This document shows, piece by piece, positions 1 through 64,000 of a DNA stretch of 64,000 nt. Both the position numbers and the translations under genes were made by a program. A model generated the notes under the pieces. That model did no database searches. It was not told where the DNA came from and saw only the letters and a list, made by a program, of their open reading frames with translations. This DNA comes from Nakamurella lactea DSM 19367 (GTDB lineage Bacteria; Actinomycetota; Actinomycetes; Mycobacteriales; Nakamurellaceae): positions 124,001 through 188,000 of the forward strand of contig NZ_AUFT01000007.1 of the NCBI RefSeq assembly GCF_000426645.1, given 5' to 3'. How positions within the stretch are numbered: the first letter of the stretch is position 1; the number at the start of each line of letters is the position of its first letter.

Positions 1-1650
1 ATGACACCCGAGCAACCCCGACCCGCCTCCGCACCGCTGATCGTCGCTATTGCCGAGCAGCTCGAGCGTGACCCGGCGCTGTCGGTGACCGTGGACGGAC
101 GCCGCTGGCGGCTCGACGAGCTCGACAGCCAAGCGCGGGCGTTGGCCGGGTCGTTCGCCCAGCGGGTCGTCCCCGGCGAGCGGATCGCGGTCATGGCCCG
201 CAACGGACGGCTCGCCCTGCTCACCTGGTGGGCCGCGACCTACTGCGGGGCATATCTGGTGCCGCTCAACGTGAACAACCGTGGTGCCATCGTCACTCAC
301 CAGCTCACGGACAGCGAGCCCGTCCTGCTGGTTGCGGAGTCCGAGTTCACCGAGGTGCTCGTCGAAGCGGTCGCCGACCTGCAGCCGGTACTGCCGTTCG
401 TGATCGGTGGCTCCGACAGCGTCGACGCGGTCCCGGGATACGCCGGCGAGGTTCTCGACTTCGACGCCCTTGTCGAGGCGGGGGATCCGGTGGTCCCGGA
501 CCTCGAGCTGGATCTCAGCGGCACCAGTCACCTGGTGTACACGGCGGGCACCACCGGCCCCTCGAAGGCGTGCCAGGTCAGTCACGGCTACGTCGCCAAC
601 ATGGCTCGGCAGATGCGGGAGAACCTGGAACGTACTGCGGCGGACCGGCTCTGGACAGCCATGCCGCTGTTCCACCTGTCGGCGATCGGCCATGTCGTCG
701 GTTCGCTCCAGTTGGGTTCCGAGATCACCATCGCCCGGCGGTTCTCGGTCTCCCGCTTCTGGGATGACGTATTGGCCGCAGACGCCACGATGGTCGCGCT
801 GATGGGCTCGATGTTGCCGATGATCGCCAGGGCGCCGGAGACGGAAAGCTCCCGGGCTGCGTACGGAAAGCTGCGGGCCGCGTCAGGCTCGCCGGTCACC
901 GAGGACCTCGCCCGGCAGTGGCAGGAGCGGTTCGGGGTGCAGCGCGTCGGGTCCGGTGCCTACGGGATGACCGAGGCGTGCCTGCTCACGATGACCCCGG
1001 CAGGTGAATACCGGGCGGGTTCGGCCGGCATGCTCAACGACTCGTTCGAGGTCCAGATCGTCGACGAGCGGGACAATCCGCTCCCGGTCGGGCAGATCGG
1101 CGAGATCGTCTGCCGGCCCAAGCTCCCGAACATCATGTTCACCGGATACTGGCGGCAGCCGGAGAAGTCACTGGAAGTGTTCCGCGGCCTGTGGTTCCAC
1201 TGCGGCGATTTCGGGCGGATGGATGCGGACGGCTACCTGTACTTCGTCGATCGGGGCAAGGACTACCTGCGGCGCGGCGGCGAGAACATCTCCAGCTACG
1301 AGATCGAGAGCATCGTCGCCCAGCACCCACAGGTGCGTGAGGCCGCAGTGCATGCAGTCTTCTCGCCACTGAACGAGGACGAGGTGAAGGTCACCGTGGT
1401 GGCAAACGACGACTCGACCCTCGACCCGGCTGAGCTGTTCGAGTGGATTCGTCCCCGGGTCCCGCGCTACGCGGTGCCGTCCCACATCGAGATCCGCGGC
1501 GAGCTGCCGAAGAACGCGGTCGGCCGGGTCCTCAAGCGCGAGCTGCGTGAACAGGGCGTCACCGCTGCCACCTGGTCAACGGATCCGCGGGCGCAGGAAG
1601 ACCGTGGCGCGGCGGTGCACAACGCGGTGGCGACGTCGGCGGGCGGGTGA
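1..1650 (+). CDS. Acyl-CoA synthetase, CaiC-like class I adenylate-forming enzyme
   Basis: Expected to activate a carboxylic acid to its CoA thioester through an acyl-adenylate in the cytoplasm. The ATP-binding loop YTAGTTGPSKA starts near residue 180, the adenylate motif GMTEACL lies near 322, the hinge region GGENISSYEIE near 427, and the catalytic-lysine region GRVLKREL near 508. The 549 residues are normal for the family. The ATG is base 1 of the window, so an upstream start cannot be excluded. The stop overlaps the start of the racemase gene by one base, which indicates co-translation. Crotonobetaine/carnitine-CoA ligase-like enzymes are the closest type I recognise; the substrate is not readable, but a branched acid needing C2 epimerisation fits the neighbour. 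Confidence 0.85.
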   Translation: MTPEQPRPASAPLIVAIAEQLERDPALSVTVDGRRWRLDELDSQARALAGSFAQRVVPGERIAVMARNGRLALLTWWAATYCGAYLVPLNVNNRGAIVTHQLTDSEPVLLVAESEFTEVLVEAVADLQPVLPFVIGGSDSVDAVPGYAGEVLDFDALVEAGDPVVPDLELDLSGTSHLVYTAGTTGPSKACQVSHGYVANMARQMRENLERTAADRLWTAMPLFHLSAIGHVVGSLQLGSEITIARRFSVSRFWDDVLAADATMVALMGSMLPMIARAPETESSRAAYGKLRAASGSPVTEDLARQWQERFGVQRVGSGAYGMTEACLLTMTPAGEYRAGSAGMLNDSFEVQIVDERDNPLPVGQIGEIVCRPKLPNIMFTGYWRQPEKSLEVFRGLWFHCGDFGRMDADGYLYFVDRGKDYLRRGGENISSYEIESIVAQHPQVREAAVHAVFSPLNEDEVKVTVVANDDSTLDPAELFEWIRPRVPRYAVPSHIEIRGELPKNAVGRVLKRELREQGVTAATWSTDPRAQEDRGAAVHNAVATSAGG

Positions 1651-2738
1651 TGTCCGTCGGCGCGCTGGCCGGGGTGAACGTCGTCGAGCTGGCCGGGCAG
1701 GGGCCGGGATCCTTCGCCGCGATGATGCTGGCCGATCACGGCGCCGAGGTGATCAGGGTCGACCCACCGCCGGGCCGGCAGCCCCCGGGCGCGGCCAATC
1801 CGATCAATCGCGGGCGCCAGTCGGTCCAGCTGGATCTGAAGTCAGACCAGGGTCGCCGGGAGTTGCTGTCGCTGCTGGACACCGCCGATGTGCTGATCGA
1901 CCCGTTCCGACCGGGGGTCCTTGAGCGGCTCGGCCTGGTCCCCGACGAGTTGCAGGCGAGGTGCCCGCGGCTGGTGATCGGCCGGATGAGCGGCTGGGGC
2001 CAGACCGGTCCGGACAGCGGAGCGGCGGGCCATGACATCAACTTCATCAGTGTGTCGGGGGTATTGGGCACCATCGGCACCGTTGACAGCGGTCCGGTGA
2101 TCCCACTGATGTATCTGGGCGATTTCGGCGGCGGCGGCATGGTGCTGGCCTTCGGGGTGCTCGCCGCACTGATCGAACGGAGTACCTCCGGCCGCGGTCA
2201 GCTGATCGACGCATCGATGATGGACGGCAGCAATCTGCTCACGGTCGCCCTCCGCGGGTTGGCCGCCCGCGGCGCCTGGGCGGAGCAGCGCGGCGTCAAC
2301 TTCCTGGACTCGGGCTCCCATTACTACCAGACCTACCGGACCGCTGACGGTGGCTACATGGCGGTCGGCGCGATCGAGCCGCAGTTCTACCAGCGCTTTC
2401 TGGCCTGCCTGGGGATCGCTGACGGGGAGCTCGGTGAACAGAACGACCCGGCCGGCTGGCCGGCCGCCAAGCAGCGCATCGCCGACATCTTCGCCGGCCG
2501 GACCAGGCTGGAGTGGGAGAGGATCTTCGAAGGTCAGGATGCGTGCGTCACACCGGTTCTCGGCCTTGACGAGTCGAGCGACCATCGGCAGATGCGGGCA
2601 CGCAACGCCATCGTGGACGTCGCCGGGGTGGCCCAGCCGGCACCGGCGCCGCGGTTCTCCAGGACTCCGGCACCGGCGTTGAGCGCCCCGCCCGTCCCCG
2701 GACAGCACAACGACCGGATCCGGTCCGACCCGTCATAG
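1650..2738 (+). CDS. mcr: Alpha-methylacyl-CoA racemase (family III CoA-transferase fold)
   Basis: Predicted to epimerise the 2-methyl centre of branched acyl-CoA thioesters so that a stereospecific acyl-CoA dehydrogenase can act. The N-terminus (VVELAGQGPGSFAAMMLADH) is typical of AMACR/MCR enzymes. Three residues fall with the exact spacing of the M. tuberculosis MCR catalytic set (His126, Asp156, Glu241): His128 in AGHDIN, Asp158 in GDFGGGG and Glu243 in AIEPQFY. This argues for racemase rather than CoA-transferase activity. ATG 1650 overlaps the preceding stop; GTG 1647 is an in-frame alternative. In sterol catabolism this enzyme handles C25 epimers. About 150 bases with an operator and promoter follow. 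Confidence 0.88.
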   Translation: MSVGALAGVNVVELAGQGPGSFAAMMLADHGAEVIRVDPPPGRQPPGAANPINRGRQSVQLDLKSDQGRRELLSLLDTADVLIDPFRPGVLERLGLVPDELQARCPRLVIGRMSGWGQTGPDSGAAGHDINFISVSGVLGTIGTVDSGPVIPLMYLGDFGGGGMVLAFGVLAALIERSTSGRGQLIDASMMDGSNLLTVALRGLAARGAWAEQRGVNFLDSGSHYYQTYRTADGGYMAVGAIEPQFYQRFLACLGIADGELGEQNDPAGWPAAKQRIADIFAGRTRLEWERIFEGQDACVTPVLGLDESSDHRQMRARNAIVDVAGVAQPAPAPRFSRTPAPALSAPPVPGQHNDRIRSDPS

Positions 2739-2781
2739 GACGATGCCGGCCGGTCCTGCCCAACAAGTTCGCCCGGCACCC

Positions 2782-2810
2782 TTGACCGTTCGACAGCGCC
2801 TGGCTAGCCT
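2782..2810 (+). promoter_or_regulatory. Promoter of the igr-like operon
   Basis: TTGACC at 2782-2787, a 17-base spacer and TAGCCT at 2805-2810 form a sigma-70/SigA-like promoter. The -10 element ends one base before the KstR2-like palindrome, so a repressor there would cover the expected transcription start. The same arrangement recurs at 29212 and, on the other strand, at 37740. Confidence 0.6.
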
Positions 2811-2828
2811 CAACCAAGCGCTTGCTTG
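2811..2828. promoter_or_regulatory. KstR2-like operator, box 1
   Basis: CAACCAAGCGCTTGCTTG is an 18-bp palindrome. It contains ACCAAGCGCTTGCT, a full match to the published KstR2 motif AnCAAGnnCTTGnT. It lies between the -10 element and the start of the FadD17-like gene at 2886. Binding by the regulator encoded at 63379-63963 is inference. Confidence 0.75.
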
Positions 2829-2885
2829 ATAGCATGTCCGTGAGATAGCTCGCACCGCAGCGACGAGATTTCTGGAGGTCCAGCG

Positions 2886-4598
2886 TTGGCCACATTCGCC
2901 GAGATCGTGCGGTCACGCGCGGCCGACGACCAGACCGGTCTGAAGTTCGAGGACCAGTCGTGGACGTGGTCCGAATTGGTGGCCGAGAGCGCCGTCAGAG
3001 CTGCGGCGGTGCAGCAGTTCGTCCCGACGGATCGGCAACTGCATGTCGGGGTGCTGCTGGAGAACACGCCGGACTTCGTCTTCTGGATCGCCGCCGCTGC
3101 CCTGTCCGGAGCCGTCGTCGTCGGCATCAACCCGACCCGCCGCGGTGACGAACTTGCTCGCGACATCCGGCACACCGACTGCGATCTGATCATCACCGAG
3201 GACCGGCTGGCACACCTGCTCGACGGCATCGACCACGGAGTACCGGCCGACAAGGTGCTGAACGTCGACTCCGCCGGCTACCTGGCACTGCTCGAGCCGC
3301 ACCGCGGCGCAGCGCTGCCGACGACCAGCCCCGACCCTGATGCCATCCTGTTGCTGCTGTTCAGCTCCGGGTCCACCGGTGCACCGAAGGCGGTGATCTG
3401 CTCGCAGGGCCGGCTCGGCATGCTGGCCGAAACGCTCACCGTGCGCACCGAGCTGAGCCGGGAATCGGTGTCGTACATGAGCATGCCGCTGTTCCACGGG
3501 AACTCGGCGATGATGAACCTGGCTCCCGCGACCTTCGTCGGTGCGACCGTCTGCCTCGCCCGCAAGTTCTCCGCCTCCGGATTCGTCCGGGACGTTCACC
3601 GCTTCCGGGCCACCTACGCCAACTACGTGGGCCGGGCACTGTCCTACGTGCTCGCCCAACCACTCGACGAACGGGACGCCGCGAGTTCGCTGTCGCTGGT
3701 CGTCGGCACCGAAGCCTCCGCCGCGGATGCCGAGCGATTTGCCGCGCGGTTCGGCTGCCGGGTCTCCGAGGGATACGGGCTGAGCGAGGGGGTGCTGCGG
3801 ATCAACCGCACCGCCGAGTCGCCCTCCGACGCGCTCGGGCTACCGGTCGGCGGTGCGGACGCACGGGTGCTGAACGAGACCACCGGCCATGAGTGCCCGC
3901 CGGCCGAGTGCGATGAGCAGGGCCGGCTACTCAATGCCCCGGAAGCCATCGGGCAGATCGTCGCGATGGGTATGGCGCATCTGTTCGAGGGCTACTACAA
4001 CAATCCAGGGGCGATGGCGGATCGGATCCGGGGCACCGACTTCTGGACCGGCGACCTGGCCTATCGGGACGCGGCCGGGCAATTCTTCTTCGCCGGCAGG
4101 TCGAACGACTGGCTGCGGGTGGACAGCGAGAACTTCGCCGCCGCCCCGGTGGAACGCATCCTCGAGCGTTGGGACGCGGTCGCGGTGGCCCTGGTCTACG
4201 CCGTCCCCGACCCGCGGACCGGCGACCAGGTGATGTGCACCCTGCAGATGCAACCGGGGCAGCAGTTCGAGCCCGACGCCTTCGTCGAGTTCCTCGACCA
4301 GCAGGCGGATATGGGCACCAAATGGCGGCCCCGCTTCGTCCGGGTCGTTGAGCAGGTGCCGACCACCGGCAACAGTAAGGTCGCCAAGACCGTACTGCGG
4401 CAGACCGCTTGGGCCACCGGCGATCCGCTCTACTGGCGTGCCTCAACTGAACGCGATCTTCGCCGGCTGACGCGCGCCGATCTCGACGCTCTCGAGCAGG
4501 AGTTCGCCGACCACGGCCGCACCGCTTTGCTCCCGACACCGCGCGGTTCAGAAGACGACGGCGCGGCCATTCACCGAGAGGACTCGAATGTTTCTTGA
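2886..4598 (+). CDS. Acyl-CoA synthetase, FadD17-like
   Basis: Likely activates a steroid side-chain carboxylate to the CoA ester. The ATP loop FSSGSTGAPKA is near residue 159, the adenylate motif GYGLSEG near 296, and the family-typical RVDSENFAAAPVE replaces the usual GGEN motif near 411; NSKVAKTVLR near 495 carries the acyl-transfer region. The KFSASGF and NYVG stretches are shared with the second copy at 22706 and, as I remember it, with mycobacterial FadD17. The start is TTG 2886, chosen because GGAGG lies seven bases upstream and no better codon fits. It is the first gene after operator box 1 and overlaps the next gene by 11 bases. Confidence 0.85.
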   Translation: MATFAEIVRSRAADDQTGLKFEDQSWTWSELVAESAVRAAAVQQFVPTDRQLHVGVLLENTPDFVFWIAAAALSGAVVVGINPTRRGDELARDIRHTDCDLIITEDRLAHLLDGIDHGVPADKVLNVDSAGYLALLEPHRGAALPTTSPDPDAILLLLFSSGSTGAPKAVICSQGRLGMLAETLTVRTELSRESVSYMSMPLFHGNSAMMNLAPATFVGATVCLARKFSASGFVRDVHRFRATYANYVGRALSYVLAQPLDERDAASSLSLVVGTEASAADAERFAARFGCRVSEGYGLSEGVLRINRTAESPSDALGLPVGGADARVLNETTGHECPPAECDEQGRLLNAPEAIGQIVAMGMAHLFEGYYNNPGAMADRIRGTDFWTGDLAYRDAAGQFFFAGRSNDWLRVDSENFAAAPVERILERWDAVAVALVYAVPDPRTGDQVMCTLQMQPGQQFEPDAFVEFLDQQADMGTKWRPRFVRVVEQVPTTGNSKVAKTVLRQTAWATGDPLYWRASTERDLRRLTRADLDALEQEFADHGRTALLPTPRGSEDDGAAIHREDSNVS

Positions 4599-5772
4599 GT
4601 ACACCCCGCAGCAGCAGGAGCTGAGCCGGGAGTTGCGCGCGTACTTCGCCGCCCTGCTCACGCCTGACGTCCGCGAGGCACTCGGCGGTACGAACGAGGA
4701 TCGGCCCGCCTTCCGGGAGGTGATCCGGCAGATCGGCAAGGATGGCTGGCTCGGCCTCGGCTGGCCCACCGAATACGGTGGGCAGGGCCGGCCGGCGATC
4801 GACCAGTACATCCTGTTCGACGAGATCAACCGGGCCCAGGCACCGTTCCCGTTCGTCACCATCAACAACATCGGTCCGATGCTGCAGCGATTCGGCACGC
4901 CGGAGCAGAAGAAGAAGTACCTGCCGGGCATGCTGACCGGCGACGTCATCTTCGCCATCGGCTACAGCGAGCCGGAGGCCGGCACGGACCTGGCGTCGTT
5001 GCGGACCCCAGCGGTGCTGGTGGACGACGAATGGGTCATCAACGGCAACAAGGTGTTCACCAGCGCCGCCGCACTGGCGGACTACGTGTGGGTGGCAGCC
5101 AGGACGGATCCCGAGGCGCCGAAGCACAAGGGCATCACCATCCTGATCGTGCCGACCTCGGACCCCGGGTTCAGCTCGACTCCGATCGCCACCTCCGGAA
5201 TCACCCACACCAACGCGTCGTACTACAACGACGTCCGCGTCCCGGCCGCCAGCGTGGTCGGCGAGGTGAACGGTGGCTGGAAGATGATCACCTCCCAGCT
5301 CGGCCACGAACGCGTCGGCCTGGCCGCGATGGGCGGCCGTACCGAACAGCTGTGGAGCGATGTCGCCGACTGGGCCCGCAGCACCGAGGTGGGCGGCCGT
5401 CGGGTGATCGACCAGCCGTGGACCCGCACCGACCTGGCCCGCAGCTACGCCCAGCTGGAGGCGATGCGGCTGCTGAACTGGAAGCTCGCGGTGGTCGGCG
5501 AGAACGAGAACCCTTCGCCGGCAGCGGCTTCGGTCTCCAAGGTCTACGGCACCGAGACGCACGACCGGGTCTGTCGGGCGCTGGTGACCGTCGGTGGGGC
5601 ACTGGCGACGCGCCGCCCCGGGGCGCCCGATGCGGTGTTGGGCGGACAGCTCGAGTCCTACACCCGTGGCTCATACATCAATACCTTCGGCGGTGGCACC
5701 AACGAGGTGCTGCGCGACATGATCGCGGTGTCCGGTCTCGGCATGCCGCGGGCGAAACGGGCGACGAAATGA
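4588..5772 (+). CDS. Acyl-CoA dehydrogenase, large subunit of a ChsE-type heteromer (FadE26/FadE29-like)
   Basis: FAD enzyme predicted to desaturate a steroid side-chain acyl-CoA at C2-C3. The N-terminus YTPQQQELSRELRAYFA, the block LGLGWPTEYGGQG and the flavin-contact stretch YSEPEAGTDLAS (near residue 127) are those of the ChsE2/ChsE4 subunit type. The C-terminal GGGTNEVLRDMIA is the conserved ACAD tail. The 394 residues are full length. In mycobacteria such subunits work as alpha2beta2 with a shorter partner, and the obvious partner is encoded at 6773-7882. ATG 4588 lies inside the end of the ligase gene, and the stop overlaps the next start (ATGA). Confidence 0.87.
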   Translation: MFLEYTPQQQELSRELRAYFAALLTPDVREALGGTNEDRPAFREVIRQIGKDGWLGLGWPTEYGGQGRPAIDQYILFDEINRAQAPFPFVTINNIGPMLQRFGTPEQKKKYLPGMLTGDVIFAIGYSEPEAGTDLASLRTPAVLVDDEWVINGNKVFTSAAALADYVWVAARTDPEAPKHKGITILIVPTSDPGFSSTPIATSGITHTNASYYNDVRVPAASVVGEVNGGWKMITSQLGHERVGLAAMGGRTEQLWSDVADWARSTEVGGRRVIDQPWTRTDLARSYAQLEAMRLLNWKLAVVGENENPSPAAASVSKVYGTETHDRVCRALVTVGGALATRRPGAPDAVLGGQLESYTRGSYINTFGGGTNEVLRDMIAVSGLGMPRAKRATK

Positions 5773-6773
5773 GCGCCACCACGCAGCAGCGGCCGGCGGC
5801 CGGCCCGGACGCCGAGGAGTTCCTGACCCAACTGCGCACCTTCGTCGGCCAGCAGGCCACCCCGGTGCGGTACGCCCAGGATGCGGTGAACCCGGCGATG
5901 ATCCGGCACTTCGTGGAGGCGATGGGTGACGAGAACCCCGTCTACACCGACGAAACCGCCGCCAGGTCGACCGGTCGGTCCGGCATCGTCGCGCCGCCGC
6001 CGATGCTGTCCAGCTGGCTGATGGTGGGTTACAAGGCGCACACGGCCGCGGCCGAGCACGGGGCCCCGGATTCCCCGATGACCCGGTTGCTGAACCTGCT
6101 CGGCGACGCCGGATACGTCGGCGTGGTCGCCACGAATGACGAGCAGGAGTACGTCCGCGAGCTGCGGATCGGAGACCGGCTCAAGATGACAGCGGTGATC
6201 GAGGACGTCTCACCGAGGAAGGTGACCGGCCTGGGTGCCGGACACTTCATCACCACGTTGCGCACGTACACCGACGCGGACGATCAGGTGGTGGCGCGGC
6301 AGCGATTCCGGATCTTGCGTTTCGACCCGACCGTCACCAAGAGCTCGGGGCAGCCGGCGGCCGCCGACCCGGGGCTGCGGCACCGGCCGTTCGTGATGCG
6401 GGACAACCAGTTCTGGTTCGATGCTGCGCGGGAGCGGCGACTGGTGATCCAGACCTGCAGTGACTGCGGCCAACTGCGTCACCCGCCAGGGCCGAGCTGC
6501 CCACAGTGCGGATCCTTCGCCTGGCACGAGACCGCTGCGGCCGGTAGGGGAACCGTGCACAGCTACGTGACCAGCCACCATCCGAAGGCACCGGGCTACG
6601 ACTACCCGCTGACCGTGCTGCTGGTCGACCTCGAGGAAGGCACCAGGCTGGTCGCCGACTACTCGGGCGACCCGGAGACGGTCCGTGTCGGGCTGCCGGT
6701 TGAGGTCGACTGGCTGGACTACGGCGGCGACGTGACCCTTCCCCGATTCCGCAACCGCGAGGAGCAGAGCTGA
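5769..6773 (+). CDS. chsH2: ChsH2-like bifunctional protein: MaoC-type hydratase domain plus DUF35
   Basis: The N-terminal half (about residues 15-190) is a FAS1-like/MaoC hotdog domain. The C-terminal part (about 205-334) is DUF35, with a zinc ribbon C-x2-C-x10-C-x2-C starting near residue 229 and an OB fold after it. This is the domain order of M. tuberculosis ChsH2 (Rv3542c). There the hotdog part pairs with ChsH1 to hydrate the enoyl-CoA, and the DUF35 part binds the Ltp2 aldolase. Partner genes chsH1-like and ltp2-like follow in the same operon. The frame runs open much further upstream, but ATG 5769 overlaps the previous stop as ATGA and matches the domain boundary. Confidence 0.9.
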   Translation: MSATTQQRPAAGPDAEEFLTQLRTFVGQQATPVRYAQDAVNPAMIRHFVEAMGDENPVYTDETAARSTGRSGIVAPPPMLSSWLMVGYKAHTAAAEHGAPDSPMTRLLNLLGDAGYVGVVATNDEQEYVRELRIGDRLKMTAVIEDVSPRKVTGLGAGHFITTLRTYTDADDQVVARQRFRILRFDPTVTKSSGQPAAADPGLRHRPFVMRDNQFWFDAARERRLVIQTCSDCGQLRHPPGPSCPQCGSFAWHETAAAGRGTVHSYVTSHHPKAPGYDYPLTVLLVDLEEGTRLVADYSGDPETVRVGLPVEVDWLDYGGDVTLPRFRNREEQS

Positions 6774-7882
6774 TGGATTTCCACCTGTCGGAGGATCAGA
6801 AGGCGGTCCGCGACCTCGCTGCCGGCGTGTTCGCCCGGCACGCAGACCCGTTGCGGCTGCCCGACATCGAGTCCACCGAGGATCGGTTCGACCGGGTGCT
6901 GTGGCAGCAGCTGGCCGAGGCCGGTGTTTTGGGCCTGGCCATCGACGAGCAGCACGGCGGCGCCGGACTCGGGCTGCAGGAGCTCGCCATGGTGTTGCCC
7001 GAGCAGGGCCGCACCCTCGGGACCGTTCCGTTGTGGGAGACGGTGATCGGCGGCGCGCTGCCGCTGATCCGCTACGGAACCCAGGAGCAGCAGGCACAAT
7101 GGCTGCCGAGGATCGCCGACGGGTCGGCGGTGCTGACCGTTGCCCTGGAACCGATCGGAGCCGCCCGCCCGTGGCGGACGTCCGTCAGCGCCTCCGGAGA
7201 TGACGGCGGTTGGGCACTGACCGGTACCGCCGTCGGCGTCCCGGCCGGGCACCTGGCCGAGGCCATCGTGGTGCCGGCGACCACCGATGCGGGCATCGAG
7301 CTCTTCCTGGTGCGCACCGACCAGTCGCCGGTCGGTCGGCAGCGCTACGAGCGCACCGACCGAGGCATCGCGGTGGATCTGGAACTGGCCGGAGCGGCTG
7401 CCGAGCGACTCGCCGGTGGCCCGCAGGACGACCGGCTCGACTGGCTGCTGCGGCAGTGCTGGATCGCGTTGGCCGGCCTGCAGGTCGGCATCAGCCAGTC
7501 GGCGGTCCGGCAGGCGGCCGAGTACACCTCGATGCGTCACCAGTTCGGAGTTCCGCTGGCCACCTTCCAGGCGGTGGCGCACCAGGCGGCCGATTGCCAC
7601 ATCGACACCGAGGCAATGGAAGTAACGTTCCTGAACGCGGTGTGGCGTGAGGCCACCGGTCGGGACGCCGGAGCAGCGGCACACGTCGCGCAGTGGTGGG
7701 CGTCCGAGGCAGGCGACCGGGTGGCCAGGACCGTGCAGCACCTGCACGGTGGGCTGGGGGCGGACGTCACCTACCCGATCCACCGGTACATGCTCTGGAC
7801 CACGCAGCTGGCGAACACCCTCGGGTCGGCGTCCTGGCACCTTCAGCAGCTGTCCGATCAGATCGCGGAGTCGGCCGCATGA
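6773..7882 (+). CDS. Acyl-CoA dehydrogenase, small ChsE-type subunit (FadE27/FadE28-like)
   Basis: The 369-residue protein starts FHLSEDQKAVRDLAAGVFARH and continues with LGLAIDEQHGGAGLG, features of the short, divergent subunits of steroid acyl-CoA dehydrogenases. The C-terminal HLHGGLGADVTYPIHRY is the family's subunit-contact and substrate motif. The central beta domain is shortened and lacks the strong flavin-contact motif seen in the partner at 4588, as expected for a heteromeric pair that shares FAD sites. The start overlaps the preceding stop. Interrupting the pair with the hydratase gene differs from the adjacent order fadE28-fadE29 in mycobacteria. Confidence 0.85.
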   Translation: MDFHLSEDQKAVRDLAAGVFARHADPLRLPDIESTEDRFDRVLWQQLAEAGVLGLAIDEQHGGAGLGLQELAMVLPEQGRTLGTVPLWETVIGGALPLIRYGTQEQQAQWLPRIADGSAVLTVALEPIGAARPWRTSVSASGDDGGWALTGTAVGVPAGHLAEAIVVPATTDAGIELFLVRTDQSPVGRQRYERTDRGIAVDLELAGAAAERLAGGPQDDRLDWLLRQCWIALAGLQVGISQSAVRQAAEYTSMRHQFGVPLATFQAVAHQAADCHIDTEAMEVTFLNAVWREATGRDAGAAAHVAQWWASEAGDRVARTVQHLHGGLGADVTYPIHRYMLWTTQLANTLGSASWHLQQLSDQIAESAA

Positions 7883-8376
7883 CCGGCACCACCGGACGTA
7901 CCGCAGCGGCCGTATCGGTCGGGGACGCGTTGCCGGAGCTGGCGATCCCGTTGACCCGATCGCTGATCGTCGCCGGCGCGCTGGCCACCAGGGACTACGA
8001 GAACGTGCACCACGATCCGCAGGGCGCGATCGACCGCGGGACTCCGGATGTGTACATGAGCATCAACAACACCAACGGTCTGGTCGGCCGCTTCGTCACC
8101 GATTGGACGGGCCCTGGTGCCTTCATCACCAAACTGTCCACCCGCCTCGGGGTACCGAACTTTCCTGGCGACACCATGACGCTGGCCGGTGAGGTGGTCG
8201 GCAAGCAGGACAACCTGATCGAGATCTCCGTCCGCGGCACGAACGGTGCCGGCTCTCACGTGGTGTCGCAGGTCAGCGTCCGGCTGCCCGACACCGCAGC
8301 GCCCGACACCGCAGCGCCCGACACCACAGCGCCCGATAGTGCAGCGCCCGATAATGCAGCGGAGGCGACCCGATGA
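7879..8376 (+). CDS. chsH1: ChsH1-like MaoC enoyl-CoA hydratase subunit
   Basis: Hotdog-fold hydratase subunit predicted to add water to the side-chain enoyl-CoA together with the ChsH2-like protein. The segment DYENVHHDPQGA, near residue 40, carries the Asp and His of the R-hydratase catalytic motif. The core ends near residue 135, followed by a low-complexity tail of five PDTAA-type repeats (residues 137-161) that is not part of the fold. ATG 7879 overlaps the previous stop (ATGA); the upstream in-frame extension is a shadow of the dehydrogenase gene. At 165 residues it is longer than usual only because of the tail. Confidence 0.87.
   Translation: MTGTTGRTAAAVSVGDALPELAIPLTRSLIVAGALATRDYENVHHDPQGAIDRGTPDVYMSINNTNGLVGRFVTDWTGPGAFITKLSTRLGVPNFPGDTMTLAGEVVGKQDNLIEISVRGTNGAGSHVVSQVSVRLPDTAAPDTAAPDTTAPDSAAPDNAAEATR
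8287..8361 (+). repeat. Five tandem 15-base units encoding a PDTAA tail
   Basis: Five adjacent 15-base units of the form cccgacaccgcagcg begin at 8287, 8302, 8317, 8332 and 8347. Units 1 and 2 are identical; units 3 to 5 have drifted (PDTTA, PDSAA, PDNAA). They lie in frame at the 3' end of the chsH1-like gene, just before the aldolase start. Confidence 0.95.
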
Positions 8377-9554
8377 CCTCCGACTTCCTGTCCGGCAAGG
8401 CGGCGATCGCCGGTATCGGTGCCACCGAGTTCTCCAAGGATTCCGGACGCAGCGAACTGCAACTGGCGATCGAGGCGGTCGGCGCCGCGCTGACCGACGC
8501 CGGTCTGACGCCGGCGGACGTGGACGGCTTGACCACGTTCACCATGGAAACCAATCCGGAGAACATGGTCGCCCGCAGCATGGGCATTCCGGAGCTGAAG
8601 TTCTTCTCCCGGATTCCGTATGGCGGTGGCGGTGCCTGCGCGCCGATCCAGCAGGCAGCGATGGCCGTCGCCACCGGCGTCGCGGATGTGGTGGTCGCCT
8701 ATCGCGCCTTCAACGAACGATCCGGGGTGCGATTCGGGCAGGGGCCGCCGCCGGCCAAGACGCAGGCGACCAGCGACAACGAATACCGGTCATGGGTCAA
8801 CCCGTACGGGCTGCTGACCCCAGCCCAGCAGACCGCGATGTTCGCCCGCAGATACATGCACGCCTATGGCGCGACCAGCGAGGACTACGGCCGGGTCGCC
8901 GTGCTGGCGCGCAAGCACGCTGCCAAGAATCCGCACGCCTGGTTCTACGGCAAACCGCTCACCCTGGCCGAACACCAGGCGTCCAGGTGGATCGCCGAGC
9001 CGCTGCACCTATTCGACTGCTGTCAGGAGACCGACGGCGGTCAGGCGATGGTGATCGTCAGTGCCGAACGGGCCAGGGATCTGCCGCAGCCCGCCGCCGT
9101 GATCACCGCTGCCGCACAGGGTCTGGGCCCCGACCAGTACCAGATGGTGAGCTACTACCGCGACGACCTGACCCGGATCCCCGAGGTCGAATTGTGCGCC
9201 AGGCAGCTGTGGGCGCAGTCCGGTCTCGGCCCGGGCGAGATGGATGCCGCGGTGCTGTACGACCACTTCACCCCGTACGTCCTCAACCAGCTGGAGGAGT
9301 ACGGGTTCTGCGGCCGCGGCGAAGCCAAGGACTTCATCGCGGACGGCAATCTCGAGCTCGACGGACGGCTGCCCACCAACACCCACGGTGGACAGATCGG
9401 CGAGGCCTACCTGCACGGCACCAACGGTGTCGCCGAAGGCGTCCGGTTGATCCGGGGCACCTCAACCAACCAGCCGAAGGGGGTGTCGAACGTCCTGGTG
9501 ACCGCAGGCGTCGGGGTACCGACCAGCGCCCTGATCCTTTCCACCGCACGCTGA
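8373..9554 (+). CDS. ltp2: Ltp2-like steroid side-chain aldolase (thiolase superfamily)
   Basis: Predicted retro-aldolase that releases propionyl-CoA (or a similar unit) from a 17-hydroxy acyl-CoA made by the hydratase. It has the SCP-X thiolase fold but no nucleophilic cysteine motif. Tyr296 (in VLYDHFTPYVL) and Tyr346 (in EAYLHG) are 50 residues apart, as are the active-site tyrosines described for Ltp2. The 393 residues are full length. Ltp2 needs the DUF35 domain of ChsH2, which this operon supplies. ATG 8373 overlaps the chsH1 stop. A paralogue of almost the same length is at 29739. Confidence 0.9.
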   Translation: MTSDFLSGKAAIAGIGATEFSKDSGRSELQLAIEAVGAALTDAGLTPADVDGLTTFTMETNPENMVARSMGIPELKFFSRIPYGGGGACAPIQQAAMAVATGVADVVVAYRAFNERSGVRFGQGPPPAKTQATSDNEYRSWVNPYGLLTPAQQTAMFARRYMHAYGATSEDYGRVAVLARKHAAKNPHAWFYGKPLTLAEHQASRWIAEPLHLFDCCQETDGGQAMVIVSAERARDLPQPAAVITAAAQGLGPDQYQMVSYYRDDLTRIPEVELCARQLWAQSGLGPGEMDAAVLYDHFTPYVLNQLEEYGFCGRGEAKDFIADGNLELDGRLPTNTHGGQIGEAYLHGTNGVAEGVRLIRGTSTNQPKGVSNVLVTAGVGVPTSALILSTAR

Positions 9555-9629
9555 CGAATACCGCAACTGCTGCACCACCACCGCGCTGCCTCCCGTGATC
9601 GGGGATCGGGCGACAGTGCATCCCTCACC

Positions 9630-9649
9630 CGGCCGACGCCCGTCGGCCG
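9630..9649 (+). terminator. Possible hairpin after the aldolase gene
   Basis: CGGCCGAC, a four-base loop and GTCGGCCG make a perfect 8-bp stem in the 144-base gap between the aldolase and the ABC binding-protein genes. No T-run follows, so termination is uncertain; it could also be a processing site. Confidence 0.35.
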
Positions 9650-9698
9650 AGTCGGCACTCACGGTCGGCAACACCGACCGCCTCCTCGAAGGATCGAC

Positions 9699-11360
9699 AT
9701 GACGATGAGTAGAAGAAGGGCCGGGCGCTACTGGCTGGCGTTCGTCGCGGCCGGCGCGCTGGCGCTCACCGCCTGCAGCGGCGGATCCAGCAACGACCCG
9801 ACCAGCGACCAGGCCGCGACCAGTTCGGCGGCCGCCGGGGCCGGCAGCCAGTCGTCAGCCGCGACCGGCAGCGCGAGCGGCTCGGCCGCCGCACCGGCTG
9901 CCGACGTCGACACCTCGGCGGTGCTGAAGTTCACCTCGGCCGGGCCGACCAGAAATCTCGATCCGGCCAAGCAGACCAGTTACGGCGGCTGGGGATACCT
10001 TGTCCTGGTCTACGACCGGCTGACCATGCTGGACGACAAGGACCAGGTGGTCCCGGGCCTGGCCACCGAATGGGCATTCGCCAAGGACGGCTCCTCGCTC
10101 GAGCTCACCCTCCGCAAGGACGTGAAGTTCCACGACGGCACCCCCTTCAACGCGGCCGCGGTCAAGGCGAACATCGAGCGGGGCCAGACCCTCGAGGACT
10201 CATCGCTGAAGGCGTCGTTGCAGAGCATCGCCAAGGTAGAGGTGGTCGACGACTACACGGTGAAGCTGGATCTGGCGAAGGGCAGCGGTGTATCGCTGCC
10301 GTCGGTGTTCGCCACCGACGCCGGAATGATGGTCAGCCCCAAGGCCATCGAGTCCGGCGCGAAGTTGGAGGACGGCAAGGTCGATGCCGGCTCCGGGCCG
10401 TACGTGGTGAGCGAGTACGTGGCGAACGAGAAGGTGACGCTCAAGCGCGCCGACTCGTACTGGGATCCGAATGTCGGCACCCTCGCCGGGATGGAACTGA
10501 CCCGCGTCCCCGATGCCAGCACCCGGCTCAAGGGTGTGCAGACCGGGGAAACCGATCTGTCGTTGGTCAGCTCCGCGAACGAAGTGGCGCAGGCCAAGCA
10601 GCTCGCCGACGCCGGCCAGATCAAGCAGAACCTGGTCACCTTCCGCAATGTGCTCGGCATCTACCTGCGTACCAACCAGGGTGACCTGGCCAAGCCGGAG
10701 ATCCGGCAGGCCATCGCCTATGCAGTCGACCCGAAAGCGGTCAATGCGCTGTTCTCCGGTACCTGCGCGCCGACCCGGCAGTTGGTTCCGGCGAACGACT
10801 GGTCGGCGATCCCGGACTACACCTACCCGTACGAGTTCGACGAGGCCAAGGCCAAGGAGTTGGTGCAGAAGGCAGGCGGCGGCAAGGTGACCGTGACCTT
10901 CGCGGCCGGGACGAACGCCGAGCAGCCGGCGAACGTGGTGCAGGCGGCGCTGACCAAGGTCGGCATCCAGGCCACCCTCAACCCGGTGCCGAACTCGGAG
11001 AACGAGCCGCGGTTCATCGCCGGGGACTTCGAGCTGATGGTCGCGACCTCCTGGAGCCCGAAGATCGATCCGGCACAGACGGTCGACACGTACCTGCTCG
11101 ACACCTACAAGCTGGCCAGCGATCCGTCGCTGATCAAGGCGGACGCGGCCAAGGCCGCGGACCCGACGTTGTCGCAGGAGCAGCGGGCACCCCTGTACCA
11201 GAACATCTGGAAGACCGCACTGGAGCAGAACTGGTACATCCCACTCTGCAACCAGACCAGCGCCACGATCTACAACGACAAGGTGCTCAACGCCGAAGCC
11301 ATTCCGTGGGCCAACATCGGCATCTGGGACCTGCGCAACATTGCGGTGAAGAAGGGCTGA
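9699..11360 (+). CDS. ABC transporter substrate-binding lipoprotein, family 5 (Dpp/Opp type)
   Basis: Extracytoplasmic receptor of an oligopeptide/dipeptide-type importer, although family 5 proteins bind many non-peptide ligands. The signal peptide has basic residues, a hydrophobic stretch and the lipobox LTAC with Cys near residue 26. A Ser/Ala/Gly linker follows, so it should be lipid-anchored. The body contains the family stretch LRKDVKFHDGTPFNA near residue 140. ATG 9699 has a GAAGG-type ribosome site just upstream; ATG 9705 is an alternative. The gene is followed by a strong hairpin and then the permease genes. The ligand is unknown; in this catabolic setting it may be an organic acid. 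Confidence 0.88.
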   Translation: MTMSRRRAGRYWLAFVAAGALALTACSGGSSNDPTSDQAATSSAAAGAGSQSSAATGSASGSAAAPAADVDTSAVLKFTSAGPTRNLDPAKQTSYGGWGYLVLVYDRLTMLDDKDQVVPGLATEWAFAKDGSSLELTLRKDVKFHDGTPFNAAAVKANIERGQTLEDSSLKASLQSIAKVEVVDDYTVKLDLAKGSGVSLPSVFATDAGMMVSPKAIESGAKLEDGKVDAGSGPYVVSEYVANEKVTLKRADSYWDPNVGTLAGMELTRVPDASTRLKGVQTGETDLSLVSSANEVAQAKQLADAGQIKQNLVTFRNVLGIYLRTNQGDLAKPEIRQAIAYAVDPKAVNALFSGTCAPTRQLVPANDWSAIPDYTYPYEFDEAKAKELVQKAGGGKVTVTFAAGTNAEQPANVVQAALTKVGIQATLNPVPNSENEPRFIAGDFELMVATSWSPKIDPAQTVDTYLLDTYKLASDPSLIKADAAKAADPTLSQEQRAPLYQNIWKTALEQNWYIPLCNQTSATIYNDKVLNAEAIPWANIGIWDLRNIAVKKG

Positions 11361-11373
11361 CCATCCGTTGACG

Positions 11374-11420
11374 GCGGTGCCGGTGATCAATCGCTGAGTG
11401 CGGCAGATCACCGGCACCGC
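11374..11420 (+). terminator. Strong hairpin between binding-protein and permease genes
   Basis: GCGGTGCCGGTGATC (11374-11388) and GATCACCGGCACCGC (11406-11420) pair perfectly over 15 bp around a 17-base loop, 14 bases after the binding-protein stop. No T-run follows. Such stems after binding-protein genes often stabilise the upstream message or partly terminate it, giving more receptor than permease. Confidence 0.65.
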
Positions 11421-11466
11421 TACCGATCCACCGCAATCGATCTACCCAGGGCGAAAGGACACCACC

Positions 11467-12408
11467 ATGCTCCGCTATGCGGGCCGACGACTGCTGGCGG
11501 CCATCCCGCTGCTGTTCGTCGTGCCGTTGCTGGTGTTCATCCTGATCGACCGCGCACCCGGCGACCAGGCGGTGGTACTGGCCGGCGAGAACCCGACGCC
11601 GGAGCGGATCGCATCCATCCGAGAACAACTCGGGCTGGACGACCCGCTGATCGTCCGGTACTTCGACTGGGTGGTGCACGCCATCCGCGGTGACCTCGGC
11701 ACCTCGTTGTTGTCGGACCAACGGGTGATCGATCTACTGCTGCGGCGAATGGCGACCACCATGTCGCTGGTTCTGGTCGCGATGGTGATGGCCGTGCTGG
11801 TGGGCGCCGTGCTGGCGATCCTGTCGGCAATGCGACCGGGTGGCTTCTTCGACCGGTTCATCAACTGGGCGGCCTCGGTGGCCATCGCCATCCCGGCCTT
11901 CTGGTTCGGGCTGGTCCTCGCCTCCCTGTTCGCGGTGACCTACCAGATCTTCCCGCCGTTCGGCTACCAGCCGATGTCCGAAGGATTCGGTACCTGGCTG
12001 TCGTACCTGGTGTTGCCCGGCATCGCCCTCGGCCTGTTGCCGGCCGCGGAGGTGGCGCTGCAGTTGCGGTCGGCTCTCGGCCAGGTGCTCAAGACCGACT
12101 ATGTCCTCAACGCAGAAGCAAAGGGGCTGTCCCGCCCGACGATCGTGATGAAACACGGCCTGAAGAACGCGGCCATCCCGGTCATCACCGTACTGGGGTT
12201 CCGGGTCGCCGAGGTGCTGGCCGGCTCGGTCACCATCGAGATCGTCTACAACATGCCGGGTTTGGGTCAGCTGGCAGTCGACAGCGTGCAGAATCGCGAC
12301 ATCCCGGTACTCCTCGGGTTCGTCCTGTTCTCGACGATCGTTGTGGTGCTGGTGAACCTGCTGGTCGACATCTCCTACGGCTACTTCAATCCGAAGGTGC
12401 GGTCATGA
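11467..12408 (+). CDS. dppB: ABC transporter permease, DppB type
   Basis: Inner-membrane permease of the Dpp/Opp family, 313 residues. It begins with a membrane segment after MLRYAGRRLLAAIPLL, has the periplasmic domain (about residues 25-90) typical of DppB, then five further hydrophobic segments. The cytoplasmic coupling loop EAKGLSRPTIVMKHGLKNA (the EAA loop) is near residue 217. ATG 11467 is preceded by GAAAGGA and matches the family start; the open frame upstream lies across the hairpin. The stop overlaps the next gene by ATGA. Confidence 0.9.
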   Translation: MLRYAGRRLLAAIPLLFVVPLLVFILIDRAPGDQAVVLAGENPTPERIASIREQLGLDDPLIVRYFDWVVHAIRGDLGTSLLSDQRVIDLLLRRMATTMSLVLVAMVMAVLVGAVLAILSAMRPGGFFDRFINWAASVAIAIPAFWFGLVLASLFAVTYQIFPPFGYQPMSEGFGTWLSYLVLPGIALGLLPAAEVALQLRSALGQVLKTDYVLNAEAKGLSRPTIVMKHGLKNAAIPVITVLGFRVAEVLAGSVTIEIVYNMPGLGQLAVDSVQNRDIPVLLGFVLFSTIVVVLVNLLVDISYGYFNPKVRS

Positions 12409-13340
12409 CCGAACAAGAGGTGGATCCGAGATTCCCCGACCCGGGCGACACTCCGGTCGGCGAAGTGCCGGGGCCCGACGCGGAACCGGAGCTGCCGACC
12501 CGACCCGGCATCTTGCGCAGCATCCTGCGCCGCAGGTCGACCGTGGTGGCGGCGGTCTTCATCCTGCTGCTGATCGTCGTCGCGCTCGCCGCCCCGCTGC
12601 TGGCGCCCTACGACCCGACCGAGCAGGACCTGCTGATCCGGTTACAGGGGCCCAGCGGCGCACACTGGCTCGGCACCGACGATTACGGCCGGGATGCGTT
12701 GAGCCGATTGATCTACGGGTCGCGGGTCTCGCTGTGGGCCGGTTTGCAGGCCACCGGCGTCGCGCTGATCCTCGGGCTGCCGCTGGGTGTGCTGGCCGGG
12801 TTCTACGGACGCTGGCTGAATGTGCTGCTCACCCGCATCATGGACGCGATGATGAGCACACCGTCGCTGGTGCTGGCCATCACCATCGTCGCGGTGCTCG
12901 GCGGCGGGATCACCAACGCGATGCTGGCCATCGGCCTGGTGATGACGCCGCGATTCTTCCGGGTCGCCCGCGCCGGCACCATGGACGTGCGCCACGAGAC
13001 CTACATCGAAGCGTCGATCGCCTTGGGCTGCAGCACCTGGCGCACCGCGGTCCGGCACATCCTGCCGAACGTGCTGCCGCCGATCGTGCTGGTGATCTCG
13101 GTGTCGCTGGGCACCGCGGTCTCCGCCGAAGCGAGCCTGAGCTTCCTCGGCCTCGGTGTGGTCGAACCGACGCCCAGCTGGGGTTCGATGCTGAAGACCG
13201 CCTCCTCGAACATGAGCCTCGCGCCGTACCTGGTGTGGCCGCCAGGAATCATGATCTTCCTGACGGTGCTGGCCTTCACCTACCTCGGTGACGGCGTGCG
13301 CCGGGCGTTGACCCGCAGCCGTTCCGGACGACAGGACTGA
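12405..13340 (+). CDS. dppC: ABC transporter permease, DppC type
   Basis: Second permease of the importer, 311 residues. An acidic, proline-rich N-terminal extension of about 40 residues precedes the first membrane helix. Then comes the DppC-specific LLAPYDPTEQDLLIRLQGPS region and the LGTDDYGRDALSRLIYGSRVS block. The EAA loop EASIALGCSTWRTAVRHILPN is near residue 204. It would form the heterodimeric channel with DppB. Only two bases separate it from the first ATPase gene. Confidence 0.9.
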   Translation: MTEQEVDPRFPDPGDTPVGEVPGPDAEPELPTRPGILRSILRRRSTVVAAVFILLLIVVALAAPLLAPYDPTEQDLLIRLQGPSGAHWLGTDDYGRDALSRLIYGSRVSLWAGLQATGVALILGLPLGVLAGFYGRWLNVLLTRIMDAMMSTPSLVLAITIVAVLGGGITNAMLAIGLVMTPRFFRVARAGTMDVRHETYIEASIALGCSTWRTAVRHILPNVLPPIVLVISVSLGTAVSAEASLSFLGLGVVEPTPSWGSMLKTASSNMSLAPYLVWPPGIMIFLTVLAFTYLGDGVRRALTRSRSGRQD

Positions 13341-13342
13341 CG

Positions 13343-14440
13343 ATGGACCTCGCCAAGAACCGCGACGTCGCCGCGTCGGACACGGTCCCCGCCACTGCGA
13401 AAGACTCTGCACCCGAAGCTGTCTCCGGCGCCGAGCGGCCGACACCACTGCTCGATGTGCGGGACGTGAGCGTCGAGTTCCCCACCGCGGGCCGGGACTG
13501 GGTGACCTCCGTGCAGAACGTGTCGTTCCAGCTGATGCCCGGTGAGTCGATGGCGCTGGTCGGCGAGTCGGGATCCGGCAAGACCGTCACTTCGCTGGCC
13601 GTCATGGGATTGACCGAAGCGACCGGTGGGCGGCTGTCCAGTGGCAGCGTCACCTTCGACGGCAACGAGCTGACCGGGCGGCCGGCCAAGGAGTGGCGCA
13701 AGGTGCGCGGTCCCGGGATGGGGATGATCTTCCAGCAGCCGATCCGCAGCCTGAATCCGGCGTACACGGTCGGCGATCAGATCGCCGAATCGGTCCGCAA
13801 ACACCTGGGTCTGTCCCGCCGGCAGGCCGAGGCCAAGTCGGTCGAGATGCTCGAGATGGTCCAGATCCCGCGGGCTGCCGAACGCGCCAAGGAGTACCCG
13901 CACGCCTTCAGCGGCGGGATGTGCCAGCGGGTGATGATCGCCATGGTGATGGCCTGCAACCCCCGCCTGCTGATCGCCGACGAGCCGACGACCGCGCTGG
14001 ACGTCACCGTGCAGGAGACGATCCTTGACCTGTTGCGCGACGTACAGCAGCAGACCGGCGTCGCACTGCTGTTCATCAGCCACGACCTGGCTGTTGTCGC
14101 CGAGATCTGCCAACGGGTGGCGGTGATGTATGCCGGTGAGGTGATCGAATCGGCGCCGGCGGTCGACCTGTTCTTCCGTCCACAGCATCCGTACTCCTCG
14201 GGGCTGCTGGCATCGATTCCGCGGCCGGGCCTGTCGGTCGACCGGCGGCTGCGGACGATCCCTGGCGGGATTCCGGCGCCGGGAACCTGGCCGGCCGGCT
14301 GCAGGTTCGCGCCGCGCTGCGAGTTCGCCCAGTCCGGGCGCTGCGACACGACGCATCCGCCGCTGGACGTGGTCTCCACCGGTGGGTTGTCGCGCTGCCT
14401 GCGGGCCGACGAGCTCGCTCTGGACGGAGTGGTGACGTGA
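13343..14440 (+). CDS. dppD: ABC transporter ATPase, DppD/OppD type
   Basis: Nucleotide-binding subunit energising the Dpp-type importer, 365 residues. It has an unusual acidic/Ala-rich N-terminal tail of about 30 residues, Walker A GESGSGKT near residue 73, a signature FSGGMCQRV near 190, and Walker B LLIADEPTTALD. The C-terminal region contains the OppD/DppD cysteine-bearing segment (CRFAPRCEFAQSGRC) that in relatives can hold an iron-sulfur cluster or structural metal. It pairs with DppF, encoded next. Confidence 0.9.
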   Translation: MDLAKNRDVAASDTVPATAKDSAPEAVSGAERPTPLLDVRDVSVEFPTAGRDWVTSVQNVSFQLMPGESMALVGESGSGKTVTSLAVMGLTEATGGRLSSGSVTFDGNELTGRPAKEWRKVRGPGMGMIFQQPIRSLNPAYTVGDQIAESVRKHLGLSRRQAEAKSVEMLEMVQIPRAAERAKEYPHAFSGGMCQRVMIAMVMACNPRLLIADEPTTALDVTVQETILDLLRDVQQQTGVALLFISHDLAVVAEICQRVAVMYAGEVIESAPAVDLFFRPQHPYSSGLLASIPRPGLSVDRRLRTIPGGIPAPGTWPAGCRFAPRCEFAQSGRCDTTHPPLDVVSTGGLSRCLRADELALDGVVT

Positions 14441-14465
14441 TGAACGAATGTCAGGAGGCGAACCA

Positions 14466-15299
14466 GTGAGTTTGCTGGAGGTCAAAGACGTCACCAAGTC
14501 GTTCTCGACCAAGCGGGATTTCCTGGGTCGACGGATCGGCTGGACCCATGCTGTCAAGGGTGTCAGCTTCACCCTGGACGCCGGCGAATGCCTTGCGGTG
14601 GTTGGGGAGTCGGGCGCCGGCAAGTCGACGGTCGGCCGGATCGCGCTGCGCCTGATCGAGCCGGATTCCGGCTCGATCACCTTCGACGGGGTCGACGTAC
14701 GTGCAGCCAGGGCCCAGGAGCTGCGCGCCTTGCGTCAGCGGATGCAGATGATCTTCCAGGACCCGCACAGCTCGCTCGACCCGAGGATGACGATCGGCGA
14801 CGCCGTCGCCGAACCGCTGCTGGTGCACACCGACCGGTCCCGCACCGAACGGGAGCGGCAGTCGGCGGCGTTGCTCGAGCGGGTGGGTCTGGGCTCGCGC
14901 TACCTGGGGCGGTACCCGGCGGAATTGTCCGGCGGGCAGCTGCAGCGGGTCGCCATCGCGCGGGCGCTGGCGCTCAATCCCGCCATGATCGTTTGTGACG
15001 AACCCGTTGCTGCGCTGGATGTCTCGGTCCGCGCGCAGGTCCTGAACCTGCTCCGCGAACTACAGGAGGACCTCGGCCTGGCCTACCTTTTCGTTTGTCA
15101 CGACCTGGCCCTGGTCGAGGTGATTGCTGACCGGGTGTTGGTGATGGCCGCCGGTGAGGTGGTCGAGGAAGGCACGGTCGAGCAGATCTTCGCCGCGCCG
15201 CAGCAGGAGTACACCCAGCGACTGCTGAGCGCGATCCCGGTGCCGTTGCCCCGGGATGCCATGGGCAATCGGATCACCAGTATCGGAGAGCGTGCCTGA
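14466..15299 (+). CDS. dppF: ABC transporter ATPase, DppF/OppF type
   Basis: Second nucleotide-binding subunit of the importer, 277 residues. Walker A GESGAGKST is near residue 50, the signature LSGGQLQRV near 155, and Walker B MIVCDEPVAALD follows. The C-terminal AAPQQEYTQRLLSAIP is typical of DppF. The start is GTG 14466, because AGGAGG (14453-14458) lies seven bases upstream. An in-frame ATG at 14448 would place that ribosome site inside the gene. The stop overlaps the MmgE/PrpD start. Confidence 0.88.
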   Translation: MSLLEVKDVTKSFSTKRDFLGRRIGWTHAVKGVSFTLDAGECLAVVGESGAGKSTVGRIALRLIEPDSGSITFDGVDVRAARAQELRALRQRMQMIFQDPHSSLDPRMTIGDAVAEPLLVHTDRSRTERERQSAALLERVGLGSRYLGRYPAELSGGQLQRVAIARALALNPAMIVCDEPVAALDVSVRAQVLNLLRELQEDLGLAYLFVCHDLALVEVIADRVLVMAAGEVVEEGTVEQIFAAPQQEYTQRLLSAIPVPLPRDAMGNRITSIGERA

Positions 15300-16789
15300 T
15301 GACCGAGACGTTGAACTCCACGGCCGGACGGCTCGCCGAATACGTCGTCGGCACCACGGACGCCGACCTGCCGACCGAGGTGGTCGACTACGGCAAGCTG
15401 GTGTTGCTCGACTCGCTGATCTGCGGGTTGGCCGCCGCGCACCTGCCGCGGAGCGGCACCGTGCAGCGGATGGCCCGCCGGTTCGGCGGACCGGCCGAAG
15501 CCACTGTGTTCGGCCTACCGGAGCGGGTCGCCTCGATCAACGCCGTGCACGCCAACGCCGAGATGATGAATGCACTGGACGCCGACGACACGTTCTTCAA
15601 CTCCGCCCACTTCGCGGTGTTCGGGGTGGCGGCTGCGCTGGCCGAGGGGGAGCGGCTGCGCGGCACCGGATCCGACCTGCTGCGCGCGAGCATTCTCGCC
15701 TTCGAGGTGAACGCCCGGTTGAACCTGTCGACCTCGTTGATGTTGTTCGACGGCGAGCAGTTCCAGTACTCACAGTTGTCCTCGCACGGGTACGCGGCCT
15801 TCGGTACCGCGGCCGCTGCCGCCGTGATGGGTGGGTTCGACGCGTCGACGTTGACCAACGCGTACGCGCTGGCCGGCTGGTTGGCGCCGACCGCGCGGAA
15901 CACCTTCACCGCCGAACGCAGTCGGTACAACTCGTTCAAGTACGGGCCGTACGGTGCCATCGGTCAGGCGGGGATGACGGCCGCCGCGATGGCGCAGGAG
16001 GGCTATGTCGGCGATCTGGACGTCCTCGATCGCGAGCCGGGCTTCATCAGGGCGCAGGGCTACCTCGGCACCGATCGCAGTGAGTTGACCGCCGGGCTGG
16101 GCGAAAAGTGGTGGATCCTGGACACTTCGCTCAAGCCTTATCCCACCTGCCGGTTCACCCATGCAGCGATGGACGCGGTCCGGAACTTTCCGGCCGAGAC
16201 CGGAGTGGCGCTGGACGAGATCGACTCGATCGAGATCCGGATGAGCCCGGCCGCCTACCGGCACGGCATGTTCCGGCACCCGGCGACGTCCATCGAACCC
16301 GGACCGTTGGCCCCGCTGAACGGCGCATTCAACATTCCGTACGCGCTGGCGATGATGTTGCAGGGCATCCCGCCCGGCCCCGGCTGGTACGACGAGCAAC
16401 GGCTGGTCGACCCGGCGACCTGGGCGATCGCCAGCCGGGTGACAACGGCGGAAGACCCGGTACTGCATGAGGAATGGAAGCGCGACCTGGCCGAGCACCC
16501 TGGTGGCCAGATCCGCCGCACCCGCGGTTCGCTGACCATCAGAGCGGCCGGGCGGGATCATCAGATCGAGACGGACTTCTGCCTGGGCGACCCCTGGGAC
16601 GACAGCACCCGGCCGACGGTGGAGTTCCTGCGGACCAAGTTCGCGACCTTCTGCGAGGGCATCGTGTCCGCGTCGGCGCAGCAACAGCTGCTCGATGCCG
16701 TCATCGACATCGAGCAGGTGACCGACATCGCGGCCGAGCTGACGCCGCTGCTGCAGACCCTGCCGCGGCGGGCCGACGATGCCCGCTGA
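15299..16789 (+). CDS. MmgE/PrpD family protein
   Basis: The 496-residue member of the 2-methylcitrate dehydratase/cis-aconitate decarboxylase fold. The N-terminal helical domain (about 1-270) holds the conserved HANAEMMNALDADDTFFNSAH region (ADDT near residue 96). The C-terminal lid domain starts near 280 with KPYPTCRFTHAAMDA. The family dehydrates or decarboxylates tricarboxylates, and many members have unknown acids as substrates. Here it could act on the propionyl-CoA-derived methylcitrate, or on the acid brought in by the adjacent importer; the sequence alone does not decide. It overlaps the transporter ATPase gene by one base and the next gene by 11 bases. Confidence 0.8.
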   Translation: MTETLNSTAGRLAEYVVGTTDADLPTEVVDYGKLVLLDSLICGLAAAHLPRSGTVQRMARRFGGPAEATVFGLPERVASINAVHANAEMMNALDADDTFFNSAHFAVFGVAAALAEGERLRGTGSDLLRASILAFEVNARLNLSTSLMLFDGEQFQYSQLSSHGYAAFGTAAAAAVMGGFDASTLTNAYALAGWLAPTARNTFTAERSRYNSFKYGPYGAIGQAGMTAAAMAQEGYVGDLDVLDREPGFIRAQGYLGTDRSELTAGLGEKWWILDTSLKPYPTCRFTHAAMDAVRNFPAETGVALDEIDSIEIRMSPAAYRHGMFRHPATSIEPGPLAPLNGAFNIPYALAMMLQGIPPGPGWYDEQRLVDPATWAIASRVTTAEDPVLHEEWKRDLAEHPGGQIRRTRGSLTIRAAGRDHQIETDFCLGDPWDDSTRPTVEFLRTKFATFCEGIVSASAQQQLLDAVIDIEQVTDIAAELTPLLQTLPRRADDAR

Positions 16790-17348
16790 CCGGGGGCCGC
16801 ACGGGTCGGCTGCCCCGCGCATCCCGGTCGAGACGGTGCGTTTCGCCTCCTACGGCCGACCGTGGCTGATCGTGCTGCGCGGGCCACGGGCGATGGCGTT
16901 CGATCGCTGGCTCGTGCGCCGGGCCGGGTTCTCCCTGGTGTCGCTGCAATACGCCTTGGCGGGCCGACACCGCTACAGTCCCACCTTGCTGCTGACCACC
17001 ATCGGCGCACGCAGCGGTGCACTTCGGCAGGCGGCGCTGCCCTATCTGGAGCGGGACGGCACGCTGATCCTGGTCGGGTCAAAGGGCGGCGGTCCGACCG
17101 ATCCGCAGTGGGTACGAAACCTGCGCCGGGACGGTCGCTGCTGGGTGCACATCGGACGCCGGCAGCTACCGGCGATCGGGCACATCGCCGACGAGCGGGA
17201 GCGCGCCGAACTGTACGACTTCGTCTGCCAGAACAAGCCGAATGTGCCGCACTACCAGCAACGGGCGGACACCTTCGGCCGGGCAATCCCGTTCGCCGTT
17301 CTGTCGATCCGCGCCGGTGCGGGCGCCAACGAGGCAGCGGATCGATGA
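16779..17348 (+). CDS. Deazaflavin (F420)-dependent nitroreductase-family protein (Ddn-like)
   Basis: The 189-residue split-barrel protein has the Ddn-family blocks SPTLLLTTIGARSGALRQ (residues 68-85), where the GARSG loop would hold the F420 phosphate, and GSKGGGPTDPQWVRNLRRDG near residue 105. Family members reduce enones, quinones or nitro compounds with reduced F420; mycobacterial relatives have been linked to quinone and steroid-ring reduction. The role here is inferred only from context. The start lies within the end of the MmgE/PrpD gene and the stop overlaps the next ligase, so it is part of the same operon. Confidence 0.8.
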   Translation: MPADRGPHGSAAPRIPVETVRFASYGRPWLIVLRGPRAMAFDRWLVRRAGFSLVSLQYALAGRHRYSPTLLLTTIGARSGALRQAALPYLERDGTLILVGSKGGGPTDPQWVRNLRRDGRCWVHIGRRQLPAIGHIADERERAELYDFVCQNKPNVPHYQQRADTFGRAIPFAVLSIRAGAGANEAADR

Positions 17349-19003
17349 CCAGCGACCCGGCACCGGCCCCATCGCCGATCGACCCGTTCGAGATCGGCAT
17401 CGAACCGGTGCTCGGCGAGCAGATGGAGGTGTTCGTCCACCGACCACGGTCGCTGCGGGAACTGCTCGAGTCGTCCCGGCGGTTCCGCGACACCGAGTAC
17501 CTGGTCTTCGACGACGTACGGCTGAGCTACGCCGAACACGCCGACCGGGTGGCGGCACTCGCCGCCGGGCTGCGGGAACGGCACGGCATCGGTGTCGGCG
17601 ACCGGGTGGCGATTCTGGCCGAGAACCGGGTCGAGTGGCTGCTGTCGTTCTGGGCCACCCTTTCGCTGGGTGGTGTGGTGGTCGGGCTGAACGGCTGGTG
17701 GGCAGCGCCGGAGATCGAGTATGCGCTGTCCGACAGTGAGCCTGCGCTGTTGCTCGTCGACGACCGCGGCCGCCGCCGGCTGGGCGGCGTCCCGGACGCC
17801 GAGCGGCCGTTCCGGGTGGTCGATATTGTCACAGGGACCGCCGAACTCGTTGCCGCGCAACCGATCACGATGCTGCCGACGCAGTCGATCGACGAGGACG
17901 ATCCGGCGGTCATCCTGTACACCAGCGGCACCACCGGTCGGCCGAAGGGAGCGGTGCACAGCCATCGCGGTGTGATTGCGATGGTTCAGTTGCAGACCCT
18001 GGCGACCGAACGCCGGCGGGCGGCGCTCGGCGGGTTGCCGCAGGACATCGCCTGCACCACCTTTCCGTTCTTCCACGTGTCCGGGCTCTACGGATCCGTG
18101 GTGGCGGCCACCATCGGCGGCGACACCATGGTCTTCGTCACCGGCCGGTTCGATGCCGAGCGGGTGCTGGCGACGATCGAGCGCGAGCACTGCACCCGGT
18201 TCTCGATCGTGCCGACCATTGCCTGGCGGGTGCTTCGGCACCCGTCCGTGCCCGATCGCGACCTGCGGTCGGTCACGAAGATCGCCGGCGGGGCGGCGCC
18301 GACCGGAGCCGCCCTGCAGCAGCGGTTGCGCGAGGTGTTCCCGAATGCGGCCCTCGGCTTCGGCTACGGGCTCACCGAGAGCACGGCGATGGCGACCGGG
18401 GCCTCCGATGACGACCTGCGGGATGACCCGGACACGGCCGGCCGGCCGGTGCCAACGGTGCAGTTGCAGATCCGTGCTGCAGATGGGCTGGTACTGCCCG
18501 ACGGCGAGCAGGGCGAGATCCATCTGCGTGGCCCGGTGGTGATGCCGGGTTACTGGCGCAACCCGGCGGCGACGGCCGCCGTCATCGGGCCGGGCCGTTG
18601 GTTGCGGACCGGCGACATCGGCCGGCTGACGAACGGCCGGCTGACGCTGAGCGCCCGGCGCTCCGACCTGATCCTGCGGGGCGGCGAGAACGTCTATCCG
18701 GCCGAGATCGAACTGTGCCTTGATGCTCATCCGGACATTGCCGAATCGGCGGTCTTCGGTGTGCCCGACCCCGAATGGGGCGAGGCCGTGCTGGCCGTGG
18801 TCGTCGCCGCCGGACCCGACGAGCTCGATATCGACGCACTCACCGGATATCTCGAGCAGCGCCTGGCGAAATTCAAGGTGCCGACCAAGTGGCAGATCCG
18901 CACCAGCGGGCTGCCCCGTACCGCTACCGGCAAGGTGATGAAGCGGCGGCTGACCGAGCAGCAGCCCGAGGACGGCGCCGATGTCGGCCCGGCGCACCGG
19001 TGA
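17345..19003 (+). CDS. Acyl-CoA synthetase (class I adenylate-forming)
   Basis: 552 residues with ATP loop YTSGTTGRPKGA near residue 193, adenylate motif GYGLTES near 340, hinge GGENVYPAEIE near 445 and RTATGKVMKRRL near 525, all intact. It has a longer N-terminal lead (about 40 residues) than the other ligases in the window. Predicted to make a CoA thioester of a medium or long acid; which one is not clear. ATG 17345 overlaps the previous stop (ATGA); the long open frame upstream is a shadow of the Ddn-like gene. Confidence 0.85.
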   Translation: MTSDPAPAPSPIDPFEIGIEPVLGEQMEVFVHRPRSLRELLESSRRFRDTEYLVFDDVRLSYAEHADRVAALAAGLRERHGIGVGDRVAILAENRVEWLLSFWATLSLGGVVVGLNGWWAAPEIEYALSDSEPALLLVDDRGRRRLGGVPDAERPFRVVDIVTGTAELVAAQPITMLPTQSIDEDDPAVILYTSGTTGRPKGAVHSHRGVIAMVQLQTLATERRRAALGGLPQDIACTTFPFFHVSGLYGSVVAATIGGDTMVFVTGRFDAERVLATIEREHCTRFSIVPTIAWRVLRHPSVPDRDLRSVTKIAGGAAPTGAALQQRLREVFPNAALGFGYGLTESTAMATGASDDDLRDDPDTAGRPVPTVQLQIRAADGLVLPDGEQGEIHLRGPVVMPGYWRNPAATAAVIGPGRWLRTGDIGRLTNGRLTLSARRSDLILRGGENVYPAEIELCLDAHPDIAESAVFGVPDPEWGEAVLAVVVAAGPDELDIDALTGYLEQRLAKFKVPTKWQIRTSGLPRTATGKVMKRRLTEQQPEDGADVGPAHR

Positions 19004-19013
19004 GCGCGGCGAG

Positions 19014-20525
19014 ATGACCGGGATCCCGTCGGACTGGCAGCCGCTGCTGGCAGACCTGGAGCGGCGGCGGGCGGCCGCGGCGGCGATGGGCGGGCCGGAC
19101 AAACTCGCCCGCTACACCGCGGCCGGCCGGCCCGATCCGCGGCTTCGGATCGACATGTTGCTGGATGCCGGCACTTTCACCGAGATCGGCCGGCTTGCCG
19201 GTGATCCCGCCACACCGGCCGATGCCTTCGTCGCCGGGCACGGCACCATCGACGGCCGGCCGGTGCTGGTCGGTTCCGAGGACTTCACCGTCGCCGGCGG
19301 CTCGATCGGCGTGGCGGCGGCCAGCAAGCGGACCAGGATCGCCACCCTCGCGCTACACGAGCGGGTCCCCCTGGTGATGCTGCTGGAGGGCGCCGGCCAT
19401 CGGCCGACGAATCACCTTGTCCCGCAACGCCCGGCACCCGGCGACCTGCAGGCGATTGCGGATCTCGCCGGACTGGTGCCGACCGTGGCGGTGGTGGTCG
19501 GCCCGTCGGCCGGGCACGGCGCGCTGGCCGCCCCCTTGTCGGACTTCGCGGTGATGGTGGAACCGGAGGGTGCCCTGTTCAGCGCCGGTCCGCCGTTGGT
19601 ACAGGCGGCCACCGGCGAGCAGGTGACCAAGGCCGAGCTCGGCGGCTCGCTGGTGCACACCCGGGTCGCTCCGGTGGCGCACAACGTCGCCGCGACCGAC
19701 GCGGACGCCGCGGCCCTGGTGCGCCGGTACCTGTCGTACTTCGGCTCGAATGCTTGGCAGCACGCCCCTTTCGTCGACCGGGGTGATATCGGGCCGCGCG
19801 AGCTGACGTCGATCCTCGACCTGATACCGGCGGACCACCGCCGCGGCTACGACATGCTGCCGGTGCTCGGCCTGTTGGCCGACGCCGATTCGGTCCTGGT
19901 GGTGCAGCCCGCTCATGGTCGATCGATCATCACCGCACTGGTGAGTATCGGCGGGCGCTCGGTCGCCGTCGTGGCGAACCAGCCGCGAGAACTCGCCGGC
20001 GCCATCGATGTGGCGGCGGCGAACAAGGCGGCGAGGTTCATCCAGATCGCCGGCGCCTTCCACCTGCCGGTGCTGTTCCTGGCCGACAATCCCGGAGTGT
20101 TGGCGGGCAGTGCATCGGAGCGCGCCGGAATCCTGCGGGCCGGGGCGCGGATGTTCGCTGCCCAGCGGCGGCTGACGGTGCCGAAGATCCATGTGACAGT
20201 GCGCAAGGCCTTCGGCTTCGGTTCATCGGTGATGGGCATGAACCCCTACGACCGGCAGACGCTGAATCTCGCCTTTCCGGGCTCCACCCTCGGCGGCATC
20301 CCGGCGGCGGTCGGCGGCGCCACCTCCAAGGCCGACCAGCAGACCCGGAAGGCGTTGCTGGACAGGGAGGCTGCCGGCCCGTGGCCGCTGGCCGGCTCGG
20401 CCACCTACGACGACGTCATCGACCCGCGTCAGCTGCGTACCGCGATCCTGGACGGCCTGCGGCTGGCCGCCGACCGGCTGCAGGGACAGGCAGAGCCGGT
20501 GCGGCACACCGGCTACCTACCCTGA
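19014..20525 (+). CDS. Acyl-CoA carboxylase beta (carboxyltransferase) subunit family protein
   Basis: Member of the biotin-dependent carboxyltransferase family (PccB/MccB/AccD), 503 residues. It has the two crotonase-like halves: an N-half with DFTVAGGSIGVAAASKRTRI near residue 85, and a C-half with ADNPGVLAGSASERAGILR near 363 and KAFGFGSSVMGMNPYD near 398. No biotin carboxylase or biotin-carrier gene is in the window, so an alpha subunit must come from elsewhere, or the protein is a decarboxylase-type relative. ATG 19014 is used because it lies after the previous stop; ATG 18981 is an in-frame alternative. It faces the thiolase gene, with 27 bases between stops. Confidence 0.8.
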   Translation: MTGIPSDWQPLLADLERRRAAAAAMGGPDKLARYTAAGRPDPRLRIDMLLDAGTFTEIGRLAGDPATPADAFVAGHGTIDGRPVLVGSEDFTVAGGSIGVAAASKRTRIATLALHERVPLVMLLEGAGHRPTNHLVPQRPAPGDLQAIADLAGLVPTVAVVVGPSAGHGALAAPLSDFAVMVEPEGALFSAGPPLVQAATGEQVTKAELGGSLVHTRVAPVAHNVAATDADAAALVRRYLSYFGSNAWQHAPFVDRGDIGPRELTSILDLIPADHRRGYDMLPVLGLLADADSVLVVQPAHGRSIITALVSIGGRSVAVVANQPRELAGAIDVAAANKAARFIQIAGAFHLPVLFLADNPGVLAGSASERAGILRAGARMFAAQRRLTVPKIHVTVRKAFGFGSSVMGMNPYDRQTLNLAFPGSTLGGIPAAVGGATSKADQQTRKALLDREAAGPWPLAGSATYDDVIDPRQLRTAILDGLRLAADRLQGQAEPVRHTGYLP

Positions 20526-20552
20526 TCGGCGGCCTGCCGAAGCCGAGCCGGC

Positions 20553-21701
20553 TCAGATGCGCTCGATCACGGCCGCGCTCGCCAGCGCACCGCCGGCGCA
20601 CATGCTGACGAAGGCGGTACTGGCATCCCGGCGCTCCAGCTCGTACAGCGCGGTGCCCAACAGCCTGATCCCTGAGGCCCCCACCGGGTGGCCGACAGCG
20701 ATCGCGCCGCCGTTCACGTTCACCCGGTCCTCGTCGGCGCCGGTGGTGCGCTGGAACGACATCGGCACCGCGGCGAACGCCTCGTTCACCTCGAACAGGT
20801 CGATGTCGGAGATCGACATCCCGGCCTTGGCCAGCACGGTCTCGGCGGCGAAGATCGGCCCGTCGAGGTGGTAGTAGGGGTCGCCGCCGACCAGTGCCTG
20901 GGCCACGATTCTGGCCCGCGGCTTCAGGTCCAACTCGGCCGCAAGGTCAGCGTCCATCAGCAGCGCGGCGGACGCACCATCGGTGACCTGCGAGGCGGTC
21001 CCGGCGGTGTGCAGACCGTCGTCCAGCATGGGCTTCAGCGCGGCCATCGACTCCGGTGACGATTCCCGCATGCCGTTGTCCCGGCTCATGATCTCGGCCG
21101 CAGCTGCCTCGGTCGCCGGGATCTTCACCGGAATGATCTGAGGATCCAGCCGCCCCTCGTCCCAGGCTTGGGTCGCCCGCTCGTGCGATCGCAGACCCCA
21201 GGCGTCCAACTCCTGCCGGGTGATGCCGCGATTGGCCGCGATCCGGTCCGCGGCGACGAACTGGTTCGGTAGGTCGACACTCCAGCTCTCCGGGCGTGGC
21301 CGGCCCGTCGGGCCGGGGAAGTTGGACATCAGCGGGATCCGGGTCATCGCCTCGACGCCACAGGCAACGCCCGCCCTGATCGCGCCGGCGCCGATCAGCG
21401 CCGCCACCAGATTGAACGCCTGCTGGGCCGAGCCGCACTGGCAGTCCACCGTGGTGGCGCCGATCTGCTGCGGTAGCCCCTGATGCAGCCAGGCCGTTCG
21501 GGTGACGTTGCTGGACTGCTCTCCGGCCTGCGTCACGCAGCCGCCGATCACCTGCCCGATCAGCTGCGGGTCGACGCCGTTTCGCTCCAGAATCCCGCGT
21601 TGGGCGATGCCGAGCAGTTCGGTGGGATGGAGTTCGCCGAGGCGCCCGCCGCGACGGCCGAACGGCGTGCGGGCGATGTCCACGATGACGGGTTGATTCA
21701 T
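20553..21701 (-). CDS. fadA5: FadA5-like steroid thiolase
   Basis: Predicted 3-ketoacyl-CoA thiolase for steroid side-chain beta-oxidation, 382 residues. The segment GATTVDCQCGSAQQ carries the nucleophilic cysteine near residue 90. Other blocks are SVDLPNQFVAADRIA, ARIVAQALVGGDPYYHLDGP, the EVNEAFA histidine-loop region and the C-terminal CAGGA. The CQCGS context and the PYYHLDGP loop match my recollection of M. tuberculosis FadA5 (Rv3546). The start is ATG 21701 with AGGGAG seven bases upstream; the open frame continuing to 22262 is a shadow. Its promoter region also holds a near-perfect 21-bp palindrome and faces a divergent SDR operon. Confidence 0.88.
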   Translation of the reverse strand: MNQPVIVDIARTPFGRRGGRLGELHPTELLGIAQRGILERNGVDPQLIGQVIGGCVTQAGEQSSNVTRTAWLHQGLPQQIGATTVDCQCGSAQQAFNLVAALIGAGAIRAGVACGVEAMTRIPLMSNFPGPTGRPRPESWSVDLPNQFVAADRIAANRGITRQELDAWGLRSHERATQAWDEGRLDPQIIPVKIPATEAAAAEIMSRDNGMRESSPESMAALKPMLDDGLHTAGTASQVTDGASAALLMDADLAAELDLKPRARIVAQALVGGDPYYHLDGPIFAAETVLAKAGMSISDIDLFEVNEAFAAVPMSFQRTTGADEDRVNVNGGAIAVGHPVGASGIRLLGTALYELERRDASTAFVSMCAGGALASAAVIERI

Positions 21702-21748
21702 GAGGTTGCTCCCTGACGCCAGTGTCGGAAGGTCTTGACGTTCTCTCG

Positions 21749-21777
21749 AATTTAGGACATGTTCTCGTTTGAAACAA
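21749..21777 (-). promoter_or_regulatory. Promoter of the fadA5-like gene
   Basis: On the minus strand TTGTTT (21777-21772), a 17-base spacer and TAAATT (21754-21749) give a plausible SigA promoter about 50 bases before the ATG. The palindrome at 21761-21781 covers the -35 element and much of the spacer, a typical repressor position. Confidence 0.5.
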
Positions 21778-21781
21778 GAAC
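21761..21781. promoter_or_regulatory. 21-bp palindromic operator candidate in the fadA5/SDR divergent region
   Basis: GTTCT-C-GTTT-G-AAAC-A-AGAAC is symmetric at 9 of 10 base pairs around a central G. It differs from the CAAGCGCTTG boxes and does not fit the KstR motif TnnAACnnGTTnnA. The KstR-like regulator encoded at the end of the divergent operon (26571) is the natural candidate to bind it; that is inference. Confidence 0.6.
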
Positions 21782-21804
21782 GGGTATCGAATCTGGAGTG
21801 TGAT

Positions 21805-22713
21805 GTGAGTACAGCATCGGGCGGCGCGAGTGCCCTGAACGGTTCGGTGGCCGTGGTGACCGGTGCCGGGGGTGGACTCGGCCGGGCCGAGGCGCTTGCC
21901 CTGGCGGCCGCCGGGGCCGCGGTGGTGGTCAACGACACCGGCAGCACCGCCGACGAGGTGGCCGAGGAGATCGGCGCGGCCGGCGGCCGGGCGGTCGCCT
22001 GTCGTGGCGATGTGTCCGAGTGGGCCACCGGCCAGGCGTTGCTGACCACCGCCGTCGAGACCTTCGGTGGGCTGGACATCCTGGTCAACAACGCCGGGAT
22101 CGTGCGGGACCGGATGGTGTTCAACATGTCCGAGCAGGAGTGGGACGCGGTGCTGCGGGTGCATCTGAAGGGCCACTTCGTCACCACCCGGCTGGCCACC
22201 GCCTTCTGGCGCGAACGGTCGAGAGGGACCGGGCAGCCGGTGTCTGCGGCGATCGTCAACACCGCGTCGGAGGCGTTCCTGACCGGCTCACCGGGACAGG
22301 CGAACTACGCCTCCGCGAAGGCGGGCATCGCCGCGCTGACCCTGTCCACTGCCCGCGGCTGCGCGCGGTACGGGGTGCGCGCCAACGCGATCTGTCCGCG
22401 CGCCCGGACCGCAATGACGGAATCGGTGTTCGCTCCGGCGCCGGTCGACGGCCCGGACCCGATGACGGTGGATCAGGTGACCCCGCTGGTGGTCTACCTC
22501 GCCGGCCCGCGGGCCGATAACGTCACCGGCCAGGTCTTCGTCGTCTACGGCGGCACCGTGCAACTGATGGCCGCGCCGACCGTCGAGCGGACATTCGCCA
22601 GCACGAACCCTGCGTGGTCGGACGACGACGTCGCCGATCAGCTCTCCGGATACTTCGCCGACCGCGATCCGGCCCGCGGCTTCGCGGCAATGGAGCTGAT
22701 GGCCGATGGCTGA
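21805..22713 (+). CDS. Short-chain dehydrogenase/reductase, Rv3548c-like
   Basis: 302-residue NAD(P)-dependent SDR. The nucleotide loop TGAGGGLG is near residue 17, NNAG near 96, and catalytic Ser lies 13 residues before the Tyr of NYASAK, so the active site is complete. The block RDRMVFNMSEQEWDAVLRVHLKGHF is typical of the 17-beta-HSD4-like 3-hydroxyacyl-CoA dehydrogenases in steroid clusters. A C-terminal extension of about 50 residues follows the usual SDR core. GTG 21805 has CTGGAG seven bases upstream. It heads a plus-strand operon with the ligase, ChsE3-like and KstR-like genes. Confidence 0.82.
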   Translation: MSTASGGASALNGSVAVVTGAGGGLGRAEALALAAAGAAVVVNDTGSTADEVAEEIGAAGGRAVACRGDVSEWATGQALLTTAVETFGGLDILVNNAGIVRDRMVFNMSEQEWDAVLRVHLKGHFVTTRLATAFWRERSRGTGQPVSAAIVNTASEAFLTGSPGQANYASAKAGIAALTLSTARGCARYGVRANAICPRARTAMTESVFAPAPVDGPDPMTVDQVTPLVVYLAGPRADNVTGQVFVVYGGTVQLMAAPTVERTFASTNPAWSDDDVADQLSGYFADRDPARGFAAMELMADG

Positions 22714-24361
22714 TCCGGAGACCTTTGCCGGCATGGTGGCCGCGCGGGCCGCGGACGACCGCCCCGGCCTGCGGTTCGAAGGCCGGGCCTGGACCTGGCG
22801 CGAGGTCATCGAGGAGGCCGCCCGCCGGGCCGACCTCGCGACCTCGCTGCGTCGGGCCGGGCCCTGGCACATCGGCGTGCTGTTGGACAACACCCCCGAA
22901 AACCTGTTCTGGATACTGGGATCGGCGGTCAGTGGTGCGACGGTGGTCGGCATCAACCCCACCCGACGTGGCTCGGAGCTGGCCAGGGACATCAACTTCA
23001 CCGACTGCCAGCTGTTGGTCACCGACGCCGCCGGGGCCGAGCTGCTCGACGGACTCGAACTCGATTGCCCCCCGGAGCGGATCATCCGGGTTGACCGGCA
23101 ACGTCCGACCGTCAGCGCGGACGGGCGGCCCGCGCAGACGCCTGACGCGATCGCCGCGGGCGCCGATCGGGTGGATCCCGCGACCATCCTCACCTTGGTG
23201 TTCACCTCCGGGACCACCGGCGGACCGAAGGCGGTGATCTGCAGTCAGCGCAGAATGGCCGAAATCGCCGCGGGTCAACGGGATCGACGCGGGCTGACCG
23301 CCTCGGACGTCTTCTACCTGGCGATGCCACTGTTCCACTCGAACGCGCTGATGGCCGGAATCGCCCCGGCTGTGCTGACAGGTGGCTGCCTGGTGCTCCG
23401 GCGGAAGTTCTCGGCGTCCGGGTTCCTGCCCGATGTGCGGGCCAACGGGGTTACCTTCTTCAACTACGTCGGCAAGCCGCTGCACTACATCCTGAGCACT
23501 CCGGAGCTGCCCGACGACGCCGACAACCCGCTGCGGATCGCCTTCGGCAACGAGGCGACCGATCACGACATCGCCGAGTTCGCCCGTCGGTTCGGTTGCC
23601 AGGTACTGGATTCGTACGGGACCAGCGAGGGCGGCATGCGGATCAACCGGGTGCCGGACGCGCCGCCCGGCTCTCTCGGCGTCGCCGACGAAGGCACCGT
23701 GGTGATGAACCCGCAGACCCTGATCGAGTGTCCGGCCGCCCGGTTCGACACCGACGGGCGCATCCTCAACGCAGAAGAGGCGACCGGAGAGATCGTCAAC
23801 CTCATCAACGCCCGGCAGTTCGAGGGCTACTACCGCAATCCGCAGGCGGACGCCCAGCGCATCCGCAATGGCTGGTTCTGGTCCGGAGACCTCGCCTACC
23901 GGGACCTCGATGGCTACTGGTTCTTCGCCGGTCGCACCGACGACTGGCTCCGGGTGGACGGCGAGAACTTTGCCGCCGCCCCGATCGAACGGCTGCTGCT
24001 GCGGCACCCGGTGGTGTCACTGGTGGCCGTCTATGCGATCCCCGACCCAGTGGTCGGCGACCAGGTGATGGCCGCCGTCGAGCTGGTACCGGGAGCGACC
24101 CTGGACGCCGACGGCTTCGGCGATTTTCTGTCTGCCCAAACGGATCTGGGCACGAAGTGGGCGCCGCGCTACCTCCGGGTGGTGGCCGCCCTGCCGCGGA
24201 CCCCCACCAACAAGGTGGTCAAACGGCCGTTGCGCGCCGACGGTATCGACACCGACGACCCGCTGTACATCCGGGACGGCAACGAACTGCGCTACCGGCT
24301 CGCCGCACCGGCAACGGCCGGCGAGGCGATGGCCGACGACGCGACCGGAGGCAGCAGATGA
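22706..24361 (+). CDS. Acyl-CoA synthetase, FadD17-like (second copy)
   Basis: 551 residues, clearly a paralogue of the ligase at 2886: both share an N-terminus MAxxFAxxVxxRAADDxxGL, the KFSASGF segment, NYVGxxLxYxL and the RVDGENFAAAPIE variant of the hinge motif (near residue 415). The ATP loop FTSGTTGGPKA is near 165 and NKVVKRPLR near 502. Predicted to form a steroid side-chain acyl-CoA. It overlaps the SDR gene by eight bases and the dehydrogenase gene by four. Confidence 0.85.
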   Translation: MADPETFAGMVAARAADDRPGLRFEGRAWTWREVIEEAARRADLATSLRRAGPWHIGVLLDNTPENLFWILGSAVSGATVVGINPTRRGSELARDINFTDCQLLVTDAAGAELLDGLELDCPPERIIRVDRQRPTVSADGRPAQTPDAIAAGADRVDPATILTLVFTSGTTGGPKAVICSQRRMAEIAAGQRDRRGLTASDVFYLAMPLFHSNALMAGIAPAVLTGGCLVLRRKFSASGFLPDVRANGVTFFNYVGKPLHYILSTPELPDDADNPLRIAFGNEATDHDIAEFARRFGCQVLDSYGTSEGGMRINRVPDAPPGSLGVADEGTVVMNPQTLIECPAARFDTDGRILNAEEATGEIVNLINARQFEGYYRNPQADAQRIRNGWFWSGDLAYRDLDGYWFFAGRTDDWLRVDGENFAAAPIERLLLRHPVVSLVAVYAIPDPVVGDQVMAAVELVPGATLDADGFGDFLSAQTDLGTKWAPRYLRVVAALPRTPTNKVVKRPLRADGIDTDDPLYIRDGNELRYRLAAPATAGEAMADDATGGSR

Positions 24362-26517
24362 GCATCGCCACCACCGAGGAGCAGCGGGCGATCCAGGAAT
24401 CCATCGCGGCCTGGGCCGACCGGGCGCTGCCGGTCCGGACAGTCAGGTCCGAGGAACCGGGTGGCTGGCGCCGACACTGGAACGAGCTGGCTGACCTCGG
24501 GTTGTTCGCCGTCGCCGTCCAGGAAAAGCACGGCGGTGCGGGCGGAACGGTCCTCGACCTGGCCGTCATGCTGGAGGCATCGTCCGGTCGCGGGGTGCCG
24601 GGGCCGATCCTGGGGACCACAGTGGCGGCCCTGCTACTGCAGCGCGCGACCGGGCACGACAGCCTGCTCGAGCAGCTGATCTCCGGTGCCGTGCCGTTCG
24701 CCGTCGCACCGCCGCAGACTCCCGGGCTGACCGTCGATTCCGGAATCGACGGCCTGCGGATCAACGGCCAGATCGAGCAGATCCCCGGGGCCGGTGGAGG
24801 TGTCGGTCTGATCGTGCCGGCCGGCGAGGACTGGTGGGTGCTCGGTCCGGACGCCGACGGCGTCGAGTTCGAACCGCTGCCCGGCATCGACCACGGAACC
24901 CCACCGGCCACCGTCAGGCTGCGGGACGTCGCGGTGACTGCGGCGCAGCTGCTGACCGGTGTGACGACCGGTCTGGTCGAGCTGCTGACCCTGACGCTCG
25001 CCGCCGCACAGGCCGCCGGCATCGCCGGTTGGACCGTCGACGCCGCGGCCGGCTACGCCAGAGTGCGCGAGCAGTTCGGCCGACCGATCGGCTCCTTCCA
25101 GGCCGTCAAACACCTGTGCGCACACATGCTCTGCCGCGCCGAACAGTCAAGGGCGTTGGCCTGGGACGCGGCGAACGCCGTGGGGGACTCGGCTGTCGGC
25201 GACGGTGCGGGGGGCAGCCTGGAACAGGCGACGCTGGCGGCAGCGGCGGCGGCGGCCCTGGTCTTCGACGCGGCAGTGGACAACGCCAAGGACTGCATCC
25301 AGGTGCACGGCGGGATCGGCTTCACCTGGGAACATGACGCTCACCTGTACCTGAGGTCTGCGGTGACGCTGCGTTCGCTGATCGGCGGCAGCGGCCGCTG
25401 GCGGAACCGGACGGCAGCTATCGCCGGCCGGGGAGTACGCCGGCAGCTGACCGTCGACCTCGGCGGGTTCGAAGCGCTGCGGCCGCAGCTCCGTGCCGAG
25501 ATCGAGCAGATCGCGGCCCTGTCCGGGCCGGACCGCCGGACGGCGCTGGTGGCCGCCGGCCTGATCGCACCGCACTGGCCGAAACCGCATGGCCGGGCGG
25601 CAGATCCGGCCGAGCAGATCCTCATCGACCAGGAGTGTGAACGCGCCGCCCTGTCGCGTCCCGACCTGGTGATCGGGTGGTGGGCCGTCCCGCCGATCCT
25701 GCAGGCCGGCACGCCTGAGCAGATCGAGCGCTTCGTCGGACCGACGCTGCGCGGCGAGCTGGCCTGGTGCCAGCTGTTCTCCGAGCCGGGAGCGGGATCC
25801 GATCTGGCCTCGCTGCAGATGCGGGCGGTCCGGGCGGACTGTGGCTGGCGGCTCACCGGGCAGAAGGTGTGGAACTCGCTGGCGGCGCAGGCGGATCGGG
25901 GTATCTGCCTGGCTCGCACCGATCGGGAGGCGCCGAAACATCACGGCATCACCTTCTTCGTGGTGGACATGGCAACGCCGGGGATCACGGTGCGGCCGCT
26001 GCGGGAGATCACCGGGAACTCGTTGTTCAACGAGGTGTTCTTCGACGATGTCTTCGTCCCCGACGACGCAGTGATCGGCCGGCCCGGCGATGGCTGGCGG
26101 CTGGCCCGCACGACATTGGCCAACGAACGGGTGCAGATGAGCGGCGGCGCCACCCTCGGCAAGGAACTGGACCTGCTGCTGTCGCTGCCGCAGGATTCCT
26201 TCGACCCGGCCGACCTGGCGAGCGTCGGCGAGCTGGTGGCCCAGGCGATGTCGGTGGCCTTGCTGGCCCACCGGGCGGTGCTGGCCAGCATCGCCGGCGC
26301 CGGTCCGGGCGCCGAGTCCAGCGTGCAGAAATTGGTCGGGGTGCGGAACCGGCAGGCTGCCGCGGAGTTCCTGCTCACCCGCACGGGACCGTCGGCGATG
26401 CTGGAGGGCGACGTCAGCCGGATGTTCCTGAACAGCCGCCAACTGTCGATCGCCGGTGGCAGCGAACAGATCCTGCTCACCCTGGCGGGTGAGCGGATCC
26501 TCGGGTTGCCACGCTGA
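24358..26517 (+). CDS. chsE3: Double acyl-CoA dehydrogenase, ChsE3/FadE34-like
   Basis: 719 residues made of two fused ACAD domains, about twice normal length. The N-terminal half (about 1-345) ends with the HGGIGFTWEHDAHLYLR motif near residue 322 and lacks a flavin-contact motif. The C-terminal half (about 360-719) has FSEPGAGSDLASLQ near 475, VWNSLAAQADRG and the terminal ERILGLPR. This is the architecture of M. tuberculosis FadE34 (ChsE3), a single-chain equivalent of the two-subunit steroid dehydrogenases that acts on side-chain acyl-CoAs. fadE34 there adjoins kstR, as here. ATG 24358 overlaps the previous stop; upstream open frame is shadow. Confidence 0.87.
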   Translation: MSIATTEEQRAIQESIAAWADRALPVRTVRSEEPGGWRRHWNELADLGLFAVAVQEKHGGAGGTVLDLAVMLEASSGRGVPGPILGTTVAALLLQRATGHDSLLEQLISGAVPFAVAPPQTPGLTVDSGIDGLRINGQIEQIPGAGGGVGLIVPAGEDWWVLGPDADGVEFEPLPGIDHGTPPATVRLRDVAVTAAQLLTGVTTGLVELLTLTLAAAQAAGIAGWTVDAAAGYARVREQFGRPIGSFQAVKHLCAHMLCRAEQSRALAWDAANAVGDSAVGDGAGGSLEQATLAAAAAAALVFDAAVDNAKDCIQVHGGIGFTWEHDAHLYLRSAVTLRSLIGGSGRWRNRTAAIAGRGVRRQLTVDLGGFEALRPQLRAEIEQIAALSGPDRRTALVAAGLIAPHWPKPHGRAADPAEQILIDQECERAALSRPDLVIGWWAVPPILQAGTPEQIERFVGPTLRGELAWCQLFSEPGAGSDLASLQMRAVRADCGWRLTGQKVWNSLAAQADRGICLARTDREAPKHHGITFFVVDMATPGITVRPLREITGNSLFNEVFFDDVFVPDDAVIGRPGDGWRLARTTLANERVQMSGGATLGKELDLLLSLPQDSFDPADLASVGELVAQAMSVALLAHRAVLASIAGAGPGAESSVQKLVGVRNRQAAAEFLLTRTGPSAMLEGDVSRMFLNSRQLSIAGGSEQILLTLAGERILGLPR

Positions 26518-26536
26518 CCGATTCGAGCTGGCATGA

Positions 26537-26551
26537 TGCGTCGCGGACGCA
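26537..26551. promoter_or_regulatory. Short palindrome before the KstR-like gene
   Basis: TGCGTC-gcg-GACGCA forms a perfect 6-bp inverted repeat with a 3-base centre, 20 bases before the regulator's ATG. It may be an autoregulatory site or a chance G+C-rich palindrome. Confidence 0.25.
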
Positions 26552-26570
26552 ACGGACAGGAAGGGCAACG

Positions 26571-27170
26571 ATGGCCGAACGCGGGATCACCGGATCAGCC
26601 CGGGGGCTGTCGGTTGCCCAGCGCTCACGCCGCGACCGAATGCTCGCCGTGGCGATCGAGTTGGCGACCGAGGGCGGCTACGACGCGGTGAGCATGCGCG
26701 AGGTGGCGGAGCGGGCAGATGCCGCGCTGGCCACCGTTTACCGGCACTTTCCGTCCAAGGACCACCTGCTGCTCGGCGTGATGGCCGGCGCGATGGACCG
26801 GCTGCACGGCCGGATGCGGCAGAGTCGGCCACGCGGGACCACGGCGGCCGAACGGGTCACCGAGGTGCTGGAGCGATCCACCCGATCGCTGCTGCGCACC
26901 CCGAGTCTTTCCGCGGCGATCCTGCGGGCGTGGGTGACGATCAGTGGTGACGCGGGCGGCAACGCGGAGCGGATCGCGTCCACCACCCGGCAGACGCTGC
27001 AGTGGGCGATCGGTGCCGACCACCTGCCGACCGAGCACGATCTGCTGGTGATGAAGATCCTGAACCGGGTCTGGTTCGGCGAGTTGTTGTTCTGGGCGAA
27101 CGGTCGGGAGAGCGACGAGGAGCTGTTGAACACGATCCGGGTCGCCGTCGCCGCGCTCTACCCCGACTGA
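26571..27170 (+). CDS. kstR: TetR-family regulator, KstR-like
   Basis: 199 residues. The N-terminal helix-turn-helix domain (about residues 20-66) reads MREVAERADAALATVYRHFPSKDHLL in two adjoining pieces, close to KstR, the cholesterol-catabolism repressor. The C-terminal ligand domain ends ILNRVWFGELLFWANGR, again KstR-like. Its 53-base separation from the ChsE3-like gene, with a good AGGAAGG site, allows co-transcription. KstR responds to early steroid-CoA intermediates and controls side-chain genes, which fits the SDR/FadD17/ChsE3/FadA5 neighbourhood. The likely DNA target is the palindrome at 21761-21781 (inference). It is a clearly different protein from the KstR2-like one at 63379. Confidence 0.75.
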   Translation: MAERGITGSARGLSVAQRSRRDRMLAVAIELATEGGYDAVSMREVAERADAALATVYRHFPSKDHLLLGVMAGAMDRLHGRMRQSRPRGTTAAERVTEVLERSTRSLLRTPSLSAAILRAWVTISGDAGGNAERIASTTRQTLQWAIGADHLPTEHDLLVMKILNRVWFGELLFWANGRESDEELLNTIRVAVAALYPD

Positions 27171-27193
27171 CCGGCCGGATCCGCACATGCCGG

Positions 27194-28174
27194 TCACTGT
27201 GCCGCTGGAGCCAGCACGATCCGGCCGAAGAACTGTGAAGACTCCAGCTGGTCGTGGGCGGCCGAGGCGTCGGACAACGCGTACACCCGGTCGACCACCG
27301 GTCGGCGGGCGATGCTGCGACTCAGGGCCAGCGAGTCCCGCAGGTGCGCCGCTACCTCGGCAGGTCCGGGCCGGCCGATCCCGTGAATCCGCCAGCCGTT
27401 GACCATCAACTTTCCGAGATGAATGTTCGCCCTGGCCCCGGCTGTCACACCGCAGGTCACCATCCGGCCGCCGCGGGCCAGCACCGACTGCAGCGCGGTC
27501 CACAACTCCCCGCCTGCCGACTCGATCACCACCTCGACGCCGGCGCCGGCAGTCTGCTCGGTGAGCCGCTCGACCAGGTCGTCGGCGTAGTGGTCGAATG
27601 CCGTCTCAGCCCCCAGACGTACTGCAGCATCGCGCTTGTCTGCGCTGCCGGCGGTCGCCAGCACTCGTGCGCCAAGGGCCCGGGCGTACTGCACCGCGAA
27701 CGTGCCGACGGCTCCACCGGCCGCGATCACCAGCACCGTTTCGCCGGGCCGCACCCTGGCCAGGTTCGCCACCGCGTCATAGGCGGTCCGCCCGGCCGTC
27801 GGCAGCGCGGCAGCCTGAGCGTCGGTCCAGTCCGCCGGGCGGGGAAGAGTGTGCAGCGCGGGGGCAACGGCGAACTCGGCGTGCGTGCCGCGGCCGAGTG
27901 CGACCACCTCGTCGCCCTCGGTGATCCCGGTGACGCCGGGGCCCAGAGCGACGACGGTGCCCGCCATGTCCCGACCGAGCACTGTCGGCGTCCGCACCGC
28001 CATGCCGTGCGTGCCCCGCCGGAGGTAACTGTCGACCCGGTCGAGGCTGGCCGCCCTGACCCGGATCAGCACCTCCCCGGCGCCCGGTTGCGGGACGGCG
28101 ACCGGTCCGTACTGCAGGCTCTCCGCGGTCGCCGACTCGCTGACGAAGCTGGCCTGCATCGTCCGCTCGCTCAC
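27194..28174 (-). CDS. Quinone oxidoreductase-type medium-chain dehydrogenase/reductase
   Basis: 326 residues of the zinc-free MDR family. The GroES-like domain is at about 1-120, and the NADPH-binding Rossmann domain has AAGGAVGTFAVQYARALGA near residue 150. There are no zinc-ligand cysteines. Such enzymes reduce enones or act as enoyl-CoA/quinone reductases with NADPH. The start is GTG 28174, overlapping the stop of the upstream hydratase gene (GTGA) and implying coupling; ATG 28159 is an alternative. It is probably controlled from the divergent region holding box 2. Confidence 0.8.
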   Translation of the reverse strand: MSERTMQASFVSESATAESLQYGPVAVPQPGAGEVLIRVRAASLDRVDSYLRRGTHGMAVRTPTVLGRDMAGTVVALGPGVTGITEGDEVVALGRGTHAEFAVAPALHTLPRPADWTDAQAAALPTAGRTAYDAVANLARVRPGETVLVIAAGGAVGTFAVQYARALGARVLATAGSADKRDAAVRLGAETAFDHYADDLVERLTEQTAGAGVEVVIESAGGELWTALQSVLARGGRMVTCGVTAGARANIHLGKLMVNGWRIHGIGRPGPAEVAAHLRDSLALSRSIARRPVVDRVYALSDASAAHDQLESSQFFGRIVLAPAAQ

Positions 28175-29172
28175 CAGGGAAGCTGGAGCTGTACATCGGC
28201 GATCAGATGATCGCCCAAGGAGTTCCGGCCCACCACCTGCACCGTGACCGTCGCGTCATCGACCTCGGTGACCTCACCGGAGAGCAGCAGGGTGTCGCCC
28301 GGATGGTTCTGCTTGCGCAGCCGCAGTCGCAGCGACCGGACCTCTGCCTCCGGGCCGGCCCAGTCCGTCACGAAGCAGTTGACCAGCCCGCTGGAGCCGA
28401 GGATGTTCATGTAGACGTCCTTGGCGCCGCGGCGGATCGCCGCATCCCGGTCCAGGTGCACGTCGTTGAAGTCGTAGGTCGCGGTGGCCAGGGCGGCGAT
28501 CGACGACTGGGTGACCGGGATCGCCCATGGCGCAAGATGTTCGCCTTTCGTCACCGCCTCGGATGGCAGGACGTCGACACGTCGTGGCGGCCTCGTCGGG
28601 CCCGTCAGGGCCTCGGGCAGGTCGTCGGGCGTTGCGTTCGTCGGCGGCACGGCGGGCGAGGTATCGGGATTCCACCGCAGCATGCGCAGCGTGACCCGGC
28701 CCACCGGCTCACCCTCCAGCGTGTGGTAGTCGCTCACCAGATCCAGGAAGTGGCCGACCCCGAGCGCGGTCTGCTTCTCCGGGGTCACCATGCCGATGTG
28801 CTGGGTCTGGCGCAGCCGGTCGCCGGGCCGCAGCGGTCGCAGGTAGTCCTGGTCGTTGTTGACCGCCGCCACCGAGGTGAACCCGCCGGAGAACAGCACC
28901 TCGTTGATCTGGTCGAGCGGCTCACCGGCCTCGTGCATCCGCCGATTGCCCGGCAGCGTCCACATGTTCAACGTCGTTGCGGGAGCGATGATCCCGCCCC
29001 AGCGTGATGCCTGTGCCCACTGCGGATCCTGGTAGGCAGGGTTCCAGTCGTCGACGGCCTCGCACCAGATCCGGATGGCCGGCTCCGTGATCGGGTCCTT
29101 GGCCACCCTGGCCGGGCCGGGTCGGCCGACCACGGCCTGCAGCCGCTCGAAGAACTCCTGCTCGTGCGTCAC
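28171..29172 (-). CDS. Fused two-domain MaoC hydratase (ChsH2 N-domain joined to ChsH1)
   Basis: 333 residues. The N-terminal half (about 5-180) resembles the hotdog domain of the ChsH2-like protein at 5769 (similar pattern of RYxxGIxAPxxxLxxW and DxYxRxLRxGDRLR). The C-terminal half (about 195-333) resembles the ChsH1-like protein at 7879, with TYDFNDVHLDRDAAIRRG carrying the catalytic Asp and His, then KDVYMN and FVTDWAGP. Thus two subunits that are separate in the first module are one chain here, without DUF35. GTG 29172 has GGAGG six bases upstream; the long open frame beyond it is not used. Predicted enoyl-CoA hydration before aldol cleavage. Confidence 0.85.
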   Translation of the reverse strand: MTHEQEFFERLQAVVGRPGPARVAKDPITEPAIRIWCEAVDDWNPAYQDPQWAQASRWGGIIAPATTLNMWTLPGNRRMHEAGEPLDQINEVLFSGGFTSVAAVNNDQDYLRPLRPGDRLRQTQHIGMVTPEKQTALGVGHFLDLVSDYHTLEGEPVGRVTLRMLRWNPDTSPAVPPTNATPDDLPEALTGPTRPPRRVDVLPSEAVTKGEHLAPWAIPVTQSSIAALATATYDFNDVHLDRDAAIRRGAKDVYMNILGSSGLVNCFVTDWAGPEAEVRSLRLRLRKQNHPGDTLLLSGEVTEVDDATVTVQVVGRNSLGDHLIADVQLQLPW

Positions 29173-29211
29173 TTCCGACCTCCGTTGGTCCGTCTTCGAC
29201 CGCCCTGGGCC

Positions 29212-29240
29212 TTGACCGCCCGGCGCCACCGGGTTACGGT
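29212..29240 (+). promoter_or_regulatory. Promoter of the second aldolase operon
   Basis: TTGACC at 29212-29217, a 17-base spacer and TACGGT at 29235-29240, with operator box 2 beginning three bases later. The geometry equals that of the promoter at 2782. Confidence 0.55.
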
Positions 29241-29242
29241 CC

Positions 29243-29260
29243 GAACCAAGCGCTTGCTTG
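29243..29260. promoter_or_regulatory. KstR2-like operator, box 2
   Basis: GAACCAAGCGCTTGCTTG matches the 18-bp palindrome with one end mismatch and the core KstR2 motif completely. It lies in the divergent gap between the fused hydratase (minus) and the DUF35 gene (plus), so it could control both operons. Confidence 0.75.
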
Positions 29261-29307
29261 ATAATAGCAATGGTGCCCGAAACGTTCTGCGGTCGAAGGG
29301 GTCGACG

Positions 29308-29742
29308 ATGACGAACAAGCCGCCGGAGCGGACATCGACGGTGCCGCGGCTGGTGGTCACTCAGGACAACCAGTTCTGGTTCGACGCCGCCCGCGAGGGT
29401 CGGCTGGTGATCCAGCGGTGTACGAACTGTGCGGAACTGCGGCACCCACCGGCACCTGCCTGCGCCGCCTGTCACAGCTTCGACTGGGACGCCGTCGACG
29501 CCGGCGGTGACGCCACCCTGCACAGCTACACGGTGGTGCACCACCCGCCGGATCCGGCATTCGAGTATCCGCTGGCGATCGGGCTCGCCGACCTTCCCGA
29601 AGGCATACGGATCCTTGCCGACATCGCCGGTCTGTCGCACGACCGACTGGTGATCGGCATGCCACTGCGGATCACGTTGGTGCGACACGGGAACGGCGAG
29701 ATCCTGCCGCAGCTCCAGCCGGTCGAAGGGCACCGATCGTGA
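29308..29742 (+). CDS. Stand-alone DUF35 zinc-ribbon/OB-fold protein (aldolase partner)
   Basis: 144 residues, equal to the C-terminal domain of the ChsH2-like protein at 5769. Both share VTQDNQFWFDAAREGRLVIQ (the 5769 protein has MRDNQFWFDAARERRLVIQ), then a zinc ribbon C-x2-C-x10-C-x2-C from about residue 37, and HSYTVVHHPP against HSYVTSHHPK. In Ltp2 systems this domain binds and activates the aldolase, and the aldolase gene follows with a GTGA overlap. ATG 29308 has GAAGGGG upstream; the open frame before it crosses the promoter and operator and is not coding. Confidence 0.88.
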   Translation: MTNKPPERTSTVPRLVVTQDNQFWFDAAREGRLVIQRCTNCAELRHPPAPACAACHSFDWDAVDAGGDATLHSYTVVHHPPDPAFEYPLAIGLADLPEGIRILADIAGLSHDRLVIGMPLRITLVRHGNGEILPQLQPVEGHRS

Positions 29743-30923
29743 CGACCGCACCATTGTCCGCAGCGGCGGCCATCGCCGGTATCGGTGCCACCGAGTTCTC
29801 CAAGAATTCCGGGCGGAGCGAGTGGCGGCTGGCCTGCGAAAGCGTGCTGGCCGCACTGGACGACGCCGGGATCGAGCCGCGAGAGGTGGACGGCGTGTCG
29901 CTGTTCACCATGGAGAACAACCCGGAGATCGCGGTTGCCAGGGCGCTGGGCATCCCGCAACTGTCGTTCTTCAGCCGGGTACCTCACGGCGGCGGCGGCG
30001 CGTGCGCACCGGTACAGCAGGCGGCGATGGCGATAGCCACCGGCGCGGCGAACGTGGTGGTGGTCTACCGCGCGTTCAACGAACGGTCCGGCACCAGGTT
30101 CGGGGCCGGGCCACCACCGTTCGCCTATCGGCCGTCCACCGACCAGGAATATCGGAACTGGATCAACCCGTACGGCTTGCTCACCCCGGCCCAGCAGGAG
30201 GCGATCCTGGCCCGCCGCTACATGCACCTGTCCGGCGCCACCAGTGCCGATTTCGGCCGGGTGTCGGTGCTGTCGAGGGCGCACGCGGCGAACAACCCGA
30301 AGGCCTGGTTCCACGGCAAACCGATCACGCTGGAGGACCACCAGCGGTCACGGCTGATCGCCGACCCGCTGCGGCTGCTGGACTGCTGCCAGGAGACCGA
30401 CGGCGGCCAGGCCCTGGTGATCGTCAGCACCGAACGCGCGCGGGACCTCAAGCACCCGCCGGCGGTGATTCGGGCGGCCGCACAGGGCATTGGGCCGCAA
30501 CAGATCTCGATGAGCAGCTTCTCCCGGCCGGACATCGATGCGCTGCCGGAGGTGCGGCTGTGCGCCGACCAGCTGTGGCGCCAGAGCGGCCTCGGTCCGG
30601 CCGACATGAACGCCGCCGTGGTCTACGACGCCTTCACCCCGCTGGTGCTGATGCAACTGGAGGAGTACGGTTTCTGCGGTCGCGGCGAGGCCAAGGACTT
30701 CCTGGCCGACGGCATCTGCGAGGTCACCGGAGCGCTCCCGCTGAACACCCACGGCGGGCAGCTCGGCGAGGGATACCTGCACGGTGTCAACGGGATTGCC
30801 GAGGGCGTGCGGCTGGTTCGGGGCACCTCGACGAACCAGCCACAGCACGCCGTCGAGCACGTGCTGGTCACCGGCGGGTCGCCGGTGCCGACCAGCGGGC
30901 TGGTGCTGGGAATCGACCGATGA
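29739..30923 (+). CDS. Ltp2-like aldolase (second copy)
   Basis: 394 residues, a close paralogue of the protein at 8373: almost identical openings (AIAGIGATEFSKNSGRSE), the shared HGKPITLxxHQ and QETDGGQALVIVS blocks, and Tyr296 and Tyr346 in the same contexts and at the same numbers. It would cleave a beta-hydroxy acyl-CoA made by the fused hydratase, with the DUF35 protein before it as partner. GTG 29739 overlaps the DUF35 stop. Two different aldolase sets suggest two side-chain lengths, two C-17 substituents or two substrates. Confidence 0.88.
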   Translation: MTTAPLSAAAAIAGIGATEFSKNSGRSEWRLACESVLAALDDAGIEPREVDGVSLFTMENNPEIAVARALGIPQLSFFSRVPHGGGGACAPVQQAAMAIATGAANVVVVYRAFNERSGTRFGAGPPPFAYRPSTDQEYRNWINPYGLLTPAQQEAILARRYMHLSGATSADFGRVSVLSRAHAANNPKAWFHGKPITLEDHQRSRLIADPLRLLDCCQETDGGQALVIVSTERARDLKHPPAVIRAAAQGIGPQQISMSSFSRPDIDALPEVRLCADQLWRQSGLGPADMNAAVVYDAFTPLVLMQLEEYGFCGRGEAKDFLADGICEVTGALPLNTHGGQLGEGYLHGVNGIAEGVRLVRGTSTNQPQHAVEHVLVTGGSPVPTSGLVLGIDR

Positions 30924-30989
30924 CCGGCCTTGCGGTGTTCGTCGGCTGATGGCTCCGGAACCGCGGCACCACATTGTGAAAGGACAGCA

Positions 30990-32261
30990 ATGACGGCTAC
31001 ACCGAACACCGATACCCTGCCGATGGCGGAAGAACCGCCACCCTACCGCCGCATCACCTACGCGCGCAGCGTGCACGACCAGGCCGAGATCGATGCCGTG
31101 GTCGACGTTCTCAGCAGCGGAAACCAAGGGCTGCGGATCGGCAAGAACGTCGCCGAGATGGAACGGCGGATCGCCGAGCTGTCCGGCAAGCGTCTCGGCC
31201 TGATGTGCAACTCGGGATCGTCGGCGCTGTACCTGGCGGTCGAACTGCTCGACCTGCCCGCCGGCAGCGAGGTGATCACCTCGCCACTGACCTTCTCCAC
31301 CGACGTCGCGCCGCTGGCGCGGGCCGGTCTGGTGCCGGTGTTCGTCGACGTCGAACCGGACACCTACAACATCGACGTCAGCAGGATTCCGGAGATGATC
31401 ACCGACCGCACCAAGGCGGTGCTGATCCCGAACCTGGCCGGCAATGCCCCGGACTGGGACGAGATCCGGGCGATCGCCGACCGGCACGGCCTGGCGGTGA
31501 TCGAGGACAACTGTGACGCGCTCGGCGCCACCCTGCGCGGCACGCCGACCGGGTCGCGAGCCGACCTGTCGGTGACCAGCTTCGCGATGGCCCACATCAT
31601 CACCTGTGCCGGTAACGGCGGCATGGTGCTCACCGACGACGAGGCCTTGCGCGACAAGGGGTTGATGCTGCGGCGCTGGGGCCGGCGGTCCGAGCCGCAC
31701 CTGTACGGCAGCAAACCGGGCGGCCGGGTGTTCCGCGAGGAGCTGGACGGCGTCCCCTACGACAACGACTTCATCTTCGACGTGCTGTCCTGGAACTTCG
31801 AGCCATCCGAGCTCGGCGCAGCCTTCGGGCTGGTACAGCTGGATCGGCTGCAGGAGAACTACCGGCGGCGGGCAGCGACTTTCGATGCCTACTCCTCGGC
31901 GTTCGGCAGCTATCCGGAACTGTTCTCGTTGCCCCGCCAACTCCAGGATCTCACGACGGCCTGGCTGTGCTATCCGGTGACGATCGCCGAGAACGCCGGC
32001 TTCACCCGCAGCGATCTGCAGGAGTCGATCGAAGCCGCCGGTATCGACACCAGGACCGTGTGGAGCGGCAACGTCACCCGTCATCCGATGATGAACTCGG
32101 TACAGCACCGGATTCCGCCCACCGGGTTGCCGGTGGCGGACGCGGTGTTCGCCAGGGGGATGTCGCTGGGCATGAGCCACGGAATGGACGACGACGAGGT
32201 CGGCCATGTGGTCGATTCGATCCACCGGTTCGCCCGCTCGATCGGCCACGGCGCACCATGA
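30990..32261 (+). CDS. PLP-dependent DegT/RfbH-type enzyme with Lys-to-His active site
   Basis: 423 residues of the DegT/DnrJ/EryC1/StrS aspartate-aminotransferase fold. The PLP phosphate loop is near MCNSGSSALYLAVELL (about residue 72), and an acidic pyridine-contact motif IEDNCDALGA lies near 171. In the segment SFAMAHIITCAGNGG, His202 stands where the Schiff-base lysine of the aminotransferases would be. This is the hallmark of the dehydrases RfbH/E1 and ColD, which remove a hydroxyl group rather than transaminate. Those act on nucleotide sugars, but no sugar gene is nearby. ATG 30990 has AAAGGA upstream. Likely role: elimination or deoxygenation chemistry on an unknown substrate. Confidence 0.75.
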   Translation: MTATPNTDTLPMAEEPPPYRRITYARSVHDQAEIDAVVDVLSSGNQGLRIGKNVAEMERRIAELSGKRLGLMCNSGSSALYLAVELLDLPAGSEVITSPLTFSTDVAPLARAGLVPVFVDVEPDTYNIDVSRIPEMITDRTKAVLIPNLAGNAPDWDEIRAIADRHGLAVIEDNCDALGATLRGTPTGSRADLSVTSFAMAHIITCAGNGGMVLTDDEALRDKGLMLRRWGRRSEPHLYGSKPGGRVFREELDGVPYDNDFIFDVLSWNFEPSELGAAFGLVQLDRLQENYRRRAATFDAYSSAFGSYPELFSLPRQLQDLTTAWLCYPVTIAENAGFTRSDLQESIEAAGIDTRTVWSGNVTRHPMMNSVQHRIPPTGLPVADAVFARGMSLGMSHGMDDDEVGHVVDSIHRFARSIGHGAP

Positions 32262-33064
32262 TGCAGACCACCCCGGCCACCACCAGTCGGGTGTTCTTCT
32301 CCTTCCCTCGGGTCGATGACCCGGCCAGGCACCGGGACTACAACACGTGGCACCAACTCGACCATCGGCCGGAGAACCTTGCCCTGCCCGGGGTGCTGCA
32401 CGGCGACCGCTGGGTCCGCTCGCCAGACTGCGCCGCCGCCGGCAGCAGCCCTGACCCACTGCTGGCCGGCGCCCAGTACCTGGCCATGTACTGGTTCGCC
32501 GAACCGGTGCGGGAGAGCATCGGTCAGTGGAAAGAGCTGGGGGACACCGCATTGCAGCAGGGTCGCCGCCCGGAACTGGGGTGGACGACCCGGACGATGA
32601 TGGGGATGTTCCGGCCGCTCACCGGTTGGGTGAACCCCGCCGCCCGGATCAGCCTGGCGGCGCTGCCGTTCCGTCCGCACCGCGGGGTCCACGTCACGGT
32701 CAGCCGGATCGACGAGTCCACCCCGACGGCGGTGGACGAGCGACTCGCCTTCGAGGAGACGGTCCGGTTGCCGAAGATCCTGGAACTGCCCGGCGTGGCC
32801 GGCGGCTGGACGTTCCGCAGCGTGTCGGTCGGGACGGCCGGCCCGGACGGCGGCGCCGTGCCGGTCGACGGGGTGCGGATCACCCTGCTCTACCTGGAGG
32901 CCGACCCGGTCGCCTTTGCCGCCGACCTGGCGTCCGCCGAGCGGGACGGAGCGGTCCCCGCCGCACCGGCCGACCTGGTCGACGTCGCCCGACCGATGCT
33001 CACCGGTCCGCTGCGCACGATCGAGCCCTGGCACTGGGACTGGTTCGGGCAGGACGACCGATGA
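32258..33064 (+). CDS. Hypothetical protein, possible EthD-like duplicated alpha/beta barrel
   Basis: 268 residues; I do not recognise a named family. The first half contains WHQLDHRPENLALPGVLHG near residue 33, a pattern reminiscent of EthD-type dimeric ferredoxin-like barrels. The second half (about 145-265) again has an HVTVSRI strand followed by a LPKILELPGVAGGW segment, suggesting an internal duplication. No signal peptide or membrane segment is visible. It overlaps the PLP-enzyme stop (ATGA) and the next start, so it belongs to the box 2 operon and presumably acts on the same substrate. Confidence 0.55.
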   Translation: MMQTTPATTSRVFFSFPRVDDPARHRDYNTWHQLDHRPENLALPGVLHGDRWVRSPDCAAAGSSPDPLLAGAQYLAMYWFAEPVRESIGQWKELGDTALQQGRRPELGWTTRTMMGMFRPLTGWVNPAARISLAALPFRPHRGVHVTVSRIDESTPTAVDERLAFEETVRLPKILELPGVAGGWTFRSVSVGTAGPDGGAVPVDGVRITLLYLEADPVAFAADLASAERDGAVPAAPADLVDVARPMLTGPLRTIEPWHWDWFGQDDR

Positions 33065-33948
33065 TCCGGATCGCGGTGATCGGACCCGGCGCGATCGGGC
33101 TGACCGTGGCCGCGGCCCTCGAGGCCGGCCGGGCAGCGACGGTCGCCGTGTTCGGCCGACGGCCGTCCCCGCCGCCGGTGGTGGACTGGCCGGACCGTTC
33201 CCAGCAGCTCGCCGCGGCCGTTCAGCTCGGGCCGGTCACTGAGGTCGCGGCTGACGCCGACCTGGTGGTGCTGGCGGTCAAGGCGCATCAGACGGCCGGC
33301 AGCGCAGGGTATCTGGCCGCCCTGCACCGGCCGGGCGTTCCTGTCCTGGTGCTGCAGAACGGGGTGGAGCACCGCGAGCGGCTGTCCGGGATCGTGCCGG
33401 CCGACGATGTGGTTCCCGGCATCGTCTGGTGCACGGCCGAACCGACCGGACCCGGGCGGATCACCGTTCGCCCCGGCGAGAACCGGATCGAGATTCCGGA
33501 CGGTTCGCCGGCGGTGATCGCCACCGCCTTCCACGGCGCTGCGGTTGGCATCACCGAGATCGAAGACTTCACCACGGCAGCCTGGGCCAAGCTGGTCTAC
33601 AACGCAGCGGTAGCGATCGAACCGCTCACGCTGCGACGGGCCGACGCCTTCAGTGATCCCGGTCTGCGCGAGGTGGCCCGCCGGATAGCGGCGGAAGGTG
33701 TCCGGGTCGGCCGAGCCGCCGGTGCGCGGCTCGCCGACAGTTTCGTCGACGAGGTGATCGACCGGCTGTCCGCCCAATCGGCGGGCACCGGCACCTCGAT
33801 CCTGTACGACCGGCTGGCCGGTCGGGCCATGGAGTGGGACGCCCGCAACGCCGTGATCAGCCGGATCGGTGCCGCACACGGCATTCCCACGCCGGTCAGC
33901 GACATCATCGTCCCGCTGTTGGCCGGTGCCGGTGCCGCGTCATCATGA
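33061..33948 (+). CDS. Ketopantoate reductase-family (PanE-like) oxidoreductase
   Basis: 295 residues. It starts directly with the NADPH-binding strand IRIAVIGPGAIGLTVAAALE, a GxGxxG-type loop. The VLAVKAHQT segment is near residue 75 and VLVLQNGVEH near 98; the helical C-domain has WAKLVYNAAVA, including the Lys and Asn used by 2-dehydropantoate 2-reductases. A housekeeping pantothenate role is unlikely in this operon, and reduction of a 2-oxo or branched keto acid is more plausible (inference). Overlapping starts and stops on both sides. Confidence 0.75.
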   Translation: MIRIAVIGPGAIGLTVAAALEAGRAATVAVFGRRPSPPPVVDWPDRSQQLAAAVQLGPVTEVAADADLVVLAVKAHQTAGSAGYLAALHRPGVPVLVLQNGVEHRERLSGIVPADDVVPGIVWCTAEPTGPGRITVRPGENRIEIPDGSPAVIATAFHGAAVGITEIEDFTTAAWAKLVYNAAVAIEPLTLRRADAFSDPGLREVARRIAAEGVRVGRAAGARLADSFVDEVIDRLSAQSAGTGTSILYDRLAGRAMEWDARNAVISRIGAAHGIPTPVSDIIVPLLAGAGAASS

Positions 33949-34799
33949 CCAGGAGAGCGATGACAGACAGCAGCACCGACACTGACGGCGCGCCGTTCGA
34001 AGCGCAATCGTTCGACCCGCAAGCCTTCGACATCGCCAGGTATGGGCCGTGGGCGGTGATCGTCGGTGGCTCCGAGGGCGTCGGGGCCAGGTTCGCCGAG
34101 CTGCTGGCGGACGCCGGCCTGAACCTGTTGCTCATTGCCCGCAAGCCCGCGCCATTGGCCGCGATCGCGGAGTCTGCCCGGTCTCGCGGCGTTCGGGTGC
34201 GCACCATGGCGGTGGATCTGCTGGAGCCGGGCGCGGCGGACCGGATCGCCGACGCCGCCGCGGATCTCGACGTCGGCCTCGTGGTGGTGAACGCCGGTGC
34301 CAACAGCTACCGCGGCGAGTTCGTCGAATCCGACCCGGCCGGCGTGCAGCGGGTGATCGACCTGAGCATCACGGCGCCGCTGGAGCTGTGCCGGCACTTC
34401 GGTAAGCGGATGAAGGACCGGGGGAGCGGCGGGATCCTGCTGGTCGGTTCACTTGCCGGCTATCTCGGGCACGCCGGGATCGGCATCTATGCCGCGGCCA
34501 AGGCCTTCGCCCGGATCTTCGCCGAGGGCTTGTGGCTGGAGCTTCGCCCGTTCGATGTCGACGTCCTGCACCTCGTCCTCGGGCTGACGGACACGCCCGC
34601 GATGCATCGCGCGGGGCTGCGTCTGGACGGCGCCGCCGACCCGCTGGCGGTGGCTGCCCAGGGCCTGGCACAGTTGCCGGACGGACCGGTTCGCGTAGTG
34701 GCCGGGAACGAGAGGCTGGCCGCCCGGCGTAGCGGACTCGACCGGGCGGAGCTGGTGACAGCCAACGCCGAAGCCTCCCGCCGGATGCTCGGCGGCTGA
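33945..34799 (+). CDS. Short-chain dehydrogenase/reductase
   Basis: 284 residues with a complete SDR active site (Ser in LLVGSLAG, Tyr and Lys in IYAAAKAF) but a slightly altered coenzyme loop, GGSEGVGARFA. A 25-residue acidic lead precedes the fold. The closest general type is the classical DltE/KR-like SDR. ATG 33945 overlaps the preceding stop; ATG 33960 in the same frame has AGGAG four bases upstream and may be the true start. Last gene of the operon that begins at 29308. Confidence 0.78.
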   Translation: MTRRAMTDSSTDTDGAPFEAQSFDPQAFDIARYGPWAVIVGGSEGVGARFAELLADAGLNLLLIARKPAPLAAIAESARSRGVRVRTMAVDLLEPGAADRIADAAADLDVGLVVVNAGANSYRGEFVESDPAGVQRVIDLSITAPLELCRHFGKRMKDRGSGGILLVGSLAGYLGHAGIGIYAAAKAFARIFAEGLWLELRPFDVDVLHLVLGLTDTPAMHRAGLRLDGAADPLAVAAQGLAQLPDGPVRVVAGNERLAARRSGLDRAELVTANAEASRRMLGG

Positions 34800-34812
34800 A
34801 CCCTTCCGGCGA

Positions 34813-34910
34813 GGATCAACATGGCCTGCGAGGCTGCGTTTGGCTCGTTCTGTCCCACCTGTCATGAATCAGGCGATGTTGATCCGCGCGGCCGATGTTG
34901 ATCCGCGCGG
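34813..34910. repeat. Inverted and direct repeats between convergent genes
   Basis: GGATCAACAT at 34813-34822 is inverted as ATGTTGATCC at 34876-34885 and again at 34895-34904. The right-hand copies lie in an 18-bp perfect direct repeat, CGATGTTGATCCGCGCGG, at 34874-34891 and 34893-34910. The last copy abuts the stop codon of the SnoaL-like gene. A transcription stop for both convergent genes or a small repeat relic are both possible. Confidence 0.7.
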
Positions 34911-35423
34911 TCAGCTGAGCACCCGGGCGCGCAGCCGGTACAGCGGGTCGTCGGTGTCGCGCCGGCCGGCCGGGCCGGTGCCCTCCTTGGCGATGAACCG
35001 GCCGGCGTCCGACCGGGTCCACTCCCGGACTGCCCATCGTTCGGCGATCGCCCAGCGGCCGTCCACCAGGGTGAAATGGTCCACGTAGCGGAAACCGCTG
35101 GTGAAGTTGCGTCGCGGGTTGTCGACCGGTTCCCCCCAGTGCACCGCCTGGCCGTAGGTCTCGCTGACCGCCGCATCCCCGGACAGCTCGATCAGCTGGT
35201 TCGCCACGATGTGCATCGTTCCGGAAAGTCGCTGCAGAGCGCCGGATACCCACTGGATGTACTCGTCGATGCTGCCGTCGAAGCCCGTGTGGTGATCGAT
35301 GCCGTCGGGATGATAAGCCGACCGGACCAGGTCGAAGTCGAGCCGGTCGACCCCGCGGCAGTAACGCAGCACGGCCTGGCCGATGTCGAACCGGTCGCGC
35401 TCCGGCGTGCGCTCGTTGGTCAT
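34911..35423 (-). CDS. SnoaL/NTF2-like protein (first of three)
   Basis: 170 residues with the nuclear-transport-factor-2 fold. It opens with DIGQAVLRYCRGVDRLDFDLVRSAYHPD, where the Tyr/Asp pair and the HPDG segment are the polyketide-cyclase/ketosteroid-isomerase-like pocket, and ends with the FRYVDHFTLVDGRWAIAERW strand pair. Relatives include steroid delta-isomerases, dehydratases and small ring-modifying enzymes, and the specific reaction is unknown. It shares the opening RYCRGVDR block and the FRYxDxFTL segment with the protein at 36328. Last gene of a minus-strand operon read from box 3. Confidence 0.75.
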   Translation of the reverse strand: MTNERTPERDRFDIGQAVLRYCRGVDRLDFDLVRSAYHPDGIDHHTGFDGSIDEYIQWVSGALQRLSGTMHIVANQLIELSGDAAVSETYGQAVHWGEPVDNPRRNFTSGFRYVDHFTLVDGRWAIAERWAVREWTRSDAGRFIAKEGTGPAGRRDTDDPLYRLRARVLS

Positions 35424-35442
35424 CGGGGAGCCCGCCGCCCGC

Positions 35443-36198
35443 TCACTGAGTGACGGTCCAGCCGCCGTCGACCGGCAGGAACGCCCCGTTGACGTAGCCG
35501 GCCAGCGGCGACAGCAGGAACAGCACGGTCCAGGCGATGTCGTCCGGGCTACCCATCCGGCCGAGTGGAATCCGTTGCAGCACGCGCTGTCCGACCTCGC
35601 TCTCGGCGAACCCGGCGAGTCGGGGGGTGTCCGTCATCCCCGGTGCGACCGTGTTGCTGCGCACCTCATCGCTGCGATAGGCGGCCAGATGCCGGGTGTA
35701 GCCGGCGATCCCGGCCTTCGAGGCGCAGTACCAATCGGAGTTCGTGCCGATCACGTTCCCGGCCACCGATGCGATGTTCACCAGCGAGGCGCCGTCCGGG
35801 GCGCCGTCGGACAGCCACACGTCGACCATCCGGCGCATGCTGCCCACGCACAGCACCAGGGCCTGCTCGAACTCGAGATCGATGGCGGACGGCGGTCCGG
35901 CCACGTTGGCCAGGTGCCGGATCGTGCCCACCTTCTTCGTCTCGGCGAACGCCGCGGCGATCTGGTCGGCGTCACCCACGTCGCAGGCCAGCCCGATCGC
36001 CGTGCCGCCGGCCGCGGTAATGGTCTGCGCGGTCTCGGCCGCGGTGTCGCCGTTGAGATCCCAGGCGGCAACGGAGAGGCCGAGTTCGGCCGCCCGGATC
36101 GCGGTGGCCCGGCCGATGCCGCTGCCGGCGCCGGTCACGAGGACGACGTCGCCCGGGGTGAATCCGAAGTGGACTGCGGGGACGGCCGGTGTGCTCAT
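35443..36198 (-). CDS. Short-chain dehydrogenase/reductase
   Basis: 251 residues, a classical SDR: TGAGSGIG near residue 22, Ser in NIASVAG, and Tyr/Lys in DWYCASKAG. The C-terminus AGYVNGAFLPVDGGW is typical. In place of NNAG it has ANVAG near residue 98. ATG 36198 has AAGGAGAA upstream. It lies between two SnoaL-like genes, which suggests successive steps on one ring or side-chain intermediate, for example alcohol oxidation followed by isomerisation (inference). Confidence 0.82.
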   Translation of the reverse strand: MSTPAVPAVHFGFTPGDVVLVTGAGSGIGRATAIRAAELGLSVAAWDLNGDTAAETAQTITAAGGTAIGLACDVGDADQIAAAFAETKKVGTIRHLANVAGPPSAIDLEFEQALVLCVGSMRRMVDVWLSDGAPDGASLVNIASVAGNVIGTNSDWYCASKAGIAGYTRHLAAYRSDEVRSNTVAPGMTDTPRLAGFAESEVGQRVLQRIPLGRMGSPDDIAWTVLFLLSPLAGYVNGAFLPVDGGWTVTQ

Positions 36199-36327
36199 CT
36201 GGTTCTCCTTCGATCCGGTGGTGGTCCGTACTCTCGGTGCTCCGGCGGTACGCCGGTTGTCGCTGCGGTCGTGCCGACTGTCCTTCTGGGTCTTCCGGCC
36301 GGCCCGCCGGCTCTTCTTCCGGCTGGC

Positions 36328-36888
36328 CTACCGGGTTGACGGCCCCCAGGGTTGCACGGCCAGGTCGGTGCCGTCACGGCTGCCCGTTGTCGCACCCGCC
36401 GGCAGCGGCCACTGCCCGGCCGGGTCGTCGACCCGCAACCATTCACTGACCGTGACCCGCTCGGCGATCCGCCACTGCCCGCGGGTCAGGGTGAACGTGT
36501 CCAGATAGCGAAAGCCGTTGATCAGGTTGCCCTTCGGTGGCTCGGCGGTGCTGGGCTGCAGCGCGAACCCGTACGACTCGGACCTTGCCCGCGCGGGATC
36601 GGCCGGGTCGAACTCCACCAGGGTGTTGGTCAGGTAGTGCATGGTCATCGTGCGCCGGCCGACCAGCTTCCAGATCACCGCGACCAGTTCGTCAACACTG
36701 CCGGTGAACTCGCCCATGCAGACCCGCGCGTCCGGGTGGAACGCGCTGCGTACCAGGCCGGCGTCCATCCGGTCGACCCCGCGGCAGTAGCGCAGCAGTG
36801 CCCGCTCGATGTCGCGTTCGGCCAGCAAGGTGCGCAGTCCGTCGCGATCGGTGTCGTGGCCGTCAGATTCCATAGCCGCCATCGACAT
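36328..36888 (-). CDS. SnoaL/NTF2-like protein (second of three)
   Basis: 186 residues and a paralogue of the protein at 34911: LLRYCRGVDRMDAGLVRSAFHPDA, the conserved SYGFALQ strand and GFRYLDTFTLTRGQWRIAERV. The C-terminal 40 residues are Gly/Ala-rich and probably disordered. Three in-frame ATGs are possible (36888, 36882, 36873); none has a clear ribosome site, and all overlap the end of the upstream SDR gene, so translation is probably coupled. Function is likely isomerase or dehydratase-like; unproven. Confidence 0.72.
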   Translation of the reverse strand: MSMAAMESDGHDTDRDGLRTLLAERDIERALLRYCRGVDRMDAGLVRSAFHPDARVCMGEFTGSVDELVAVIWKLVGRRTMTMHYLTNTLVEFDPADPARARSESYGFALQPSTAEPPKGNLINGFRYLDTFTLTRGQWRIAERVTVSEWLRVDDPAGQWPLPAGATTGSRDGTDLAVQPWGPSTR

Positions 36889-37660
36889 CGAGCTTCTGTC
36901 CGGTGATGAAGCCCGCCTGATCGGATGCCAGGAAGGTCACTGCGGCGGCGATGTCGTCGGCGGATCCGAAGCGACGCAACGGGATGTTCGCCATCGCCAC
37001 GGCCTGCGCCCGATCGTTCAGATCGCCCGAGCTCATCAGCCGCTCCGCCATGCCGTCCGTGAGCATCCCGGGACCGACACAGTTCAACCGCACGCCGAAC
37101 CGACCCTCCTCGGCGGCGAAGGCGCGGACCAGCGCCTCGACCGCTCCCTTGGTGCCTGCGGACAGTCCGTCGCGCACCGGGTAGCGACTGGTGGCGGCGG
37201 TGGTCACCGCGACGACGCTGCCACCGCCGGCCCGCAGGGTCGGCAGCGCGGCCTGCACCAGGTTGAAGAAGGCAGCGGCCTCCTGGTTCAGGTGATCTGC
37301 GTACTGCGTCGGCGTGACCTTCGACAGGTGCACCATCGGGATGTGTGGTCCGGCCGCGTGCACCACGGTGTGGATGCCGGCGGACCCGACAGTGTGCAGG
37401 TACTCGGCCACCGCGGCGGGTTCGGTCAGGTCGAGCGGATCGGCGCGCACGTCGGCGCCGGACCCGGTCAGCTCCTCGACCAGCGACCTGGCGGCGGCGG
37501 AATTCGACCGATAGGTGAGGGCGACCGCGGCTCCGCGGGCGGCGAAGTGGCGGCAGATCGCGGCCCCGATGCCACCGGAGCCGCCGGTCACCACCGCAAC
37601 CCCGGTGCGGCCGCCGAAGTCCTGTGGCACCCCGGCTCCGGGAACGTCCGGCTCCGTCAT
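36863..37660 (-). CDS. SDR-fold protein lacking the catalytic tyrosine
   Basis: 265 residues with an intact coenzyme loop TGGSGGIG (25-32) and the C-terminal ITGQKLDVDGGYGI typical of FabG/enoyl reductases. The active site is altered: the YxxxK motif reads S167-A-G-T-K171, the catalytic serine position is Thr154, and NNAG is HAAG (101-104). The protein may be an enoyl reductase-like SDR with shifted chemistry, a non-catalytic partner, or use another residue. ATG 37660 has GGAGG seven bases upstream and lies about 35 bases after operator box 3; it is the first gene of the minus-strand operon. Confidence 0.78.
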   Translation of the reverse strand: MTEPDVPGAGVPQDFGGRTGVAVVTGGSGGIGAAICRHFAARGAAVALTYRSNSAAARSLVEELTGSGADVRADPLDLTEPAAVAEYLHTVGSAGIHTVVHAAGPHIPMVHLSKVTPTQYADHLNQEAAAFFNLVQAALPTLRAGGGSVVAVTTAATSRYPVRDGLSAGTKGAVEALVRAFAAEEGRFGVRLNCVGPGMLTDGMAERLMSSGDLNDRAQAVAMANIPLRRFGSADDIAAAVTFLASDQAGFITGQKLDVDGGYGI

Positions 37661-37692
37661 CCCCACGCCTCCCGCCTCGGATCGCACCCTAC

Positions 37693-37710
37693 AAAGCAAG
37701 CGCTTGGTTG
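37693..37710. promoter_or_regulatory. KstR2-like operator, box 3
   Basis: AAAGCAAGCGCTTGGTTG, one end mismatch to the 18-bp palindrome and a full core match. It lies between the end of the MFS gene and the first gene of the minus-strand SDR/SnoaL operon, directly after that operon's -10 element. Confidence 0.75.
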
Positions 37711-37711
37711 G

Positions 37712-37740
37712 AGATTAGGACGGTGCCGGAGCGGCGTCAA
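37712..37740 (-). promoter_or_regulatory. Promoter of the minus-strand SDR/SnoaL operon
   Basis: On the minus strand TTGACG (37740-37735), a 17-base spacer and TAATCT (37717-37712), followed one base later by operator box 3. The -35 element lies inside the 3' end of the MFS gene. Same geometry as the promoters at 2782 and 29212. Confidence 0.6.
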
Positions 37741-38935
37741 GCCTCGGCGGGGTGCGGCGGATCGCGATCGCGGCGCCGGCCACCGCGGCGATGCCGCCGA
37801 AGGCGGCGAACGCGGCCGCCGCGTCCATCACCCGGATCACCAGGCCGATACCGAGGCCGCCGAACGGCAGCAACCCGCCCCAGCAGACGAAATACAGGCT
37901 CATCACCCGGCCGCGCTGGGCGTCGTCCACCAGCTGCTGCAGCAGCGTGTTGACCGAGGTCATGATCGAGAAGGTCAATGCGCCGGCGACCACCATCAGC
38001 ACGGCCATCAGCGTGAAGCTGTGGATCAGCCCGAGGCACCCGACGGCCAGGCCGAGTGCGACGAGCTGCCAGGCGGATCTGGCGAGCGTCACCCGGCCGT
38101 GCAATCGCGCCACGGCCGCCACCCCCAGCAGTGAGCCGAGGCCGCCGATCACCACCAGGGTCAAGAAGGTGGTGTCGTCACCCCCGTCGATCCTGGCTCC
38201 GAGCAGCGGCAGTTGTGATTGGAAGGCGCAGGCGAACACCGAGGTCATCGCCACCAGGGCCAGGGCGGCCAGCGCCGGCGGTCGGCTGCGGGCATGCGAG
38301 ATGCCGGCCAGCACCCGCCGCCGGATGCTCTCCCCGCCGGTCGGCAGTACCCGGGCCGGGACGCGGATCTGCCAGGCCAGCGCCAACACCGACATGGCCA
38401 GCAGGCAGAAGACCGCGAACGCTCCGGTGGACCCGGCAACCAGCAGGACCGGGCCGGCCAGTGCTGGACCGGCGATCCGGGCCAGGTTGAGGGCCACCGA
38501 TTGCAGCGGGATGGCTCCCGCCAGATCCACCGCCGGAACCGTGTTCGCCGTCAGTGCCTGGTTCGTCGGGGAAACGGTGGTGATGACACAGCCGCCGAGG
38601 AAGGCCAGCACCAGGACGGCCGGCGTCGGCATGGCGTCCAGGGCGGCCAGCACCGTGCACACCACCGCCAGCAGCACCGCGGCGAGTTGGGAGGCCAGCA
38701 GTATCCGGCGCCGATCCCGGCTGTCGGCCAGCACGCCGGCCGGCAGCGAGAACAGCAGGTACGGCATGAAGGTGCAGAAGTACAGGACGCCGAGCCAGAG
38801 CGGGTCGTTGTCCGTGCGATGCCCGACCTCCCACTGGAAGGCGATGGTGGTGAACCAGTAGCCGAGCTGGATCAGCAGACTGGAGAACCACAGGAACCGA
38901 AACGACCGGTGGCCCAGCGCGCCGAGCAAGCTCAC
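37715..38935 (-). CDS. MFS transporter
   Basis: 406 residues, about 12 hydrophobic helices. The loop between helices 2 and 3 contains GVLADSRDRRRILL, the MFS A-like motif, near residue 67. The general type is the MFS_3/EntS-like exporter group. A central cytoplasmic loop lies near residues 190-215. GTG 38935 has GGAGG six bases upstream. It is divergent from the SDR/FadE30 operon across box 4. In R. jostii, an MFS protein takes back excreted cholate metabolites, so uptake or export of a pathway intermediate is a reasonable guess. Direction cannot be read from the sequence. Confidence 0.82.
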   Translation of the reverse strand: MSLLGALGHRSFRFLWFSSLLIQLGYWFTTIAFQWEVGHRTDNDPLWLGVLYFCTFMPYLLFSLPAGVLADSRDRRRILLASQLAAVLLAVVCTVLAALDAMPTPAVLVLAFLGGCVITTVSPTNQALTANTVPAVDLAGAIPLQSVALNLARIAGPALAGPVLLVAGSTGAFAVFCLLAMSVLALAWQIRVPARVLPTGGESIRRRVLAGISHARSRPPALAALALVAMTSVFACAFQSQLPLLGARIDGGDDTTFLTLVVIGGLGSLLGVAAVARLHGRVTLARSAWQLVALGLAVGCLGLIHSFTLMAVLMVVAGALTFSIMTSVNTLLQQLVDDAQRGRVMSLYFVCWGGLLPFGGLGIGLVIRVMDAAAAFAAFGGIAAVAGAAIAIRRTPPRLDAAPAPS

Positions 38936-38984
38936 CGTCGTCCTCCGCTTTCGCGCACACCCCCGCGGGGTCCCTGTCCGGACC

Positions 38985-39002
38985 CTACCAAGCGCTTGCT
39001 TG
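38985..39002. promoter_or_regulatory. KstR2-like operator, box 4
   Basis: CTACCAAGCGCTTGCTTG, one mismatch to the 18-bp palindrome and a full core match. It lies in the 132-base gap between the MFS gene (minus) and the SDR/FadE30 operon (plus). I see no TTGACC-type promoter in front of this copy. Confidence 0.75.
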
Positions 39003-39067
39003 CGGGGCGAGAGGTGTTGTGATTGTCTGGCATCGACAGATCATTGGCGAACGGTGAGGTGGCAACG

Positions 39068-39943
39068 GTGGCCGGAGTATGCGCGGGGCGTGCGGTGATC
39101 ATTACCGGCGCCGGTCAGGGGCTCGGGCGGGCACATGCCCTCGAGTTCGCCCGGCAGGGTGCCCGGCTGGTGCTCAACGACGTGGGACCGGCCGCCCAGG
39201 CGGTGGCTGACGAAATCGTCGCCGCCGGTGGGCAGGCGGTGGCCAGCATCGGCGACGTGTCGGACTGGGAATACAGCGCCGCATTGGTACAGACCGCCGT
39301 CGAGAATTTCGGCCGGCTGGATACCCTGGTCAACAACGCCGGTATCAATCGTGACCGAATGCTGGTCACCATGTCCGAGCAGGAGTGGGACCTGGTGCTG
39401 AAGGTGAACCTCAAGGGGCACTTCGCACCGCTGCGGCATGCGGCCGACCACTGGCGCGGTCTGTCGAAGGCCGGTACGCCGGTGGCCGCCAGGGTGGTCA
39501 ACACCTCGTCGGGCGCCGGCCTGCTGGGCAGTGTCGGACAGGGCAATTATGCGGCGGCCAAGGCCGGCATCGCGGTGCTCACCCAGATCGCCGCCGTCGA
39601 GTTCGCCCGCTACGGCATCACGGTGAACGCGATCGCGCCCTCGGCCAGGACGCCGATGACGGAGGCGGTCTTCGCGGAGGCGATGGCCAAGCCGGACACC
39701 GGGTTCGACGCCATGGACCCGGCGAATGTGTCGCCGCTGGTCGCCTGGCTGGGCAGCGACGGCTCGGCCGGGGTGACCGGCCGGGTCTTCGAGGTGGCCG
39801 GCGGCGAGGTGTCGCTGGCCGATGGCTGGCGCCACGGCCTGGCAGCCACCAAGGACTCCCGTTGGGAGGCAACGGAGCTCGGCGACGTGGTGACCGACCT
39901 GATCGCCCGCAGCGAGCCACCGGCCCCGGTGTACGGAGCCTGA
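39068..39943 (+). CDS. Short-chain dehydrogenase/reductase, Rv3548c-like
   Basis: 291 residues from GTG 39068. Coenzyme loop TGAGQGLG, NNAG, and Ser/Tyr/Lys in NTSSGAGLLGSVGQGNYAAAK (two adjoining pieces) are complete. It shares RDRML-TMSEQEWDLVLKVNLKGHF with the SDR at 21805 and resembles Rv3548c of the mycobacterial KstR2 region. It probably oxidises a 3-hydroxyacyl-CoA. The frame is open to TTG 39023, but GTG 39068 has a comparable GAGG site, a better codon and the usual family start; TTG 39023 would leave only 20 bases after the operator. Confidence 0.78.
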   Translation: MAGVCAGRAVIITGAGQGLGRAHALEFARQGARLVLNDVGPAAQAVADEIVAAGGQAVASIGDVSDWEYSAALVQTAVENFGRLDTLVNNAGINRDRMLVTMSEQEWDLVLKVNLKGHFAPLRHAADHWRGLSKAGTPVAARVVNTSSGAGLLGSVGQGNYAAAKAGIAVLTQIAAVEFARYGITVNAIAPSARTPMTEAVFAEAMAKPDTGFDAMDPANVSPLVAWLGSDGSAGVTGRVFEVAGGEVSLADGWRHGLAATKDSRWEATELGDVVTDLIARSEPPAPVYGA

Positions 39944-39948
39944 GCGAG

Positions 39949-41145
39949 ATGGCCCAGCAGCAGTCCAGTGCCGCGCAGTCGGCCGACGCCGACGAACGGT
40001 TCCGCGAGGAGATCCGGACCTGGCTGGCCGAGAACCTGACGGGTGAGTTCACCGCCGTCGTCGGCACCGGTGGGGCCGGTCACGAGCACGAGCAGCTGGA
40101 GCTGCGCCGGGCCTGGGAACGACGGCTCGGCGAGGGCCGCTGGATCGGCATCGGCTGGCCGGTCGAGGCCGGCGGCCGGGGGGCGTCGCTGGCCCAGCAG
40201 GTGATCTTCCACGAGGAGTACGCCAGGGCAGGCGGCCCCGGCCGGCTGATGCACATGAGCGAACAGCTGCTCGGGCCGACGCTGCTGGCGTTCGGCACCG
40301 CTGACCAGCAGCAGCGATTCCTGCCCGGCATCCTGCGCGGTGAGACCCTCTGGTGCCAGGGCTACTCGGAGCCAGGCGCGGGCTCCGACCTGGCCGGCGT
40401 GCAGACCCGTGCGCACCGCCGGGAGGGCCCCGATGGCGCCGAATATGTGGTCGACGGGCAGAAGGTGTGGACGTCGCTGGCCCACCTGGCCGACTGGTGC
40501 TTCGTGATCGCCAGGACCGACCCGACACAGCAGCGGCACCGGGGGCTGTCGTACCTGCTGGTCCCGATGGACCAAAGTGGCGTCGCGGTGCGCCCGATCG
40601 TGCAGCTCACCGGGACCTCGGAGTTCAACGAGGTGTTCTTCGACGGCGCGGTGACCAGCGCCGACAACCTGGTCGGCGCCGAGGGCGAGGGCTGGCGGGT
40701 GGCAATGGGCACCCTGGCCTTCGAGCGGGGGGTGGCCACCCTCGGTCAGCAGATCGGCTTCGAACGCGAGCTGGCCGCGGTGATCGCGACCGCAAGGTCG
40801 ACCGGGGCCATCGATGATCCACTGGTCCGGGACCGGCTGGTCAGGGCCTGGATGGGGCTGACGGTGATGCGCAACACCGCGGTCCGGATGCTCCGCTCGG
40901 CCGGTGACGGCACCCCGGGGTTGGAGGCGTCGGTGTCCAAGCTGCAGTGGGCCAACTGGCACCGCGACCTCGGTGAGCTCGCCATCGACGTCGCCGGCCC
41001 CGACGGGCTGCTGACCGGCGATCACTACGAGCTGTCGGATGCCCAGTCGCTGTTGCTGTTCACCCGGTCGGACACCATCTACGGCGGCTCGAACGAGGTG
41101 CAGCGCAACATCATCGCCGAGCGCATGTTGGGACTGCCCCGCTGA
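39949..41145 (+). CDS. fadE30: Acyl-CoA dehydrogenase, FadE30-like
   Basis: 398 residues. Long blocks match my memory of M. tuberculosis FadE30 (Rv3560c): LGPTLxAFGTxxQQxRFLP, ELWCQGYSEPGAGSDLA (here ETLWCQGYSEPGAGSDLAG, near residue 140), VWTSLAHLADWCFVIARTD, VRPIVQLTGTSEFNEVFFD and SKLQWANWHRDLGELA. FadE30 dehydrogenates the CoA ester of the reduced C/D-ring propanoate derived from HIP and belongs to the KstR2 regulon, which agrees with box 4 upstream. ATG 39949 lies six bases after the SDR stop; the open frame before it is a shadow. Confidence 0.85.
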   Translation: MAQQQSSAAQSADADERFREEIRTWLAENLTGEFTAVVGTGGAGHEHEQLELRRAWERRLGEGRWIGIGWPVEAGGRGASLAQQVIFHEEYARAGGPGRLMHMSEQLLGPTLLAFGTADQQQRFLPGILRGETLWCQGYSEPGAGSDLAGVQTRAHRREGPDGAEYVVDGQKVWTSLAHLADWCFVIARTDPTQQRHRGLSYLLVPMDQSGVAVRPIVQLTGTSEFNEVFFDGAVTSADNLVGAEGEGWRVAMGTLAFERGVATLGQQIGFERELAAVIATARSTGAIDDPLVRDRLVRAWMGLTVMRNTAVRMLRSAGDGTPGLEASVSKLQWANWHRDLGELAIDVAGPDGLLTGDHYELSDAQSLLLFTRSDTIYGGSNEVQRNIIAERMLGLPR

Positions 41146-41170
41146 TGCGCAGATCCTCTGGAGCCCACTG

Positions 41171-42283
41171 ATGACTTCGACCGACGAACGGCGCGAGATG
41201 CGGAGCACCGTCGCCGAACTGCTCGACCGGGAGGCCGGCAGCGCCAGGATTCGCACGGCGATGGCCGGCCGGTCCGGGTTCGACGCGGCGCTCTGGCAGC
41301 GGATCACCGGTGAGCTGGGCCTCGGCGCCCTGCTGGTCCCGGAGCGGGCCGGCGGCCTCGGACTCGACTTCGCCGACGCCGCCGTGGTTCTCACCGAGTT
41401 CGGCCGCCGACTGGTCCCCGGTCCACTGCCCGAGACGCTGGTCGGCACGGCTGCGCTGGCCGGCTGCGGAACCGCAACGGCCGACGAGTTGTTGCTGCGG
41501 ATCGCAAATGGGGGCCTGGCGCTGGCCAGCGCGGTCGCCGAACCCGGCAGCGACTGGGATATCGATCGGATCGGTTGCCGCGCGGTCGAATCCGGTGGCC
41601 GCGCGACGCTGTCCGGCAGCAAGCGGTTCGTCGCGTTCGGTGCCACCGCCGATGTGTTGTTGGTGGCGGCTCGTGACCCGGCGGAGGAGAGTTCGGGCCT
41701 TGGGCTGTTCGCGGTGACCTCGTCCGCCGCCGCCGAACGGCGGAGCCGGATGACACTGGATGCCACCCGCCGGCTGGCCGACATCGACTTTGACGCCACC
41801 GAGGCCGTCCGGCTGACCGAACCCGGTGACGGCACCCGAGTCGTCCGGCTGCTGGTCGATCTGACGTTGGTCGCGCTGGCGGTGGAATCGGCAGCCGCGG
41901 CCGCGGCGGCGCTGGACCTGACCGTCGAATACCTGAAGGTACGGCAGCAGTTCGGCCGTCCGTTGGGCAGCTTCCAGGCGCTCAAGCACCGGTGTGCGGA
42001 CCTCGCGGTCCTGGTGCACGGCGCGACGGCGACGGCCGACCATGCCACGGAGGTGGCGGCCACTGGCTCGGCAGAGCTGGCGGTGGCGGCGCCGCTGGCC
42101 AAGGCCGTCTGCGCCGACGTGCTGCGTGATGTGGCGGCCGAGACCATTCAGCTGCACGGCGGGATCGGCTTCACCTTCGAGCACGACGCCCACCTCTACT
42201 TCAAGCGGGGCAAGGCGAATCAGCAGTTCTTCGGGTCGGGCGAACAGTTGCGCCGCCACCTCGAACGGGCCGTGTTCCAGTGA
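41171..42283 (+). CDS. Acyl-CoA dehydrogenase, FadE31-33-like
   Basis: 370 residues; a divergent ACAD with a weak N-terminal half (LGLGALLVPERAGGLGLDFADA near residue 49) and a conserved C-terminal half. That half has YLKVRQQFGRPLGSFQALKHRCADL near 257 and QLHGGIGFTFEHDAHLYFKR near 334. The flavin-contact motif is degenerate (ASAVAEPGSDWD), as in the small subunits of the FadE31/32/33 and ChsE groups, so it may form a heteromer, perhaps with the FadE30-like protein before it. ATG 41171 is 25 bases after the previous stop. Confidence 0.82.
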   Translation: MTSTDERREMRSTVAELLDREAGSARIRTAMAGRSGFDAALWQRITGELGLGALLVPERAGGLGLDFADAAVVLTEFGRRLVPGPLPETLVGTAALAGCGTATADELLLRIANGGLALASAVAEPGSDWDIDRIGCRAVESGGRATLSGSKRFVAFGATADVLLVAARDPAEESSGLGLFAVTSSAAAERRSRMTLDATRRLADIDFDATEAVRLTEPGDGTRVVRLLVDLTLVALAVESAAAAAAALDLTVEYLKVRQQFGRPLGSFQALKHRCADLAVLVHGATATADHATEVAATGSAELAVAAPLAKAVCADVLRDVAAETIQLHGGIGFTFEHDAHLYFKRGKANQQFFGSGEQLRRHLERAVFQ

Positions 42284-42750
42284 GCGGACCGGAGTTGCCC
42301 GCCGAACTCCTACGGGCGGCTGACATCGTGCTGATCATCGACAGCATTGCCAGGATCGCGCAACTCGCCGACGAGGGCGAGCTGGACAGCTATCTGGCGC
42401 TGTTCACCGAGGACGCGGTCTGGACGATGCCGGCGAACCCGGCGACCGGCGTCGACCGACAGCTCCGGACCGGCCGCGCCGACCTCCGCGCGGGTGCGGC
42501 GGAACGCCGCGGGGCCGGGATTCAGGGGCCGGGAAGTTGGACCCGGCATGTGGTGACCGGTACCTCGGTGCGGGTGCACTCGCCGGACGACGGTGGACCC
42601 GCCAGGCAGGCGGATGCCCTGTCGTACTTCAGGTTCTACGTCGACACCCGGGCCACCCCACGTCTAGTGAGCATGGGCAGCTATCGCGATGTGTTCCGCA
42701 GGACATCGGACGGCTGGTTACTGGCCACCCGAACCATCGGGCTCGGATGA
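42280..42750 (+). CDS. SnoaL/NTF2-like protein (third of three)
   Basis: 156 residues of NTF2 fold with DSIARIAQLADEGELDSYLALFTEDAVWTMP near the N-terminus and SYFRFYVDTRATPRLVSMGSY in the middle. It is a more distant relative of the two at 34911 and 36328 and resembles the SnoaL_4 group that includes dehydratase- and isomerase-like members. GTG 42280 overlaps the dehydrogenase stop (GTGA). Last gene of the plus-strand FadE30 operon; it converges on the thioesterase gene. Reaction unknown. Confidence 0.72.
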   Translation: MSGPELPAELLRAADIVLIIDSIARIAQLADEGELDSYLALFTEDAVWTMPANPATGVDRQLRTGRADLRAGAAERRGAGIQGPGSWTRHVVTGTSVRVHSPDDGGPARQADALSYFRFYVDTRATPRLVSMGSYRDVFRRTSDGWLLATRTIGLG

Positions 42751-42767
42751 CGGCCTCGCGGCGACAG

Positions 42768-43271
42768 TCAGCGATCGCGCAACGCTGCCAGCACCAGCGA
42801 CCGCATCGGCTCCGGGACTTCGATCGGGGTGTTGTCGGCGTCCAGGATCACCACGGTGATCGACCCGCGAGCCACCTGCACGCCGTCGTCGATCCTGGTC
42901 ATCCTGACTTCACCGCGCACCGAGCTGCGACCCATCCGGGCGATCCCGTACGAGACCTCGATCCGGTCGAAAAGCGCGGCCTGCGCCAGGTATTCGCATT
43001 CGGTGGCCCGGGTGATCGTCTTGAAACCGAATCGCTGGAGCAGGGTGTCCTGGCGCAGGTCGTTGCGCACCATCCACTCCGACTGGATCCGCTCCATCCA
43101 GGGGAACCAGGTCGCGAAGTAGATGATGCCGGCGGGGTCGCAGTCGGCATAGGTCAGGCGCGTTTCCATCGCCAGCAGCTCGCGGATCGCCGGCCGATCG
43201 GCACCCGCCGCCGGGTCGATGGCGTTGGTCTCGGTGGGCACGGGCGCGGTGGCTGCGGACTGCTCGGTCAT
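42768..43271 (-). CDS. Hotdog thioesterase, 4-hydroxybenzoyl-CoA type
   Basis: 167 residues. TYADCDPAGIIYFATWFPWMER near residue 39 carries the catalytic Asp of the 4HBT family in its DPAG context, and the strand FKTITRATECEYLAQAALFDRI follows. It would hydrolyse an acyl-CoA, perhaps to recover CoA from stalled intermediates. ATG 43271 begins the conserved part after a 30-residue lead; TTG 43322 is an alternative that nearly meets the divergent gene. No clear ribosome site is visible, so translation may be leaderless. Confidence 0.78.
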   Translation of the reverse strand: MTEQSAATAPVPTETNAIDPAAGADRPAIRELLAMETRLTYADCDPAGIIYFATWFPWMERIQSEWMVRNDLRQDTLLQRFGFKTITRATECEYLAQAALFDRIEVSYGIARMGRSSVRGEVRMTRIDDGVQVARGSITVVILDADNTPIEVPEPMRSLVLAALRDR

Positions 43272-43324
43272 GTCAGAGATGTACCACAGACGGTTCTTCC
43301 GACGGTGAGGGGAGCGCGGCAACC

Positions 43325-44206
43325 ATGAACATCAGCACTGCTGTCGTCGGGTTGGGCAACATCGGTGGCCCGATCGCGGCGCGAATCGCCGGGTGTGGCG
43401 CGCCGGTGGTCGGCGTCGACGGTCTGGCGGAACGCCGGCAGGACTGGGCCGGCCGGACCGGCGCGCCGGCTGTCGCGTCGCTGGCCGAGATCGATAGTGC
43501 CTCCCTGGAACGGGTTCTGATCGTTGTCCGGACCACCGAGCAAGCGCTCGGCGTGCTCGACGAGGTGTGCCGGGCGGCCGCCGGCCGGGCTTCGGACCCG
43601 GCCGCCGGTCCGCTCACCGTGCACCTGATGACCACCCTGGAAGCCGCCGCGGCACGGCAGCTCGGCGATCTCCCGGCGGTGGCCGATGACGACGGAGCCG
43701 TTCGGGTGCTGGAGCAGCCGGTGTCCGGCGGCTCGGTCGGAGCAGCGGCCGGTACGCTCACCGTTCTCTCCGCCGGGCCGATCCGACCGACGGACACCGA
43801 ATTCCTGCTGTCCACCGTCGCGGGCCGGGTGATCGACTTCGACGACTACGGCACCCCGACCCTGGTCAAGCTGGTGAACAATGCGCTGGCCGCCCTGAAC
43901 ACCCGTAGCACCGCGGCGATGCTGTTGCTGGCTGCCGATCTCGGGCTGGACGTCCGCCGGGTCAAGCAGGTGGTGGACACCTCTTCCGGGGCCAGCACGA
44001 TGGGCGAGATGATCGACCGGTTCGCCGACGATCAGGCCGAGTTGCTCACCAAGGACGTTGCGCTGCTGGCCGGGGCGGTCGATCGGTTGCCGTCCGTCGA
44101 CCTCGATCCGGCAGCCTTGCTGGCCGACCTGGCGGCGGTCCGGGAGTTGCTGAACCGTCAGCCCGGCGACCCGGCGGCCACCCATCCGCAGGGGGATGCT
44201 CGATGA
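43325..44206 (+). CDS. 3-hydroxyisobutyrate dehydrogenase-family oxidoreductase
   Basis: 293 residues of the beta-hydroxyacid dehydrogenase family. The NAD(P) loop VVGLGNIGGPIAARI is at residues 7-21, a QPVSGGSVGAAAGTL segment near 138 matches the substrate-binding signature, and TLVKLVNNAL near 179 includes the catalytic lysine. It probably oxidises a 3-hydroxy acid or reduces its semialdehyde, which would suit a branched fragment released from a side chain. ATG 43325 has a GAGGGG site. The stop overlaps the next SDR start. Confidence 0.8.
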   Translation: MNISTAVVGLGNIGGPIAARIAGCGAPVVGVDGLAERRQDWAGRTGAPAVASLAEIDSASLERVLIVVRTTEQALGVLDEVCRAAAGRASDPAAGPLTVHLMTTLEAAAARQLGDLPAVADDDGAVRVLEQPVSGGSVGAAAGTLTVLSAGPIRPTDTEFLLSTVAGRVIDFDDYGTPTLVKLVNNALAALNTRSTAAMLLLAADLGLDVRRVKQVVDTSSGASTMGEMIDRFADDQAELLTKDVALLAGAVDRLPSVDLDPAALLADLAAVRELLNRQPGDPAATHPQGDAR

Positions 44207-45102
44207 CCGGCCCCGATTTCGCCGGCTCCTCCGGGTTCGCCCCGGGTACCTTCGCCGACCGCGTCGCGCTCGTCACCGCGGCCGGCGGCGCGATCTGCGG
44301 GTCCGCCGCCGTCATGCTCGGTGCCCTTGGCGCCCACCTGGTGCTGACGGACGCCGACCCCGACCGGCTGGCCGCGGTGGCCACCGCGGCCCGCGGCGCC
44401 GGCGCCACCGTGCACGAGCTGGCCGGCGACCTGCGGGACCCGGCCACCGTTGCCGCACTGGTCGAGCTGGCCGAGCGGGAACACGGCCGGATCGACGTGC
44501 TGATCAACGGTCTGGGCGAGCATCTGGCCTCGGCCGGGTCGTTCGAGGAGACCACCGAGGAGCAGTGGAGTGAGCTGTACCAGGTCAACCTGCTGCACGT
44601 CTTCCGGGTGACGAAGGCGGTGCTGCCCGGTATGAAGGGCCGCGGTTACGGCCGGATCGTCAACTTCTCGTCGGTGGAGGGCATCAGGGCGGCTCCGGAC
44701 CTGGCGGTGTATGCCGCGTTCAAGCGCGCCGTCGACGGGTTCACCCGCTCGCTGGCGGTGGAGGTCGCCCCGTTCGGCGTGCTGATCAATGCCGTCGCGG
44801 TGGACAAGACCAGGGCGCACCAGGTCGGCCACTACCAACTTCCGCCGGAGTACCAGCGGCTGGTTCCCACCTGGATCCCGGCCGGCCACTACGCCGAGCC
44901 CGATGAGGTGGCCAGGATCGTCGCCTTCCTGGCGGCCGAGCTGAACACCTGGATCGTCGGCGACACCATCGCGGCCGACGGTGGCACGTTGGCCGCCGGC
45001 GGTTGGTACCGCACCCCGCAGCGGTGGACGAACCAGCCGCTGCTCACCCAGTACCTGGAGCCGGCGGAGGTCAACGACGCCCGTCCACCGTCGCTGCGCT
45101 GA
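44203..45102 (+). CDS. Short-chain dehydrogenase/reductase
   Basis: 299 residues. Active-site residues are intact (Ser in NFSSVEG, Tyr/Lys in VYAAFKRA). The coenzyme loop is atypical, TAAGGAICG in place of TGxxxGxG, and NNAG reads INGLG, so cofactor binding may differ from classical FabG-type SDRs. A C-terminal tail of about 30 residues (GGWYRTPQRWTNQ) extends past the normal end and could form an oligomer contact or lid. The gene starts within the stop of the preceding dehydrogenase, and an LLM-type oxidoreductase follows 57 bases later. Confidence 0.78.
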   Translation: MTGPDFAGSSGFAPGTFADRVALVTAAGGAICGSAAVMLGALGAHLVLTDADPDRLAAVATAARGAGATVHELAGDLRDPATVAALVELAEREHGRIDVLINGLGEHLASAGSFEETTEEQWSELYQVNLLHVFRVTKAVLPGMKGRGYGRIVNFSSVEGIRAAPDLAVYAAFKRAVDGFTRSLAVEVAPFGVLINAVAVDKTRAHQVGHYQLPPEYQRLVPTWIPAGHYAEPDEVARIVAFLAAELNTWIVGDTIAADGGTLAAGGWYRTPQRWTNQPLLTQYLEPAEVNDARPPSLR

Positions 45103-45159
45103 CCACCGAAGACCCATCGACCGGATCAGGTCGACGCCGGTCGAGAATCAGGAGATTCC

Positions 45160-46041
45160 ATGTCCGACATGCAGTTCTCTGTGCAGTTCTTCGGCCTCCC
45201 GGCCGATCAGTATCTACCGCTGGCGATCCGGGCGGAGCAGCTCGGGTTCCATACGCTCTGGCTGGCCGATCACGTGGTGACGCCGCTGGACTACGACAAG
45301 GTCTACCCGTACAACTCGGCCGGCGATCCCGGCTACCGGGCCGAGACCCCACTGACCGATGTGGCCGTCACCCTCGGGTTTCTGGCCGGCCGCACCGAGC
45401 GGATCCGGCTCGGCGCCGGGGTTTTCGTCCTGCCGATGCGTAACCCGTTCCATGTCGCGCGGTCGTTCGCGGCGCTGCAGAACCTGTCCGGCGGCCGGCT
45501 CACCCTTGGCCTTGGCACCGGCTGGATGCGGGAGGAGTTCGAGGCGGTCGGCGTGCCGTTCCGGCGTCGTGGCGACCGGACGGACGAGATGCTCGAGGTG
45601 CTGGACCTGCTCTGGAGCGGTCGGCCGGTCGAATACCACGGGAAGTTCATCGACTTCCCCTCGGTGCATTTCGCCGGCGCGCCGGAACAACCGATCCCGT
45701 ACGTCTTCGGCGGGCACTCCCCGGCCGCGTTGCGGCGGGCGGCGCGGGTCGGCAGCGGCTGGTTCGGTCCGAACCTCGATCTGGCCGCCACCGCCGAGCT
45801 GACCGGGCAGATCGACGCCGAACGCGGCCGGCTGGGTCGTACCGGGGACTTCACCCATTACGTCCGGTTGGTCGGCGACCTTACGCCGGAGACCGTCGAC
45901 CGATACGCCGGAGCCGGCTTCCGGCATCTGGTGTTCGCCCCGTTCAACCGGCCCGACATTCCGCCGACCCTGGCCGGGCGACTGGCCGCCCTCGACGAGG
46001 CGGCGAGCGGCCTCGGGCTCGCCCCGGCGGCGGTTTCATGA
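45160..46041 (+). CDS. LLM-class F420-dependent oxidoreductase
   Basis: 293 residues of the luciferase-like TIM-barrel family. The N-terminus QFSVQFFGLPADQYLPLAIRAEQLGFHTLW contains the first barrel strand (two adjoining pieces); ADHVVTP, LTLGLGTGWMREEFEAVGV near residue 110 and the PYVFGGHSPAALRRAAR segment near 183 are those of actinobacterial F420-dependent members. The enzyme would transfer hydride to or from an alcohol, ketone or enone. ATG 45160 has AGGAG five bases upstream; a second ATG is three codons later. It ends before the 164-base gap holding box 5. Confidence 0.82.
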   Translation: MSDMQFSVQFFGLPADQYLPLAIRAEQLGFHTLWLADHVVTPLDYDKVYPYNSAGDPGYRAETPLTDVAVTLGFLAGRTERIRLGAGVFVLPMRNPFHVARSFAALQNLSGGRLTLGLGTGWMREEFEAVGVPFRRRGDRTDEMLEVLDLLWSGRPVEYHGKFIDFPSVHFAGAPEQPIPYVFGGHSPAALRRAARVGSGWFGPNLDLAATAELTGQIDAERGRLGRTGDFTHYVRLVGDLTPETVDRYAGAGFRHLVFAPFNRPDIPPTLAGRLAALDEAASGLGLAPAAVS

Positions 46042-46121
46042 CCGCGGAACCGCCCCGGTGAATCAGAATTCGCACGGAATTCCGAGCTCGGCGCCGCCGA
46101 TCAGTGGTGCTATCGTTTAGG

Positions 46122-46139
46122 CAATCAAGCGCTTGGTTG
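46122..46139. promoter_or_regulatory. KstR2-like operator, box 5
   Basis: CAATCAAGCGCTTGGTTG, a perfect match to the 18-bp palindrome CAAnCAAGCGCTTGnTTG. It lies 67 bases before the LIV-type binding-protein gene. The stretch TATCGTTTAG just before it may hold the -10 element; no TTGACC is present. Confidence 0.78.
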
Positions 46140-46205
46140 TTTGTCTGGGCGGCCGTGGGCCGCCCCGGTGGGCACCACCCTCCCCGACGATGTAGGAGAG
46201 CACAG

Positions 46206-47417
46206 ATGTCTCGATACCCGATGCGAACCACAGCCGGCTGGATCGCCATCGCCGCCGCCGCCGGCCTGTTGCTGTCAGGTTGCGGATCCGACGACAATGC
46301 CGGTGGCGCCGGTGGCGACGACATCGTCCTCGGGATGATCACCGACACCTCCGGTGGCGCCTCCGCCTACGCGCCCTACACGACTGTCGGCATCCAGCTC
46401 GCCGTCGACGAGATCAACGCCGCCGGCGGCGTCGACGGCAAGCAGCTGAAGGTGATCACCGAGAACGACGGCAGCGACACCACCCAGACGCCGACCCTGA
46501 CCCGTCGGCTGCTGGAGAACGGCGCCGACGTGATCCTGATGAATTCCGGGTCGGCCTCCGCCATCAGTGGCCGAACGGTCTGCGTCGAGGAGAACGTGCT
46601 CTGCGTCGCTCCGACGAACCTGTCGGCCGACATCGTCAAGGCCCCCGGCAACGAGAACATCTACATCCTCGGCCCGACCAGCGAGGGCATCGGCGAGTCG
46701 TTCGCCGCCGGCATGTCGAAGGCCGGCTACAAGAAGCTTGCGGTGATCGCCGACGACGTGCCGACCATCCAGGGCTACGTGCCGGCTTTGGTCGGTGCGA
46801 TCACCGACGCCGGGATCAAGGAGGTGGCGCAGGAGAAGATCGCGGCTGACGCCTCCGACGTGAGTGCCCAGATCGCCAGGGTCAAGGCGGCCGGTCCCGA
46901 TGTGGTGCTGGTGATGTCCCTCGGCGGACAGACAGAGGCGCTGGTACAGAACGCGTTGCATCAGCAGCTGCCCGACGTGCAGCGGTTCTCGCTGGCGTCC
47001 ATCGGCAACCAGCCGACCACCTGGGACCTGGCCGACAAGGGCGCGCTGGAGGGCCTGGTGTACGTCGGCAGCATCGATCCCGGCAACGAGCGGACCACCG
47101 AGTTCGCCGACAAGCTGGCGAAGAAGGGCGGCGACCACAGCGAGCTGACCGCCTACGGCGTGCAGGGCTACGACTCGGTGTACCTGGTCAAGGAGGCGTT
47201 GACCAAGGCGGGCAGCGCCGACGACAAGGCCAAACTGAACGAGACCTTCCAGCAGATCAGCGGCTACCAGCCGCACTACGGTCAAAAGGACTTCACCCTG
47301 AGCTACGGCAAGGACAAGCACGTCGGTTCCGACGGGAACTGTGGCCTGGTGCTGGCGACCTTCGGCGCGGACAACAAGCCGGGCGATCCGTGGCCGGTGT
47401 ACCAGCCGTCCTGCTGA
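46206..47417 (+). CDS. LIV-type ABC transporter substrate-binding lipoprotein
   Basis: 403 residues, type I periplasmic binding fold as in LivJ/LivK. The signal peptide ends in the lipobox LSGC (Cys near residue 27). LGMITDTSGGASAYAPYTTVGIQ near 45 and the middle region VLVMSLGGQTEALVQNAL are family typical. LIV-type receptors bind amino acids but also aromatic acids, urea and other organic acids; in R. jostii an ABC system of this kind serves cholate-metabolite uptake. ATG 46206 follows a GGAGAG site, and the frame open to 46104 crosses the operator. First gene of a five-gene transporter operon behind box 5. Confidence 0.88.
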   Translation: MSRYPMRTTAGWIAIAAAAGLLLSGCGSDDNAGGAGGDDIVLGMITDTSGGASAYAPYTTVGIQLAVDEINAAGGVDGKQLKVITENDGSDTTQTPTLTRRLLENGADVILMNSGSASAISGRTVCVEENVLCVAPTNLSADIVKAPGNENIYILGPTSEGIGESFAAGMSKAGYKKLAVIADDVPTIQGYVPALVGAITDAGIKEVAQEKIAADASDVSAQIARVKAAGPDVVLVMSLGGQTEALVQNALHQQLPDVQRFSLASIGNQPTTWDLADKGALEGLVYVGSIDPGNERTTEFADKLAKKGGDHSELTAYGVQGYDSVYLVKEALTKAGSADDKAKLNETFQQISGYQPHYGQKDFTLSYGKDKHVGSDGNCGLVLATFGADNKPGDPWPVYQPSC

Positions 47418-47489
47418 TCGGCCGACGTCCGCAGTCCGAATGACCCGGCGTCCCGCGCCCATGCCCCCTCGACCCGGAACGGAGCTCAC

Positions 47490-48359
47490 ATGCCCCTTCA
47501 GCTGTGGATCTCGGTGGTCGAGCTCAGCTGCTTCGCCGGCCTGATTGCGCTCGGCTTCTTCCTGGTGCTGCGCGGGGCCGACCTGTTCATGTTCGCGCTC
47601 GGACCGCTGGCCATGTTCGGTGCAATGTTCGGCGCGTACATGGTGTCCCGCAACGGATGGCCGGTCGCACTGGCCGTTGTGGTCGGCGTCGTGATCGCCT
47701 CCGGGCTGTCGGTGGCCAGCGAACTGCTGGTGGTCCGGCCGATCCACCGACGCACCGGCGGCGAGGAGAACCCGTCGATCGTGGCGATCGTGGCCGTGCT
47801 GTTCCTGCTGGAGCAACTGGCCGGGACCCTGTTCGGACGCCGGCCACTGCCGGGCAGTGCCCTGTGGCGGGACTCGTTCACCGTCGGCGGCGCGGTGATC
47901 AGCGGCCAGGCCATCCTGCTGGTGGCGGTGTGCCTGCTGGCGTTCGGTGGCGTGGCCTGGTGGCTGCGGGGCAGTGCCACCGGGCGGATGCTGCGGGCGG
48001 TCGGCGACAACGAACGGGCCGCCGCCATCCTCGGCATCCCGGTGGCGAAGGTCAGGATGGTCGCGTTCGCCATGGCCGGAGCCCTCGCCGGCATTGCCGG
48101 CGCCCTGTTCGCCACCAAGGGCGGCGTCACCTTCACCAGCGGACTGCAGTGGACCCTGGTCGGGTTCCTGGCGGTGATCGTCGGCGGTCTCGGGTCGGTC
48201 TGGGCGCCTCTGGTGGGAGCGGTGATCGTGGCCCTGCTGCAGACCTGGACCGTGTACAAGTTCGGCCAGGCGATGGAGGACTACGTCACCTTCGCGGTGG
48301 CCTTCCTGTTCTTCGCGTTGCGGCCCAAGGGCATCTTCCAGACCAAGGTGCGGATATGA
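47490..48359 (+). CDS. livH: LIV-type ABC permease LivH
   Basis: 289 residues, about eight hydrophobic helices. ATGRMLRAVGDNERAAAILGIPV near residue 164 is the cytoplasmic coupling loop of LivH, and FLAVIVGGLGSVWAPLVGA near 227 the conserved late helix. It would form the membrane channel with LivM. ATG 47490 has GGAG five bases upstream, 72 bases after the receptor gene; no strong hairpin lies in that gap. Confidence 0.9.
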   Translation: MPLQLWISVVELSCFAGLIALGFFLVLRGADLFMFALGPLAMFGAMFGAYMVSRNGWPVALAVVVGVVIASGLSVASELLVVRPIHRRTGGEENPSIVAIVAVLFLLEQLAGTLFGRRPLPGSALWRDSFTVGGAVISGQAILLVAVCLLAFGGVAWWLRGSATGRMLRAVGDNERAAAILGIPVAKVRMVAFAMAGALAGIAGALFATKGGVTFTSGLQWTLVGFLAVIVGGLGSVWAPLVGAVIVALLQTWTVYKFGQAMEDYVTFAVAFLFFALRPKGIFQTKVRI

Positions 48360-49420
48360 CGGAATCGACGAAGAAGCCGCCGATCCAGAGCGAGCCCGCC
48401 GTCCCGGCGGGCCGCGGCGGGCCGGCGGCCCTGGTGCTGCTGCTGCGCCGTCATCGCTGGTCGGCGGAGGTGGTGGTGACCCTGGCTGCGGCCGCACTGC
48501 TGGTCGCCTACGGCAGCGGGCCGAGCTTCCGCCAGGACTATGTGGTGCTGATCTGCACCTACGGCCTGCTCGCCCTCGGCATGTACGTCCCGTACATCAT
48601 GAGCGGGTCGTTGTCGTTGGCCTACAACGCCTATCTCGGAATCGGCGCCTACGCCTGCGCTCTGATCAGCACCAAGGCCGGTTGGTCGTCGCTGTGGGGA
48701 GTCCCGATCGGCATGGTGCTGTCGGCGGCGATCGCGGTGCTGCTCGGGTTGGCCACCCGCAAGCTCACCGGCTTCTACCTGGCCGGCGTGACGCTGTTGT
48801 TCGGGGTGGCCTTCCAGGTGTTCCTGCTCGATCGGGTGTCGATCACCGGTGGGGCGATGGGGATGACGGTTGCCCGCCCCGAACTGTTCGGGCAGAGCAT
48901 CAAGCGCTACCAGATCATGGTTGTCGGCGTGGTGCTGGTCTGGGTGGTCGGCATCCTGCTGGCCAGGCTTCGGCAGTCGCCATACGGGGTGGTGGTGCGG
49001 CTCCGCAAGGACGTGCCGCAGGTGGTCGAGGCGTCCGGGATCAGCGCGGGCAACACCGGGATCGTGTCGCTGGCCATCGGCGCGGCGATCGGGTCGCTGG
49101 GCGGTTCGCTGTTCGGGATGATGGGCGGTGTCGCGCAACCGGAGTCGTTCGGTCTGCACATCATCTTCCTGGCCATCTTCATGCCGCTGCTCGGAGGCCA
49201 GCGTTCGCCGTGGGGCGCGGTACTCGGCGCACTCATCGTGGTGGTGTTCACCTTCGAACTCGACCTGGTCGAAGACACCGGAACGCTGATCTTCGCGATC
49301 GCCATCCTGCTGGTCCTGCGGCTTGCCCCCGAGGGACTGCTCGGCCTGGTCGGCAAGGGCTGGCAACGGTTCTGCCGACGACTCGGCGTCTCCGGCCACG
49401 ACGATCGGGGGGTCCGATGA
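48356..49420 (+). CDS. livM: LIV-type ABC permease LivM
   Basis: 354 residues. A proline-rich cytoplasmic lead of about 25 residues precedes about nine hydrophobic helices. GMYVPYIMSGSLSLAYNAYLGIGAYA near residue 80 corresponds to the LivM signature, and RLRQSPYGVVVRLRKDVPQVVEASGI near 203 is the coupling loop. MPLLGGQRSPWGAVLGA near 278 is the conserved end region. ATG 48356 overlaps the LivH stop (ATGA), and the stop overlaps the ATPase start. The long open frame upstream is a shadow of livH. Confidence 0.9.
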   Translation: MTESTKKPPIQSEPAVPAGRGGPAALVLLLRRHRWSAEVVVTLAAAALLVAYGSGPSFRQDYVVLICTYGLLALGMYVPYIMSGSLSLAYNAYLGIGAYACALISTKAGWSSLWGVPIGMVLSAAIAVLLGLATRKLTGFYLAGVTLLFGVAFQVFLLDRVSITGGAMGMTVARPELFGQSIKRYQIMVVGVVLVWVVGILLARLRQSPYGVVVRLRKDVPQVVEASGISAGNTGIVSLAIGAAIGSLGGSLFGMMGGVAQPESFGLHIIFLAIFMPLLGGQRSPWGAVLGALIVVVFTFELDLVEDTGTLIFAIAILLVLRLAPEGLLGLVGKGWQRFCRRLGVSGHDDRGVR

Positions 49421-50226
49421 CGACCGACGGCGCGGCCAGCGGGGTGCGGGACACCGGCGAGGTGCTGCTCAGCTGCGTCGACGTCGGCAAGTCCTACGGT
49501 GGCGTACGGGCGGTGCGGGACGTGTCGCTGGAGGTCAGGGCGGGCGAGATCGTCGGCCTGGTCGGTCCGAACGGTGCCGGCAAGACGACCCTGGTTGACG
49601 TGATCACGGGCCAGCAGCAGGCGAACACCGGCGACATCCGGATCGGTGCGATCGAGATGACCGGCTCGCCGTCGCGACGGGCCAGGCTCGCCGGGTTCTC
49701 GCGCACCTTCCAGCATCCGCAGTTGGCGCTGGACATGACGGTCAGGGAGAACATCCTGATCGGCGGGGTGGGCGAACGCTTCGGCTCGCCGTGGCGGATC
49801 TTCGGACAGGCCGTCGCCGGTGCGTTCCATCCCGGTACCAAGGCCCTCGACCGGCGCATCGCGGAACTGGCGAATGACCTCGGGATCCACGGATTGCACC
49901 GCGAGGTCGCCGATCTCACCCTGGGTGAGCAACGCATGGTCGAGGTGGCGCGGGCGCTGCTGCGCCGGCCGCGGGTGCTGTTGCTCGACGAGCCGTTCGC
50001 CGGGGGCGATCCGCGCGGCGTGAGTGGGATGACCAACGCGCTGTCCAGGATCGTCGAACAGGGCTGTGCTGTGCTGGTGGTCGACCACAACGTGGACATC
50101 GTTGCCTCGCTCGTCGACCGGCTGGTGTTGATGGACCAGGGCGCCGTCGCGTTCCAGGGCACGCCGGCGCAGGCGCTGGCCAGCGCTCAGATGCGGGCGG
50201 TCTACTTCGGCGGAACGGCGGGCTGA
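49417..50226 (+). CDS. livG: LIV-type ABC ATPase LivG
   Basis: 269 residues. Walker [10 protein letters not shown] is near residue 51, Walker [11 protein letters not shown] follows, and the Q-loop [10 protein letters not shown] is typical of LivG. The signature helix reads [15 protein letters not shown] rather than LSGGQ, the usual degeneracy in this subfamily. The D-loop stretch GGDPRGV is unusual. It would pair with LivF from the next gene to drive import. Start ATG 49417 overlaps the permease stop. Confidence 0.9.
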
Positions 50227-50230
50227 TCCG

Positions 50231-50965
50231 ATGACGAACACACCGCGGACCCCTGAACTCGGGACGCATCAACGCGTCTCGGTGCGCGATCTGCGCGTGC
50301 GCTACGGTCACGCCACCGCGCTGGCCGGAGTGGATCTGGACCTCGAGCCGGGAAAGATCAACGCGATCGTCGGGCAGAACGGTGCCGGAAAGAGCAGCCT
50401 GCTGCTGGCCATGTACGGGGCGGTGCCCAGTTCCGGTTCGGTGTCGGTGGGCGGGCAGGACATCTCCGACCTCAAGCCGGCCCAGCGGGCCCGCCGGGGC
50501 ATCGGCCTGGTGCCACAGGGCCGGCAGATCTTCCCGACGCTCACCGTGCGGGAGAACCTCGCGGTGTACGCCGAGGTGCTCGACGCAGGGCACGAGGCGG
50601 TGGAGGCGGCCATTCGCCGATTCCCCCGGCTACTGGAGCGGGCGAACACCTTGTCGGGCAATCTGTCCGGTGGTGAGCAGCAGATGCTTGCGGTAACGAG
50701 AGCCCTGATGACCGACAGCCGGGTGCTGCTGTTCGACGAGATGGCCACCGGCCTGGCACCGGTCATCGTGCAACAGCTGATCGGGGTGGCCAAGGAACTC
50801 GCCGCCGACGGATCCACCGTGGTGATGGCCGAGGCCAGCATCGGGGCGATCGTCGCGGACATCGACCGTGGTTACCTGCTGACCAGAGGCGAGATCGTCG
50901 ACGTCGTCGAGGGTGGTGCCGAGCTCGAGGAGCGGTACCGGGCATCGATGGGCGTCGTGGGCTGA
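50231..50965 (+). CDS. livF: LIV-type ABC ATPase LivF
   Basis: 244 residues. Walker A GQNGAGKSS is near residue 50, VPQGRQIFPTLTVRENL near 95 is the LivF-type Q-loop region, NLSGGEQQMLAVTRALM near 140 the signature, and Walker B VLLFDEMATGLAP follows. It completes the first LIV importer (receptor, two permeases, two ATPases). The gap to the ligase gene is 131 bases of G+C-rich sequence without an operator box or a clear promoter, so read-through is likely. Confidence 0.9.
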   Translation: MTNTPRTPELGTHQRVSVRDLRVRYGHATALAGVDLDLEPGKINAIVGQNGAGKSSLLLAMYGAVPSSGSVSVGGQDISDLKPAQRARRGIGLVPQGRQIFPTLTVRENLAVYAEVLDAGHEAVEAAIRRFPRLLERANTLSGNLSGGEQQMLAVTRALMTDSRVLLFDEMATGLAPVIVQQLIGVAKELAADGSTVVMAEASIGAIVADIDRGYLLTRGEIVDVVEGGAELEERYRASMGVVG

Positions 50966-51096
50966 CCGGTCGGACCCAGGCGCGGCCGTTGCGGTCCGCC
51001 GGCGGCGGCAGCGCCAGGGCGGACGGGCGCCGCCGGGTCGACAAGAAGGAGCGGACGACACCGCGGTCCGCCGACAACGAATGAGGGTGTGTGTAG

Positions 51097-52776
51097 ATGT
51101 CCCAGCAAGTCGCGTCGCTGTTTCCCGCCGGTGCCGGTCCGGTGCCGGGTTCCGTCCACGAGCAGTATGTGGCCGAGCGACTCACCGAGGTGGGGAAGTT
51201 CGGGACGGAGACACTGGCCGACTGCGTCCGGCGGCATGCGGCCGAACGTGGTGACCGGCCGGCGTACAGCGCCGCCGGCGGGCTGTCGGTGACCTGGTCC
51301 GAACTCGACGACCTGTCCGGCCGGCTGGCCGCCCTGCTGGTCTCGCTCGGCATCGGGACCGGCGACCGGGTGGCGGTGTTCTATCCGGACGGCCCGGTGG
51401 TGCACGCCCTGTACCTGGCCACCGAGAAGGCCGGCGCCATCTCGATGGGGATCGGGCCGCGGGCCGGCCAGCTGGAGATGCGGCACCTGCTGTCGCTGTC
51501 CGGCGCCGACACCCTGGTGACCGCGCCCCGGCACAAGGGCGAGGACATGACCGAGCTGGTCGCCCGGCTGCGGGACGGCGGACTGCCGCTGCGGCATCAC
51601 CTGGTGATCGATCCGGAGTCGCCCGACCTGGTCACCGTCAACGGTGCCGCTCCCGCGGAGATCGACGGCGCCGAGCGCCGGCGGCTGCTGGCCGGCCGGG
51701 CGCTCGGGTTGGGCGACATCTTCCTGCTGAACTCGACCTCCGGTACCACCGGAATGCCGAAATGCGTTGTGCACCACCAGAATCGCTGGCGGTACTTCCA
51801 CAGCCAGGTGCTCCGGGCGGCCGAGTTCTCCGCCGACGACACCTGGCTGTCGCTGATCCCGTCACCCTACGGCTTCGGTATCTGGACCGCCCATGCGACG
51901 CCGATTCTGCTGGGCGCCCATACGGTGATGATGCCGAAGTTCGATGCGGGGCAGGCGGTCCGACTGATCGATTCCGAGCAGGCCACCGTGATGGCGGGCG
52001 TCACCACCCAGTTCATCATGATGCTGAACGCGCCGGAGATGGCGGACGCCGACCTCGGTTCGCTGCGCTGCCTGTTCACCGGCGGTGAGGCGATCCCGTA
52101 CGCCCGCGCGGAGCAGTTCGAGAAGCGGACCGGCGCCGCGGTGCTGAACTTCTACGGCTCGAACGAGACCGGAATGCTCAGCTACACCACGGCGGCCGAC
52201 TCCACCGAACGCCGGCTGGGCACCACCGGGCACGTGGTCGAGGACCTGCGAGTGCGACTGTTCGACGACGCCTTCGACGAGATTCCAGCAGCCGCCGGGA
52301 TTCCCGGACAGTCCGGCTGTCGCGGGCCGTCCACCAGCCTGGGCTATTACGCCGATCCGGAGGCCAACCGCAAGCTGTTCAGTCCGGACGGCTGGATGCT
52401 GACCGGCGACCTGTGCCTGATCGACGCCGACGGCTACCTGACGGTGGTCGGCCGCACCTCGGACTTCATCATCCGCGGCGGCAAGAACATCTCGGCGGCC
52501 GCGGTGGAGGAGCAGGTCGGCAGCCATCCGGCAGTAGCGCTGGTGGCCGCCGTCGGCGTGCCGGACGAGGTGTTCGGCGAGCGGGTCTGCGTGGTGGTCG
52601 AGTTGCACGACGGCGCGACCCTGCAGCTGCCGGAACTCCTTGCCCACCTGGAGTCACGGGGCGTGTCGAAGGATTCCTGGCCCGAGCGGCTGGAGATCGT
52701 CGATGCCATTCCGCAGTCCTCGGGCGGCAAGGTGGCCAAGGGCCAGCTGCGCAAGCAGTACGGCGCGGCGGGCTGA
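51097..52776 (+). CDS. Acyl-CoA synthetase, benzoate/CoA-ligase-like
   Basis: 559 residues. ATP loop NSTSGTTGMPKCVVH is near residue 212, adenylate motif YGSNETGML near 353, hinge RGGKNISAAAVEEQV near 461 and SSGGKVAKGQLRKQ near 541. Following a LIV-type importer, it probably activates the imported acid, which is the usual arrangement for import-and-CoA trapping. Note RGGKNIS where most relatives have GGENIS or GGFNVYP. ATG 51097 is preceded by GAGGG. A perfect 20-bp hairpin follows three bases after the stop. Confidence 0.85.
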   Translation: MSQQVASLFPAGAGPVPGSVHEQYVAERLTEVGKFGTETLADCVRRHAAERGDRPAYSAAGGLSVTWSELDDLSGRLAALLVSLGIGTGDRVAVFYPDGPVVHALYLATEKAGAISMGIGPRAGQLEMRHLLSLSGADTLVTAPRHKGEDMTELVARLRDGGLPLRHHLVIDPESPDLVTVNGAAPAEIDGAERRRLLAGRALGLGDIFLLNSTSGTTGMPKCVVHHQNRWRYFHSQVLRAAEFSADDTWLSLIPSPYGFGIWTAHATPILLGAHTVMMPKFDAGQAVRLIDSEQATVMAGVTTQFIMMLNAPEMADADLGSLRCLFTGGEAIPYARAEQFEKRTGAAVLNFYGSNETGMLSYTTAADSTERRLGTTGHVVEDLRVRLFDDAFDEIPAAAGIPGQSGCRGPSTSLGYYADPEANRKLFSPDGWMLTGDLCLIDADGYLTVVGRTSDFIIRGGKNISAAAVEEQVGSHPAVALVAAVGVPDEVFGERVCVVVELHDGATLQLPELLAHLESRGVSKDSWPERLEIVDAIPQSSGGKVAKGQLRKQYGAAG

Positions 52777-52778
52777 CG

Positions 52779-52840
52779 CCTTGCCGCGGCTCCGGACCGG
52801 GTCCGGTCCGGTCCGGAGCCGGTCCGGAGCCGCGGCAAGG
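52779..52840. terminator. Bidirectional terminator hairpin between convergent genes
   Basis: CCTTGCCGCGGCTCCGGACC (52779-52798) pairs perfectly with GGTCCGGAGCCGCGGCAAGG (52821-52840); the 22-base loop is itself made of GGTCCGG repeats. It starts three bases after the ligase stop and ends two bases before the stop of the facing SDR gene. No T-run is visible, as is common in actinobacteria. Confidence 0.85.
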
Positions 52841-52842
52841 GC

Positions 52843-53643
52843 TCAGGGTGTTGACGGCGGGGTGACGGCCAGGTGTCTGGCGGGAATCTCGCCGCCGCCG
52901 TCCACCAGCAGGTCGGTGCCGGTGACGTAGCCGGCCAGCGGTCCGGCCAGCAACAGGCAGGCATCTGCGATGTCATTCGGGGTGGCCATCCGTTGCAGCG
53001 GAATGGTTTTCGCGACCCGGTCCTGACCTGCCTCGTCGCCGTAGTACAGGTGCGACAGGTCGGTCCGCACCAGCCCGACCGTCACCTGGTTCACCCGCAC
53101 CTTGGGACCGAAGTCCATTCCGAGCGCCTTGGTCAGCATCGTCAGCCCGGCCTTGGCCGCGGCGTAGGCGGCGGTGTCCGGAGCCGGATCGCGGCCGGCA
53201 ACGCTGCCGATGTTGATGATCAGTCCGCCCGATTCCTGCTGCTGCATCACGGCGTTCGCCTGCTGCGCGACGTAGAACGGGGCCAGCAGGTTGAGCTCGA
53301 CGATCTTGGCGATGAACCTGGGCGAGACGGTGGCAGAGTCGGCGTTCGGCGCGCCGCCGGCGTTGTTCACCAGCAGATCGAGCCGGCCGAAGCGTTGGAC
53401 GGTGGCGGCTACCAGGGCCGCGCCCTGTTCCGGATCCCGGACGTCGGCCGCGATGAATACCGCTTCCCGGTCGGGTAGGTCGCCGGCGTCGGCCGTTCGA
53501 ATCGGCTGGGCGGGCGCGGTCCGGCCGCAGATCACCACCTCGGCGCCGGCAGCCAGCAGCCGCCGGGTGATCGCCGCGCCGATGCCCTTGGTGCCCCCGG
53601 TGACGATCGCAACCTGTCCGGCCAGCTCGGGTGTCGTCATCAT
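52843..53643 (-). CDS. Short-chain dehydrogenase/reductase
   Basis: 266 residues. TGGTKGIG near residue 17, NNAG near 96, and Ser/Tyr/Lys in NIGSVAGRDPAPDTAAYAAAK (two adjoining pieces) give a complete site. The C-terminal GYVTGTDLLVDGGGEIP is the normal family end. It probably oxidises a hydroxyl of a ring or 3-hydroxyacyl-CoA intermediate. It follows the FadA6-like gene by 20 bases in a minus-strand operon that begins at box 6. Two adjacent ATGs (53643 and 53640) are possible; the longer open frame overlaps fadA6 and is rejected. Confidence 0.82.
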   Translation of the reverse strand: MMTTPELAGQVAIVTGGTKGIGAAITRRLLAAGAEVVICGRTAPAQPIRTADAGDLPDREAVFIAADVRDPEQGAALVAATVQRFGRLDLLVNNAGGAPNADSATVSPRFIAKIVELNLLAPFYVAQQANAVMQQQESGGLIINIGSVAGRDPAPDTAAYAAAKAGLTMLTKALGMDFGPKVRVNQVTVGLVRTDLSHLYYGDEAGQDRVAKTIPLQRMATPNDIADACLLLAGPLAGYVTGTDLLVDGGGEIPARHLAVTPPSTP

Positions 53644-53663
53644 GGGACTGTTCGCTCCCGCAC

Positions 53664-54818
53664 TCACGCCAGGCGCTCGATGATCGTCACGTTCGCCTGT
53701 CCGCCGCCTTCGCACATGGTCTGCAGACCGTACCGCCCGCCGGTGCGCTCCAGCTCGTGCAGCAGGGTGGTCATCAGCCGGGCGCCGGTGGCCCCGAGCG
53801 GGTGCCCGAGCGCGATCGCACCGCCGTTCACGTTGACCTTGGCCGGATCGGCGCCGGTCTCCTTGAGCCAGGCGAGCACGACCGACGCGAACGCCTCGTT
53901 GATCTCCACCAGGTCGATGTCGTCCAGGCTCAACCCGGTGCGGGACAACGCATGTTCGGTGGCCGGGATGGGAGCGGTGAGCATCCACACCGGATCCGCG
54001 CCGCGCACCGAGAGGTGGTGGATCCGGGCGCGCGGGGTGACCCCGTGCTCCGCGACGGCCTTCTCACTCATCACCAGCAGGGCCGCCGACCCGTCGCAGA
54101 TCTGACTGGCCATCGCGGCGGTGACCCGGCCGCCGGGAGTCAGCGGCTCAAGGGCAGCCATCTTCTCGGCCGAGGTGTCGGCCCGCGGGCAGGTGTCGAC
54201 GGTCGCCTCACCCAACGGCAGGATCTCGCGGTCGAACCGGCCCTCGGTGATCGCCTGCAGAGCCCGCCGATGGCTTTCCAGGGCGAATGCCTCCATGTCC
54301 TCGCGGCTGGCGCCCCACTTCTCGGCGATCATCTCCGCGGACCGGAACTGCGTCACCGGCTCGGTCCCGTACCGGCGCTGCCATCCGACCGAACCGCTGA
54401 ACGGATCGTCGAAGCCGTACTGCTGTCCGGCGAACATCGCGGCCGAGATCGGGATGGCGCTCATGTTCTGCACGCCGCCGGCCACCACGACGTCGGCAGT
54501 CCCGGACATCACCGCCTGGGCGGCGAAGTGCACTGCCTGCTGCGACGATCCGCACTGTCGGTCGATGGTCACCCCCGGCACGTGGTCCGGCAGCCCGGCA
54601 GCCAGCCAGGCGGTTCTGGCGATGTCGCCGGACTGCGGCCCGATGGTGTCGACGCAGCCGAACACCACGTCCTCGACGGCGGCCGGGTCGATGCCGGACG
54701 AGTCCATCAATCCGCGCAGAACGTGACCGCCGAGATCCGCTGGGTGCACGGCGGCCAGCGGACCCTTGCGCCGGGTGACCGGCGTCCGGACCGCATCGAC
54801 GATATATGCCTCGGTCAT
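53664..54818 (-). CDS. fadA6: FadA6-like thiolase
   Basis: 384 residues, closely like M. tuberculosis FadA6 (Rv3556c) in memory: EAYIVDAVRTPV, VTIDRQCGSSQQAVHFAAQA with the nucleophile near residue 90, VVAGGVQNMSAIPIS, QFRSAEMIAEKWG, GADPVWMLTAPIPATEHAL and the end GLQTMCEGGGQANVTIIERL, all in short pieces. FadA6 acts late in C/D-ring degradation, in the KstR2 regulon, releasing acetyl-CoA by thiolysis. ATG 54818 has AAGGAGG eight bases upstream, so the open frame to 54887 is not used. It is divergent from the FadD3-like gene across box 6. Confidence 0.9.
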   Translation of the reverse strand: MTEAYIVDAVRTPVTRRKGPLAAVHPADLGGHVLRGLMDSSGIDPAAVEDVVFGCVDTIGPQSGDIARTAWLAAGLPDHVPGVTIDRQCGSSQQAVHFAAQAVMSGTADVVVAGGVQNMSAIPISAAMFAGQQYGFDDPFSGSVGWQRRYGTEPVTQFRSAEMIAEKWGASREDMEAFALESHRRALQAITEGRFDREILPLGEATVDTCPRADTSAEKMAALEPLTPGGRVTAAMASQICDGSAALLVMSEKAVAEHGVTPRARIHHLSVRGADPVWMLTAPIPATEHALSRTGLSLDDIDLVEINEAFASVVLAWLKETGADPAKVNVNGGAIALGHPLGATGARLMTTLLHELERTGGRYGLQTMCEGGGQANVTIIERLA

Positions 54819-54898
54819 CGGCGCTTCCTCCTTGAAGACGATGATGCCCGCAATCCGCCGCGAACGGGTGGCCGGGCCCACGGACATCTGCCGCTAGT

Positions 54899-54916
54899 CT
54901 AGCAAGCGCTTGGTTG
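54899..54916. promoter_or_regulatory. KstR2-like operator, box 6
   Basis: CTAGCAAGCGCTTGGTTG, one mismatch to the 18-bp palindrome and full core match. It lies in the 155-base divergent gap between fadA6-like and fadD3-like genes, two genes whose mycobacterial relatives are also KstR2-controlled. Confidence 0.78.
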
Positions 54917-54973
54917 GTCAGCTAGCATGAGCCGATGGGATTCCGTGATGGCACGATGACACAGGAGGCACGG

Positions 54974-56644
54974 GTGACGGCGATCGATCCGACGGGGTTG
55001 TCGACCATTCCGGCCTGCCTGCGGTCGGCCGCCGTTGACGCGCCCGATGTCGAAGCCATTGTCGACGGCGAGGTCCGGCTCACCTTCGCCCAACTGGACG
55101 CCGAGGTCACCCGGTTCGCCAGGGCAGCAGTCGCCCGTGGTCTGCAGCCGGGCGATCGGGCCATCGTCTGGGCGCCGAACAGCGCGCGATGGGTGGTTTC
55201 CGCTCTCGGCATCATGGCCGCCGGCGGCATTCTGGTGCCGATCAACACCCGCTTCAAGGGCGAGGAGGCCCGGTACGCCATTGAGAAGGTCCGGGCCGCC
55301 ATGGTGGTGCTCGACGACTCCTTCCTCGGCAACGGATATCTGCAGATGCTCAGGGGAGACTCCGCCGATGCGGCTGCCGGTCCGTCCCGGCCGACCGCGG
55401 AGCGCCCGGTCCCGGCCGTGCCGCACGTGCACACCGTTGTCCTGCTCGACGCTGCGCCGGCCAAGGCCGCTGCCGACATCGGTACCGGTGCCGCCGCCGA
55501 GGCGGAACCGGCCCTGTCGTACGAGCAGTTCCTGGCCGGTGCCGCCGAAACCCCGGTCGGGGAGATCGACGCCCGGATCGACGCGCTCTCGCCGGACGAC
55601 GTTGCCGACATCCTTTTCACCTCGGGGACCACCGGATACCCCAAGGGTGCCATGGTGACTCATCGATCCAACCTGTTGGTCGACCTGGCCTGGTCGGACA
55701 TGACCGGATTGTTGCGGGCCGATCGTTACCTGTTGATCAACCCGTTCTTCCACAGCTTCGGCTACCGGGCCGGTGTGCTCGCCTGCCTGATCCGCCGGGC
55801 CACCATGCTGCCGATGGCGACCTTCGATGTGCCGGCAACGCTGCGGCTGATCGAGACCGAACGGGTCACGGTCTTCCCGGGAGCTCCGACGGTGTACACC
55901 TCCCTGCTGGACCATCCCGACTTCGCCGACCACGATCTGAGCTCGGTCCGGCTGGCCGTCACCGGCGCGACCGTCGTGCCGGTACCGCTGCTGCACCGGA
56001 TGCGTGACGAACTCGGTTTCCGGGATGTGATCACCGCCTACGGGCTCACCGAAACCTGTGGTACCGCTACGGTCTGCCCGCCGGACACCGATGAGCACCG
56101 GATCTCCACCAGCTGCGGCATCGCCATTCCCGGTACCGAGGTGCGGATCGTCGGGTCGGATGGCATCGAAGTGCCGGTCGAGCAGATCGGCGAGGTGCAC
56201 GTCCGCGGCTACAACGTGATGCTCGGCTACTTCGAGGACGAGGCGGCGACCGCCGCCGCCGTCGACACCGACGGCTGGATGCACACCGGCGATGTCGGGT
56301 GGATGGATGCCGACGGTTACCTGCGGATCACCGACCGGATCAAGGATGTGGTGATGGTCGGCGGCTTCAATGTCTACCCGGCCGAGGTCGAGCGGATCAT
56401 TCGCGAACACCCGGCCGTCTCCGACGTTGCGGTGGTCGGCGAGCCGGACGAACGGCTCGGTGAGGTGACCAGCGCGTACGTGCAACTGCGGGCGGGCGCC
56501 GTTGTCACCGAGGGCGAGCTGCTGGAGTTCTGCCGCGGAAAGATGGCGAACTTCAAGCAGCCGAGGCGGATCGCCTTCATCACCGAGCTTCCGCGAACTC
56601 CCAGCGGCAAGATCCAGAAGTTCAAGCTGGCCACCGACTCCTGA
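54974..56644 (+). CDS. fadD3: FadD3-like HIP-CoA synthetase
   Basis: 556 residues. Closely patterned on mycobacterial FadD3, which attaches CoA to the indanedione propanoate (HIP) left after A/B-ring removal. The matching blocks are FTSGTTGYPKGA near residue 214, LLINPFFHSFGYRAGVLACL, PGAPTVYTSLLDHPDF, RLAVTGATVVPVPLL, AYGLTETCG near 355, RIKDVVMVGGFNVYPAEVE near 455 and PSGKIQKFKL near 543. An insert near residues 115-160, rich in Asp/Ala, is not in FadD3. GTG 54974 is chosen because AGGAGG (54963-54968) lies five bases upstream; ATG 54935 and 54956 are in-frame alternatives. Confidence 0.87.
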   Translation: MTAIDPTGLSTIPACLRSAAVDAPDVEAIVDGEVRLTFAQLDAEVTRFARAAVARGLQPGDRAIVWAPNSARWVVSALGIMAAGGILVPINTRFKGEEARYAIEKVRAAMVVLDDSFLGNGYLQMLRGDSADAAAGPSRPTAERPVPAVPHVHTVVLLDAAPAKAAADIGTGAAAEAEPALSYEQFLAGAAETPVGEIDARIDALSPDDVADILFTSGTTGYPKGAMVTHRSNLLVDLAWSDMTGLLRADRYLLINPFFHSFGYRAGVLACLIRRATMLPMATFDVPATLRLIETERVTVFPGAPTVYTSLLDHPDFADHDLSSVRLAVTGATVVPVPLLHRMRDELGFRDVITAYGLTETCGTATVCPPDTDEHRISTSCGIAIPGTEVRIVGSDGIEVPVEQIGEVHVRGYNVMLGYFEDEAATAAAVDTDGWMHTGDVGWMDADGYLRITDRIKDVVMVGGFNVYPAEVERIIREHPAVSDVAVVGEPDERLGEVTSAYVQLRAGAVVTEGELLEFCRGKMANFKQPRRIAFITELPRTPSGKIQKFKLATDS

Positions 56645-56709
56645 CCAGGGCCGGCCCCGCGGCAGCCGCTCGGCGCCGCCTTTCCATCACTCAATCTCAA
56701 GGAGCACCG

Positions 56710-57930
56710 ATGTCAGAAGCCGTGATCGTCGCCGCCGCACGATCGCCGATCGGGCGTGCGTTCAAAGGATCGCTGACGTCGCTGCGGGCCGACGACATGG
56801 CGGTCGCCATGGTCCGGGCCGCGCTGGCCCAGGTGCCGGAGTTGGATCCGCACACCGTCGACGATCTGATGCTCGGCTGCGCCCAGCCGGCCGGTGAGCA
56901 GGGCTACGGCCTGGCCCGGGTGGTCGCGGTGGCCGCCGGGCTGGACGACGTGCCGGGCACCACCGTGCAGCGCTACTGCGCGTCCAGCCTGCAGACCACC
57001 AGAATGGCGTTGCACGCGATCAAGGCCGGCGAGGCCCAGGTGCTGATCTCGGCCGGCGCCGAGGCGGTGTCCCGATTCGCCCAGGGCAAGTCCGACGGCA
57101 TGCCGGACACCCGCAACCCGTTGTTCGCCGAGGCGGCCGAGCGCACCGCGGCCCGTGCCCTCGGTGGCTCTCCGGACTGGACCGACCCGCGCGAATCCGG
57201 CGCCCTGCCTGATGTCTACATCGCGATGGGCGAGACGGCCGAGAACGTGGCGGAGTTCCGCGGGATCAGCCGGCAGGCGCAGGACGAGTTCGGCGCACTG
57301 TCCCAGCAGCGGGCCCAGCGGGCGATCGAGGCCGGGTTCTTCGACCTCGACATCACCCCGCTGACGCTGGCCGACGGCACGGTGATCGGCAAGGACGACG
57401 GCCCCCGCAAGGGCGTCACCGTCGAAGGTCTGGCCGGGTTGAAGCCGGCCTTCCGACCGGACGGCACGGTGACGGCCGGGAACTGCTGCGGGTTGAACGA
57501 CGGCGCCGCCGCGCTGGTCGTGATGTCCGACAGCAGGGCCACCGAACTGGGGCTGACGCCGCTGGCACGGGTGGTGTCCACCGGCGTGTCCGCGCTGTCG
57601 CCGGAGATCATGGGTCTCGGCCCGGTGGAGGCCTCCCGACGCGCCCTGGCCAATGCCGGGATGTCCATCGGTGACCTGGATCTGATCGAGATCAACGAGG
57701 CGTTCGCCGCTCAGGTGCTGCCCACCATCGACGACCTGAAGATCGATCCGGACCGGGTCAACGTGCACGGCGGAGCGATCGCCCTCGGGCACCCGTTCGG
57801 CCAGACCGGGGCGCGGATGACGACCACCCTGATCAACGGTCTGCGGTTCACCGACGGCCAGTTCGGGCTGGAGACCATGTGCACGGCCGGCGGCCAGGGG
57901 ATGGCCATGATCATCGAGCGGCTGTCCTGA
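56710..57930 (+). CDS. Acetyl-CoA C-acyltransferase (thiolase)
   Basis: 406 residues. The nucleophile is in TVQRYCASSLQTTRMA near residue 90; EINEAFAAQVLP near 324 and GGAIALGHPFGQTGAR near 353 carry the catalytic His-containing loops, and MCTAGGQGMAMIIERL the C-terminal Cys. An ordinary degradative thiolase resembling several mycobacterial FadA proteins, less specific in pattern than the FadA5- and FadA6-like enzymes. ATG 56710 has AAGGAG six bases upstream. Co-transcribed with the FadD3-like gene (65-base gap). Confidence 0.87.
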   Translation: MSEAVIVAAARSPIGRAFKGSLTSLRADDMAVAMVRAALAQVPELDPHTVDDLMLGCAQPAGEQGYGLARVVAVAAGLDDVPGTTVQRYCASSLQTTRMALHAIKAGEAQVLISAGAEAVSRFAQGKSDGMPDTRNPLFAEAAERTAARALGGSPDWTDPRESGALPDVYIAMGETAENVAEFRGISRQAQDEFGALSQQRAQRAIEAGFFDLDITPLTLADGTVIGKDDGPRKGVTVEGLAGLKPAFRPDGTVTAGNCCGLNDGAAALVVMSDSRATELGLTPLARVVSTGVSALSPEIMGLGPVEASRRALANAGMSIGDLDLIEINEAFAAQVLPTIDDLKIDPDRVNVHGGAIALGHPFGQTGARMTTTLINGLRFTDGQFGLETMCTAGGQGMAMIIERLS

Positions 57931-57966
57931 GATGAGATCGGGGCGGTCGGCCCGGGAGGAGAACGG

Positions 57967-58596
57967 ATGACGCGGCTTCCACCACCACAGGTGTACGAGA
58001 TCGACGGCGTGGTACCGGTTGTCGACCCGTCCAGTTTCGTTCATCCGACCGCGGTGCTGATCGGCGATGTGCTGATCGGACCCGATTGCTACATCGGTCC
58101 GGGTGCGACGTTGCGCGGCGACATGGGCCGGATCCGGATCGAGCAGGGTGCCAATGTGCAGGACAATTGCGTGCTGCACTGCTTTCCCGGCCGGGAGACG
58201 GTGGTCGAGACCGAGGGGCACATCGGTCACCTGGCGATGCTGCACGGCTGCCGGATCGGGGCCGGGGTGCTGGTCGGTATCGGCGCTGTGGTGATGGACG
58301 GGGTGGTGATCGGTGAGCGATCGTTCGTCGGTGCGCACAGTTTCGTGCCGGCCGACCTGCAGATCGGCCCCGGTCGGCTGGTGGTCGGTAGTCCGGCGAA
58401 GGACAAGCGCGCCCTGACCGAGGCAGAGATGACCTGGAAGGCCAACGGCACCAGGACGTATCAGGAACTGGCCAGGCGCTCGCTGGCCACCATGCGGCCG
58501 GTCACGGCGCTCACCGAGCTACCGGACGGGCCGCGGGAACTCGGCGTCACCGTCGCCACTGCCGTGCCACTGCGTGAGTTCCGCGCCCGCACCTGA
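57967..58596 (+). CDS. Left-handed beta-helix hexapeptide protein, PaaY/CaiE-like
   Basis: 209 residues. Repeated hexapeptide turns start near residue 20 (HPTAVLIGDVLIGPDCYIGPGA). GANVQDNCVLHCFPGRETVVE, HIGHLAMLHGC and FVGAHSFVPA supply the three histidines that bind metal in gamma-carbonic-anhydrase-like proteins. The C-terminal helix has AEMTWKANGTRTYQELA, as in PaaY. PaaY is a thioesterase in phenylacetate breakdown and CaiE supports carnitine-CoA enzymes, so a CoA-salvage or housekeeping role in the catabolic operon is likely. ATG 57967 follows GGGAGGAG. Confidence 0.82.
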   Translation: MTRLPPPQVYEIDGVVPVVDPSSFVHPTAVLIGDVLIGPDCYIGPGATLRGDMGRIRIEQGANVQDNCVLHCFPGRETVVETEGHIGHLAMLHGCRIGAGVLVGIGAVVMDGVVIGERSFVGAHSFVPADLQIGPGRLVVGSPAKDKRALTEAEMTWKANGTRTYQELARRSLATMRPVTALTELPDGPRELGVTVATAVPLREFRART

Positions 58597-58643
58597 CCCC
58601 CACCCCCCGCCCGCGCGGTCCGAAGGGGATGGGAGCCCGTCCG

Positions 58644-59681
58644 TCAGCCCAATCGGGCCGCCTGCCGCAACGCCTGTGCGGCCAGCCCGGCCGCCTGGTC
58701 GCCGAACGACTCCGGCGTCCGATCGGTGATCCCCGTTGTGCCACCCCGCATCCGGGAGTACACGCCCTCGACGATGCAGGCGGTCTTCCACCAGTTGAAC
58801 GCCAGGTAGTAGTCCAGCGCGGCCGGGGAGTCGCCGGTCGCCGCGCAATAGCGGTGCAGCAGTTCCGATCGTGACGAGAACCCCGGCTCGATCGTCGGCG
58901 GTGAATGCAAGGCGGTGTGCACGTCGCCCGGCTCGGCCCAGTAGACCAGGAACTGACCGAGATCGGCCAGCGGGTCACCGACCGTTGTCAGCTCCCAGTC
59001 GAGCACGCCGAGCACGGTGGTTCCGGAACCGGACGGCGCCAGCAGACAGTTGTCCAGCCGGTAGTCGCCGTGCACGATGCTCGTCCGGCGCTGCTGGGGT
59101 GCCCGCTCGACCAGGAGCGCATGCGCCTGGGCCAGCTCCGGCAGCGCCCGGGTGCTGGTCCGCTGCCAGTTCGCCTCCCAGCGCCGCAGCTGACGCTGCA
59201 GGTAGTCGGTGCGGTCGGCGAGCGCGCCAAGGCCGAGCAGGCTCGGGTCGACCCCGTGCAGGGCGACCAGGGTATCGATCAGTGCCGGCCCGACGGCCGC
59301 GCGTTCGACCACCGGCAATTCCGCCCGGACCCCGTCGGGGTCGCGCAGTACCAGTCCGTCCAGGAACTCCAGCACGATGAACGGCGCGCCGGTGACGGCG
59401 TCGTCATCGCAGACGGCGAGCACCTCGGGTACCGGGACCCGGCCGGCCAGGGCGCGCAGCAGTCGCGCCTCCCGTAGTACGTCGTGGGCGCTACCGGCGT
59501 GCTCGCCGAGCGGCGGACGTCGCAGGATCCAGCGTCGGCGGTCGGCGTCGGTCACCTCGAAGGTGAGGTTGGACCGGCCGCCGGTGATCCGCCGGAAATC
59601 CAGCGGCAGGGTGAGCGGGGCGAGTCGGTCGGCGAGCCACCCGGGAACCCCAGCCGAAATGCCGAGCTCGATTGCGGTGAT
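58644..59681 (-). CDS. APH-fold phosphotransferase, ACAD10 N-domain type, with apparent ATC start
   Basis: 345 residues if begun at ATC 59681. The kinase-like core has FRRITGGRSNLTFEVTD (nucleotide loop) near residue 35, IVHGDYRLDNCLL near 198 (catalytic loop) and GVLDWELTTVGDPLADLG near 221 (metal-binding Asp). This is the subgroup related to the N-terminal part of ACAD10/11, often found with acyl-CoA dehydrogenases. The frame is open to a TAG at 59691-59693, and no ATG, GTG or TTG occurs before the nucleotide loop. AGGAGG lies five bases before ATC 59681. GTG 59555 would delete the loop. Confidence 0.75.
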   Translation of the reverse strand: MTAIELGISAGVPGWLADRLAPLTLPLDFRRITGGRSNLTFEVTDADRRRWILRRPPLGEHAGSAHDVLREARLLRALAGRVPVPEVLAVCDDDAVTGAPFIVLEFLDGLVLRDPDGVRAELPVVERAAVGPALIDTLVALHGVDPSLLGLGALADRTDYLQRQLRRWEANWQRTSTRALPELAQAHALLVERAPQQRRTSIVHGDYRLDNCLLAPSGSGTTVLGVLDWELTTVGDPLADLGQFLVYWAEPGDVHTALHSPPTIEPGFSSRSELLHRYCAATGDSPAALDYYLAFNWWKTACIVEGVYSRMRGGTTGITDRTPESFGDQAAGLAAQALRQAARLG

Positions 59682-59742
59682 GACGCCCTCCTAGGGAATC
59701 CTGGCGGCTCGGGATCTGCCCGGCAACGCCGATGCCGAAAGG

Positions 59743-59760
59743 GTAGCAAGCGCTTGGTTG
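59743..59760. promoter_or_regulatory. KstR2-like operator, box 7
   Basis: GTAGCAAGCGCTTGGTTG, two end mismatches to the 18-bp palindrome but a full match to the 14-bp core. A good -10 element, TATAGT (59766-59771), lies just after it on the plus strand, so the box would occupy the -35 region of the second LIV operon. It may also control the divergent kinase-fold gene. Confidence 0.72.
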
Positions 59761-59814
59761 GCAGGTATAGTCTTCGCGGAGCGGCGTCGGCGCCGCGCAG
59801 CGAGGAGGTGGCCG

Positions 59815-60675
59815 ATGACACCGATCTGGTCCGGACTGGCGATCGGCGCGGTCTACGCGCTGGTTGCCATCGGCTACAACATTGTCTACGTCGCTTACAC
59901 GACGTTCAACTTCGCCCACGCCCAGTTGATGATGTTCGGCGTCTTCGTCACCTACTGGGCGACCGTGGTCGCCGACCTGCCGATCTGGCTGACCTTCCTG
60001 GCGTGCGGCGCGGCGGTCGGGTTGATCGCCCTGATCGAGGAGTTCATCGCGATCCGCCCGGTAAAGGGGGCGCACGCCCATTTGGTGACCACCCTCGGTG
60101 CGGCCACCCTGTTGGACGGCATCACCAGGTTGATCTGGGGCGATCAGGTGCTCAAGGTGCCGCCGGTGATCGGATCGTCGAGCACCATCACGCTGCTGGG
60201 CGGTCGGATCAGCATCGTCGAACTGGTGCTGATCATCGCCATCATTGTCATCACCGGCCTCATCACGCTCTACAGTCGCCGCTCGCTGACCGGCCTTGCC
60301 CTGCTGGCGATGGCGGAGGATCGAGACGCAGCGCTGCTGCGCGGGATCAACGTCAAACGATTGGCTTTGGGCGCCTTCGTGTTCGCCGGGGTGCTCGCCG
60401 GGATCACCGGCCCGCTGGTCGGGCCGAAGACCTTCGCGGTCGCCACCCTGGGGTCGGCGCTGGCTCTCAAGGGATTCGTCGCGGTGGCCATCGGTGGGTT
60501 CGGCAGCATGCCGGGGGCGCTGATCGGTGGCTTCGTCGTCGGCCTGGTCGAATCGCTGTCCGGCCGCTGGCTGGGTAGCGACTTCCCGACCATCATGGTG
60601 TTCGTCGTCCTGCTGCTGATCCTGCTGCTGAAACCGACCGGCCTGTTCGGCTCGACCCGGGAACGGGTGGTCTAG
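59815..60675 (+). CDS. livH: LIV-type ABC permease LivH (second system)
   Basis: 286 residues, about eight hydrophobic helices. NIVYVAYTTFNFAHAQLMMFG near the N-terminus (two adjoining pieces) and the coupling loop SLTGLALLAMAEDRDAALLRGI near residue 160 are LivH features; GFVAVAIGGFGSMPGALIGG follows near 220. ATG 59815 has AGGAGG seven bases upstream. No binding-protein gene precedes it, unlike the first LIV operon. Directly abuts the permease-ATPase fusion gene. Confidence 0.88.
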   Translation: MTPIWSGLAIGAVYALVAIGYNIVYVAYTTFNFAHAQLMMFGVFVTYWATVVADLPIWLTFLACGAAVGLIALIEEFIAIRPVKGAHAHLVTTLGAATLLDGITRLIWGDQVLKVPPVIGSSSTITLLGGRISIVELVLIIAIIVITGLITLYSRRSLTGLALLAMAEDRDAALLRGINVKRLALGAFVFAGVLAGITGPLVGPKTFAVATLGSALALKGFVAVAIGGFGSMPGALIGGFVVGLVESLSGRWLGSDFPTIMVFVVLLLILLLKPTGLFGSTRERVV

Positions 60676-62508
60676 ATGACGACAATCGTGCAAGGCCTGC
60701 GCCGGATCCCGTCCTGGGTGCTGCCGCTGGCCCTTGGCATCTTGCTGATCGCCGCTCCGTGGCTGGGCATCAGCGCCGATACCCGCCGACTGCTGGTGCT
60801 CAGTTGCATCCTGGCGCTGGTCACCAGCGGACTGAGCCTGAGCTTCGGATACGCCGGCGAACTCGCGCTGGGGCAGACCGCCATGTACGCCACCGGCGCC
60901 TACCTCACCGGATATCTGGCAATGCACTGGGTCAACGATCTGCTGCTGCTGGTGGTGGTCTCGGCCGTGGCCGCGCTGGTCGTCGGGATGATCTCGGGCA
61001 TTCCGGGTCTACGCCTCGGCGGCTGGTCGCTGGCGATGACGTCCTTCTTCCTGGTCCTGCTGGTTCCACAGATCATCGACCTGCTGGAGAAGTACACCGG
61101 CGGGGCCGTCGGCCTGGTGGGCATCCCGCAGCCGAAATTGTTCGGCCAACCGCTGAGCACCGTGACCTTCTATGTGGTGGTCGCGGTGATCACCGTCGTC
61201 TGGTTCACCGTGATGCGCAATCTGGTGACCTCCCGGCACGGTATCGCGTTCCAGGTGCTGCGGCAGAGCCCTGTCCTGGCCTCGTCTCTGGGCATCTCGG
61301 TGTTCCGGCTCAAGCTCACCGCCTACGCGTTGGGGGCGATCCCGGCCGGTATCGCCGGAGCGCTGTTCGCCTACGTCGACAAGTACCTCTCGCCGTCCAC
61401 GTTCGGTTTCACCATGGCCGTCACCGTGCTCGCCGCCGCGATTCTCGGCGGGGCGAAGAGCGTCTATGGCGCGCTGATCGGTGCGCTGATCATGCAGTAC
61501 GGGCCGCTGCGGTCCACCGACTTCGCGCAGTACGCCCAGGTGATCTACGGCGTCTTCCTGATCGTCGCCGGGACATTGGTGGCCAACGGGTTGGCCGGCC
61601 TGGCGAACCGGGCGATCAAGCTGTTGAAGGCACGCTGGGATCCCCAGCAGCCGGCATCGGCCGGCGGCGATCCGGACCAGTCGGCCGGCGAATCCAGTGG
61701 GCTGACGAAGCGTCCGGTACTGCCGCAGTTGCCGGGCGATCGGCTGCAGATCGAGGGCCTGGCCAAACGTTTCGGCGGTCTGCAGGCGCTCGGCGGGGTG
61801 AGCTTGACCGCCGAGCCCGGTCAGATCACCGCGCTGATCGGTCCCAACGGATCGGGCAAGACCACACTGCTGAACATGGTCTGTGGGTACTACCGGACCG
61901 ATGACGGGACGATCCACATCGGGGATACCGACATCACCGGCGCGAAGACCCACCAGGTGGCCAGGGCCGGCGTGGCACGCACCTTCCAGACGCCGCTGTT
62001 CCCGGAGGACATCTCGGTCCACGAGGCGGTGGCCGCGGGGATGTACACGCCGCGGTACGTCGGGATGCTGTCGTCGATCCTGCGGCTGCCGAGGTACTGG
62101 CGCACAGTCAGGGCCGACCGGGCCGAAACCACCGCCGTGCTGCGCCTGGTCGGCGTCGACCACCTCGCCGATGCCGAAGCGGCATCACTGCCGCTGGGCA
62201 CCCGGCGGCTGCTGGAAGTGGCGCGGGCACTGGTCTGCCGCCCGAAGGTGTTGCTGCTGGACGAGGTCGCCTCCGGACTCGACGAGGACGAGATCGAGCG
62301 GTTGGCCGAGCTGATCAGGGCGATCCGGGCGGCCGGGACCACGGTCGTTTTGGTGGAGCACAACTTCAAGCTGGTCCTCGAACTCGCCGACACCATCCGG
62401 GTACTCGCCCAGGGCGAGCTGATTGCCTCCGGGACGCCGGCCGAGATCGAGAACCATCCGCGGGTGTTGTCCGACTATCTGGGTGTACGGCAGGAAGGGA
62501 TGCAGTGA
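60676..62508 (+). CDS. LivM-LivG fusion: permease joined to ATPase
   Basis: 610 residues. Residues 1-320 form a LivM permease with about nine hydrophobic segments (LSLSFGYAGELALGQTAMYA near 55; coupling loop RHGIAFQVLRQSPVLASSLGI near 184). A Pro/Ser/Gly-rich linker spans 320-352. Residues 355-610 are a LivG ATPase with Walker A GPNGSGKTT near 390, Walker B VLLLDEVASGLDEDE near 523 and a degenerate signature LPLGTRRLLEVARAL. The first LIV system in this window has the two as separate proteins. Fusions of this kind are known in LIV-type systems. Confidence 0.9.
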   Translation: MTTIVQGLRRIPSWVLPLALGILLIAAPWLGISADTRRLLVLSCILALVTSGLSLSFGYAGELALGQTAMYATGAYLTGYLAMHWVNDLLLLVVVSAVAALVVGMISGIPGLRLGGWSLAMTSFFLVLLVPQIIDLLEKYTGGAVGLVGIPQPKLFGQPLSTVTFYVVVAVITVVWFTVMRNLVTSRHGIAFQVLRQSPVLASSLGISVFRLKLTAYALGAIPAGIAGALFAYVDKYLSPSTFGFTMAVTVLAAAILGGAKSVYGALIGALIMQYGPLRSTDFAQYAQVIYGVFLIVAGTLVANGLAGLANRAIKLLKARWDPQQPASAGGDPDQSAGESSGLTKRPVLPQLPGDRLQIEGLAKRFGGLQALGGVSLTAEPGQITALIGPNGSGKTTLLNMVCGYYRTDDGTIHIGDTDITGAKTHQVARAGVARTFQTPLFPEDISVHEAVAAGMYTPRYVGMLSSILRLPRYWRTVRADRAETTAVLRLVGVDHLADAEAASLPLGTRRLLEVARALVCRPKVLLLDEVASGLDEDEIERLAELIRAIRAAGTTVVLVEHNFKLVLELADTIRVLAQGELIASGTPAEIENHPRVLSDYLGVRQEGMQ

Positions 62509-63245
62509 TGAGCACTGCTGAGGTGCTGCTGCAGGTGCGCAACCTGGCCACCGGATACGGCGACATCAGAGCCGTCTGGGACGTCTCACTGACCGTCCGG
62601 GCCGGTGAGATGACGGTGCTGCTCGGCCGCAACGGTGCGGGCAAAACCACTACCCTGCGGGCGATCTCGGGACTCAACAAGGCGGACTCCGGGAGCATCG
62701 AGTTCGCCGGTGAGGACGTCACCGGGATGCCGCCGCATCGCCGGGTGACCGCGGGGATGGCGTTGGTGCAGGAGGGCAAGCGGATCTTCCGGCGTCGCAC
62801 CATCGAGGAGAACCTGCTGCTGGGCGGTTACACCCGCGGGCTCGGCAAACGGGCGCTGGAGCGCGAGGTTTCGGACGTCTACCAGCTGTTCCCCGCGTTG
62901 GCCGATCGCAAGCACGTGACCTCGGGGCAACTGTCCGGTGGTCAGCAGCAGATGCTGGCCATCGGCCAGGCGCTGATGTCGAAGCCGAAGTTGCTGATGC
63001 TCGACGAGCCGTCCGGTGGTCTGGCGCCGGCCATCGTTGCCGAGGTGATGGCGACGGTTGCCGGACTGAAGGAGACCGGGATCGGCATTCTGCTGGTGGA
63101 GCAGGCGGTTGCCGCCTCGCTGGCGGTGGCCGATCGGGTGACGGTGCTCGACGTCGGCCGGGTGCTGTTGGACAAGCCGGCCGCCGAGATCACCGATACC
63201 GAGGTGTTGACCGAGGCTTACCTTGGCCGCGGCTCGACGAGCTGA
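62508..63245 (+). CDS. livF: LIV-type ABC ATPase LivF (second system)
   Basis: 245 residues. Walker A GRNGAGKTT is near residue 40, VQEGKRIFRRRTIEENLLLGG near 86 the LivF Q-loop region, QLSGGQQQMLAIGQALM near 141 the signature and LLMLDEPSGGLAP the Walker B. ATG 62508 overlaps the fusion-gene stop by one base and has AGGAAGGG eight bases upstream; GTG 62505 is an alternative. Last gene of the box 7 operon; 133 bases of unassigned sequence separate it from the convergent regulator gene. Confidence 0.9.
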   Translation: MSTAEVLLQVRNLATGYGDIRAVWDVSLTVRAGEMTVLLGRNGAGKTTTLRAISGLNKADSGSIEFAGEDVTGMPPHRRVTAGMALVQEGKRIFRRRTIEENLLLGGYTRGLGKRALEREVSDVYQLFPALADRKHVTSGQLSGGQQQMLAIGQALMSKPKLLMLDEPSGGLAPAIVAEVMATVAGLKETGIGILLVEQAVAASLAVADRVTVLDVGRVLLDKPAAEITDTEVLTEAYLGRGSTS

Positions 63246-63378
63246 GTCGTTGGCGCGGTGAGTATCCGGAGGGCGGCGCGTCGCCACCGCACCGAGACGT
63301 CGCCTATGGCGCGGAAACGACCGGTTGGCGCGCCGCAACTGCTCCGAGACGTCGCGAACGGTCCCGGGCACGCCGCAA

Positions 63379-63963
63379 TCAGCGCGGGACGATGCCTTCC
63401 AGGAAGGTGGAGACGAAGTCGTCGGCGAACCGCTTCATCGAATACTGGTGGGTGGGCTTGAACCAGCGCACCGACAGCCACAAGGAATCGCGGATCAGTC
63501 GGTAGAGCACCCGCGGCGGGATGTCGTCCCGGAACGCGCCCGAGGTGACCCCGGCCTCGATCACCTTGATCCAGGTCTTGGAGATGGTGTTCGCCGCGGT
63601 CTTGATGTGGTCGTACCCCTGCAACGAGGTCAGGTACTTGCCGCTGTTCTGATAGATCTCGGTGGCATGCGGATGCGCCTCGATGACGCTGAGCGACGCC
63701 CGCACCAGTTCGGTGAGCTGGGTACGCGGGTCCGAATGCGCCGTCACCACGGCGGTGTACCGGTCGGTGAGATCGGCCAGATAGGACGACACGATCGCGT
63801 CCACCATCTCGTCCTTGGACTTGAAATGGTGGTAGAGGCTGCCCGACAGGATGCCGACGGCGTCGGCGATCTCGCGCACCGTGGTAGCGACGATTCCCTT
63901 GGCGGCGAACAGATCCGCCGCGTGCTCAAGGATGACGGTGCGGCGGTCGTGCGGTTCGGCCAT
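63379..63963 (-). CDS. kstR2: TetR-family regulator, KstR2-like
   Basis: 194 residues. The N-terminal helix-turn-helix (about residues 8-55) reads TTVREIADAVGILSGSLYHHF, followed by KSKDEMVDAIVSSYL. The end reads YRLIRDSLWLSVRWFKP, all very close in pattern to KstR2 (Rv3557c), whose ligand is HIP-CoA. KstR2 recognises AnCAAGnnCTTGnT, present seven times in this window at operon fronts. The start ATG 63963 has GAGAGG six bases upstream. Its own promoter lies at or beyond the window end, so autoregulation cannot be judged. Predicted repressor released by a CoA thioester of the late pathway. Confidence 0.85.
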   Translation of the reverse strand: MAEPHDRRTVILEHAADLFAAKGIVATTVREIADAVGILSGSLYHHFKSKDEMVDAIVSSYLADLTDRYTAVVTAHSDPRTQLTELVRASLSVIEAHPHATEIYQNSGKYLTSLQGYDHIKTAANTISKTWIKVIEAGVTSGAFRDDIPPRVLYRLIRDSLWLSVRWFKPTHQYSMKRFADDFVSTFLEGIVPR

Positions 63964-64000
63964 GACGTTCCTCTCGACGCTGAACCCCGAAGACGACCTG

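Follow-up and report, generated by a model that had tools for sequence, protein, structure and literature searches.

In Nakamurella lactea DSM 19367, a KstR2-type TetR repressor encoded by g90 probably controls how hydrindane steroid remnants (HIP and its relatives), perhaps released by other microbes, are imported, stripped of their side chains and degraded at rings C and D. We analyzed a stretch of 64,000 nucleotides from this genome (the window) together with the surrounding catabolic island of 106 kb. Predicted KstR2-type regulation of the island is well supported by the operator boxes, the kinship of the regulator and the gene set.

An earlier note, made from the letters of the window, had placed an 18-bp palindrome at positions 2811, 29243, 37693, 38985, 46122, 54899 and 59743. 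All seven coordinates were confirmed, but the literal 18-mer CAAnCAAGCGCTTGnTTG was exact only at 2811 and 46122; four sites carried one mismatch and one (59743) carried two. The 10-bp core CAAGCGCTTG was exact at all seven. The core had been equated with the published KstR2 site, and rightly so: AnCAAGnnCTTGnT fits every window box, and the boxes are of the same sequence type as the EMSA-positive sites reported in PMC3068626, where the site at Rv3557c/Rv3558 is TATCAACCAAGCGCTTGCTCGGCC. Allowing up to three mismatches, the 18-mer gave seven matches in the window against a mean of 0.09 in 100 shuffled sequences, none of which reached seven. As described, the boxes lie in gaps before operons, four of them divergent (29243, 38985, 54899 and 59743); intergenic DNA makes up 4.3% of the window by our own gene caller.

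The seven window boxes are thus real, but a regulon of seven operators was an undercount. Seven further boxes flank the window, three on its left (C5:114285, 122060 and 122220) and four on its right, giving a total of 14. Two of the right-hand boxes are just beyond the window end (window-equivalent core positions 64021 and 64188), upstream of the TetR gene. All 14 are intergenic, compared with 4.7% intergenic DNA by the same gene caller. The earlier note had also suggested a whole-genome scan, which we performed with the exact core in place of a weight matrix, so that weaker boxes are missed. Few unrelated genes were marked: 14 of the 15 exact CAAGCGCTTG cores in the 5.82-Mb genome fell within C5:114285–219821, the island, which is 1.8% of the genome, and a reversed control pattern occurred 24 times in the whole genome. 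Chance clustering of the palindrome was ruled out by the shuffles, the core scan, the intergenic placement and the co-occurrence of boxes and regulator in other genomes. The consensus of the classical KstR box is TnnAACnnGTTnnA. Classical KstR boxes were rejected as a second control layer, as a scan of 164 kb with this consensus gave one match, inside a gene.

Genes were called using our own script rather than a published gene finder. Many annotations rest on reading the translations; 23 of the 59 called window genes were searched against Pfam, and outside the window 10 proteins were searched against NCBIfam and 27 against Pfam, all on contig C5. The features of the window are listed below.

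2811–2828, no strand: KstR2-type box upstream of g34 (FadD / ChsE-ChsH / Ltp2 module and oligopeptide-type ABC importer); motif, and boxed ortholog operon in M. chalcea and D. roseum
2886–9554, plus: g34–g39, acyl-CoA synthetase, FadE, ChsH2-like hydratase with OB domain, FadE, ChsH1-like protein and Ltp2-like aldolase; Pfam, PDB, and reciprocal best hits for g35–g39
9699–15299, plus: g40–g44, oligopeptide-type ABC importer (SBP_bac_5 protein, two permeases, two ATPases); g40 by Pfam, g41–g44 by inspection
28171–30923, both strands: second aldolase module, g55 (minus) hydratase, g56 (plus) OB-fold protein, g57 (plus) Ltp2-like protein; Pfam
29243–29260, no strand: KstR2-type box in the divergent gap g55/g56; motif, relatives match in part (box before g59 ortholog)
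37693–37710, no strand: KstR2-type box upstream of g65–g62 (SDR and SnoaL-like genes, minus strand); motif, and boxed g65 ortholog in Actinokineospora
37715–38935, minus: g66, MFS transporter; Pfam
38985–39002, no strand: KstR2-type box in the divergent gap g66 (MFS)/g67 (Rv3548c-like SDR); motif, and box before g67 ortholog in four relatives
39095–42283, plus: g67–g69, Rv3548c-like SDR, FadE30-like and FadE33-like proteins; reciprocal best hits of 61%, 61% and 39%
46122–46139, no strand: KstR2-type box upstream of LIV-type importer 1; motif, and box before g75 ortholog in N. silvestris, C204:131455
46206–50965, plus: g75–g79, LIV-type ABC importer 1 (binding protein, two permeases, two ATPases); g75 against PDB, g76–g79 by inspection
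52843–54887, minus: g81, Rv3549c-like SDR, and g82, FadA6-like thiolase; reciprocal best hits of 46% and 65%
54899–54916, no strand: KstR2-type box in the divergent gap FadA6-like/FadD3-like; motif, and box before g83 ortholog in four relatives
54974–58596, plus: g83, FadD3-like acyl-CoA synthetase, g84, thiolase, and g85, hexapeptide-repeat-like protein; g83 reciprocal best hit of 44%, g84 and g85 by inspection
59743–59760, no strand: KstR2-type box in the divergent gap g86/LIV-type importer 2; motif, recurs in relatives
59815–63245, plus: g87–g89, LIV-type ABC importer 2 (permeases, ATPase); by inspection
63379–63963, minus: g90, putative KstR2-type TetR repressor; PDB KstR2 match, single copy, box distances and tree

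A search of the window with Rfam at gathering scores gave no match, and a tRNA-Val call at 52740–52826, which runs into the end of g80 and coincides in part with a GC-rich inverted repeat, is probably a false positive.

The KstR2-like TetR gene that had been noted at 63379 is g90. Its product matched the solved KstR2 structure 4w97 over nearly its full length (residues 5–192, E 4.3e-41), the two sharing the segment GILSGSLYHHF in the DNA-binding part, and it was the reciprocal best hit (42%) of the mycobacterium-like KstR2 protein within the two compared stretches. The g90 gene is itself preceded by AnCAAGnnCTTGnT, in two boxes 58 and 225 bp upstream, and boxes also precede the regulator gene in N. 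silvestris and Actinokineospora. Among the best 80 of at least 567 regulator relatives, the 400 bp preceding the start of the regulator gene contained CAAGnnCTTG in 55 loci and did not in 25. No second KstR2-type gene was found in the genome, the next TetR matches being at E 6e-11 or worse. In a tree for which the program warned of long branches, 33 rows grouped with g90 against 53 with G022 and Rhodococcus rhodnii (support 100/100); g90 thus falls outside the mycobacterial/rhodococcal KstR2 group and is not a KstR2 in that narrow sense. The KstR2-3 signature [ED][DE][RM]N[RK][QE]QRK, reported only from Mycobacteriaceae (PMC13176608), is absent from g90, in which the aligned residues differ. 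Its nearly full-length relation and its boxed own gene make g90 a predicted KstR2 in the wide sense. Because the regulator stands in a clade apart from mycobacterial KstR2, its ligand may differ.

For each of the 14 genes of the KstR2-regulon table in PMC5380842, the island contains a reciprocal best hit, as computed between two compared stretches, the island and a mycobacterium-like KstR2 cluster; seven of these counterparts are window genes, and the other seven lie to the right of the window. Every counterpart sits in a predicted box-linked operon. The FadD3-, FadE30- and FadA6-like genes that the boxes had been said to mark are among them. FadA5-, FadE34- and KstR-like genes also occur inside the island and suggest ancestry in whole-steroid degradation. 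The protein g39 and the C-terminal part of g36 matched the Ltp2-ChsH2 aldolase structure 6ok1, with E 7e-181 for the match to 6ok1_A; g38 gave no Pfam match. SnoaL-like proteins were rejected as bile-acid dehydratases, as g62 had no convincing PDB match and g21 matched BaiE only at E 0.076. The box-linked genes include a DegT aminotransferase, a carboxyltransferase and an MmgE/PrpD protein (Pfam), for which we know of no role in the HIP pathway as published. Such genes foreign to the known HIP pathway, together with the separate clade and missing signature of the regulator, would fit an island that, under KstR2-like control, degrades some other bicyclic or terpenoid acid with recruited HIP genes. 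We consider this improbable, since the complete set of 14 counterparts and the very strong matches of the IpdA-, ChsH2- and Ltp2-like proteins to solved relatives argue against it.

The boxes also precede two aldolase modules, an MFS protein and two LIV-type importers, as first noted, which are not known as classical members of the regulon, and in addition an oligopeptide-type importer. The proteins g75 and g91 matched the periplasmic LIV-binding family, and the permeases and ATPases were read by eye; g91 (Peripla_BP_6), just outside the window, is the likely binding protein of LIV-type importer 2. The boxes at the importers and other operons might be inactive leftovers or weak sites, with only the classical genes controlled; in N. 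simplex, only 10 of the 29 operons with predicted KstR2 sites are reported as induced by phytosterol (PMC7807495). This would be most surprising here, as the importer boxes have the exact core, sit in gaps 58–121 bp ahead of the first gene and are found again in front of the orthologous importers (54–82% protein identity) of other genera.

The recurrence extends to most of the island. Four relatives were compared: Nakamurella silvestris, Actinokineospora, Micromonospora chalcea and Dactylosporangium roseum. By our own reading, 11 of the 12 box loci have a boxed orthologous operon in one or more of them, the locus at 29243 only in part; the g122 box did not recur in the stretches of relatives examined. 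Most extra targets (both LIV-type importers, the oligopeptide-type importer, the MFS protein and an aldolase module) are boxed in at least one of the four. In M. chalcea and D. roseum, orthologs of g40–g44 follow a g34 operon that has its box, and those of g75–g79 are 69–82% identical in N. silvestris, which also has the box at g86/g87; in Actinokineospora, g86 and g87 have separate boxes. Strict boxes numbered 2–14 in nine genomes with the regulator; four genomes of the same genus that have no close relative of the regulator had none, and reversed controls gave 0–1. One Saccharothrix genome (G063), whose regulator is 71% identical to ours and has a near-match box, contains no strict box; it also gave no strong ipdC match. 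The median identity of 33 shared island genes to ours was 75.5% in N. silvestris and 72.9% in Actinokineospora, the rpoB identities were 86.7% and 80.1%, and the regulator was closer in Actinokineospora (79%) than in N. silvestris (76%). By this rough test the values are suggestive of horizontal transfer of the island, which we do not claim.

In regards to rings A and B, we searched the genome for HsaC, KstD and KshA, which together would mark a 9,10-seco steroid degrader. HsaC had no match, KstD had short weak matches only (best E 1.4e-5, with all 36 candidates scored) and the best KshA relative was 29% identical (E 4.9e-30). The same queries matched strongly in many other genomes. The assembly is 98.3% complete in 27 contigs, which counts against taking the markers as absent. 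We surveyed 48 genomes, chosen for holding a KstR2 relative rather than at random. Among the 46 with a strong ipdC match, 10 (this genome and nine others) lacked all three markers, where at most 29 KstD candidates were scored in each other genome and a KstD could be missed. M. chalcea holds much of the island plus a KstD relative at 45% identity.

The three absent markers may leave room for unrecognised ring A/B enzymes. The organism would then be a degrader of intact steroids, with rings A and B opened by enzymes unlike KstD, KshA and HsaC (for instance the FMO-like g95, luciferase-like oxidoreductases or the distant Rieske-type relative on C7) and with KstR2 governing most of the whole-steroid pathway. 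The side-chain genes, the FadA5-, FadE34- and KstR-like genes, the FMO-like and TPP-enzyme genes between box-linked operons and the 29%-identical KshA relative are consistent with this. We nevertheless regard it as unlikely, as the FMO operon has no preceding box, the HsaC and KstD queries that failed here succeed in many other genomes, and the nine other genomes share the lack of all three markers.

The scavenging of remnants is probable because the genome gave no match to HsaC, no KstD match of full length and only a distant KshA relative. In this model, g90 would bind the 14 near-identical predicted operators and repress about 56–80 genes, its own included, via 12 intergenic control regions. 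HIP-CoA is the reported KstR2 effector (PMC5380842), and the inducer would most likely be HIP-CoA or a related CoA thioester of a hydrindane (C/D-ring) steroid remnant, made by the FadD3-like enzyme of the island. Induction would raise the importers and the MFS protein, side-chain removal (ChsE/ChsH/Ltp2 modules) and the HIP pathway (FadE30–33, FadA6, IpdF, IpdC, EchA20 and IpdAB). The island would thereby serve to import steroids that others have released partly degraded and to complete their breakdown, and not to attack intact ones. With nearly even chances, we further propose an actinobacterial guild living on two-ring remnants from other steroid degraders, with a KstR2-controlled import and C/D-ring pathway and dedicated ABC importers for hydrindane acids, in which ring A/B catabolism was lost or never present.

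A literature search on Nakamurella and steroids found nothing useful. According to a 2016 survey, no steroid uptake system had been identified in taxa lacking Mce4 (PMC4810484), and a 2021 review described the bile-acid uptake systems of degraders as largely unknown (PMC8399759). The island supplies box-linked importer candidates that are testable through a single regulator. If scavenging is the true function, surveys keyed on ring A/B genes overlook organisms that finish steroid degradation; if the guild exists, steroid mineralisation is a divided, cross-fed process.

The island resembles the KstR2 regulon of mycobacteria and Rhodococcus jostii (PMC3068626, PMC5380842) in the operator AnCAAGnnCTTGnT, the TetR gene by its own box and the 14 table genes. 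That regulon, as described in these papers, comprises three boxes and 15 genes, whereas the island has 14 boxes and a predicted 56–80 genes, includes importers and side-chain aldolase modules, has its regulator in a separate clade and lies in a genome in which the ring A/B markers were not found. Mycobacterial side-chain genes belong to KstR (PMC8399759). The Ltp2-ChsH2 aldolase (PDB 6ok1) is matched here, but the matching genes share their box-linked operon with an importer of the oligopeptide type. CamABCD and CamM of R. jostii RHA1 are ABC and MFS transporters for cholate metabolites, CamM for the perhydroindane ones (PMC8399759, PMC6498646); they are similar by description only to the ABC and MFS transporters of the island, and the available text of these papers does not place Cam under KstR2. 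An enlarged KstR2 regulon is not new in itself, as 29 operons have been predicted in Nocardioides simplex VKM Ac-2033D (PMC7807495), also a non-mycolate actinobacterium with far more KstR2-type sites than mycobacteria. In N. simplex, however, KstD and Hsa genes are present under other control, and the available text of PMC7807495 describes neither one compact island nor an importer for its sites, whereas here the sites lie in a 106-kb island with importers.

All seven predicted KstR2-type operator palindromes (boxes) marked in the window by the earlier note were located where it had put them, each with an exact central 10-bp core, but its literal 18-mer was exact at only 2 of the 7 sites. All seven matched the 14-bp motif AnCAAGnnCTTGnT, and 18-mer matches in the window, with up to 3 mismatches allowed, numbered 7, versus a mean of 0.09 in shuffled sequence. 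Their placement between genes (7/7), four of them in divergent gaps, was confirmed. The genome-wide scan that had been suggested was done with the exact core on 5.82 Mb in 27 contigs (98.3% complete), where the window is C5:124001-188000. It gave 15 cores, 14 within the 106-kb island C5:114285-219821 and one at C20:11830; the reversed pattern, as a control, occurred 24 times in the same genome. The island boxes were all intergenic (14/14), and the intergenic share of C5:113-221 kb was 4.7% with our own gene caller. They occupied 12 gaps, two of which held two boxes each. The predicted box-linked operons comprised 56 genes with gaps of ≤60 bp versus 80 with gaps of ≤150 bp, the latter figure taking in doubtful members, e.g. 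g20, which is phosphoesterase-like in appearance. The sole core outside the island (L021) agrees with AnCAAGnnCTTGnT; it is intergenic, and the gene that follows it resembles, by inspection, a sugar-type ABC binding protein.

63379-63963, minus strand: g90, KstR2-type TetR regulator, with PDB matches

The assignment of g90 as KstR2-like agreed with its match to the solved KstR2 4w97 (E 4.3e-41); PDB 2ibd, named 'possible transcriptional regulator', matched at E 6.9e-45. The segment GILSGSLYHHF is identical in g90 and 4w97. In the alignment, R158 and W162 of g90 correspond to R162 and W166 of the solved KstR2 protein, which we take to be the residues contacting HIP-CoA (HIP, a two-ring C/D steroid remnant). 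Two boxes lie upstream of g90, at 58 and 225 bp, directly beyond the window end. No second close relative of g90 was found in the N. lactea genome, and one of 16 other same-genus genomes, G016, which we take to be N. silvestris, carried it at high identity (76%). A tree of 86 regulator sequences, for which the program warns of long branches, was split at 100/100 into 33 sequences (N. lactea g90, Nakamurella, Actinokineospora, Micromonospora, Dactylosporangium) and 53 (G022, Rhodococcus rhodnii, Saccharopolyspora, nearly all Streptosporangiaceae).

For comparison with the island, 140 kb of G022 with mycobacterium-like gene content was used; gene names there were assigned by gene order, and best-hit reciprocity covers the two stretches alone. 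Each of the 14 genes tabulated for the KstR2 regulon in the accessible part of PMC5380842 had a reciprocal best hit, 7 of them in the window and the other 7 at C5:207250-217917, following the box at 207198.

Table. Reciprocal best hits between the island and the G022 stretch.
g67, Rv3548c-like, window
g68, FadE30, window
g69, FadE33, window
g81, Rv3549c-like, window
g82, FadA6, window
g83, FadD3, window
g90, KstR2, window
g109, IpdA, C5:207250-217917
g110, IpdB, C5:207250-217917
g111, IpdC, C5:207250-217917
g113, IpdF, C5:207250-217917
g116, EchA20, C5:207250-217917
g119, FadE31, C5:207250-217917
g120, FadE32, C5:207250-217917

The FadD3-, FadE30- and FadA6-like genes recognised earlier are g83, g68 and g82. 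PDB 6con and 6co6, which we take to be IpdA, matched g109 at E 1e-100 or better. The additional genes named in the earlier note were present: two aldolase modules, an MFS protein and two LIV-type importers (g75-g79 and g87-g89). The first module is of ChsE/ChsH/Ltp2 type, the second of hydratase-OB-Ltp type. An oligopeptide-type importer is also present in the island, as are luciferase-like, SnoaL and SDR genes (some assigned by inspection), and C5:122351 encodes a second SBP_bac_5 protein. Lipoprotein-like starts were seen by inspection in the four binding proteins g31, g40, g75 and g91.

Other features in and beside the island were as follows.
21761-21781: 21-bp palindrome GTTCT-(11)-AGAAC between divergent FadA5-like g49 and SDR g50
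26571-27170, plus strand: KstR-like TetR gene (PDB KstR, E 2e-28), preceded by FadD- and FadE34-like genes
30990-32261: DegT/DnrJ/EryC1-type aminotransferase within a box-linked catabolic operon
52740-52826: ARAGORN tRNA-Val call
C5:192275-206267 (window-equivalent 68275-82267): third aldolase-like module, without its own box (FMO-like protein, TPP enzyme, hydrolase, FadE pair, two family III CoA-transferases, hydratase pair, Ltp-like thiolase, OB-fold protein, amidase)
C5:109130-111490: alpha-L-fucosidase gene, directly left of the island

The GTTCT-(11)-AGAAC pattern had this single match in 164 kb and is possibly the operator of the KstR-like regulator. We know of no role for an aminotransferase of this type in HIP degradation. 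The tRNA-Val call overlaps an acyl-CoA synthetase gene end as well as a long, GC-rich inverted repeat that separates convergent genes; it is probably a false tRNA together with a terminator-like hairpin.

Among ring A/B markers, HsaC had no match in the N. lactea genome, KstD had short weak matches only (best E 1.4e-5), and the best KshA match showed 29% identity (E 4.9e-30). The same queries were run on 48 genomes; because these were picked for having a KstR2 relative, the counts are not survey frequencies. For HsaC, 11 genomes had no match and 5 had a weak one (E above 1e-40); KstD had no match at 1e-20 in 13, and KshA none at 1e-40 in 19. By these thresholds 12 of the 48 lacked all three. 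The C/D-ring marker ipdC matched at E 1e-120 or better in 46 genomes, including 10 of those 12: N. lactea, N. silvestris, Actinokineospora, D. aurantiacum, D. vinaceum, D. roseum, Enemella dayhoffiae, Nonomuraea fuscirosea, Thermoactinospora rubra and Streptosporangium canum. Neither of the remaining two, G044 and G063 (Saccharothrix), had a strong ipdC match.

Table. Boxes in relatives, by N. lactea ortholog.
N. silvestris: g21, g65/g67 (one common box), g75 (LIV-type importer 1), g82/g83, g86/g87 (LIV-type importer 2), g90/g91 (two boxes), g108/g109
Actinokineospora sp. NBRC 105648: g30, g65, g66/g67, g82/g83, g86, g87, g90/g91 (two), g108/g109
M. chalcea and D. roseum: g30/g31, before g34-g46 (oligopeptide importer included), g59, g66/g67, g82/g83 or g81/g83, g86, g108/g109

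Of the 12 N. lactea box loci, 11 recurred in one or more of these relatives, the one at 29243 only in part; no counterpart of the g122 box was seen in the stretches compared. When 15 genomes were searched with the strict pattern AVCAAGCGCTTGBT, nine regulator-bearing genomes gave 6, 10, 7, 4, 7, 7, 14, 2 and 2 boxes, and reversed-pattern controls gave 0-1. The other six gave none: four same-genus genomes without a close regulator relative, and G044 and G063, which carry regulator relatives at 36% and 71% identity. Nine of the 14 strict boxes in D. roseum fall in a single 53-kb stretch. In this species (L211 and L213), two regulator copies lie side by side where the island ends, and near 4.43 Mb there is one more regulator, accompanied by an ipdA ortholog and boxes. 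Beyond the four relatives, a KstR2-type box in Trebonia kvetii (L115), close to two regulator genes, precedes a LIV-type importer whose g87-g89 counterparts are 54-60% identical.

Our literature search, which covered titles and abstract openings with subscription journals mostly outside its scope, met neither a KstR2-controlled importer nor a genome that has only the C/D-ring part of the pathway. In the accessible text of the respective papers, the KstR2 regulon of Kendall 2010 has three boxes and 15 genes (PMC3068626), KstR2 sites are predicted in 29 operons of N. simplex, 10 of them phytosterol-induced (PMC7807495), and uptake of steroids or bile acids is described as largely unknown (PMC4810484, PMC8399759). 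In the most likely mechanism, the g90 repressor would keep the box-linked operons off until a small amount of hydrindane acid got in and the FadD3-like ligase turned it into a CoA thioester, which would release the repressor and induce importers and pathway together. The effector of KstR2 is HIP-CoA according to the accessible part of PMC5380842, and we infer the same for g90. As described in the accessible text of PMC8399759, CamABCD and CamM of R. jostii RHA1 import cholate metabolites, CamM those with a perhydroindane structure; such compounds therefore occur outside cells.
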